DNA from: a virus
Length of the DNA: 28,926 nucleotides
Direction: 5' to 3' (one strand)
Virus record (IMG/VR): IMGVR_UViG_3300047319_000419
Location: 1 to 28,926 of that record
Below the pieces are notes generated by a model. The model did no database searches. It saw nothing but the letters and a program-made list of their open reading frames with translations, and was not told the origin of the DNA. The stretch's first letter is position 1. Each line of letters begins with the position of its first letter. The position numbers and the translations under genes were made by a program. Below are positions 1-28,926 of the stretch, in pieces.

Positions 1-1
1 C

Positions 2-235
2 ATCGCCGCCATCCCCGGCAAGGTCTGGGCTGAGACAGTCCTCCGCGGCGGAAAGCAGGTCAGCGTGAAGCAGGAACTCGCCGACGCGAAGACCGCCGCA
101 CAGCTCGGACTCAACGTGGCACCCGCCGCGGCGATCGACGTTACCGCCCTCGCCGCGCAGATCGCAGCCAACCTCACCACCAACCAGGCGCACGAGCTAC
201 TTGTCGCGCTCGGCAACGCCCTCCCGAAAGCATAG
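2..235 (+). CDS. Endolysin, C-terminal part (5' end outside window)
   Basis: This open frame enters from the left edge and ends at TAG 233-235, giving 77 residues. It contains W-A-E-T-V-x-R-G-G followed by a lysine/glutamate-rich segment and an Ala/Leu-rich helical tail. In actinophage endolysins such a tail follows the catalytic amidase or peptidase domain and probably helps wall binding or oligomerisation. No catalytic residues lie in the visible part. The identity rests on that tail and on the holin gene starting 9 bases downstream. It could instead be the tail of another late structural protein. Confidence 0.6.
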   Translation: MAAIPGKVWAETVLRGGKQVSVKQELADAKTAAQLGLNVAPAAAIDVTALAAQIAANLTTNQAHELLVALGNALPKA

Positions 236-244
236 GAGCCCATC

Positions 245-529
245 ATGGCAACCACCCCCGTATCCCCCAAAGTCAGTGCTGGCATCAACTGGGGCATCAT
301 CGCCACCCTCGCCATCGGCGTGCTGACGTCAGTCACCCCGGACATGCTCGCCGGTCTCGGCCCGTACCAGTCGATGGTTTATGTGCTGGTCGGCTCTGGC
401 GTGACCGCACTCCGCGCGTACCTGAAAGCCGACCCGCTCCGGGAACCCGCCCCGCTGGCCCCCGAAGTGACAGCGCCCGAGGTGACGGCACCCGAGGTCA
501 TCGCCCCGGAAGTCGCACCCACCGTCTAA
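245..529 (+). CDS. Holin
   Basis: A 94-residue membrane protein that would form the pores or lesions letting the endolysin reach the cell wall. Two hydrophobic segments are visible, about residues 14-36 and 44-61, joined by a short loop containing Pro and Gly. A short charged region follows. The C-terminal tail consists of four imperfect A-P-E-V-T/I units plus a final A-P-T-V, an extended acidic, proline-rich tail where holins more often have basic residues. A GGAG ribosome site precedes the ATG and the upstream gene ends 9 bases away. Assignment rests on size, topology and position beside the endolysin. Confidence 0.75.
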   Translation: MATTPVSPKVSAGINWGIIATLAIGVLTSVTPDMLAGLGPYQSMVYVLVGSGVTALRAYLKADPLREPAPLAPEVTAPEVTAPEVIAPEVAPTV

Positions 530-559
530 CCCCCCACGCCCGCCTGACAAGGAGCCCCC

Positions 560-2689
560 ATGACTTACCCGGCTGGTGTGCAGCTCTCCACGCTGACCTT
601 CAATAACCCCACCACCTACCTCGGCAACCCCGTGACCCGCACCGAGATCACGGTCCAAGTATCCGCCGGTGTCGTGTGGGCTGCGACGGGCGAGACAATC
701 AAAGACATCACCGCAGCGGTCGCCCTCGGACCCGGGCTGCCAGGGGCGGTGACGTTCCCGACCGTTGACCAGTCAGGTTATACGAACCAGTCGGGCACCA
801 CGATCACGATGTGGTCCTACTCAGTGACACGCAAAATGTTCTTCGGGTCCTCGTCAGTCGTGGCGCAGAAGAACTGGCAACCGCTGACAGGTCAGGTCAC
901 CACCGACTTCGACACCCTGCCCGCCGGCGCCACGGTCACACCACCCCCTACCTTCCCGGTGACATCCGTTGCCGGGAAGTCCGGGACCGTGGCCGCCTCA
1001 GACTTGGCGACAGCTATCGCCCCGCTCCTCCCGACCCCTGATATGCCCGGCAAGCTCGACGCGTCCAAGGTGGGCGCCCCGTCAGGTGTCGCACCTCTCG
1101 ACCCGTTTTCCAAGATCCCCGACGCGAACCTGCCCGCCGCCTCCAACGCCGCCGCGGTTGCTGGCAAGGTCGCTAAGGGTGAGGTGGCTGTCCGCCTCAG
1201 CGACTACGGCCCCGCGGCGGACGGCACCACGGACGACTCCGCGAAGATCCTCCAGGCGGCGAATGATGCTGTAGCCGCTGGCCTGCCCCTCATCTTCAAC
1301 GGCTCCAAACGGTACTGCGTGAACTCTGGCGTGACGTTCCCGGCTGGTCTGCGGGTCCAGACGTTCGGTTGCACGTTCGTGAAGACCGTCAACAACACCC
1401 TCTACACGCTGGTGACCGGCGACAGTTTCCACGCGGACACGCTGAAGCTCGAAATCGCGGGCGGGGCGGGGAACGATGCCGGGATCTTCGTCGGCGGTAA
1501 CGACACCATCATCGACCGGATCAAGGTCACCACACTGACCGCCGACCAGGCGGGCGCTAATCCACTGTTCGTAGGCAACGTCAGCACCGTGAAGTCGAAC
1601 ATCCGCATCAACGCGATCAGCATCACGGGCTTCCGTTCCCCCATGCGAACCATGAACGTGACGGAGTCCCGGTTCGCCAACGCCACGATCAGCAACTTCC
1701 AGACCGGCGTCTACGTCATCAACACCACGGACACGACATTCGACAAGTTCAAAGTCACAGGCACGTCGGCATCCTCAAACGGCACACCCGGGCAAAACGG
1801 GATGCTCATGGAAGCGCAGAACAACGACAACGGCTGCATCAACGTCCGCTTCCGCGACTGGCTGGTAGACGGCTCCCCCGAACACGCCTACCGCATCGGC
1901 GGCGGGTTCACCGTCGCGGACATCACGTTCGAGGACTGCATCAGCCGCAACCCCGGCAACGCACCCGGTAACGTCGCAACCGGCGGGGCAGCGTTCAAGG
2001 TCCTCGGCACCACCGGACACCTCCACTACAACATCCGTTACATCAACTGCACGGCAGAAGACGGCAACGTAAGCGCGTCCGGCATCAACAACCACGCCCA
2101 ATACCACTTCGGGTTCGTGAACGGCCTGACCGCCATCAACCCGACGCTGCGGGCCAAGAACAAAACATACTCGGCGCAAATCGGGATGCTCATCTTTGCG
2201 AGCACTAACGTGGACATTGTCGAACCGAGCCTGAAAGACACCTTCCGCCAGGTGCTCCTTCTGACAAACGACCCCGCCGAGCCCAGCCCTCCCATTGGCG
2301 TCACAAACACCCGCATCAACGGCGGGCTCATGGATGCTGGCTCAACAGGAATAGTCCTGAACCTTGCCCCCAACCAGGCACCCATGAAGGACATCTTCAT
2401 CGACAACCTCGTGGTGTCGCGGGGCGGCCTGGCGTTGCGTGCCGAAAACGTCACAACGGTGGGGTCCGACACCGGCTCTTACACCAACGTCAACATCCGC
2501 ATCAAGTACATCAACGCCCCTACAGGTTCGACAACGCCACCGATCACGGGCGGCAACCTCACGGTCAACGACTACACCGGCCCGATCTACGGCACCGGGG
2601 CCATCCCGTCCAAGGATGGCGGCTACTACCTGAACACCACGGACGGCAAACGGTACATCACCAAGGCCGGCGCCTGGGTGCAGCAGTAA
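560..2689 (+). CDS. Tail spike / receptor-binding protein with right-handed beta-helix
   Basis: A 709-residue virion protein that probably binds or degrades a surface glycan. Residues 1-130 look like a beta-rich tail-attachment domain. A low-complexity Pro/Ala linker follows (about 130-210). Then comes D-Y-G-P-A-A-D-G-T-T-D-D, the signature that opens pectate-lyase-3-type beta-helix domains. The next roughly 400 residues are rich in short Asn/Thr/Ile/Val strands, as expected for parallel beta-helix coils. The C-terminus (G-G-Y-Y-L-N...Y-I-T-K-A-G-A-W-V-Q) resembles a small trimer-end module. The ATG is preceded by AAGGAG. It is the last gene of the late operon, followed by a terminator. I cannot say whether it is enzymatic or only binds. 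Confidence 0.8.
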   Translation: MTYPAGVQLSTLTFNNPTTYLGNPVTRTEITVQVSAGVVWAATGETIKDITAAVALGPGLPGAVTFPTVDQSGYTNQSGTTITMWSYSVTRKMFFGSSSVVAQKNWQPLTGQVTTDFDTLPAGATVTPPPTFPVTSVAGKSGTVAASDLATAIAPLLPTPDMPGKLDASKVGAPSGVAPLDPFSKIPDANLPAASNAAAVAGKVAKGEVAVRLSDYGPAADGTTDDSAKILQAANDAVAAGLPLIFNGSKRYCVNSGVTFPAGLRVQTFGCTFVKTVNNTLYTLVTGDSFHADTLKLEIAGGAGNDAGIFVGGNDTIIDRIKVTTLTADQAGANPLFVGNVSTVKSNIRINAISITGFRSPMRTMNVTESRFANATISNFQTGVYVINTTDTTFDKFKVTGTSASSNGTPGQNGMLMEAQNNDNGCINVRFRDWLVDGSPEHAYRIGGGFTVADITFEDCISRNPGNAPGNVATGGAAFKVLGTTGHLHYNIRYINCTAEDGNVSASGINNHAQYHFGFVNGLTAINPTLRAKNKTYSAQIGMLIFASTNVDIVEPSLKDTFRQVLLLTNDPAEPSPPIGVTNTRINGGLMDAGSTGIVLNLAPNQAPMKDIFIDNLVVSRGGLALRAENVTTVGSDTGSYTNVNIRIKYINAPTGSTTPPITGGNLTVNDYTGPIYGTGAIPSKDGGYYLNTTDGKRYITKAGAWVQQ

Positions 2690-2695
2690 CGCTAG

Positions 2696-2803
2696 CTAGT
2701 CGAGGCCGTCTCCGGCATGGATACCTAGGAGGCGAACCGCTTCCGCTTCGACCTCTTCGCGCTCCAGCTTTGCCGGGCTATCTGCACGTACGCTAGTCTC
2801 CAT
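2696..2803 (-). CDS. Possible 35-residue leftward small protein
   Basis: A short reading frame opposite the end of the late operon encodes an acidic, helical peptide (S-P-A-K-L-E-R-E-E-V-E-A-E-A-V-R-L-L-G). Composition and third positions look coding, but no good ribosome site precedes the ATG (a GTG lies 6 bases upstream) and the tail-spike terminator lies just upstream. It could be a real small gene, a remnant, or chance. It could also be host-derived sequence carried near an attachment site; nothing here decides. Confidence 0.25.
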   Translation of the reverse strand: METSVRADSPAKLEREEVEAEAVRLLGIHAGDGLD

Positions 2804-2824
2804 TCCCACACAGTAACAGACAAG

Positions 2825-2854
2825 GCCCCCGCATCTTCGGATGCGGGGGCTTTT
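2825..2854 (+). terminator. Rho-independent terminator of the late operon
   Basis: An 11-bp perfect stem (2825-2835 pairing with 2840-2850) is capped by a TTCG tetraloop and followed by TTTT. It lies about 135 bases after the tail-spike stop and ends late transcription before the repeat-rich control region. Confidence 0.88.
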
Positions 2855-2859
2855 CGTCG

Positions 2860-3223
2860 TTACACACGGTTTCGCGCCCGGCAACACCGGGTTTCGTAGC
2901 CTGCTACACCTAGTTTCGCCCAAAGGGTCCCGTAACCGTCCCGTAAACCCGTTTCGGTGGGTCAACTTCCGCGCCAATAAAGGGATGTGGGGTTATCGGG
3001 CCGGTTCCTGTTTAGAATAGGCTTACGAATCGGCATGTTGTTTCCCTTCCTAGTGTTACACCGGGTTTCGGCGGACCGGTCCCGCCGTCCGAAACGATGT
3101 GTAACCTTGTGAACCCTGTGAACGCAGTGATTTTCAAAGCGTCCCGTACTAGTCCTGTAGACGCCCCAAACCGTCCCCGAAACCATGTGTAGTCCTATGG
3201 CCTTGACGCGAAACGAAGTGTAG
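2860..3223. promoter_or_regulatory. Cluster of 15-base operator/stoperator-like sites (CGAAACNNNGTGTAR)
   Basis: Six perfect copies of the motif lie at 2860-2874, 2904-2918 and 3056-3070 (minus orientation) and 3090-3104, 3178-3192 and 3209-3223 (plus orientation). A near copy ending GTGTTG is at 2882-2896, and a half-site with GTTTCG is at 2951-2956. The first three start exactly 22 bases apart. Left-hand copies all point one way and right-hand copies the other. Intact copies recur only at 13418-13456 and 16428-16442, each time upstream of a rightward gene set. I infer a regulator-binding array; iterons of an origin or integrase arm sites are alternatives. Confidence 0.65.
3055..3105. repeat. 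51-base imperfect dyad containing two inverted motif copies
   Basis: The segment begins GTTACAC and ends GTGTAAC, with GTTTCGG and CCGAAAC as inner arms, and a perfect 10-base palindrome GGACCGGTCC at 3073-3082 near the centre. It is formed by the motif copies at 3056-3070 and 3090-3104, where the array switches orientation. It may be a cooperative binding site; an attP core or origin element is possible. Confidence 0.55.
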
Positions 3224-3233
3224 AATTGGTGCA
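3221..3233 (+). promoter_or_regulatory. -10 element for a probably leaderless transcript
   Basis: TAGAAT at 3221-3226 differs from TATAAT at one base and is followed 7 bases later by the A of the next gene's ATG. Transcription would therefore begin at or beside the start codon, which fits the absence of a ribosome site. The -10 overlaps the last three bases of the motif copy at 3209-3223, so a bound regulator would block polymerase. No convincing -35 is present at 17-18 bases. Confidence 0.5.
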
Positions 3234-3415
3234 TGGATAAAGACGCGCCGCAACCCCTCGTGCTGGATATGCAGGAGCCGGAACTAATCATGTGGGACGG
3301 CGCGGGAACGGCGCACTTCCTAGCACGAGGGAATAACAACATGTCACCCAGAGTATCTGCCATCACCGTGGCGCTACTGAAGCTGGCAATCTCAGAGATT
3401 GAGGCCGCCAAGTGA
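3233..3415 (+). CDS. Small hypothetical protein, leaderless start
   Basis: A 60-residue protein of unknown function. The N-terminal half is acidic with a M-x-x-P-E-L-I-M-W-D-G stretch; the C-terminal half is predicted helical (I-T-V-A-L-L-K-L-A-I-S-E-I-E-A-A-K). No Shine-Dalgarno sequence precedes the ATG, and a -10 element ends 6 bases before it, so translation is probably leaderless. The stop overlaps the GTG of the next gene. The pair forms a short unit directly under the repeat array, between the late terminator and the terminator that faces the integrase. Confidence 0.6.
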   Translation: MDKDAPQPLVLDMQEPELIMWDGAGTAHFLARGNNNMSPRVSAITVALLKLAISEIEAAK

Positions 3416-3678
3416 TCCCGGACGAGGCTGTCGAAGCGGCGGCGCGCGGGATAGTTGCGTCGCTTCCCAATGACGCTGAATTTGAGATGCACCGTACCTG
3501 GGCAACTGGATATGCTCGCGCCGCCCTCGAAGCTGCGGCGCCGCACCTTGCGGCGGACGCTTGGGATGAGGGCGCATTGTCCGGGTGGAATCAGTCCGGT
3601 GAAGGCTGGAATTCCGAGTACCCTGACGAGTCAACCGGCAAGTGCTCCGTGGACCTGAGCAATAACCCGTACCGTTAG
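3412..3678 (+). CDS. Hypothetical early protein, 88 residues
   Basis: GTG start overlapping the previous stop as GTGA. The N-terminal two thirds are amphipathic helices rich in Ala and Glu (A-V-E-A-A-A-R-G-I-V, then Y-A-R-A-A-L-E-A-A-A-P-H-L), a pattern often seen in small actinophage proteins of unknown role. The C-terminal third is polar with three tryptophans. Cotranscribed with the gene at 3233 and closed by the terminator at 3691-3715. No function can be assigned. Confidence 0.65.
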   Translation: MIPDEAVEAAARGIVASLPNDAEFEMHRTWATGYARAALEAAAPHLAADAWDEGALSGWNQSGEGWNSEYPDESTGKCSVDLSNNPYR

Positions 3679-3690
3679 CACCACAACAAA

Positions 3691-3715
3691 GCCCCCACTT
3701 CGGTGGGGGCCTTTT
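3691..3715. terminator. Terminator between convergent transcripts
   Basis: An 8-bp GC-rich stem (3691-3698 with 3703-3710) with a TTCG loop is followed by CTTTTC on the plus strand. On the minus strand it is preceded by the integrase stop and followed by a weaker T-rich run. It lies between the rightward gene ending at 3678 and the leftward integrase ending at 3716, so it probably works in both directions. Confidence 0.85.
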
Positions 3716-4906
3716 CTACGTCCCGAAGATTTCGAGGGCTTCCCCGGTGTCGATGGGGGTAAGGGATTGGGCTATGTAGTGGGCGCGGGTAACTTTGTCG
3801 CTCGCGTGGCCGAGCTGCTTGGAGGCGAGGACGGAACCGTGCGCCTCATCAACAAGGGTCGCGACGGTCTTACGCAACGTCTTCTGCGTGACCCATGACC
3901 ATTCAGAGTCCTTGAACGTTGCCGCCCACGCCCTAGCGACGTTCCTGGGGGCGAGCAGGTTGCCCTTGCCCGTATGGAACACCATCGGCCCCGTTGCCGT
4001 CCCCTTCCGTTCACGGAGCATTTCGAGGACGACACCGCGCAACCTGAGCCGGCGAATGTCGTGTTCCTTTGTGGGCCTGAGTTGCAGCCCGTTACCCGGC
4101 TCACGGACGACCTGCTGCCGGATCTCCACCCACGGCTCAGGCGCGTCCAAGTGCACGTCCTCCCACGCAAGCCCCAGGACCTCACCAGCACGGCAACCCG
4201 TCGCCAACAGGAAATGCATCACATCCAACGGCAACTGCCCGCGGTTCTTCCCACCCATCTTCGACGTGTCACCGTTCGCGCGGGCTAACCGTTCCTCATA
4301 CGTGTACGGCTTCAACCGCTCCACCGCATAATCACGCATCGCCACCACCTCAGCAACCGTGAGCGCACGGATCGGCTTCCTAGCCTGCTTCGGGACCGGC
4401 ACATAACCGACAGGGTTCATGCCCGCAGCACCCCACCTGACAGCCGCCGTAAACATCCCCGACAGTTTGCTACGCACGTTGAACGACGCACCCGGGCCAT
4501 GCTCACGCGTCACATCCCGGACCAGCTTCTCCACAACCTGCGGCGACACCTCACGAATCCGGAACTTCCCCAACTTCGGGACGATGTGGTTATCCAGGCA
4601 CAGCCGCAAGTTATACAACGTGTTCGCGGCTAGACCGTCCTCCTGCTTCGCGGCCCAATACTTCTCCGCCAACTCAGACACCCGCGACTCACTATCCAGA
4701 TCCACACCACCCGCGGACTTAGCACGCTGCTTGAACTTCACCTTCAACGCCGACTCAGCAGCACCCCTAGAAGACCCCTGAGCCTTCACACGCCGCGTCT
4801 CGCCATCCACATCCCTGTAACGCGCCATCGCCACATGCTTACCATCCGGCGACCTCGAATAGCTGATATGGCCGTAGTCACCTATGGCTAGTTGTGGACG
4901 TGGCAC
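3716..4906 (-). CDS. int: Tyrosine-family site-specific integrase
   Basis: A 396-residue recombinase that would integrate the phage at a host attachment site. Residues 1-60 form the arm-type DNA-binding region, about 70-180 the core-binding SAM-like domain, and 190-385 the catalytic domain. Visible catalytic residues are R239 (A-T-G-C-R-A-G-E), K280, R345 (T-L-R-K-T-V-A-T), H367 (L-G-H-A-S-D) and Y377 (R-A-H-Y-I-A). The position normally held by the first box II histidine is K342, an unusual substitution. The GTG start is supported by AGGGG 7 bases upstream and by a strong promoter ending 26 bases before it. The gene reads leftward, convergent with 3233-3678. Confidence 0.93.
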   Translation of the reverse strand: MPRPQLAIGDYGHISYSRSPDGKHVAMARYRDVDGETRRVKAQGSSRGAAESALKVKFKQRAKSAGGVDLDSESRVSELAEKYWAAKQEDGLAANTLYNLRLCLDNHIVPKLGKFRIREVSPQVVEKLVRDVTREHGPGASFNVRSKLSGMFTAAVRWGAAGMNPVGYVPVPKQARKPIRALTVAEVVAMRDYAVERLKPYTYEERLARANGDTSKMGGKNRGQLPLDVMHFLLATGCRAGEVLGLAWEDVHLDAPEPWVEIRQQVVREPGNGLQLRPTKEHDIRRLRLRGVVLEMLRERKGTATGPMVFHTGKGNLLAPRNVARAWAATFKDSEWSWVTQKTLRKTVATLVDEAHGSVLASKQLGHASDKVTRAHYIAQSLTPIDTGEALEIFGT

Positions 4907-4932
4907 CCGTTACCCCTGACATTAGTGAAGTG

Positions 4933-4962
4933 CTTATACTCCATTTTCCCACGAATTGTCAA
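4933..4962 (-). promoter_or_regulatory. Integrase promoter
   Basis: On the minus strand TTGACA (4962-4957) and TATAAG (4938-4933) are separated by 18 bases. It lies between the stop of the metallopeptidase gene and the integrase GTG, so integrase can be transcribed apart from the two upstream lysogeny genes. The 5' leader would be about 20 bases and contains the ribosome site. Confidence 0.75.
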
Positions 4963-4967
4963 GTAAG

Positions 4968-5369
4968 TCACGCGGCGACCATCATTGCGGCACGCATACG
5001 GATGGCGGGGCATTTTTGGCACTCCCAACAGCCGGCCTCGGATGCCTGGGAGTCCGTCAACGTCGCGGCCCGGTCCATGAGGACCCGCTTCGTTACACCC
5101 AGCAGCTTCGCCGTCTCCGACAACGGCCCCGACTTACACACACCCGCGATCCGGTCCAGAGGCAGCAACCGCCGCGCCGTCTCATAGCGCACGGACATCT
5201 CCTCAGACTCCAACTGCCGTGTTCCCTGGCCCCGCTCCACATGGATCATTTCGTGGACCATCGTGCACATCAACTGTTCCGCCGTGAGCCGGTCATCAAC
5301 GAAGATCCGCTCCCCGTCCGTGTAACCGTGAACACCCTCGGGCAAACGACCAATAACCACCTGAACCAT
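4968..5369 (-). CDS. ImmA/IrrE-like metallopeptidase
   Basis: A 133-residue protein with V-H-E-M-I-H (H39, E40, H43), the zinc-binding HExxH motif of the ImmA/IrrE family. In ICEBs1 and related phages such proteases cleave the neighbouring repressor to trigger induction. An extended strand (R-I-F-V-D-D-R-L) precedes the motif, as in that family. The C-terminal half ends with C114-W-E-C117-Q-K-C120, a possible second metal-binding knuckle. The gene is downstream of, and in the same direction as, the putative repressor. GTGGGG precedes the ATG. The protease role is inferred from the motif and context. Confidence 0.75.
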   Translation of the reverse strand: MVQVVIGRLPEGVHGYTDGERIFVDDRLTAEQLMCTMVHEMIHVERGQGTRQLESEEMSVRYETARRLLPLDRIAGVCKSGPLSETAKLLGVTKRVLMDRAATLTDSQASEAGCWECQKCPAIRMRAAMMVAA

Positions 5370-5427
5370 GACAACCCCACAACATGTCGATCCCCAGCCC
5401 CCCAGTGGTGCCGATTGGGGATAACAA

Positions 5428-5520
5428 TAAGGTCACTGTCTGACAATTTGGGTCGAAAGTATGTTCGGAAACCGTCACGATTTCAGCATAAATCAGATAA
5501 CAAACCGTTACGTGACCTTA
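5428..5520. promoter_or_regulatory. Spaced inverted repeat in the repressor-metallopeptidase gap
   Basis: The 172-base gap between the two leftward genes holds TAAGGTCAC (5428-5436) and its exact complement GTGACCTTA (5512-5520), about 75 bases apart. GATAACAA also occurs near each arm (about 5420 and 5495). The AT content is higher than in neighbouring genes. It may hold a promoter and operators for the metallopeptidase gene, allowing expression apart from the repressor. I could not assign a clear -35/-10 pair. Confidence 0.35.
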
Positions 5521-5541
5521 TCGGTGCAGGTCAGGGGCCAT

Positions 5542-6015
5542 TCAGTCCCTATCATCCTCACCCGGAACATGCTCATCCGACGCGGCCAAATCATAGTGAT
5601 TCTGATCACTGTGCAGCGGGACCACGTTCGACGGGGTCACCATCTCATCCACCTGAGCGCGCAAATTACCCAGCCGGCGAGTCAGTTCCGCCAGCAACTC
5701 AGCATCAGACAAATCACGGGCCTTGACCAGACCAGGATCCGGCAAAGCCGCCCAGTCTCGCACTTCACTGAGCGTGAACTTCTGCGTGATCGGCGCCTCT
5801 AGGATCTCGGTCACGACCCCACGACGCCAGCCAAGCGCGTCCTCCAGCATGCCCCGAGACTTCTGCTGCGGCGACGACGAACCATCCTTCCAGCCATAAA
5901 AAGTGCGACGGGCCGACAACGACCAACCCCTCACAACGTCACTCGGCCCCCGACGAGATTCCTCCAACTCCTGCCCGATCAAACGGGACAGCTCATCTCT
6001 GTTGTCTTCGCTCAT
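5542..6015 (-). CDS. Probable immunity repressor, HTH protein
   Basis: A 157-residue protein. Residues about 7-70 form a helical domain with a helix-turn-helix-like stretch (S-A-R-R-T-F-Y-G-W-K-D-G, then L-E-D-A-L-G-W-R-R-G-V-V), resembling XRE-type repressors of actinophages. A helical segment follows (L-S-D-A-E-L-L-A-E-L-T-R-R-L-G-N-L), probably for dimerisation, and the tail is acidic. It reads away from the Cro-like gene with an approximately 350-base control region between, the classic arrangement of a lysogeny switch. AGGAG lies 12 bases before the ATG, longer than usual, so an unusual upstream start cannot be excluded. Confidence 0.7.
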   Translation of the reverse strand: MSEDNRDELSRLIGQELEESRRGPSDVVRGWSLSARRTFYGWKDGSSSPQQKSRGMLEDALGWRRGVVTEILEAPITQKFTLSEVRDWAALPDPGLVKARDLSDAELLAELTRRLGNLRAQVDEMVTPSNVVPLHSDQNHYDLAASDEHVPGEDDRD

Positions 6016-6154
6016 ATCGCTAATGTGCTCCTACTTCAAGAAAAATCCAAGGTCTGCGGCTACCTGACTTTCACCTAGTTACACGGCTGTCAGATACCTA
6101 GTGCAGCGACACCCCCTGCTTGGGGTGCATGGCTACATCGTCCTTCATCAACCG

Positions 6155-6309
6155 GTGCAATACCAAAGATTTTTTGTAGTTCGCCGAAGCCCCAAAAGCG
6201 CAATAATCGCTGCGACACGCCCAACTTTTGCACCGCGTTTCCCGCGGAATCTAGGGGTTTTGCACTGTATTGCATCTTTAGGTCTTGTAATATTGCACTT
6301 TATTGCACT
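6155..6309. promoter_or_regulatory. Phased TTGCAC operator array in the repressor/Cro control region
   Basis: TTGCAC occurs at 6228, 6260, 6293 and 6303, TTGCAT at 6270, and the reverse complement GTGCAA at 6155-6160. Two sites are tandem pairs with half-sites 10 bases apart (6260/6270 and 6293/6303). The single and paired sites are spaced 32-33 bases, about three helical turns, so all would face one side of the DNA. The flanking sequence (6016-6365) carries no convincing gene. I infer operators for the repressor and/or the Cro-like protein. I could not assign the rightward or leftward promoter confidently. Confidence 0.65.
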
Positions 6310-6365
6310 AGTCTTCAAACATCAGCCAGGGACAAGCCCCGGCAAAGAAATACGGAGGCAAGCAA

Positions 6366-6593
6366 ATGAGCAAGGTAACCAACATCGACAACGCCCGCAT
6401 CGGACGGATTCTCAAGCGCGAACGCGAAGCAAAGTGCCTCACGCAGGTCGCGTTCGCCAAGGCCATCGGGTGCGACCAGTCCACCCTCGCCTCCTACGAG
6501 TCGGGTGCACGACCGATCCCCGCTAACCGGGTGCCGGCCATCGCGCAGACCCTCGACCTCGACCCCCGATACGTGAACCCAAAAGCCGCGTGA
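6366..6593 (+). CDS. Cro/C1-type HTH regulator
   Basis: A 75-residue XRE-family protein, first gene of the early operon. The HTH reads R-E-A-K-C-L-T-Q-V-A-F-A-K-A-I-G-C-D-Q, then S-T-L-A-S-Y-E-S-G-A-R-P-I-P, the standard Q-x-x-x-A-x-x-x-x-V/I-x-x-x-x-I-x-x-x-E-x-G pattern. Only the DNA-binding domain is present, as in Cro proteins or short activators. GGAGG lies 7 bases before the ATG. It sits divergently from the repressor and probably binds the TTGCAC sites just upstream to favour lytic growth. Confidence 0.82.
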   Translation: MSKVTNIDNARIGRILKREREAKCLTQVAFAKAIGCDQSTLASYESGARPIPANRVPAIAQTLDLDPRYVNPKAA

Positions 6594-6760
6594 TGGCAGT
6601 GACGACCATCTGGTCCACCACCCATACCGCCCCAATCACCTTCGACCGGATCAGCCCGACCATCGTGCAAATCACCCTCGAAGACGGATCAACCCAGATC
6701 TACAACGCAGCGGACCTCGAAGCGGTCTGCAAAACCGAATCAGACCAGGAGAAGAAATGA
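6593..6760 (+). CDS. Small hypothetical protein, 55 residues
   Basis: The start overlaps the previous stop (TGATG). The protein is a mostly beta peptide with T-A-P-I-T-F-D-R-I-S and V-Q-I-T-L-E-D-G-S-T-Q-I-Y, followed by an acidic helical end. It is the second gene of the early operon, and its stop overlaps the next ATG. No known domain is recognised. Confidence 0.6.
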   Translation: MAVTTIWSTTHTAPITFDRISPTIVQITLEDGSTQIYNAADLEAVCKTESDQEKK

Positions 6761-6939
6761 CCGCCAAGACCAGCCCCCAGCACCGTGCAGAACCGTCCGC
6801 CGAAACCCTCGAATTCTGGCAGCGCGAAGAAAACCTCCACCGCATCCACGGTGTGAAGCCCGAAATCCTCCCCGGCTTCGGCAAGCACCGCGCCCCGTCC
6901 ATCATGGCCGCACCCGAGGCCGAAGCTGAGGCCGCGTGA
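6757..6939 (+). CDS. Small hypothetical protein, 60 residues
   Basis: ATG overlaps the previous stop, with AGGAG 6 bases upstream. The polar N-terminus is followed by a helical W-Q-R-E-E-N-L-H-R-I-H-G stretch, a Pro/Gly-containing segment and an Ala/Glu-rich tail. Part of the tightly packed early operon; no function recognised. Confidence 0.55.
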   Translation: MTAKTSPQHRAEPSAETLEFWQREENLHRIHGVKPEILPGFGKHRAPSIMAAPEAEAEAA

Positions 6940-7304
6940 TGGGCCGCGTAACCGAACCCGAGGCGCGGCAGATCATCCGGGAGTTGTGCGCCCAGTTCAT
7001 CGAAGACGAACCCGCCCGCTCCGAGAGCGTCATGGCTGAGTTGGACCGGCTCGAACAGCTCGAAGACGACATCACCGCCGCAATCGGTGCGGACATCCGT
7101 CACGGGTCACTCGTGGACGTGCTGACAACGCTCGACGGGTTCCAGTCCGTTGAGTGCGGCACCCACCCCGACCTCATCCAAAACCAGGCGCTCACGGTCA
7201 ACACGGCCCCCGACATCCTGGACCGCCTCGAATCACAGCTCCGGGAGGATCTTTACTTCGTCCTCCAAACAGCCGGCTTCACAGCACGGAGGTACGCGGC
7301 ATGA
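6939..7304 (+). CDS. Hypothetical helical protein, 121 residues
   Basis: The ATG at 6939 overlaps the preceding stop as TGATG; a GTG three bases upstream would add one residue. The product is strongly acidic and helical (E-A-R-Q-I-I-R-E-L-C-A-Q-F-I, then E-L-D-R-L-E-Q-L-E-D-D), with a second helical block at the C-terminus (L-D-R-L-E-S-Q-L-R-E-D-L). It may be a small coiled-coil protein. No family recognised. Confidence 0.6.
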   Translation: MGRVTEPEARQIIRELCAQFIEDEPARSESVMAELDRLEQLEDDITAAIGADIRHGSLVDVLTTLDGFQSVECGTHPDLIQNQALTVNTAPDILDRLESQLREDLYFVLQTAGFTARRYAA

Positions 7305-7489
7305 GCATTCGGTTCGTGATCCGCAAGAACGGATCCGAGGACTTCCCGTGGGCATTTCGTGACGCTATCTGCGCCAAGGCCGAACATCACGACTTCCGCT
7401 GGTGGGGTTGGGGACGCGAGTGCGGTGGCTCCTGCAACGCATTCGCCACCCACGCGGATGCCATCGAAGAACTGAGGTACGCGGCATGA
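7301..7489 (+). CDS. Small hypothetical protein, Trp/His/Cys-rich
   Basis: A 62-residue protein with an ATGA overlap on the previous gene. It starts with a beta strand (S-I-R-F-V-I-R-K-N-G) and has a central W-W-G-W-G-R-E-C-G-G-S-C segment rich in aromatic and Cys residues, next to H-H-D-F. The end (A-I-E-E-L-R-Y-A-A) resembles the end of the preceding gene (A-R-R-Y-A-A), and both share the sequence GGTACGCGGCATGA at the junction. Confidence 0.55.
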   Translation: MSIRFVIRKNGSEDFPWAFRDAICAKAEHHDFRWWGWGRECGGSCNAFATHADAIEELRYAA

Positions 7490-7599
7490 ACGCCCTGATC
7501 CTCATCCTCCTGCTAATCCCCGCGGGCCTCATGATCCGCCCCGCCATCCGCCACGACAACAACCTACCCATCAGCATCACAGGAAAGGCACGCAAATGA
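7486..7599 (+). CDS. Single-span small membrane protein
   Basis: A 37-residue peptide whose residues 3-20 (A-L-I-L-I-L-L-L-I-P-A-G-L-M-I) form one transmembrane helix, followed by a basic tail. Its ATG overlaps the previous stop and its stop overlaps the next ATG. Such micro-proteins are common in phage early operons; the role is unknown. Confidence 0.55.
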   Translation: MNALILILLLIPAGLMIRPAIRHDNNLPISITGKARK

Positions 7600-7751
7600 G
7601 CACCGAAACCAAAGAGCGCACGCCACTGGCAATCCGCCTCTACAACGCATCACTCGCAAGCCGGGAACTTCCCACCGTGGAGGACTGGGCATCGATTCAC
7701 CCGGACATCCGCAAAGAGTTCGAGGCAATCGCCAAAGCGGCACGCAAGTGA
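7596..7751 (+). CDS. Small hypothetical protein, 51 residues
   Basis: ATG overlaps the preceding stop (ATGA) with AGGAAAGG upstream. The helical peptide contains L-A-I-R-L-Y-N-A-S-L-A-S-R-E-L-P and ends with a basic helix (E-F-E-A-I-A-K-A-A-R-K). The stop overlaps the GTG of the next gene. Confidence 0.55.
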   Translation: MSTETKERTPLAIRLYNASLASRELPTVEDWASIHPDIRKEFEAIAKAARK

Positions 7752-8086
7752 CTATCAGCCGAGCGGACTACATCGCCCAAACCGTTGCAGCCGCACCACC
7801 ACTCTCCAACGAAGTCATCGACTACATAGCCGTTCTGCTTAGCCCGCAATCCGGGGCCGAGCCGGGGCCAAGGATCATCTCGCAGGCAGAGGCAGAACGC
7901 CAGCGCATAGAGACCGAGCGCGTAACCGGACTCGAAGCGGCGAAGAGACTCTCAGCAAGCCTCATGGCATGTGACATTTGCGACCTCCCACCCGAAGCCC
8001 ACGACGCACAACAGCGATACGGGGCATTCCACGAGTGGCAACCAGGCAGGGCAGAGAAAGTCATGAAACGAAAGGCAAAACGATGA
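7748..8086 (+). CDS. Hypothetical protein with CxxC, 112 residues
   Basis: GTG start overlaps the previous stop as GTGA. A helical N-terminal half is followed by a charged segment (A-E-A-E-R-Q-R-I-E-T-E-R). A C-terminal A-C-D-I-C-D-L-P-P-E-A-H with downstream H-E-W could bind zinc (Cys-Cys-His-His). The last residues are very basic (K-R-K-A-K-R). Similar C-x-x-C...H modules are frequent in small actinophage proteins. Function unknown. Confidence 0.58.
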   Translation: MTISRADYIAQTVAAAPPLSNEVIDYIAVLLSPQSGAEPGPRIISQAEAERQRIETERVTGLEAAKRLSASLMACDICDLPPEAHDAQQRYGAFHEWQPGRAEKVMKRKAKR

Positions 8087-8229
8087 TCGAACGTACCGGC
8101 AACCTCGAAGTGCACCGCCCCGAACGCCGCGACTGGGAAACCGAGGGATGGCGGGACATCGAAAAGCAAACCAGGGCCACCATCAACCGGCTCCTCACCG
8201 ACCAAAACAACCCGGACGGTGACCAGTGA
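8083..8229 (+). CDS. Small hypothetical protein, 48 residues
   Basis: ATGA overlap with the previous gene. Highly charged, with W-E-T-E-G-W-R-D-I-E-K-Q-T and a helical R-A-T-I-N-R-L-L-T segment. Nothing in it points to a function; it is kept because it fits the overlapping gene chain and shows coding-like third positions. Confidence 0.5.
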   Translation: MIERTGNLEVHRPERRDWETEGWRDIEKQTRATINRLLTDQNNPDGDQ

Positions 8230-8354
8230 ACGACTGGACGGATGAAGACGAACCCCGCCGCCACCCACTCAGCAAAAGCATGTGCCCCTGCGAAGACTGC
8301 ACCGCCGACGACGGCGCACAAACCACCGACCTAGACCCAGAGGAGTTCAACTAA
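8226..8354 (+). CDS. Small acidic Cys-rich protein, 42 residues
   Basis: GTG start overlaps the previous stop; the TAA overlaps the ATG of the RecE-like gene. It contains C-P-C-E-D-C, a possible metal site, inside a strongly acidic peptide. It may be a small accessory or inhibitor of neighbouring DNA enzymes, but this is only position-based. Confidence 0.5.
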   Translation: MNDWTDEDEPRRHPLSKSMCPCEDCTADDGAQTTDLDPEEFN

Positions 8355-9208
8355 TGAGCATCACGATCACGAAGCCGGGCATTTACTCCGGCATCCCGAA
8401 CGACGTTTACCACAGTGACCCGACCCCGGACGGGAGCCTCAGCAGCACCGGGGCGCGGAAGATCCTGGACAAGACGCCGGCGCATTTCCGCTACGACCAG
8501 ACCCACCCGCACCACTCGGACGCGTTCGACCTTGGGACCGCCGCACACTCCGTGATCCTCGAAGGGGACCACGCCGGGATTGTGGTTGTGGACGCCCCGA
8601 ACTGGATGTCGAAAGCCGCGAAAGAGCAGTGCGACGAAGCCCACGCCAAAGGGTTGACCCCGCTGCTGACGAAGGACTACGCCCAGGTGTTGGCGATGGC
8701 CGAGCAAATCAAAACGCACAAGGAAGCCATGTACTTGTTGCGGGACGGGATGCCGGAGCAGTCGGCGTTCTGGCAGCACGAGACGGGTGTGTGGTTGCGG
8801 GCCCGGTTCGACTGGCTCCCGAACCACCGCGGCCCGGGACTCCTCCTCACGGACTACAAGACGTCAGTCAGTGCTGACCGGTTCAAGTTCGCCAAGTCCG
8901 CCGCCGACTACGGCTACCACCAGCAGGCCGCGTTCTACATCGACGCCGCCAAAGCGTTGGGGCTCTCCAAGGATCCCGGCATGGCCTTCGTGGTCCAGGA
9001 GAAGACGGCCCCCTATCTGGTGAACGTCATCGAACTCGACGAGGAAGCCATCGCCACCGGACGCGCCCTCAACGAACGGGCGATCCGCCTCTACCAGCAA
9101 TGCAAACTCACCGACACGTGGCCCGGATACCGGATGGGCGACCCCGTCCCACTCCCCAAATGGGCCATCTACGACGCCGACAACAAACTAGGAGCGCAGG
9201 CAGCATGA
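8354..9208 (+). CDS. RecE-like PD-(D/E)XK exonuclease
   Basis: A 284-residue nuclease that would resect double-strand ends 5' to 3' and hand single strands to RecT. Motifs in order: L-G-T-A-A-H (60-65), P-E-Q-S-A-F (E135), R-F-D (151-153), L-L-T-D-Y-K-T (D167, K169) and Y-G-Y-H-Q-Q-A-A-F-Y (186-195), which together match the exonuclease VIII C-terminal domain and Cas4/RecB-like nucleases. It is the compact phage form, without the long N-terminal region of E. coli RecE. The ATG overlaps the previous stop, and recT follows with a 4-base overlap. Confidence 0.85.
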   Translation: MSITITKPGIYSGIPNDVYHSDPTPDGSLSSTGARKILDKTPAHFRYDQTHPHHSDAFDLGTAAHSVILEGDHAGIVVVDAPNWMSKAAKEQCDEAHAKGLTPLLTKDYAQVLAMAEQIKTHKEAMYLLRDGMPEQSAFWQHETGVWLRARFDWLPNHRGPGLLLTDYKTSVSADRFKFAKSAADYGYHQQAAFYIDAAKALGLSKDPGMAFVVQEKTAPYLVNVIELDEEAIATGRALNERAIRLYQQCKLTDTWPGYRMGDPVPLPKWAIYDADNKLGAQAA

Positions 9209-10074
9209 GCACAGTAGCAACCCGCACGCAGGGCACCGCCCTCACATTGCAGGACGGACAGACCGAGTTCACCTCGGGACAGGTCGCCACCCTTCGCCAG
9301 CTCGGCGTGGAGAACGCAACCCGCGAAGACCTCGCCGTGTTCTTCCACCAGGCAGTCCGCACCGGCCTTGACCCGTTCGCCCGTCAGATTTACATGATCG
9401 GGCGCTGGACCAAGCAGGGCACGAAGCAGACAATCCAGACCGGCATCGACGGATACCGGCTCATTGCACGCCGCGCCGCCGACAAGGCCGGGGAATCCCT
9501 CGGCTACGAAGACACCCTCTGGTGCGGCGAAGACGGGGCATGGCGGGACGTGTGGATCTCCAAGACCGCACCCGCCGCCGCGAAGGTCACCGTCCTCCGC
9601 AACGGCGAGCGGTTCTCGGCTGTCGCACTGTTCAGTGAGTACGCGGGCACCACGAAGGACGGCTCCTACACGCAGATGTGGGCCACCAAGGGCGCCATCA
9701 TGATCGCCAAATGCGCCGAAGCCCTCGCACTCCGCAAGGCCTACCCGCAGGACCTCTCAGGCATCTACACGGCTGAGGAAATGGCGCAGGCTGACAACGA
9801 CACCCGGGCGTCAGCGGCAGCACCAGCACTAAAGGGGAAGCCCGCGTCACGGGTTCAGCAGGCCATGAACGCCGAACCCGAACCCGAGCCCGCCCCGATG
9901 GAGGACCTGGGGGAACGCGTCGAACGCGACTGGCTCGAAGAAGCCGGGGAACTCACCGACGTCGACGCGCTCCGGGCACTCTGGCTCGACGCCCAAGCAG
10001 CCGGCGCCGAACAAGGGGTCCTCGACAGCATCCGACTCCTCGCCACACCAGCCGATGAACCCGCCCTGCCATAA
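9205..10074 (+). CDS. recT: RecT-family single-strand annealing protein
   Basis: A 289-residue recombinase that anneals complementary single strands. The core (F-F-H-Q-A-V-R-T-G-L-D-P-F-A-R-Q-I-Y at 46-63, then G-I-D-G-Y-R-L-I-A-R-R) is the RecT/Bet signature. Residues 157-190 (Q-M-W-A-T-K-G-A, E-A-L-A-L-R-K-A-Y-P) complete the domain. The C-terminal 90 residues are acidic and Pro/Glu-rich. It follows the RecE-like nuclease with a 4-base overlap and precedes SSB, forming a complete recombination unit. Confidence 0.9.
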   Translation: MSTVATRTQGTALTLQDGQTEFTSGQVATLRQLGVENATREDLAVFFHQAVRTGLDPFARQIYMIGRWTKQGTKQTIQTGIDGYRLIARRAADKAGESLGYEDTLWCGEDGAWRDVWISKTAPAAAKVTVLRNGERFSAVALFSEYAGTTKDGSYTQMWATKGAIMIAKCAEALALRKAYPQDLSGIYTAEEMAQADNDTRASAAAPALKGKPASRVQQAMNAEPEPEPAPMEDLGERVERDWLEEAGELTDVDALRALWLDAQAAGAEQGVLDSIRLLATPADEPALP

Positions 10075-10249
10075 GGACGGGCACACCTACGACGAGGCCA
10101 GGAACATCATCAAAAAGATGACGTTCACCGCCCGCCGCAAAGGCCGAACAGCCCGGAGTCAGGCGATCTACCGGTGCCCATTCTGCAAGGCGTGGCACCT
10201 CACAACCCACAGCTACACCATCCGAAACCCCAAGAAAGAAGCAGCGTAA
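10055..10249 (+). CDS. Small zinc-finger-like protein, 64 residues
   Basis: It overlaps the end of recT by 20 bases in another frame. The product is basic, with a Y-R-C-P-F-C-K-A-W-H-L knuckle and additional C/H residues near the N-terminus (P-C-H-K-D-G-H). Proteins with C-P-x-C-x-x-W-H are common beside recombination genes in actinophages. The start could alternatively be the ATG at 10119. The stop overlaps the ATG of SSB. Confidence 0.6.
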   Translation: MNPPCHKDGHTYDEARNIIKKMTFTARRKGRTARSQAIYRCPFCKAWHLTTHSYTIRNPKKEAA

Positions 10250-10662
10250 TGGCTAACGTCACGTTCACCGGAAACATCGGCAAGTACCACGGACTCAAAT
10301 TCAGCAATGAGGGGAAGGCCCGCGCATCGTTCAGCGCTGGCGAAACCGATCGGATCAAGACGCAGCAGGGGCAGTGGGAAGACGGGGCAACGACCTGGTT
10401 CAACGTGACCCTGTTCGGTGCTGCCGCTGAAGCGTTCGACGCGGCTATCCCGGACGGCAAGGGCAAGGTGTTGGTCACGGGCCGTATGAAGACGCGCAAG
10501 TACGAGCACAACGGCGAGCAGCGCGAATCCCTCGACGTCGTTGCCGATGCCGTCGCACTCGTCCCGCGCTCCCAGCAGTCAAGCCGGCAGCCGTCCGGGT
10601 TCGGGCAGTCCACCGCACAAGACGACCCGTGGGCGTCCCAGTCCAACGACGTCCCCTTCTAG
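10249..10662 (+). CDS. ssb: Single-stranded DNA-binding protein
   Basis: A 137-residue OB-fold protein. Features include the opening strand V-T-F-T-G-N-I-G, the W-F-N-V-T-L-F-G core strand (residues about 46-53), and V-L-V-T-G-R-M-K-T-R-K-Y typical of bacterial SSBs. A Gln/Ser-rich linker follows, ending in the acidic D-V-P-F tip, the protein-interaction peptide of SSBs. The ATG at 10249 overlaps the previous stop. It would coat single strands for replication and RecT annealing. Confidence 0.92.
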   Translation: MANVTFTGNIGKYHGLKFSNEGKARASFSAGETDRIKTQQGQWEDGATTWFNVTLFGAAAEAFDAAIPDGKGKVLVTGRMKTRKYEHNGEQRESLDVVADAVALVPRSQQSSRQPSGFGQSTAQDDPWASQSNDVPF

Positions 10663-10674
10663 CCACTTCCACCC

Positions 10675-10701
10675 GGTGCCCCGTCGCAATGGCGGGGCAC
10701 C
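10675..10701 (+). repeat. GC-rich hairpin upstream of a ribosome site
   Basis: GGTGCCCCG (10675-10683) pairs with CGGGGCACC (10693-10701) around a 9-base loop. There is no T-run, and GAAAGG for the next gene begins a few bases later. It more likely modulates mRNA stability or translation between SSB and the next gene than terminates transcription. Confidence 0.5.
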
Positions 10702-10716
10702 ACCGAAAGGAACACC

Positions 10717-11001
10717 ATGAGCGTCACAAGGATCAGGCCCCGCACCCAACCCACCACCGAACTCCAAGTCCTCAAAAACCGGTACGACGAAGCCCGCGAC
10801 ATCAAAGACGCCTGGCACCACCGGCTCAAACAAGCCCAAACCGCCCACAGCACAGCCATCCTCACCGGCCAAGACCACGAAGCCACGCGCCGCAACATCA
10901 CCGCCGTCGAAATCAACTTCACCGACGCCGCCGCGCAACACAAAACAGCCCTCGCCGCATGGATGGACGCCACCCTGCACCTCGAAAGGAACGCGGCATG
11001 A
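10717..11001 (+). CDS. Hypothetical coiled-coil protein, 94 residues
   Basis: Preceded by GAAAGG and the hairpin in the 54-base gap after SSB. After a basic, proline-containing N-terminus, residues about 17-90 are almost entirely helical (L-Q-V-L-K-N-R-Y-D-E-A-R-D-I-K-D, W-H-H-R-L-K-Q-A-Q-T-A), suggesting a helical hairpin. The 3' end overlaps the next gene by 4 bases. No family recognised. Confidence 0.6.
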   Translation: MSVTRIRPRTQPTTELQVLKNRYDEARDIKDAWHHRLKQAQTAHSTAILTGQDHEATRRNITAVEINFTDAAAQHKTALAAWMDATLHLERNAA

Positions 11002-11321
11002 AAAACCCCACCGTCCACCGTGACACCTGCGGGACACCCGCCGGTTACCGCGCACACACCCACCGCGGCGAAGAACGCTGCGAACCATGCAAGAAGGCAT
11101 GGACAAAGAACTGCGAACAATACCGGCGCGCAACCCGCCCAAGCACGCAGATCATCATCGAAGAAATAGAATGGCTCCTCAAAGCCCACCAAGGGCAGCA
11201 GTACATCCTCAAAGCCATCGGCTACACCGGACGCGAACTAACCCTCAGGGGCCGCCTGGAGAAGCACGGACGCGCCGACCTCGCACGCCGCCTACTGAAC
11301 ATGGAAGACCAGGCAGCATGA
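10998..11321 (+). CDS. Zinc-knuckle protein, 107 residues
   Basis: The ATG at 10998 overlaps the previous stop, so the longer upstream open frame is not used. The N-terminus C-G-T-P-A-G-Y-R-A-H-T-H-R-G-E-E-R-C-E-P-C-K matches a widespread actinophage pattern (C/H-G-T-x-x-G-Y-x-x-H...C-x-x-C) and probably binds one zinc. The remainder is helical and contains I-I-I-E-E-I-E-W-L-L-K. Located just before the replication gene; possibly DNA-binding. Confidence 0.68.
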   Translation: MKNPTVHRDTCGTPAGYRAHTHRGEERCEPCKKAWTKNCEQYRRATRPSTQIIIEEIEWLLKAHQGQQYILKAIGYTGRELTLRGRLEKHGRADLARRLLNMEDQAA

Positions 11322-11668
11322 GCCTCCCGTGGGTCCGGTTGGACACCGCAATGCCCCGAAACCACAAAATTCTGGCACTTCTAGAGGCCCGTGGCGGCAA
11401 AGAATCAGCGTTCGTTTACGTCTGCTCACTGTCCTACTGCGGCGAACAAGGCCTCGAAGGATTCTTCCCCAAAGCAGCCCTCCCCTTCATCCACGCCAAA
11501 CCAGTAGACGCCCAACGCCTCGTAGACGTAGGCCTCTGGATTGAACAGCCAGGCGGGTGGATGGTCAACGGCTGGACCGACTACCAACCCACCGACGAAC
11601 AGAACCGGAAGCGATCCGAAAAGGCAAAGAAGGCAGCAGCGGCCCGATGGGAAAAGGCCAAAGTCTGA
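11318..11668 (+). CDS. Replication-initiator-like winged-helix protein, possibly truncated
   Basis: A 116-residue protein beginning S-L-P-W-V-R-L-D, with a helical/winged core (H-K-I-L-A-L-L-E-A-R-G, F-V-Y-V-C-S-L-S) and W-M-V-N-G-W-T-D-Y-Q-P-T. It then has a basic R-K-R-S-E-K-A-K-K-A-A-A-A-R-W helix. This matches the N-terminal region of phage replication proteins of the DnaD/replisome-organiser type, in which the R/K/A helix is normally followed by a low-complexity linker and a second domain. Here the frame stops right after A-R-W-E-K-A-K-V, while the +1 frame continues with linker-like sequence. It may therefore be frame-disrupted. Confidence 0.65.
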   Translation: MSLPWVRLDTAMPRNHKILALLEARGGKESAFVYVCSLSYCGEQGLEGFFPKAALPFIHAKPVDAQRLVDVGLWIEQPGGWMVNGWTDYQPTDEQNRKRSEKAKKAAAARWEKAKV

Positions 11669-11675
11669 TGCCACA

Positions 11676-11709
11676 AGCAATGCTCCAAGCATTGCTAACC
11701 AAGCAATGC
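11676..11709. repeat. Inverted plus direct repeat of AGCAATGC
   Basis: AGCAATGCT (11676-11684) and AGCATTGCT (11688-11696) are perfect inverted arms with a 3-base spacer, and AGCAATGC returns at 11702-11709. In the +1 frame these read Ser-Asn-Ala / Ser-Ile-Ala, so the repeat may simply reflect linker coding. The 11669-11824 stretch otherwise shows no independent gene. Confidence 0.6.
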
Positions 11710-11824
11710 ACGTACGGACGGACGCACGAACGTCTAACCTCGCCTTTCGCTTCGCTTGGCTTCTAAAGAAGTTGGGGTACTTTCCGCCGCCGACGTCACC
11801 TACTTAACGCGAAGGTCTCACACC

Positions 11825-12175
11825 ATGACAGAAAAATTCGACTATCACGACGCCTACGACCTAACCAGAATGATCCGCAGACGACGCCCCGCATGGAACG
11901 AGAAGGGCGTCCTCAACTCACTACAGCAAGCAGCATCAAGGGGCGCTTCACTCACTCAGGTGATGGCGGCGGCGGAAAAGACCTGGAACAACCAAAAAGC
12001 CACAACCCCAGCCGCGATCCTGTGGCCGGAACATTGGGAAGTGGTCAAGTCCAAGACAGCCGGGAATCTGATGGGTGACCAGCTTTGCATCGAATGCGTC
12101 ACCAAGAAACCCGTCACCGAAATGACCAAACACGCCCACGGCTGGGTCTGCAACACACACGGGGAGGAATCATGA
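11825..12175 (+). CDS. Replication-associated hypothetical protein, 116 residues
   Basis: ATG at 11825 with a weak GAAGG upstream. Helices R-M-I-R-R-R-R-P-A-W and V-L-N-S-L-Q-Q-A-A-S-R-G lead to T-T-P-A-A-I-L-W-P-E-H-W, a pattern like the C-terminal domain of actinophage replication initiators (helices, then T-x-x-P-x-x-L-x-x-x-x-W). A C-terminal C-I-E-C...C-N-T-H could bind zinc. Together with the gene at 11318 it may be a split initiator. The stop overlaps the methyltransferase ATG. Confidence 0.6.
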   Translation: MTEKFDYHDAYDLTRMIRRRRPAWNEKGVLNSLQQAASRGASLTQVMAAAEKTWNNQKATTPAAILWPEHWEVVKSKTAGNLMGDQLCIECVTKKPVTEMTKHAHGWVCNTHGEES

Positions 12176-12999
12176 GGCACGTCCGGTACTTCAGCATGTT
12201 CACCGGCATAGGCGGCTTTGAGCTCGGCATCGAACAAGCAGCCCAAGAACTAGGGCTCACCACCGAATGCGTCGGCTACTCCGAAATCGACACCCACGCC
12301 ATTACCACCTACGAAAGGCACTACCAGCATGACAACTACGGTGACGCCACACTCATCGACCCCGCTGCCCTTCCAGAGTTCGATCTTCTCGTTGGTGGCT
12401 TTCCCTGCCAGGCCTTCAGTATCGCCGGCAAACGCCTCGGATTCGATGAAGCCCGCGGAACACTCTTCTTCGACATCGCCCGCATCCTGGACGCACGACA
12501 GCCCCAACACTTCATCCTCGAAAACGTCAAAGGCCTCGTCAACCACAACGGCGGGCAAACTCTCCGAACCATCCTCCGCGCCCTTGATGGGCTGGGGTAT
12601 GACGTCCAGTGGAAGGTACTCAACAGCAAAGACCACGGCGTACCCCAAAACCGGGAACGCATATACCTTGTCGGAAATCTTGGAGGAACACCCCGACCCG
12701 AAGTATTTTCTGCCAGCGGACCGTGTAACCCGTATACGACAGTCGGCGTCACAGCAGAAGCCACAGTTGCTCGAACACTCACCGCAGGCGGACACAGCGG
12801 CGGGAACCACAGCGGCATGACAATCCTACGCACACCTGACGGTGACCGCCGGCTAACCCCTGTCGAATGGGAACGCCTCCAGGGCTTCCCAGACGGCTGG
12901 ACCATCGGCAGCGACACGCAGCGTTACAAACAATGCGGAAACGCCGTCACCGTCAACGTCGTCCGACACGTAGCAACCCGACTCCTGGACACCAAATGA
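12172..12999 (+). CDS. C5 cytosine DNA methyltransferase
   Basis: A 275-residue enzyme transferring a methyl group from AdoMet to cytosine C5. Conserved motifs: I F-S-M-F-T-G-I-G-G-F (7-16), IV G-G-F-P-C-Q (catalytic C79), VI E-N-V (117-119), VIII Q-N-R-E-R (159-163), IX R-L-T-P-V-E-W-E-R-L-Q-G-F-P (227-240) and X G-N-A-V (256-259). The target-recognition segment between VIII and IX is only about 60 residues, at the short end for the family. The ATG overlaps the previous stop after GGGGAGG. No restriction partner is adjacent, so it is an orphan phage enzyme, probably shielding phage DNA from host restriction or acting on replication. Confidence 0.93.
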   Translation: MRHVRYFSMFTGIGGFELGIEQAAQELGLTTECVGYSEIDTHAITTYERHYQHDNYGDATLIDPAALPEFDLLVGGFPCQAFSIAGKRLGFDEARGTLFFDIARILDARQPQHFILENVKGLVNHNGGQTLRTILRALDGLGYDVQWKVLNSKDHGVPQNRERIYLVGNLGGTPRPEVFSASGPCNPYTTVGVTAEATVARTLTAGGHSGGNHSGMTILRTPDGDRRLTPVEWERLQGFPDGWTIGSDTQRYKQCGNAVTVNVVRHVATRLLDTK

Positions 13000-13400
13000 C
13001 TATTGAGAATGGTTCGCAAGTAGCAAGCGGGTCCCGTTCCCGCGCGCGGAGTAGGCGTTCGGCGAAGGCTGCCGGCTCGTCGTTTGAGCGTGGCACGGCG
13101 GACTTCCTGAAGGTGAATGGGTTCCCGTTCGCTGACCGCCGGGTGAAGTCAGGCGCGAAGGACAAGGGGGACATTGGTGGGGTTCATGTTCATGGCCGGC
13201 CTGTGGTGTTGGAGTGCAAGAACACGGCCCGGATCAATCTGGGTTCGTGGGCTGCTGAGGCTGAGGTGGAGCGGGTGAACGATGGCGCCCTAGTAGGCCT
13301 GATCGTCCACAAGCGCCACGGTAAGGGCCAAGCGGGCGATCAGTGGGTGACGATGACCCTCGCCGATTTTGTGGCCCTCACAACGGGCACGCGGCCCTAA
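12996..13400 (+). CDS. Hjc-like PD-(D/E)XK nuclease (Holliday junction resolvase type)
   Basis: A 134-residue nuclease. After a basic Ser/Arg-rich N-terminus come S-S-F-E-R-G (E31), D-K-G-D-I-G-G (D59) and V-V-L-E-C-K-N (E73, K75), the spacing of archaeal Hjc and phage junction resolvases. A helical C-terminal part follows. It would cut branched intermediates left by RecT annealing before packaging. Third positions use G more than C compared with its neighbours, hinting at a different origin. It overlaps the methyltransferase by 4 bases and ends the early operon. Being a restriction partner of the methyltransferase is possible but less likely. Confidence 0.72.
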   Translation: MTIENGSQVASGSRSRARSRRSAKAAGSSFERGTADFLKVNGFPFADRRVKSGAKDKGDIGGVHVHGRPVVLECKNTARINLGSWAAEAEVERVNDGALVGLIVHKRHGKGQAGDQWVTMTLADFVALTTGTRP

Positions 13401-13417
13401 CTTTTGCCCGAAAATAG

Positions 13418-13459
13418 TTACACACGGTTTCGTACAATTCACGAAACGAAGTGTAGAAT
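13418..13459. promoter_or_regulatory. Inverted pair of 15-base motif copies with overlapping -10
   Basis: Perfect copies lie at 13418-13432 (minus) and 13442-13456 (plus). Their inner arms GTTTCGT (13427-13433) and ACGAAAC (13441-13447) form a perfect dyad with a 7-base spacer. TAGAAT at 13454-13459 overlaps the plus copy exactly as at 3221-3226; the 19 bases CGAAACGAAGTGTAGAATT are identical at both places. It precedes the operon starting at 13507. I infer a regulated promoter; no clear -35 is seen. Confidence 0.62.
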
Positions 13460-13506
13460 TATAGCATCGGCCCGAAGCAGCGGACCCGAACCCGGAGATG
13501 AGCACC

Positions 13507-13644
13507 ATGACAATCATCGATGAACTAATCACCCTCGTGGACAACCTGGACGAGGACGGCCACGACTACAAAGACGTGCGGGCTATCAAGCGGATCGCGC
13601 ACAACCTCGCCAAGATCGCCGAGAACCTGAAGGCATCGGCATGA
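13507..13644 (+). CDS. Small helical protein, 45 residues
   Basis: Start at 13507 is preferred because GGAG lies 9 bases upstream; an in-frame ATG at 13498 has no room for a ribosome site. The product is an acidic then basic helix (L-I-T-L-V-D-N-L-D-E-D-G, A-I-K-R-I-A-H-N-L-A-K-I-A-E-N-L). First gene of the second rightward operon. Function unknown. Confidence 0.6.
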   Translation: MTIIDELITLVDNLDEDGHDYKDVRAIKRIAHNLAKIAENLKASA

Positions 13645-13922
13645 CGCTCGACTTCAACGGGGCCCTCTGGGGGATTCCTGCGGGCGGCTTCCCGGACCCG
13701 GCACTGGACCCGGAAGGGCAGGAGTTGGTCGCCCGGATTCATGCGAGGAAGTTGGAGTCGGATCTGGCCCGGCAGGAAGCGAACCACGCGAGGCTCGTGT
13801 CTGAGGCCGCAGCGTTGGGCACACGACCCGAAGCCCGGTCAGCGTGGGAACTCGTCCACGAAGCAGCCGGCATCAAAGCCCGCACCATCTCACGACTCAC
13901 ACAACTTAGGTGGACAGCATGA
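13641..13922 (+). CDS. Hypothetical protein, 93 residues
   Basis: ATGA overlap with the previous gene. A short beta/Gly-Pro N-terminus (A-L-W-G-I-P-A-G-G-F) is followed by one long helical region rich in Ala, Glu and Arg (E-L-V-A-R-I-H-A-R-K-L-E-S-D-L-A-R-Q), compatible with a coiled coil. Ends L-R-W-T-A, similar to the end of the 32-residue gene at 14125 (M-D-W-T-A). Confidence 0.58.
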   Translation: MTLDFNGALWGIPAGGFPDPALDPEGQELVARIHARKLESDLARQEANHARLVSEAAALGTRPEARSAWELVHEAAGIKARTISRLTQLRWTA

Positions 13923-14128
13923 GCACGAGACACCGGGTCGATCAGGCCATGGCAAAGCTTCTCGCAGAGCCTGACGCCGCATGGGCGCATGAGACGTGGA
14001 CGGAAGGCAACACCGTCGTCTTCGCCTTCTCGCAGGAGCGGTCCGCGCAACTCATCAGCGAAGCCCTGCACCACATGTTCAAATCGATCCGCCCCGCGCT
14101 GATTCACAACGGAAGGAAGCCCCGATGA
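13919..14128 (+). CDS. Hypothetical protein, 69 residues
   Basis: ATGA overlap with the upstream gene. A helical start (V-D-Q-A-M-A-K-L-L-A-E-P) leads to a strand T-V-V-F-A-F-S-Q-E and a second helix (Q-L-I-S-E-A-L-H-H-M-F), with a basic end. Small alpha/beta fold likely. No family recognised. Confidence 0.55.
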   Translation: MSTRHRVDQAMAKLLAEPDAAWAHETWTEGNTVVFAFSQERSAQLISEALHHMFKSIRPALIHNGRKPR

Positions 14129-14223
14129 AATCCTGGCTGACCTCGTTCATTGCCCGGCATCTGATCGGCACCGACCCGAACCCGCAACCCTCACGCCTCG
14201 ACAGAATGGACTGGACCGCATGA
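14125..14223 (+). CDS. Micro-protein, 32 residues
   Basis: ATGA overlaps on both sides and GGAAGG upstream support translation. The N-terminal K-S-W-L-T-S-F-I-A-R-H-L-I-G is amphipathic and might bind membrane; the rest is polar. No function can be given. Confidence 0.48.
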   Translation: MKSWLTSFIARHLIGTDPNPQPSRLDRMDWTA

Positions 14224-14459
14224 GCCTAGACCTAGACGCCATCGAAGCACGGCGAGCCGACTGCCAGACGTACAACTTTGGGATGCGGAACGCCGACAAG
14301 CTCGCCCACGAAGACGTCCCCGCCCTCCTCGCCATGGTGCGGGAACAACAGGCCACGATAGAGCGGGTGGCTACGGTCGCGGATAAATGGTGGGCCAATT
14401 TCCCATCCAAGGCGCGCGCCATCCGGGACGCGCTCTACCCCGCACCGGAGGCGTCATGA
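14220..14459 (+). CDS. Ead/Ea22-like small protein, 79 residues
   Basis: ATGA overlap with the previous gene. It opens S-L-D-L-D-A-I-E-A-R-R-A, with later V-P-A-L-L-A-M-V-R-E-Q-Q-A-T-I-E-R-V. This layout is that of small phage proteins that list a D-A-I-x-A-R segment, an L-L-A-x-V helix and a short coiled coil, often called Ead/Ea22-like. Their function is not settled. Confidence 0.58.
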   Translation: MSLDLDAIEARRADCQTYNFGMRNADKLAHEDVPALLAMVREQQATIERVATVADKWWANFPSKARAIRDALYPAPEAS

Positions 14460-14641
14460 GTCAGCGTCTCCCGGATTACGACGATCTCCGTGCACGGCAG
14501 GCACGCGCCCAGGAACCCGCAACCCCGTTGTCTGAGTGGGAGATCGCGGGCAGGCGGGCACTCCACGAAATCGGCGCCCAACTCACCGCCGGCAACTACA
14601 ACATCAACCGCATCCGCGACATCCTCGAAAAGGCGGCATAA
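14456..14641 (+). CDS. Hypothetical protein, 61 residues
   Basis: Starts at the ATG overlapping the previous stop. Charged helical N-terminus (Y-D-D-L-R-A-R-Q-A-R-A-Q-E), then W-E-I-A-G-R-R-A-L-H-E-I-G-A-Q-L and a final helix (I-N-R-I-R-D-I-L-E-K-A-A). All-helical; role unknown. Confidence 0.55.
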   Translation: MSQRLPDYDDLRARQARAQEPATPLSEWEIAGRRALHEIGAQLTAGNYNINRIRDILEKAA

Positions 14642-14644
14642 AGC

Positions 14645-14866
14645 ATGGCGAACACCAACTCGACTTCATCCTCTGGCACTGCAAGCGTTGCTGGTCTGCT
14701 CGGCGTCGCCTTCGTCGTCCTCAAGCTGACCCATGTAATCGACTGGTCTTGGTGGTGGGTTCTCGCCCCGTTCTGGATACCGTTCATGGCCTTCCTGCTG
14801 TTCCTCACTGGCATCGTCGTCGTTGCAGTGGCGAAGGTTGCTCCGTGGCAGAAGGGTCGCCGATGA
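14645..14866 (+). CDS. Small two-span membrane protein
   Basis: A 73-residue protein with two hydrophobic helices: residues about 13-30 (A-S-V-A-G-L-L-G-V-A-F-V-V-L) and 37-65 (W-W-W-V-L-A-P-F-W-I-P-F-M-A-F-L). The end is basic (W-Q-K-G-R-R), suggesting a cytoplasmic C-terminus. It lies far from the lysis genes and in an early-type operon, so superinfection exclusion or host modification is more likely than lysis; this is inference only. Confidence 0.65.
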   Translation: MANTNSTSSSGTASVAGLLGVAFVVLKLTHVIDWSWWWVLAPFWIPFMAFLLFLTGIVVVAVAKVAPWQKGRR

Positions 14867-15651
14867 CCTGTTCGTGTGAAGCCAACGTCCCGGGCGTGTA
14901 CTTGTGCCACCGGTGTTGTGAGGCGTTGGAGCAGGTGTTGTCGGAACTGGACAGCGTGGTGGGTGATTTGGTGCGGGCTGTTCCGCGGGCGTCCCTGACG
15001 GCGAGCTACGGGGAACGGGTCAGCAGCACGGGTTCCCAGTTCGCGCCGTTGCCGGTGAACGAAGCCGCTTTGGATGCACACATAGCCCTCGACAAGTACC
15101 TCATGGTCACGGCGTTGGAGTTGGCGAAGGTCACGGGTGCCAGGCTCGCGGGCCGGGACAGTTCGGCACTCAGCTCGTACGTCCTCACCCATGTTGGGAC
15201 ACTCCGCATCCAGTCATGGGCGCCCGACGTCGAACCGACATTGCGGGGACTCGTCAGGGATTGTGAGAAGGCCACCCATACCGCGACGCAAGCCGAGTTC
15301 GCCGGCACCTGCCCCGAAGACGGTTCGGAACTGTTCACCCACGCTGGCGGGGCAACAGCAACCTGCCGGACCTGCTCCGTGGTTTACGAGGACGTGCAGG
15401 GTTGGCGGACCACGGCCAAAGCCTACGCCCGCCAAACCGACGACGACATCATCGGCTACCCCAAAGCACTCTCCGAACGCCTCAACAAGGTCCACGGCGA
15501 AACGGTCGGCGCCGACTACATCCGGGTACTCGCAGCCAGGGGGCTACTCTTCAGGGTCAACCCCGAACGCGGGGAGGACGGGAAGATCCTGCGGCCCATG
15601 TACCGGCTCGGCGACATCAAACAACTCATCACGAAGGAGGAAGCAGCATGA
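14863..15651 (+). CDS. Zinc-binding putative DNA-binding protein, 262 residues
   Basis: ATG at 14863 overlaps the previous stop, so the longer upstream open frame is not used. The N-terminus carries C3, C5, C15, C18 and C19, a possible zinc site. A long helical middle section follows. A second site has C150, then C168 and C171 (C-R-T-C-S-V-V-Y). The last 80 residues resemble a winged helix (Y-P-K-A-L-S-E-R-L, then I-R-V-L-A-A-R-G-L-L-F). It is the largest product of this operon and a good candidate for its regulator or effector. No precise family recognised. Confidence 0.62.
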   Translation: MTCSCEANVPGVYLCHRCCEALEQVLSELDSVVGDLVRAVPRASLTASYGERVSSTGSQFAPLPVNEAALDAHIALDKYLMVTALELAKVTGARLAGRDSSALSSYVLTHVGTLRIQSWAPDVEPTLRGLVRDCEKATHTATQAEFAGTCPEDGSELFTHAGGATATCRTCSVVYEDVQGWRTTAKAYARQTDDDIIGYPKALSERLNKVHGETVGADYIRVLAARGLLFRVNPERGEDGKILRPMYRLGDIKQLITKEEAA

Positions 15652-15935
15652 GCAAACCCAAAGGCCCTAGCGGTGTTGCGCTGGCATTCCTTATCGAAGG
15701 CGCCGAAGATGAGTTCCAGGAAGATAACCCGTGGCCCACGACCCAGCGCGCCGCGGCAGAGGCGATATTAGCCCGCTACGCCCTGACCCCACGCAAAGGT
15801 TTGGTTGGGGGCATGACTCGGAGCACCTTGAAGCGACTTGTGCTTGAAGCGTCAGGCCTTGAATGGGACCGGGCTGAAGCCGTTGCGGACCACATAATAG
15901 CGAATGGCGCGAAAGCCCGGGAGGAACACGCATGA
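15648..15935 (+). CDS. Hypothetical protein, 95 residues
   Basis: ATGA overlap and AAGGAGG upstream. Acidic N-terminal half, then two helical stretches (A-A-A-E-A-I-L-A-R-Y, A-E-A-V-A-D-H-I-I-A) separated by a basic loop. Might be a small DNA- or protein-binding helical protein; not recognised. Confidence 0.55.
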   Translation: MSKPKGPSGVALAFLIEGAEDEFQEDNPWPTTQRAAAEAILARYALTPRKGLVGGMTRSTLKRLVLEASGLEWDRAEAVADHIIANGAKAREEHA

Positions 15936-16135
15936 ATGGCGCTTGGCAGAACACGGACCCGGACGGCAAGAAGTGGGCGTTTGTTATCCACGGGCCGGAT
16001 GGCGAACCGATCAAAGACCACAAGGTTTACTTCGCCCACCAGAACGACGCGCAGGCATCAGCTTGGCGGCGTGGCCTAGATTCCTCCGCGGGATACTCTG
16101 TCAAGGAAATCCCATACAGGGAGGAAGCCGCATGA
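15932..16135 (+). CDS. Hypothetical beta-rich protein, 67 residues
   Basis: ATGA overlap with the previous gene and GGGAGG upstream. Strands K-K-W-A-F-V-I-H-G-P and H-K-V-Y-F-A-H, then a short helix, and Y-S-V-K-E-I-P-Y at the end. The order suggests a small alpha/beta domain. Function unknown. Confidence 0.55.
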   Translation: MNGAWQNTDPDGKKWAFVIHGPDGEPIKDHKVYFAHQNDAQASAWRRGLDSSAGYSVKEIPYREEAA

Positions 16136-16323
16136 AGCACGAACCCACCATGGAACGCTACATACTCACCCCACGCGAGGGCTACGTTCGACCGTTGACG
16201 GACATGGAGCGCGAGATGATCAACCTTGACCATTCCGTCGCGCACCTAATGAACTTTTGGCACGACGGGATCATGACCGAGGAAGAAGTCCGCCGCGTGC
16301 TCGGAGCGAGGGGCCTCGCATGA
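16132..16323 (+). CDS. Hypothetical protein, 63 residues
   Basis: ATGA overlap with the previous gene. Contains Y-I-L-T-P-R-E-G, echoing Y-A-L-T-P-R-K-G in the gene at 15648, then a helix-loop-helix (M-E-R-E-M-I-N-L-D-H-S-V-A-H-L, E-E-E-V-R-R-V-L-G-A-R-G-L). Could be a small DNA-binding or adaptor protein. Confidence 0.52.
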   Translation: MKHEPTMERYILTPREGYVRPLTDMEREMINLDHSVAHLMNFWHDGIMTEEEVRRVLGARGLA

Positions 16324-16427
16324 GCTTCATCTGTACGCTGTGGGGACACAAGGGCCGCTGGTCGCCGTGGCTGAAGACCTACTACTGCCGCTGGTGCCAC
16401 GAAGAAGTGACCCCGAAGTACAGATAG
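16320..16427 (+). CDS. Micro-protein with zinc knuckle, 35 residues
   Basis: ATGA overlap with the previous gene; the TAG ends one base before the next motif copy. C5, H10, C23 and C26 (Y-Y-C-R-W-C-H-E) could coordinate one zinc, and the peptide has four tryptophans. Last gene of the second operon. Similar short C-x-x-C peptides occur in many phages without known function. Confidence 0.5.
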   Translation: MSFICTLWGHKGRWSPWLKTYYCRWCHEEVTPKYR

Positions 16428-16464
16428 CGAAACGAAGTGTAACTCCGCACGAAATTAGGTGTTG
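16428..16464 (+). promoter_or_regulatory. 15-base motif copy plus a degenerate copy at the third operon
   Basis: A perfect copy lies at 16428-16442. A near copy with CGAAAT and GTGTTG lies at 16450-16464, starting exactly 22 bases later, the same spacing as the first three sites of the cluster at 2860. The near copy covers the first three bases of the -35 at 16462. A bound regulator would block the promoter. Confidence 0.6.
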
Positions 16465-16491
16465 ACTTTGATACGCGGTTGAACTTACAAT
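16462..16491 (+). promoter_or_regulatory. Sigma-70-type promoter
   Basis: TTGACT (16462-16467) and TACAAT (16486-16491) are separated by 18 bases, each one base from consensus. It is among the best-matching promoters in the window, with the integrase promoter. Predicted transcription starts near 16498, only a few bases before a terminator-like hairpin. Confidence 0.72.
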
Positions 16492-16505
16492 TGAGTTGTA
16501 GCGAA

Positions 16506-16534
16506 AGAGCCTCCACGAAGTGGGGGCTCTTTTT
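16506..16534 (+). terminator. Terminator or attenuator hairpin
   Basis: AGAGCCTCCAC (16506-16516) pairs with GTGGGGGCTCT (16520-16530) apart from one T-G wobble, followed by TTTT. It can end the 13507-16427 operon, for which no other terminator is seen. It also lies directly downstream of the promoter at 16462-16491, so downstream expression would need readthrough or antitermination. Confidence 0.8.
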
Positions 16535-16558
16535 CATGCCCAACGAATCGGGGTCACC

Positions 16559-16801
16559 GTGAGCCTTGCTGTGGTGTCGCCGGCCCCGATCCTGGACCAC
16601 GCCGACAGGTGCGACCGTTGCGGTTCACGCGCCTATGTGTGGACGATCCTGACCTTCCCCAGTTCCGCGACGGGTGAGCTGCTGTGGTGCCGGCACCACT
16701 GGCTGAAGCACCGGGACGCCGTCCAGACCTTCGTGTCCGTCATCGTTGACGAATCCCGCCAACTGTTCAAACACGTTGAAGACGATAGGGGTGTCCGGTG
16801 A
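16559..16801 (+). CDS. DUF7455-like zinc protein, 80 residues
   Basis: GTG at 16559 is chosen because GGGG lies 6 bases upstream; longer versions would overlap the terminator. D-R-C-D-R-C-G-S-R-A-Y-V, then L-L-W-C-R-H-H-W-L-K-H, gives a C-x-x-C...C-x-H-H metal site characteristic of a small actinobacterial and actinophage family (DUF7455). The family's function is unknown. A helical C-terminal tail follows. The stop overlaps the next GTG. Confidence 0.72.
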   Translation: MSLAVVSPAPILDHADRCDRCGSRAYVWTILTFPSSATGELLWCRHHWLKHRDAVQTFVSVIVDESRQLFKHVEDDRGVR

Positions 16802-16986
16802 AACGCTACAGCCACACCCCCGTTCACCCCGATGTTGTCGCTGGTCTCAACGACGCGGCGGTCCTCGCCCAGTTGGCGGAGCGGATTGACGCGCTCATCC
16901 CCGAACCGCGCACCCACACCGCACAGACGGCCCTCATCACCGCCCGAGTCGCACTGTTGGCTGCGGTGAAGGAACTCACCCCCTAA
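16798..16986 (+). CDS. Small helical protein, 62 residues
   Basis: GTG start overlaps the previous stop. Helical throughout (L-N-D-A-A-V-L-A-Q-L-A-E-R-I-D-A-L, then A-L-I-T-A-R-V-A-L-L-A-A-V-K-E-L). Ends 13 bases before the next gene. Function unknown. Confidence 0.55.
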   Translation: MKRYSHTPVHPDVVAGLNDAAVLAQLAERIDALIPEPRTHTAQTALITARVALLAAVKELTP

Positions 16987-16999
16987 GCAGAGGAACAAC

Positions 17000-17323
17000 A
17001 TGACCCAGACCCCCAGCATCGGCCGCATCGTTCACTACACGCTCAGCGAACAGGACGCCGCGCAGATCAACAAGCGCCGCTCGGACGCTAGGAACCTCAA
17101 CGCGGCGGGCGTGACGCTCGCCAGCCAAGGACTCGGGCCGCAGATCCACATCGGCAACAAAGTGGAAGCTGGCGACGTCTTCCCCGCCATCATCGTCCGC
17201 GTATGGGAATCGGCAAAGTCCTGCAACTTGCAGGTCCTCCTAGACGGCAACGACACCTTCTGGGCTTGCTCAATACCCGAAGGCGACGGCTTGCACAACT
17301 GGTCATGGCCTCCCCGGGCCTAA
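17000..17323 (+). CDS. Conserved-type phage hypothetical protein, 107 residues
   Basis: AGAGGAA precedes the ATG. I-G-R-I-V-H-Y-T-L-S-E-Q-D-A at the start, V-F-P-A-I-I-V-R-V-W in the middle and N-L-Q-V-L-L-D-G-N-D-T-F-W-A, then P-E-G-D-G near the end, form a beta-rich domain. I recognise it as a family widespread in actinophages and in other phages. No activity is established. Confidence 0.75.
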   Translation: MTQTPSIGRIVHYTLSEQDAAQINKRRSDARNLNAAGVTLASQGLGPQIHIGNKVEAGDVFPAIIVRVWESAKSCNLQVLLDGNDTFWACSIPEGDGLHNWSWPPRA

Positions 17324-17545
17324 CCCCCTAGATTTGGCCGTGCTGGTCAACACGATATGAGCCGTGACGCGGTCGTACGGATCTTCCACGCTTTCGTGCA
17401 GGCCTACTCCGCTGCTTCGGAATGCCGCCAGCACGGTCAACTTACGTCCTTGGAACGTCACGCAACCATGCCGCCCAAGAGACCCCAACCGCACCTTATC
17501 GCCCCAGTTCAGCGGAACCACAAAGAACGGGCACCCTTTCACCAC
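17303..17545 (-). CDS. Possible leftward gene in a 242-base gap
   Basis: The gap 17324-17565 has no clear rightward gene; a 70-residue plus-strand frame (17357-17569) lacks a ribosome site. On the minus strand an 80-residue frame shows G-D-K-V-R-L-G-S-L-G-R-H, T-F-Q-G-R-K-L-T-V-L-A-A-F and V-E-D-P-Y-D-R-V-T-A-H, which looks like a small beta-barrel domain with G/C-ended codons. No ribosome site precedes the GTG. It overlaps the end of the gene at 17000 by about 20 bases, tail to tail. Uncertain. Confidence 0.28.
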   Translation of the reverse strand: MVKGCPFFVVPLNWGDKVRLGSLGRHGCVTFQGRKLTVLAAFRSSGVGLHESVEDPYDRVTAHIVLTSTAKSRGLGPGRP

Positions 17546-17565
17546 CGTAAGCAGACGGGAACACC

Positions 17566-18785
17566 ATGACGCGCTGTAAATATGGGGCCGCGATAGACGA
17601 CCTATCCAAAGCCCAAGGCCACAAGTTCCTCGCTTACTCCGCAAAGAATGAAGACGGGCGCTACACCTACGGGTCACGCCACGTTGCGGAACAGCTCGGC
17701 ATCGGCAAATCCAGCGTCAACGACCACCGCGCCGGGAAATGTGTTTGCTCCAAGGCTGAGGTGCCGGTCAACTCCGAGCTTCACCGCCCGGACGGTACAG
17801 CCGACTACGTGACCATGAGCGAACGCGCGTGGGGCTACGAAGACTTCCGCCGGTTCATCGCCTCCAAGGGCCAGGATCCCGACAAGGTCACCTTCACGTG
17901 GGGAGTCACCAGCACCCCGCAGGGCGGCTATTTCAACAAACTCAACAACGTCCGGCCTGTTGCCTCGGTTGAGGCCGGGTTGGAAGCCGTTGACCTGCCC
18001 GCACTGTACGCTGCGGCACGTCACGCGACCCCGAAGTCCACGCCGCCCTACCAGGACCGCGCCACGGTCATTGTGTGGGCGGATCCGCAGATCGGTAAGA
18101 CCGGTTCGCGTGGCGGCACTGCTGAGCTGATCGAACGCTCCACGGTGATCCGTAAGAAACTGGATGAGCTGCTCGGTGAGCGGAACCCCTCGGCGATCCT
18201 CCTGGCTGATGCTGGGGACGGGATTGAGGGGTTTGAGTCCGGTGGCAACCCGATGTTCACGAACGACCTTTCGCTGTCGGGCCAGCTCGACACGTACGGC
18301 ACGGAACTGTTCGAGTACATCAACCTCGCGCATGGTTACGCACCGGTCACGGTTGCGGGGATCCCGTCGAATCATGCGGCGTGGCGGTGCGGTAAGCAGA
18401 ACCTCGGACGCCCCTCCGATGACCTCGGGCTGTTCATGCACAAGCAAGTGCAGCGTGTCACGGACGCCGCGGGCATGGGCGTCTCATGGGTCAGTTCGGC
18501 CCGGGACAGGCTGTTGCGTGGTGGCAGAAGCAGGCCTTTGGTGCACAGGCAGCTGCGACCGCCGATGTTCTCGTGCATGGTCACTATCACAGCTTCAGCG
18601 CCTCGGTGGCGGGCCGTAACCCCGTTAGCGGGCGTCAACGGTACTGTCTCGGCGCCCCCACGCTCGACAACGGGTCCGACTGGTTCCGGCAAGTCCAAGG
18701 CCGCGACAGTGACCCCGGCCTCATGGTCTTCGACGTCACCGAAGTGGGCTTCGACCTCTCCTCACTCACCATCCTCACCGCGTAA
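17566..18785 (+). pseudogene. Metallophosphoesterase (MRE11-like), frame-broken
   Basis: The frame from 17566 has an N-terminal HTH-like segment (S-R-H-V-A-E-Q-L-G-I-G-K-S-S-V, 37-51). The phosphoesterase motifs follow: W-A-D-P-Q-I-G (171-177), A-D-A-G-D-G (214-219) and S-N-H (268-270). Just after residue 307 the frame turns into Ser/Pro/Arg-rich sequence typical of misreading and stops at 18792. A different frame, 18486-18785, supplies the missing C-terminus with F-G-P-G-Q-A-V-A-W-W-Q-K, the G-H-Y-H motif and G-A-P-T-L-D-N-G-S. The segment expected between S-N-H and G-H-x-H looks shortened, so a small deletion with loss of frame is likely. Either an inactive gene or a sequence error. Confidence 0.75.
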
Positions 18786-18830
18786 CGGCTGAATAGCCAC
18801 AATCACCTCTTCCCAGCTTTAGGAGCACGC

Positions 18831-19175
18831 ATGGCTATTCAGACGGCGAGCATGAAGAACAGCCTCGCGACCGCTTACAAGAACGCCGCACTCTACGCTG
18901 CGTTGTACACGACCGTTCCCGGCGCCAGCGCGGGTACTGAGGTCACAGGTGGTGCGCCGGCCTACGCCAGGAAGTCGTTGAGCTGGGGTGCGCCGTCGAA
19001 CGGTGTCATCACCGCCACCGCGACGTTCGACGTCCCGTCCGGTGTGACCGTTGCCGGTGCCGGTATCCACGACGCGGCCACCGCGGGGAACTACCTCGAC
19101 GGCGGGGCTGTCACCTCCCAGAACTTCAGCTCCCAGGGCACGTACGCCCTCACCCTCACGTTCACCGAGTCCTAA
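18831..19175 (+). CDS. Tail-fibre/minor structural protein, Gp80-like
   Basis: A 114-residue protein preceded by TAGGAG. It contains A-A-L-Y-A-A-L-Y-T-T-V-P-G, then T-E-V-T-G-G-A-P-A-Y-A-R-K-S-L-S-W-G, A-T-F-D-V-P-S-G-V-T-V and a final strand. This matches the small beta-sandwich phage tail-fibre family found in many actinophages (S-L-H-T-A-D-P...T-E-V-x-G-G-x-Y-x-R in others). First gene of the virion-like block after the broken phosphoesterase. Confidence 0.75.
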   Translation: MAIQTASMKNSLATAYKNAALYAALYTTVPGASAGTEVTGGAPAYARKSLSWGAPSNGVITATATFDVPSGVTVAGAGIHDAATAGNYLDGGAVTSQNFSSQGTYALTLTFTES

Positions 19176-19192
19176 CACCGTAGGGGGCTGGC

Positions 19193-20503
19193 ATGGTCCA
19201 GTGGGTCAACCGCTCCCTCGTCCAAGCACCACGTAACGGCACCACCTCCCACACGGTCAGCTTCACCCCGGCGACGTCGGGGAACCTCCTCGTCGCCATC
19301 GCCGAGGGCGCGGTCACCTCCACCACACCCACGGGTTGGACGCTCCCGGCTAACGGGTCATCGGTCAACAACACCGGGCTCTACGTCTGGTACAAGACCG
19401 CGACCGCGTCCGAGTCCTCGTTCACGACCACGCACAACGGGTCGAACTACCCCGCCGGGTTCGTGATCTACGAGTTCGCTGCCGGGTCCGTGTTCGTGAA
19501 GTCCGCGACGGCGAACAACCTTGCCACGTCCGCGGCGAACCCTGCACTAACCGGACTGACCGGCACCAACCTGACGTACGGTGTCATCGGCGTTGACGAC
19601 ACCGCCAGCAACGCGTACACGTCCACGGTCTGGTCAGGTACAGGGTCGCCGGTTGAGGACGTTGATCTTGCTGTTGCCGATTCCGGTACGGACGGTTACG
19701 GCCTGTCGGTCGCCTACGTCGAATCGAACACGGCCACCTCGTTCCAGCCCACAGGCAACGCGACGCAGACCGGTACGCCGGTCGCGAAGGAAGCCCTGAC
19801 GTTCGCGGTGAACGTGGTTGTCCCGTCCGGGTCCGCGTCTTCCGGGTCGGTGGCGTTGGCTGGTGCCGGGTCCCTTGCTGGGTCTGGTAAGCCTGCCGCA
19901 TCCGGTTCCGCGGCCCCGTCCGGTGCTGGTGCGCTGGCGTTGGGCGGTTCCCCCGCAGCATCGGGCACTATCGCCCCGAACGGCACGGGCACGCTGGCCC
20001 TGTCCGGTGTTGCGAACGCTGCGGGCGCCGTGGCCCTTGGCGGCACGGGTTCCCTGGCGTTCAGCGCCGGGACGGGCTACACGGGCACGCTCACCCTGTC
20101 TGGTACTGGCGGGCTGGCACTCGCTGGCACACCGAAACCCGCCGGCACCCTGGCTCTTGCCGGGCCCGGCTCGCTCGCCCTGTCCGGGAACGGTTCGGGC
20201 GCAGGGACAGGCTCACTCAACCTCGCAGGCGCGGGCACGCTCACCCTCACGGGCGCGGTCACCACAACGGGGGCGCTCACCCTCGGCGGCATGGGGCAAC
20301 TCACCGCAACCGGGCAACCCACAACGTCAGGCGCGCTCAGCCGTTCCGGCACGGGCTCGCTGACACTCTCCGGCGTGCCCCTCGGCCTGCCGGTAGACAT
20401 CACCGTCACCGGCACCCTTGACCCGCGACGCTGGGCAACAACCCTTCCCGCACGGTCTAAGACGGCCACTCTGGACACGAAACGATGGGCAGGCAGCTTG
20501 TGA
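19193..20503 (+). CDS. Minor virion protein with nine 20-residue repeats
   Basis: A 436-residue protein. Residues 1-205 form a beta-sandwich-like domain (V-S-F-T-P-A-T-S-G-N-L-L-V-A-I-A, G-L-Y-V-W-Y-K-T-A-T-A) similar to phage minor tail proteins. Residues 218-398 are nine tandem units of about 20 residues with pattern G-x-L-x-L-S-G-x-G-x-L-x-L-x-G-x-x-x-x-x (one unit has 22, the last 19). The C-terminus has two L-D-x-x-R-W-A motifs. It is likely an elongated, threonine/serine-rich virion fibre or surface decoration. The GTG of the next gene overlaps its stop. Confidence 0.72.
   Translation: MVQWVNRSLVQAPRNGTTSHTVSFTPATSGNLLVAIAEGAVTSTTPTGWTLPANGSSVNNTGLYVWYKTATASESSFTTTHNGSNYPAGFVIYEFAAGSVFVKSATANNLATSAANPALTGLTGTNLTYGVIGVDDTASNAYTSTVWSGTGSPVEDVDLAVADSGTDGYGLSVAYVESNTATSFQPTGNATQTGTPVAKEALTFAVNVVVPSGSASSGSVALAGAGSLAGSGKPAASGSAAPSGAGALALGGSPAASGTIAPNGTGTLALSGVANAAGAVALGGTGSLAFSAGTGYTGTLTLSGTGGLALAGTPKPAGTLALAGPGSLALSGNGSGAGTGSLNLAGAGTLTLTGAVTTTGALTLGGMGQLTATGQPTTSGALSRSGTGSLTLSGVPLGLPVDITVTGTLDPRRWATTLPARSKTATLDTKRWAGSL
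19844..20389 (+). repeat. Tandem coding repeats, about 60 bases per unit
   Basis: Nine consecutive units encode the Gly/Ser/Leu/Ala repeats of the gene at 19193. Units are diverged at the DNA level, so this is an old duplication rather than a recent expansion. Period is 60 bases except one unit of 66 and a final unit of 57. Confidence 0.75.
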
Positions 20504-20760
20504 ACAGTTACGAACGCGAGAGCGTGGAGTTCCAGCCCGTGACCATCACCGTCGACGGCACAGCGGTAACAACAGGTGTGACGTTCTGTCTCGCCCCAGA
20601 CGGCGTCCGACCAGTCACCTTCGCCGCACCCGCCACCGTCGCGGGCAAGATCGGCGTCCTCGTCACCGGCCTAACACCCGGCGCCTACCGGGTTTGGGCC
20701 AAGATCGCCTCCAACCCCGAAACCCCCGTCCTCAACTGCGGCTACATCACTGTTACCTAG
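20500..20760 (+). CDS. Small virion-associated hypothetical protein, 86 residues
   Basis: GTG at 20500 overlaps the previous stop and has an AGG-containing site; an ATG at 20485 lacks one. Strands V-E-F-Q-P-V-T-I-T-V-D-G, V-T-F-C-L-A-P-D-G and G-A-Y-R-V-W-A-K-I form an Ig-like or beta-sandwich fold of the kind found in phage structural proteins. It ends in a C-G-Y-I-T-V-T strand. Probably a tail or capsid accessory protein. Confidence 0.6.
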   Translation: MNSYERESVEFQPVTITVDGTAVTTGVTFCLAPDGVRPVTFAAPATVAGKIGVLVTGLTPGAYRVWAKIASNPETPVLNCGYITVT

Positions 20761-20773
20761 CTAGGAGGCACGC

Positions 20774-20980
20774 ATGGAGATAGCAAACAGTTTCAGCATC
20801 CAGCCCCACGCGTACGCCTCGCTAGTGGTGATGAACGACGACGGCAGCGACCTGCTCCGACTGGAAGCTGACGGAACCGTCTCCGGCGACCTAGCCGAAC
20901 GCTACCCGGAAGCAGTCCCGGCGCTGGCTGAACTCGGAGCCCGCATCAAGACTGTCATGTCGATGCCCTCATGGGGATGA
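20774..20980 (+). CDS. Hypothetical protein, 68 residues
   Basis: A strong TAGGAGG precedes the ATG. The N-terminal half has strands (A-S-L-V-V-M-N-D-D-G, L-L-R-L-E-A-D-G-T-V), and the C-terminal half is helical (A-V-P-A-L-A-E-L-G-A-R-I-K). Its stop overlaps the next start. Role unknown. Confidence 0.58.
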   Translation: MEIANSFSIQPHAYASLVVMNDDGSDLLRLEADGTVSGDLAERYPEAVPALAELGARIKTVMSMPSWG

Positions 20981-21450
20981 CCGCGCTCACGGGTCAGGTT
21001 GGGTGCGTTGTCGATAGCCGCGGCTGGATGGGTAAAGCCATTGAGCGGGTCACGCGGTCCAGGGCGCATCACACCATCGTTGCCATCAGTGACACGCACT
21101 GCATCAGCGCTGAGCCACACGGTGCACGCATTCGCCCCATCACGGACTACGAACACGTGATCTGGTCACGGTACAACCACACCGAGGAACAAGCGCACCT
21201 TGTCGCCGGGCTCGCCGAGTACAGCCAGCACGTCCGCTACGACTACCTGTCCTTCATTGCGCTGGGCTGGCACTTCCTGACCGGCGGCAAGATCCCCGAC
21301 AAGGTAGCGACCTGGTTAGACGACCGCGGCGAAACGACCTGTTCCCAGCTCGCGTCCAACATCATGCACGCAGCCAGGCTAGGCGCACCCGACGCCACCG
21401 TCGTCTGCCCCGGCGACTGGCTCAACTACATCCAAACCCACCACATGTAA
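20977..21450 (+). CDS. Permuted NlpC/P60-like (YiiX-type) protein
   Basis: A 157-residue protein, started at the ATG overlapping the previous stop (an ATG 6 bases earlier is equally open). H31-H32 in S-R-A-H-H-T-I-V-A-I-S-D, a beta core, the Y-D-Y-L-S-F-I-A-L-G helix, and a late cysteine (E-T-T-C122-S-Q-L-A-S) follow the order His first, Cys later. That is the circularly permuted papain-like arrangement of YiiX/NlpC-P60 hydrolases, which cut peptide or lipid amide bonds. Lying beside virion genes, it may process the cell wall. The fold call comes from motif order only. Confidence 0.55.
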   Translation: MTALTGQVGCVVDSRGWMGKAIERVTRSRAHHTIVAISDTHCISAEPHGARIRPITDYEHVIWSRYNHTEEQAHLVAGLAEYSQHVRYDYLSFIALGWHFLTGGKIPDKVATWLDDRGETTCSQLASNIMHAARLGAPDATVVCPGDWLNYIQTHHM

Positions 21451-21475
21451 GCCCGTAGCATCCAGGAGGTGCAGG

Positions 21476-22018
21476 GTGGCACCCAGACTTCCGAAAATGA
21501 CCGAGGCTGACAAGGACGAGATCCTAGCCCTCCACAAACAAGGCCTCACCCAGCGGCAGATCGCGGAACGCACCGGACGGCCCGCGGGCACGATTTCGAC
21601 GTTCTGTTCCCGCAACGGACTCAAGTTCGACGGGACGACAACGGTTGCCGCGACGGAACGTAACGTCATCGACGCGAAAGCCCGGGTCGCCGCCCTGCGC
21701 CTCGAACTGATCGCAGTGCAGGAACACCGGGTCGCCGAGATCCGCGCCGTGCAGACCGGCCAGAAGCGCTGGAAGACCGTGCTCCGCGGGACCGGCGCGT
21801 CTGAGGGTGAGGCTGAACTGTCGTTCATCCCCCCGAACGACTACGCCCGCGAACAATCCGCCGCCAGTCAGGCGTCAACGGCGATCAAGAACTACGCCCC
21901 GCAAGAGGTCGCCAAGGACACCACCGCGACCGACTCCGTTGTTGACGCCCTGCTGACCGGGTTCCGGCAGCACTACGACACGGCGGTGAAACCCGCGAAA
22001 GTGGGGGATGAGACGTGA
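21476..22018 (+). CDS. Terminase small subunit
   Basis: A 180-residue protein with GTG start after AGGAGG. Residues about 8-45 form a helix-turn-helix (D-K-D-E-I-L-A-L-H-K-Q-G-L-T-Q-R-Q-I-A-E, G-R-P-A-G-T-I), the DNA-recognition part that binds the packaging start. A helical middle (V-A-A-L-R-L-E-L-I-A-V-Q) would oligomerise, and the C-terminus probably contacts the large subunit. The stop overlaps the large-subunit GTG. Identity rests on the HTH and position. Confidence 0.75.
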   Translation: MAPRLPKMTEADKDEILALHKQGLTQRQIAERTGRPAGTISTFCSRNGLKFDGTTTVAATERNVIDAKARVAALRLELIAVQEHRVAEIRAVQTGQKRWKTVLRGTGASEGEAELSFIPPNDYAREQSAASQASTAIKNYAPQEVAKDTTATDSVVDALLTGFRQHYDTAVKPAKVGDET

Positions 22019-23286
22019 GCAACCCCGCCCTGTCGGATAAGCAGATCGCCTCCATTGTTGAATCCGAAGACCAGACGATCAGCTTGTGGGTCGGCGCCGT
22101 GTCGGCGGGTAAGACCATCGCGTCCCTGTTCGCGTTCCTGCTCGCCGTCAGGTTGTGCAAGGGCACGGGCCTGATCATCATCGTGGGCAAGACACTCCAG
22201 ACCATCGAACGCAACATCCTCGCCCCCCTCATGGACCAACGGATCTTCGGGGAACTCGCCAACCACATCGTGCACACCAAGGGTTCCGGGATCGCGATGA
22301 TCCTCGGCAAAGAGGTCGCGCTCGTGGGCGCGAACGACACCCGATCTGAGGAGAAGATCCGCGGCTCCACCGTCGAACTCGCCTACGTGGATGAGGCGAC
22401 CCTGTTGCCGCTCGGGTTCTGGGAAATGCTCGTCTCCCGCCTCCGTGTCGCCGGCGCCCGCCTGCTTGCCACCACGAACCCGGGCTCGACCCGGCACTGG
22501 TTGCGGCTTGACTGGATCCTCCAGGCCGCGGCGAAGAACATGCGCGTCTTCCACTTCACCATGCACGACAACCCGCAATACTTCCCCGGCGGCAACCCGG
22601 GCCCCGCGTACATCGCCCAGATGCAGGCGTCCTACGCCGGCGTGTTCTACGACCGCATGATCAAAGGGTTGTGGACGAACGCCGAGGGCGCCGTGTACGA
22701 CATGTGGGACCCAACAAGGCACGTGATCCGCTGGGAAGACCTGCCGCCCATGAAGCGGGTGTTGTGCGTGTCGATTGACTTCGGCACCCAGCACGCCACC
22801 AGTGCGATCATGCTGGGCATCGGGTACGACCGGAAGCTCTACATGATGGACGAGTTGCGGATCGACGCGGGCACGTCCTCCACACTGCGTCAGTCGCCCT
22901 CGCAGCAGTCCAAAACGATCCGTGACTGGATCCGCAAGCCGCACCACCCCGAACAACTTGCCCTCGCCCCGGAATGGGTGATCGTTGACACCGCCGCGGC
23001 GGACTTCCGCCAGGAACTCTACGTCGACGGTTTGGCTACGCAGGGCGCGAAAAAAGATGTTGTGTACGGCATCGGCATCGTGTCCTCCCTCCTCCAAAAA
23101 GGCCAACTCGTCGTCACCGACCGGTGCACGGGCTGGGTAGAGGAAGTCACCGACTACGTGTGGGACCCGAAAGCGACCGAACGCGGCGTGGACGCCCCGA
23201 TCAAACGCGGCGACGACAGCATGGACGCCGGCAGGTACGGCGTCGTTACCACCGAATCACTCTGGCGCGGCGAACTCGCAGACTAA
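22015..23286 (+). CDS. Terminase large subunit
   Basis: A 423-residue packaging motor and nuclease. Walker A G-A-V-S-A-G-K-T (27-34), Walker B L-A-Y-V-D-E (122-127) and the coupling A-T-T-N-P (152-156) form the ATPase. The RNase-H-like nuclease has D255 (V-S-I-D-F-G-T-Q), D325/D330 and D400-D404 (R-G-D-D-S-M-D). The length is ordinary for the family. GTG start overlaps the small-subunit stop. Confidence 0.95.
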   Translation: MSNPALSDKQIASIVESEDQTISLWVGAVSAGKTIASLFAFLLAVRLCKGTGLIIIVGKTLQTIERNILAPLMDQRIFGELANHIVHTKGSGIAMILGKEVALVGANDTRSEEKIRGSTVELAYVDEATLLPLGFWEMLVSRLRVAGARLLATTNPGSTRHWLRLDWILQAAAKNMRVFHFTMHDNPQYFPGGNPGPAYIAQMQASYAGVFYDRMIKGLWTNAEGAVYDMWDPTRHVIRWEDLPPMKRVLCVSIDFGTQHATSAIMLGIGYDRKLYMMDELRIDAGTSSTLRQSPSQQSKTIRDWIRKPHHPEQLALAPEWVIVDTAAADFRQELYVDGLATQGAKKDVVYGIGIVSSLLQKGQLVVTDRCTGWVEEVTDYVWDPKATERGVDAPIKRGDDSMDAGRYGVVTTESLWRGELAD

Positions 23287-23310
23287 CCAATCCTTTTGAG
23301 AGGGGCCTTC

Positions 23311-24942
23311 ATGGGCTTGCCCACCACCAGCCAGTCTTGGCCCCCGCCGCAGCTTGTCAGGATCCTCCCGAACATGGGCGTCTGGGGTGCATGGTACTCC
23401 GGGGACACGGACCAGTTGTCTTCCGTGTATGGCGGGGCTACCGGTTCGGATCCGTCCGCTACCGGGTTCTTCGCGTCCGATCATGGCGGGTTCCGCGCCA
23501 CCGTGGGCCGGGCGTTGACGCGATGGTTCTGGGGTGAAGCGTCCCGTGGTCCTGACCGGCGGGTGAAGCTCCACGTCCCGATCGCCGCCGAACTCTGCCA
23601 GGCCAGCGCTGACCTGTTGTTCTCCGACACGATCACCATCACCTCGGACAACAAGGACGCACAGACCCGGTTGGACGAACTGGTCGATGACCACTTCCAC
23701 GCCGAACTCACCGCAGCCGCCGACGTGTGCGCCGCTTTGGGTGGCGTGTACCTGCGTGTCGGGTGGGACCCCAAGACCCGCCCTGATGCCCCGTTCCTCA
23801 CCCATGTCGACGCCGACCAGGCGATCCCCGAATTCAGTTGGGGCAAGCTGACGGCGGTGACGTTCTGGCAGGTCGTCGCCCGTGACGGCAAGCGCGTCTA
23901 CCGGCACCTCGAACGCCACGAAACCGACGAACAGGGCACGGGCATCATCCTCCACGGCCTGTACGAGGGCGAGGAGGACAAGCTAGGCCACCCCGTCCCG
24001 CTCACGGAGCAGCCGGCAACCGCGCCGCTCGCGCTGACCGTGGACGCGTTCGGGATCATCTCCTCCGAGTCCCCGAAGATGTGTGTCATCTACGTACCGA
24101 ACCAGACCCCGAACCGGCGCTGGCGCACCGACCCCCTCGGCAGGAACTTGGGCCGGTCGGACCTTGACGGTGTCGAACAGCTCATGGACGCCCTAGACGA
24201 AACCATGACCTCCTGGATGCGCGACGTCCGGCTCGGCAAGGCCCGCATCATGGTCGCCAAGTCGCTCCTCAACAACGTGGGTACGGGGCAGGGTTCGGCG
24301 TTCAACGCGGAGCAGGAAGCCTACGCGTCCATGGAGATGCTCGGCGGTCAGGACGCCCGCCTCGGCGACATGATCGAACAGGTGCAGTTCAACATCCGCG
24401 TCCAGGAACACAAGGAAACCGCGGACGACCTCACCATGAAAATCGTCACCGCCGCAGGTTACTCGGCGGAGACGTTCGGGATGAAGGGCGCGGAGAAGGC
24501 CGTCAAGACCGCCACGGAGGTCGAAGCGCAGCAGCAACGCTCGCTCCTCACCCGTGACCGGAAGTGGCGGCTATGGCGGCCCGCGCTACAGGACGCGCTG
24601 GGGAAGCTCCTCACCGTCGACAAGGCCCTGTTCGCCGGCAACAGCGTCCCGGACGGTGTCGACATTGACGCGGCCATCGCCGAGGGCGTGCAGGAGTCCA
24701 TGCTATCCCTCGCCCAGACCGTGCAGGCGCTCCGTGCCGCTGAGGCGGCCTCGGATGAGGTCATCGTCGGGATGCTCCACCCCGACTGGGACGACGAACA
24801 GATCAGCGCTGAGATCGCGTTGATCAACGCGCAGAAGCCCGCGGCCCTCCCGGATCCGATGTTCATGCACCCGAGCGATGGGATGACCAGTGACGGAACC
24901 GCAGACCCAGCAGCAGACGGAGTCGTTGCCGGTAACGGTTGA
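23311..24942 (+). CDS. Portal protein
   Basis: A 543-residue protein forming the dodecameric portal at one capsid vertex. ATG at 23311 has GAGAGGGG 7 bases upstream and is preferred over an in-frame TTG at 23296. The helical and beta segments (V-K-L-H-V-P-I-A-A-E-L-C-Q-A-S-A-D-L, then M-D-A-L-D-E-T-M-T-S-W-M) and the long C-terminal helical region match SPP1 Gp6-like portals of actinophages. It overlaps the minor capsid gene by 53 bases. Confidence 0.88.
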   Translation: MGLPTTSQSWPPPQLVRILPNMGVWGAWYSGDTDQLSSVYGGATGSDPSATGFFASDHGGFRATVGRALTRWFWGEASRGPDRRVKLHVPIAAELCQASADLLFSDTITITSDNKDAQTRLDELVDDHFHAELTAAADVCAALGGVYLRVGWDPKTRPDAPFLTHVDADQAIPEFSWGKLTAVTFWQVVARDGKRVYRHLERHETDEQGTGIILHGLYEGEEDKLGHPVPLTEQPATAPLALTVDAFGIISSESPKMCVIYVPNQTPNRRWRTDPLGRNLGRSDLDGVEQLMDALDETMTSWMRDVRLGKARIMVAKSLLNNVGTGQGSAFNAEQEAYASMEMLGGQDARLGDMIEQVQFNIRVQEHKETADDLTMKIVTAAGYSAETFGMKGAEKAVKTATEVEAQQQRSLLTRDRKWRLWRPALQDALGKLLTVDKALFAGNSVPDGVDIDAAIAEGVQESMLSLAQTVQALRAAEAASDEVIVGMLHPDWDDEQISAEIALINAQKPAALPDPMFMHPSDGMTSDGTADPAADGVVAGNG

Positions 24943-26053
24943 TGCCCTCGCGGCGTCGGTTGTGGTGGTGTACACGGACGCGGAACAGGGCCTGATCATC
25001 CGTTCCGCGTCCATCGTCCGTGACGCCATCGCGGCGGGCCCGGGCAGTGTGCAGATGGCGACCCTGTATTCGGATCTCCGCAGGGAAGCCGACAGGACCG
25101 CCGCCACGGTCCAAGCCCAGGTGCAGACGATGGCGCGGACGGTCGCGGACACGGCGGCACGGAACGGTAACGCCACAGCGGCCCGAGAGGTCAGGCGTTA
25201 CGCGGACCGTTTCGCCCTGTCCGGGAACGTCACCGACCTCCTCCCGCACGACGTGAACAGTGCCCGGCTCATGGGCCAGGACCTGGAGTCACGGCTGTCC
25301 GCGGCGGCGCACCGGATCACAAGGTTCGCTGATGACGCGTACCGCGCCGCGACCGTAAGCGGTGCTACGGCTCAGATCCTTACCGATTTGGGGAAGGCGA
25401 CCCCGGCGGAGGCTCAGGCGCAGGCGTGGCGGGAACTGACCAGCCGCGGCGTGACCGGCTTCACGGACAAGGCCGGGCGGGAGTGGAACCTGGCTACCTA
25501 TGTGGAGATGGCGACCCGGACGGCAACCCAGCGGGCCTACAACGCCAGCCACCGGGACCGGCTCACCCTCGCCGGGATCACCTACTTCACGATCAGCACC
25601 ACCGGGCGTCCGTGCCCGTTGTGTGCCCCGTGGGAAGGCAAGGTGTTGGCCGACCGGGGCGAAGGTCCCGTCACCGAACCCGACGCCTCCAACGGCGAGC
25701 CCGTGAGCTTCCATGTCGCGGCGACCATCGAAGACGCCACAGCCGCGGGCCTGTTTCACCCGAACTGCAAACACACGCTCACCGCGTACCTGCCCGGCGT
25801 GACGCAGTTGAAGCCTAACGCGTGGACCGCGGCGAACGAGCAGGACTACAAGAACACCCAGACACTCCGCGCCCTCGAACGGGCCGTCAGGGCGTCCAAA
25901 CTCCAAGCCGCAGCCGCCCTCACCCCCCTCGACAAAGCACGCGCCACGCGGGCTGTCAGGGCCGGGCAGGCACGCATCCGGGACTTCACCGCACAGACCG
26001 GGCTCCTACGCCGGTCGCGCCGGGAACAGATCGACCTCGGCCTCAAACCGTAA
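24890..26053 (+). CDS. MuF-like minor capsid protein (phage minor capsid protein 2 type)
   Basis: A 387-residue protein with GTG start inside the 3' end of the portal gene in another frame. The N-terminal 200 residues are helical. Then T-G-R-P-C242-P-L-C245-A-P-W-E-G and G-L-F-H-P-N-C-K-H form the conserved Cys/His module of the minor-capsid-2/MuF family. These proteins bind the portal inside the head and in some phages are ejected with the DNA. A basic helical tail follows. Ribosome site weak, so translational coupling to the portal is likely. Confidence 0.82.
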   Translation: MTEPQTQQQTESLPVTVDALAASVVVVYTDAEQGLIIRSASIVRDAIAAGPGSVQMATLYSDLRREADRTAATVQAQVQTMARTVADTAARNGNATAAREVRRYADRFALSGNVTDLLPHDVNSARLMGQDLESRLSAAAHRITRFADDAYRAATVSGATAQILTDLGKATPAEAQAQAWRELTSRGVTGFTDKAGREWNLATYVEMATRTATQRAYNASHRDRLTLAGITYFTISTTGRPCPLCAPWEGKVLADRGEGPVTEPDASNGEPVSFHVAATIEDATAAGLFHPNCKHTLTAYLPGVTQLKPNAWTAANEQDYKNTQTLRALERAVRASKLQAAAALTPLDKARATRAVRAGQARIRDFTAQTGLLRRSRREQIDLGLKP

Positions 26054-26108
26054 CACCCGCCCCGCCTAGATGGCAGGGGCACCATCCGACACGTCCCAGG
26101 AGGACATT

Positions 26109-26744
26109 GTGCCTGAAGCAGTAGAGAACGAAGCCACCGAGGCGACCGAAGCGACCGGGATCGAGGCAGAGCAGACCGCTGCGACCACCGAGACTACGGA
26201 AGCCGCCGAACCCAAAACGTATGACGAGAACTACGTCAAGACACTCCGCGATGAGGCAGCAGCCAACCGGGTCAAGGCCCGCGACGCCGAAACCGCCGCC
26301 GAAGCGCGGATCAACAAGATCCTTGAAGCAGCCGGGATCAAAACAGCCGAGGAACCCCTCGACCCCGCCAAACTCACCGCCGACCTGTCCGCCAAGGACC
26401 AGGCCATCCGTGCACTCAAAGTGGAGCGCGCACTCGACAAGGCAGCCCGCAAAGCAGGCGCCGACGAAGACCTCCTCGACGCAGTCCTGACCCGCAAGGG
26501 CGCACTCGCCGAGCTGGACCCATCCTCTACCGACTTCGCCCAGCAGCTCGACGCGCTGGTCCGAGCCGAAGTGGACGCAAACCCCAAACTCAAGGCAGTC
26601 CGGGCGACTGGTGCGAGCGGCATCGAACTCTCTGGTGGAACCGGGGAACAAGGCCAAATCACCGAGCAGCAGCTCAAAACCATGAACCCTGACCAGATCG
26701 TCGAAGCGCAGGCCAAGGGCCTCCTCCGCAATCTGCTCGGATAA
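26109..26744 (+). CDS. Capsid scaffolding protein
   Basis: GTG at 26109 has AGGAGG 5 bases upstream and is preferred over a start at 26070. The 211-residue product has an acidic, Thr/Glu-rich N-terminus and a long coiled-coil stretch (V-K-T-L-R-D-E-A-A-A-N-R-V-K-A-R-D-A-E). A Gln-rich C-terminus carries L-K-T-M-N-P-D-Q-I-V-E-A and R-N-L-L-G, typical of scaffolds (DUF4355-like). It directs coat assembly and leaves the head before packaging. It lies immediately before the coat gene. Confidence 0.82.
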   Translation: MPEAVENEATEATEATGIEAEQTAATTETTEAAEPKTYDENYVKTLRDEAAANRVKARDAETAAEARINKILEAAGIKTAEEPLDPAKLTADLSAKDQAIRALKVERALDKAARKAGADEDLLDAVLTRKGALAELDPSSTDFAQQLDALVRAEVDANPKLKAVRATGASGIELSGGTGEQGQITEQQLKTMNPDQIVEAQAKGLLRNLLG

Positions 26745-26762
26745 CCCAGAAAGAGACACCCT

Positions 26763-27611
26763 ATGTCTATCGTGAACTTTCGCCCAGAGATCTGGTCCGC
26801 CAACCTCCTGGTCGCCACCCGCAAAGCCCTCGTCTACGGCGACTGCATCAACCGCGACTACGAAGGTGAGATCAGCGCCGCGGGCGACACCGTCCGCATC
26901 ACGTCCATCGGCCGCCCCACGATCAGCAGCTACGTCCCGAACGTAACCACGATCAACCCGGAACAGGTCAACGACTCTCAGCGCACCCTCGTCGTGGACC
27001 AGTCCAAGTTCTTCGCGTTCGCCGTCGACGACGTCGACGCACGCCAGGCCAAGGGCAACGTCATCCCCCAGTCGATGAACGAAGCCGCGTACGGTTTCGC
27101 CGACGTCATCGACCAGTACATCGCGAACACCATGTACACCGGCATCCAGACCGCCAACCAGGTCGGTTCCATCACCATCGCCGCGGGCACCCCGTCCGAC
27201 TTCTACGACAAGGTCCTTGTCCCGATGAAGATCAAACTGGACCTCGCGAACGTCCCCACCGAGGGCCGCTGGATCAACGTCCGCCCCGAAGCGCACGGCG
27301 CGCTCCTCCGTGACGCCCGCTTCGTGAAGGTCAACGAATCCGGCACCTCCGAAGGCCTCCGCAACGGTATGGTCGGTCGCGCCGCCGGGTTCGACATCCG
27401 CGTCACGAACAACGCCCCGAACACGACCGGTTCCGAGTACGTGACCATCGCCGGCACCAACGCCGCGTACACGTTCGCCGAGCAGATCAACAAGGTTGAG
27501 GCGTACCGGCCGCAGTCCTCGTTCTCCGACGCCGTCAAGGGCCTCGTCCTCTACGGTGGCAAGCTCGTCCGCCCCGACTTCCTGGCAAGCGCGCTTGTCA
27601 CCGTCTCCTAA
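26763..27611 (+). CDS. Major capsid protein (P22 coat-like)
   Basis: A 282-residue coat protein after GAAAGAG. Segments such as F-R-P-E-I-W-S-A-N-L-L-V, G-D-T-V-R-I-T-S-I-G-R-P-T, V-V-D-Q-S-K-F-F-A-F-A-V-D-D and the C-terminal V-L-Y-G-G-K-L-V-R-P-D match the P22 gene 5/HK97-fold coat family used by many actinophages. It follows the scaffold and precedes head-completion genes. Length is at the short end for that family. Confidence 0.9.
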   Translation: MSIVNFRPEIWSANLLVATRKALVYGDCINRDYEGEISAAGDTVRITSIGRPTISSYVPNVTTINPEQVNDSQRTLVVDQSKFFAFAVDDVDARQAKGNVIPQSMNEAAYGFADVIDQYIANTMYTGIQTANQVGSITIAAGTPSDFYDKVLVPMKIKLDLANVPTEGRWINVRPEAHGALLRDARFVKVNESGTSEGLRNGMVGRAAGFDIRVTNNAPNTTGSEYVTIAGTNAAYTFAEQINKVEAYRPQSSFSDAVKGLVLYGGKLVRPDFLASALVTVS

Positions 27612-27632
27612 CCGAAAGGCAGCTGATCGCTC

Positions 27633-27995
27633 ATGGCTCGCACCGCTGTACCTGTAACTGACCTGACCGCCGGCACGTCCCTCGTGGACCCGGTCGGCAC
27701 GACCGCCGACCAGCCCAACGGGCACACCATCACCGGGGCCCGCCCCGAGGTGCTGGTCCTCCGGGTGTCCAATTCGACCGCTGGCGCGCTGAACGCCACC
27801 GTGAAGGCCGGCACCCAGCCGATCGCCGAATCGTCCGGTCAGGGCGACCTCGTCGTCTCCGTGCCCGCGTCCGGCGCCGTGTTCATCGGCCCGCTCGAAT
27901 CGGCGCGGTTCCTTCAGAACGACGGCTCCCTCAGCCTTGACCTTGCAGCCGGTTTCGCCGGCAAGGTCACCGCGTTCCGGACCAACCGCCGCTAA
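27633..27995 (+). CDS. Head protein, possible decoration protein
   Basis: A 120-residue beta-rich protein (V-L-V-L-R-V-S-N-S-T-A-G, L-V-V-S-V-P-A-S-G-A-V-F-I-G-P) located directly after the coat gene, the usual place for a capsid decoration or cement protein. It ends in a basic N-R-R. No catalytic or metal motif is visible; the decoration role is inferred from position and fold character. Confidence 0.65.
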   Translation: MARTAVPVTDLTAGTSLVDPVGTTADQPNGHTITGARPEVLVLRVSNSTAGALNATVKAGTQPIAESSGQGDLVVSVPASGAVFIGPLESARFLQNDGSLSLDLAAGFAGKVTAFRTNRR

Positions 27996-27998
27996 TCC

Positions 27999-28271
27999 TT
28001 GACGGGTTCTTGGCACATCCGTGGGGAGGGAGGGACGGTTTACGAACTGTCCCTCCCTCTGCACGAGGTTATCCTCCACCAGCTTCACAAAGGTTCTGTG
28101 AAGCGGGTCAATAAGGACGGCACGGACTACGTCGAAAAGGCCGAACGTGTCCGGCCCGCGCTGAACGCCCCGAAGGTTGATTGGGTGTCGTGGGCTGTCC
28201 ATTCCGGCGCTTCCGTGGACGACGCGGAAGCGTTGACGAAATCTGATCTGATCGAAAAGTACGGGGTGTAG
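27999..28271 (+). CDS. Small head-module protein, 90 residues
   Basis: The only plausible start in good register is TTG at 27999, without a visible ribosome site, so translation may be coupled to the previous stop 4 bases upstream. W-H-I-R-G-E-G-G-T-V-Y-E-L-S-L-P and L-H-K-G-S-V-K-R-V-N resemble small actinophage proteins between coat and connector genes. The C-terminal V-D-D-A-E-A-L-T-K-S-D-L-I-E-K-Y-G is like the short helix of a Rho-N/HeH-type domain. A strong hairpin lies inside its 5' region. Confidence 0.6.
   Translation: MTGSWHIRGEGGTVYELSLPLHEVILHQLHKGSVKRVNKDGTDYVEKAERVRPALNAPKVDWVSWAVHSGASVDDAEALTKSDLIEKYGV
28026..28059 (+). repeat. 15-bp hairpin inside the coding region
   Basis: Bases 28026-28040 pair with 28045-28059 around a TACG loop, with one G-T wobble and no other mismatch. 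The arms carry GAGGGAGGGAC / GTCCCTCCCTC. No T-run follows, so it is not a classical terminator. It starts 25 bases after the TTG start codon. Confidence 0.7.
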
Positions 28272-28275
28272 GTCT

Positions 28276-28740
28276 ATGGCTGGTCTGTTCGGTAATTTTG
28301 TGGTCCCTAGCATGTTGGCGACCCCGGCAGACCTTGCCGCATGGACCGGGGCCGCTGCCCCCGCGAACGCAACCCCGCTGCTCAGGTCGGCGTCGTCGCT
28401 GGTGATCTCCGCGTCCTCCTCGTCGTACTACGCGGCGGACCCTGTCACGGGGCTGGCATCCGACCCGGTCGTCGCGCAAGCGTTGAATGATGCCACGTGT
28501 ATTCAGGCAGCCATGTGGGTCAGTGCGGGCATCGACCCACTCGCGGGTGGCGTCGGCATTGTCGCACCTGTCCGGTCAAAAAAGATCGGGTCCGCATCGC
28601 TGGACTATGACACGTCGGCGTCGGCGTCGGTCACGGCATACAACGCGCGGATGTACGCGGCGAACAACCTCTGCCCCGAAGCCGTCCGGAAGCTCCAGGA
28701 AAACAACCTCATGGACTCCAACGTCTGGATGTACGGATGA
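28276..28740 (+). CDS. Head-to-tail connector (adaptor-like)
   Basis: A 154-residue protein. L-A-T-P-A-D-L-A-A-W-T-G at the start, a Ser-rich middle (S-S-L-V-I-S-A-S-S-S-S-Y-Y-A) and helical V-V-A-Q-A-L-N-D-A-T-C-I-Q-A-A-M-W match the adaptor proteins that sit under the portal (gp6/gp15-like). G-S-A-S-L-D-Y and the late L-C-P-E-A-V-R-K-L are also typical. The stop overlaps the next ATG. Confidence 0.75.
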   Translation: MAGLFGNFVVPSMLATPADLAAWTGAAAPANATPLLRSASSLVISASSSSYYAADPVTGLASDPVVAQALNDATCIQAAMWVSAGIDPLAGGVGIVAPVRSKKIGSASLDYDTSASASVTAYNARMYAANNLCPEAVRKLQENNLMDSNVWMYG

Positions 28741-28926
28741 CCGGCGTTGAGGACTTCTACGTCCACAAGGTCACGGTGGAGACATGGTTGGGGACGGGCG
28801 CTGTCGGTGACGTGTACCAGGTCCCGGCGGTCGTGCCCGGGTTCCTGGAGGGCAAGGTCCGCCTCGTGCGCGACAGTACGGGCCAGCAGGTCACGGCGGC
28901 GTCCACGTTCTACTGTGCCGCGGCGG
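28737..28926 (+). CDS. Head-to-tail stopper-like protein (3' end outside window)
   Basis: Begins with an ATGA overlap on the adaptor gene and stays open to the window edge (63 residues). Y-V-H-K-V-T-V-E-T-W-L-G-T-G, then V-P-G-F-L-E-G-K-V-R-L-V-R and T-A-A-S-T-F-Y-C is the beta-barrel start of head-closure proteins. Position after the adaptor supports this. Confidence 0.68.
   Translation, partial: MTGVEDFYVHKVTVETWLGTGAVGDVYQVPAVVPGFLEGKVRLVRDSTGQQVTAASTFYCAAA

Follow-up and report, generated by a model that had tools for sequence, protein, structure and literature searches.

Locus and repeated motif

The window, by which is meant the whole 28.9-kb fragment of viral DNA analysed here, contains a short sequence, CGAAACNNNGTGTAR, repeated in three control regions. 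The first surrounds an inferred attP and lies beside the integrase and immunity genes (G001, G003, and G005 are related phage contigs):

2696–2803, minus strand: 35-codon leftward ORF, facing the 2860–2904 trio of sites
2860–2874, minus: operator-like site CGAAACCGTGTGTAA; counterparts in G001 and, with one mismatch, G003
2882–2896, minus: near copy CGAAACCCGGTGTTG; counterparts in G001 and G003
2904–2918, minus: operator-like site CGAAACTAGGTGTAG; identical in G001 and G003
2926–3165: inferred attP, arm-type direct repeats and core, interleaved with sites
3056–3070, minus: operator-like site CGAAACCCGGTGTAA; counterparts in G001 and G003
3090–3104, plus: operator-like site CGAAACGATGTGTAA; counterparts in G001 and G003
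3178–3192, plus: operator-like site CGAAACCATGTGTAG; counterparts in G001 and G003
3209–3223, plus: operator-like site CGAAACGAAGTGTAG; counterparts in G001 and G003
3233–3678, plus: pair of short ORFs, 60 and 88 aa, following site 3209
3716–4906, minus: tyrosine integrase
4968–5369, minus: ImmA/IrrE-like metallopeptidase (below the Pfam cut-off; PHROG metallo-protease, 2e-7)
5542–6015, minus: repressor, 157 aa, single XRE-type HTH (residues 1–75)
6155–6308: TTGCAC repeats of the immunity switch, the other of the two operator codes
6366–6593, plus: Cro-like HTH protein

The second region stands before the second early operon and the third before the late genes:

13418–13432, minus: operator-like site CGAAACCGTGTGTAA, forming an inverted pair with 13442
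13442–13456, plus: operator-like site CGAAACGAAGTGTAG, running into TAGAAT (13454–13459)
13507–13644, plus: gene of 45 aa that opens the second early operon
16428–16442, plus: operator-like site CGAAACGAAGTGTAA; counterparts in G001 and, with one mismatch, G005
16450–16464, plus: near copy CGAAATTAGGTGTTG, overlapping the late-promoter -35
16462–16491, plus: sigma-70-like late promoter, TTGACT-18-TACAAT, identical in G001 and G005
16503–16533, plus: hairpin resembling an intrinsic terminator, immediately behind the late promoter (-23.6 kcal/mol, z -4.8)
16520–16801, plus: DUF7455 gene (PF24254, 9e-17), the first gene to follow the late promoter and its hairpin

The motif is asymmetric and non-palindromic, and nine perfect matches occur in the window, at exactly the coordinates reported by a first-pass annotation of this DNA; 100 dinucleotide shuffles gave a mean of 0.02 and at most 1, and a chance origin of the nine is rejected. 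The two near copies that it also reported, 2882 and 16450, have one and two mismatches, respectively. When up to two mismatches are allowed, there are 14 matches, where shuffled sequence averages 3.1; the three extra ones (6228, 20478, 27943) are at chance level. All 11 sites of the three control regions are noncoding in our gene map, the annotation having seen none in the coding regions it scanned, with noncoding DNA making up 7.7% of the window, and several starts are indeed 22 bases apart (2860/2882/2904 and 16428/16450). The statement that every site lies upstream of rightward genes was inexact, as the 2860/2882/2904 trio faces the leftward 35-codon ORF and five sites (2860, 2882, 2904, 3056, 13418) are on the minus strand. 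In a de novo count of gapped words, CGAAACnnnGTGT ranks top both in the window and in G001, the overlapping form CGAAAnnnnGTGTA tops G003, and ACGAAAnnnnGTGT, another overlapping form, is the sole word listed for G005. A count matrix was built from 41 sites.

Conservation in related phages

Comparison with shuffled sequence and with related phages had been proposed for these sites; the motif is far rarer in the former, and sites are kept at corresponding places in three of the latter, G001, G003, and G005. The exact core CGAAACNNNGTGT occurs nine times in G001 (42 kb), seven times in G003, and four times in G005, and is absent from all 20 other relatives (7 + 13). These counts refer to whole records, including that of G002, which was otherwise analysed over 16 of its 57 kb; G010, G012, G013, G018, G020, G022, and G023 were analysed minus their last 43–2,302 bases. 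Two contigs with two pattern sites each, G002 and G004, were dropped on account of their G+C content (47% and 40% over the parts read) and of the tandem-repeat-like sequence in which the sites lie. G006 and G007 have no array; they share one related 15-mer, CGCAACTTAGTGCAA, just before a promoter upstream of the late region, besides isolated weak matches elsewhere.

Wider searches added little. A clustering-based de novo search of the motif-less contigs returned G+C-rich or unconvincing words only, with none from several contigs; one clustered word in G015 is a terminator stem. A further scan of relatives gave no new phage, and the first 14 kb, compared with named phages, gave one 66-bp match, to Gordonia phage Gudmit. 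When 84,980 genomes were searched for prophages with the motif pair in inverted arrangement, 21 stretches matched; they were judged unrelated by their titles only, which name Verrucomicrobia, Bacteroidetes, and other groups, with none from Actinobacteria.

Placement relative to promoters and attP

The inverted pair 13418/13442, with its 9-bp gap, is kept in G001, G003 (one mismatch), and G005, and the TAGAAT into which 13442 runs could be the -10 for the second early operon. Site 3209 likewise runs into TAGAAT (3221–3226), a possible -10 six bases before the ATG at 3233; in G001, reading by eye shows the counterpart running into the TTGACT of a TTGACT-17-TAGACT promoter. At the late promoter, the counterparts of 16450 (CGAAACTAGGTGTTG in G001, CGAATTTAGGTGTTG in G005) each stand before an identical promoter, and the G003 pair is in reverse orientation, covering a -35 TTGCAC (promoter read by eye). 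The hairpin that follows is conserved in aligned relatives; a consensus terminator scan did not list it. The overlap with likely core promoter elements comes in different registers, over the -35 at 16450 and the -10-like TAGAAT at 13442 and 3209.

Because the late-promoter site lies over the -35 and is reversed in one relative, repressor operators are suggested, and overlap in varying registers would fit a steric block better than activation. It is distinctly unlikely that these are activator sites for a lytic-phase factor without which middle and late promoters stay off. The direct sites at the late promoter of the window, G001, and G005 are 21–22 bp apart and centred near -41 and -63 from the inferred start, a classical activator position, but the G003 pair is not only reversed but shifted to about -30 and -52, and elsewhere sites run into the -10-like TAGAAT. 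The zinc protein at 14863, which would be the leading candidate for such an activator, does not follow the motif, being 31% identical over its length in motif-bearing G003 versus 66% in motif-less G022.

The seven sites of the first region lie around and among the elements of the inferred attP, which comprises integrase arm-type direct repeats at about 2926–2950 and 3140–3165 and a core, CGCGCCAATAAAGGG, at 2970–2984. In G005, whose integrase is 58% identical, the arm repeat becomes CGTCGAGTAA. An attB was looked for and none was found. Interleaving of this kind would suit an excisionase-like regulator acting at attP and at promoters, as do P2 Cox and 186 Apl, although such a binder is very improbable here: the closest site spacings are 21–24, 31, and 34 bp with inverted pairs rather than 10–11-bp direct repeats, and no excisionase gene was recognised.

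A putative separate code at the immunity switch

The first-pass annotation viewed the motif as a second operator-like system distinct from the TTGCAC repeats of the switch. That view is upheld by the conservation of the motif and its absence from window coding DNA, with the qualification that TTGCAC/GTGCAA is itself dispersed: five of its 11 copies in the window cluster in the switch (6155–6308) and six are scattered. The window switch contains no consensus site of the motif, the best match (6228, two mismatches) being at chance level, and CGAAACNNNGTG is absent from the switches of the window, G001, G003, and G005. The switches of G006 and G007, whose Cro is 49% identical, are also TTGCA-rich. 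Sites of the CGAAAC set are located away from the switch, and they are kept in phages in which another switch has taken its place.

Candidate binding proteins

Three candidate binders had been named, and only one is favoured, the repressor. The Cro-like protein is an unlikely binder of the 15-bp sites, as tblastn finds none in the three motif-bearing relatives, whose Cro is a different one, and phages with a window-type Cro share TTGCA switch repeats rather than the motif; the zinc protein is unlikely from the identities given above. The conservation of the integrase and of the metallopeptidase, also an unlikely binder, does not follow the motif. Among proteins whose conservation does follow it, the repressor has the only recognised DNA-binding fold. 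Its model is an XRE HTH with pLDDT of about 90 over residues 1–75 and a low-confidence C-terminal part; in structure comparison it reaches Z 7–8 to ComR, C.AhdI, and TP901-1 CI, with 7R6R/7TZ1 not among the matches listed. Foldseek with the model gave no match at E <= 0.001, a Pfam scan of the protein gave no HTH match, and its sequence had no match to named phages at E 1e-5. In a scan of ten other window proteins, no Pfam domain passed the cut-off.

It is unlikely that the binder is a different phage protein whose conservation tracks the motif, be it the 121-aa protein at 6939–7304, the 55-aa protein at 6593–6760, or an unrecognised one. The first two follow the motif about as well as the repressor does, at 88–91% and 87–96% identity in motif-bearing relatives and at most 32% and 62% elsewhere, and both are present in all three groups of phages defined by motif dialect, as described below. 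Neither has a Pfam domain or a PHROG, and the 121-aa protein is predicted to form four long helices (mean pLDDT 81 in the best model, 52–59 in the other four). The association between motif and repressor HTH is confounded with descent because phage backbones co-vary.

Motif dialects and the conserved HTH

Identity of the conserved HTH to that of the window is 71–74% in G001, G003, and G005, 51% in G022, and 20–30% in seven repressors of a cousin group, G013–G020; given as overall ranges, identity is 47–52% for the G022 HTH and 18–30% for the cousin group. The HTH matches in G006 and G007 are at 38% and, over 39 residues, 49%. G022 carries a different 15-mer at corresponding places, with seven perfect TGWARAGAACTGYAM sites, a sequence absent at up to one mismatch from 22 other contigs. 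A third motif, AGTGANNNNCAGT, has 5, 5, 8, 6, 1, 9, 3, and 9 sites in G013–G020, against Markov means of 0.10–0.26, G017 (one site) not exceeding its control. The G022 and G013–G020 consensuses were written after the sites had been seen, those of G022 by reading intergenic DNA after weak matrix matches, and several contigs were scanned for these dialects over their first 40 kb only. A de novo search of noncoding DNA has AGTGANNNNCAGT or a shifted form as top word in six of the eight G013–G020 contigs; it missed the G022 motif and gave nothing for the window, where a crude gene mask covers the region.

Placement of the third motif matches that in the window. It is upstream of the DUF7455 ortholog in all three mapped contigs where that ortholog was found (about 0.7 kb away in G013 and G016, 0.1 kb in G020), and upstream of the 13507 ortholog in G018, the sole mapped contig with that upstream DNA. 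One G020 site adjoins TTGACA, and the cousins have sites between early genes as well. Matches at the switches of G018 (24780) and G020 (24665) are not claimed, as on inspection they fall at the Cro gene start. The third motif was found in 73 database stretches, of which 16 encode homologs of window proteins (in L122 and L176, a methyltransferase homolog only) and 57 do not; by a rough estimate, a few dozen single matches are chance.

Some relatives have a repressor with an additional N-terminal HTH. These N-terminal HTHs are 61–96% identical among G003, G005, G022, G013, and G016, yet three dialects are represented, a natural domain swap in which N-terminal similarity does not appear to track dialect. 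Conversely, G013 and G016, with two HTHs, share their dialect with G014, G015, G018, and G020, in which inspection revealed no N-terminal HTH. As judged from sequence comparison, the three dialects follow the conserved HTH and not the extra one. Signals at matching places that vary with one repressor HTH suggest two separate operator codes in one virus.

Proposed mechanism and its significance

The sites are probably operators of the repressor's conserved XRE-type HTH, a prediction from sequence, and would define a peripheral regulon apart from the immunity switch. In a lysogen the repressor would occupy promoters outside the switch, namely the divergent ones flanking attP, the late promoter and its hairpin, and the promoter that serves the second early operon. 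With their -35 or -10 elements covered, these promoters would be closed to RNA polymerase, and where two sites are spaced by two helical turns the repressor may bind cooperatively. The switch would be under a separate, exchangeable code, TTGCAC in the window phage, linked to the Cro-like protein and, in certain relatives, also to the additional N-terminal repressor HTH; in two-HTH relatives the C-terminal HTH would then read the peripheral operators. That the window repressor has one HTH only is a point against this explanation, given the separate TTGCAC switch; further such points are the lack of a consensus site in the switch, the lack of an array in G006 and G007, and the two other proteins that follow the motif. 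More tentative, falling a little short of probable, is the generalisation to a lysogeny family with two codes, in which the conserved HTH reads a peripheral code of at least three dialects and the switch code swaps with Cro, with or without the N-terminal HTH.

In heteroimmunity, the repressor and all its operators usually change together. Here, differing switches and Cro proteins coexist with one kept peripheral operator set, which itself changes with one HTH domain. These phages form a natural domain-swap series for asking how immunity is replaced while late-gene control is kept, and provide a sequence rule predicting regulons in uncultivated phages of the same group. If the two-code reading is true, a phage could take on a new immunity type while the remainder of its genome stays wired as before, and integration or excision could be linked to repressor level through the sites embedded in attP.

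Comparison with known systems

Searches of the literature for repressor operators in Arthrobacter prophages and for the three dialect consensus strings gave no match, and no description of such a system was recognised in titles and abstracts. The likeness to L5 stoperators proposed in the annotation holds in part. As in the cluster A phages L5, Bxb1, and TipsytheTRex, short asymmetric sites are repeated in noncoding DNA of phages with an HTH repressor, and the site consensus varies with the repressor between relatives, as the portion of the cluster A work consulted describes (PMC6550527). More than twenty distributed sites are given for cluster A in the part of another source consulted (PMC9283540), whereas the window has 11 in three regions and G001 nine exact core matches. 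The cluster A repressor combines an HTH with a stoperator domain and binds as a monomer; the model of the window repressor has an XRE-type HTH and a C-terminal part predicted at low confidence. Unlike in cluster A, there is no consensus operator at the early lytic/repressor promoter, where a second code is found, and orientation is independent of transcription, with 13418 opposing its operon and the G003 late pair inverted. True stoperators that block elongation are scarcely to be expected, even though the sites are 15 bp, asymmetric, noncoding, and repressor-associated, and in G013–G020 occur between early genes too; every window site falls within or close to one of three promoter regions, and site orientation is not tied to transcription.

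Like that of P2 Cox and 186 Apl, the system would place one motif both at attP, putative here, and at promoters. Cox/Apl-type factors bind direct repeats about one turn (10–11 bp) apart, according to the part of the source consulted (PMC7498355), from which the present sites differ in repeat spacing, site length, inverted pairs, and the lack of a recognised excisionase gene.

Two further comparisons concern the promoters themselves. As in the CI/Cro switch of temperate phages, the repressor and Cro genes diverge and their operators, here TTGCAC, are repeated; the CGAAAC set departs from that scheme in lying outside the switch. In the lambda PR'-tR' arrangement, a promoter is followed at once by a terminator before the late genes, which is read through with an antiterminator. 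No antiterminator is among the genes identified in the window. The window late promoter is similarly followed directly by a terminator-like hairpin; unlike PR'-tR', it also bears operator-like sites.

Operator-like sites in three control regions

The window contains nine perfect sites of the 15-bp motif CGAAACNNNGTGTAR, at the coordinates of the first-pass annotation, where shuffled sequences average 0.02; near copies lie at 2882 and 16450. On the gene map made here, all 11 sites fall within noncoding DNA, which makes up 7.7% of the window. The number of copies and their absence from coding regions, both proposed in the first-pass annotation, are thereby confirmed. The features discussed here are as follows.

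Features of the window
2804-3232: region 1, four minus-strand sites followed by three plus-strand sites, seven in all
Left of region 1: leftward small ORF
Right of region 1: rightward small ORFs
2926-3165: inferred attP within region 1, arm-type direct repeats flanking the core CGCGCCAATAAAGGG
6155-6308: TTGCAC repeats of the immunity switch
12172-12999: DNA methyltransferase gene of the early operon (PHROG 116, 2e-94)
13401-13506: region 2, inverted pair of sites
16428-16519: region 3, direct pair with 22 bp spacing
16462-16533: late promoter TTGACT-18-TACAAT and hairpin, followed by the DUF7455 gene

When viral contigs were scanned for a direct pair of copies, four matched, of which two (G001 and G003) are relatives and two (G002 and G004) look unrelated. 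Inverted site pairs were found only in G001, G003 and a third relative, G005. Motif sites occupy corresponding places in these three relatives, so that the conservation on which the earlier proposal depended is observed; the plus-strand copy of region 2, which reads into TAGAAT, is kept in all four phages. An exact core match is absent from all 20 other relatives recruited via the integrase, metallopeptidase or zinc protein (7 of 7 in G006-G012 and 13 of 13 more), the contigs compared being mostly fragments. Genome bins of several Verrucomicrobia and one of Bacteroidetes (L051-L071) also contain CGAAAC pairs in inverted orientation that share a 31-base span; these probably represent a dispersed repeat with no relation to this phage.

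The segment within region 1 is a probable attP. Its core is common to the window, G001, G003 and G005, and repeats like CGTCCCGTA(A/C) lie on both sides. The arm-type repeats change together with the integrase: in G005, with an integrase 58% identical, the repeat is CGTCGAGTA(A/C). Integrase-related named phages (258 records) have diverse hosts, among them Streptococcus (115), Gordonia (50) and Arthrobacter (40); as the best 20 of the 258 are Arthrobacter, Rhodococcus and Gordonia phages, we infer an actinobacterial host. The record, at 28,926 bases, would represent about two thirds of the genome if that genome is like the 42-kb G001.

Which protein follows the motif

Each window protein was scored by its full-length identity in the three relatives that carry the motif, and this was set against the best value from 17 motif-less contigs. 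The motif is followed by the repressor (5542-6015, minus strand), by several small proteins, and by the two encoded at 6939-7304 and 6593-6760, which track it as well as the repressor does. Among these, a recognised DNA-binding fold is found in the repressor alone, the model of 6939-7304 consisting of four long helices. The window repressor is modelled with a single HTH, of XRE type (pLDDT about 90 over residues 1-75), which at Z 7-8 resembles ComR, restriction-modification C proteins and TP901-1 CI; with Foldseek alone nothing matched at E <= 0.001, and Pfam detected no HTH.

Other candidates do not follow the motif. These include the integrase (at worst 60% in motif-bearing versus 65% in motif-less contigs), the metallopeptidase at 4968 (71 versus 81%) and the zinc protein (31 versus 66%), the last an earlier candidate binder. 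A tblastn search found no counterpart of the 12172-12999 methyltransferase in the motif-bearing relatives. The Cro-like protein, also proposed previously, was not found in G001, G003 or G005, where other HTH proteins take its place; it is 49% identical in G006 and G007, both with TTGCA-rich switches (8 matches each; the window has 6, and ten further switches analysed have 0-2). This distribution argues that TTGCAC associates with this Cro and that CGAAAC does not.

Motif dialects among relatives

The relative G022, largely collinear with the window in the early region, has a conserved HTH with 51% identity to that of the window phage (47-52% across the four motif-bearing phages), and it carries seven perfect sites of a different 15-mer, TGWARAGAACTGYAM, with no match at <=1 mismatch in 22 other contigs.

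Sites of TGWARAGAACTGYAM in G022
22216-22461: three sites, beside arm-type repeats
25832-25878: two sites
Directly before the ortholog of gene 13507: one site
Upstream of the late region: one site

CTTCC lies 5-6 bases after several of these sites (L109 2216-2239 and 2415-2438, that is, G022 22216 and 22415, and others); the N-terminal HTH of the two-HTH repressor of G022 may make contact there.

A third dialect occurs in G013-G020, in which the metallopeptidase is 75-84% identical to that of the window and the conserved HTH 20-30% (seven that could be compared). In a de novo search of noncoding words, AGTGANNNNCAGT or a shifted form was the top word in six of the eight contigs; its counts are 5, 5, 8, 6, 1, 9, 3 and 9, versus 0 in nine and 1 in two of 11 control contigs. 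In five mapped contigs, sites lie beside the integrase/metallopeptidase end and between early genes. The DUF7455 ortholog was located in three of the mapped contigs, each time with a site upstream, and the 13507 ortholog likewise follows a site in the single contig that includes that DNA; one site in G020 abuts TTGACA. CAGTGA-type tandem sites lie between early genes and near promoters in G018 (L103/L104), G020 (L106/L107) and G016 (L099/L100). Five other fragments (L115, L123, L127, L171 and L184) contain backbone homologs and 2-7 third-dialect sites each but yielded no repressor match.

The N-terminal HTH common to G003, G005, G022, G013 and G016 (61-96% identical) occurs with all three dialects, and one dialect is common to the G013/G016 repressors and to G014-type repressors, which by inspection are without it. 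The motif thus appears, from these sequence comparisons, to go with the conserved HTH of the repressor and not with the N-terminal one.

Placement at promoters

In region 3, the second site overlaps the TTGACT of the late promoter, and a strong terminator-like hairpin with a U run follows within about 12 bases. As the promoter scan of the window overall was not above shuffles (2 found, shuffle mean 3.0), this promoter rests on its own match and on the identical sequence found in G001 and G005. Inspection by eye also shows a promoter closely followed by a hairpin ahead of the DUF7455 gene in G006 and G020, and a similar unit one gene further upstream in G007, a layout that suggests control by an antiterminator. 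In G003 the late-promoter pair is on the opposite strand and covers a different -35, that of TTGCAC-18-TATGAT, a promoter likewise read by eye.

Likely -35 or -10 elements coincide with sites in both orientations and in several registers, an arrangement that fits repression by occlusion. The -41/-63 placement in the window, G001 and G005, taken alone, would suit an activator as well. In the proposed reading, the repressor of a lysogen would silence promoters outside the switch, and the immunity switch would have its own separate code. The operator picture as a whole is a sequence correlation among related phages.

Comparison with known systems

Cox/Apl-type factors, as described in PMC7498355, need 10-11 bp spacing, which the window sites do not have. 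In L5-type phages, according to PMC9283540 and PMC6550527, one code serves promoter operators and genome-distributed stoperators, and orientation is tied to transcription. The resemblance to L5 stoperators suggested in the first-pass annotation is therefore partial: the distribution and orientation of the sites and their relation to the switch differ from the L5 type, whereas asymmetric repeated sites and joint variation of repressor and site are shared with it. The CAGTGA-type tandem sites between early genes of the cousin phages likewise resemble stoperators.
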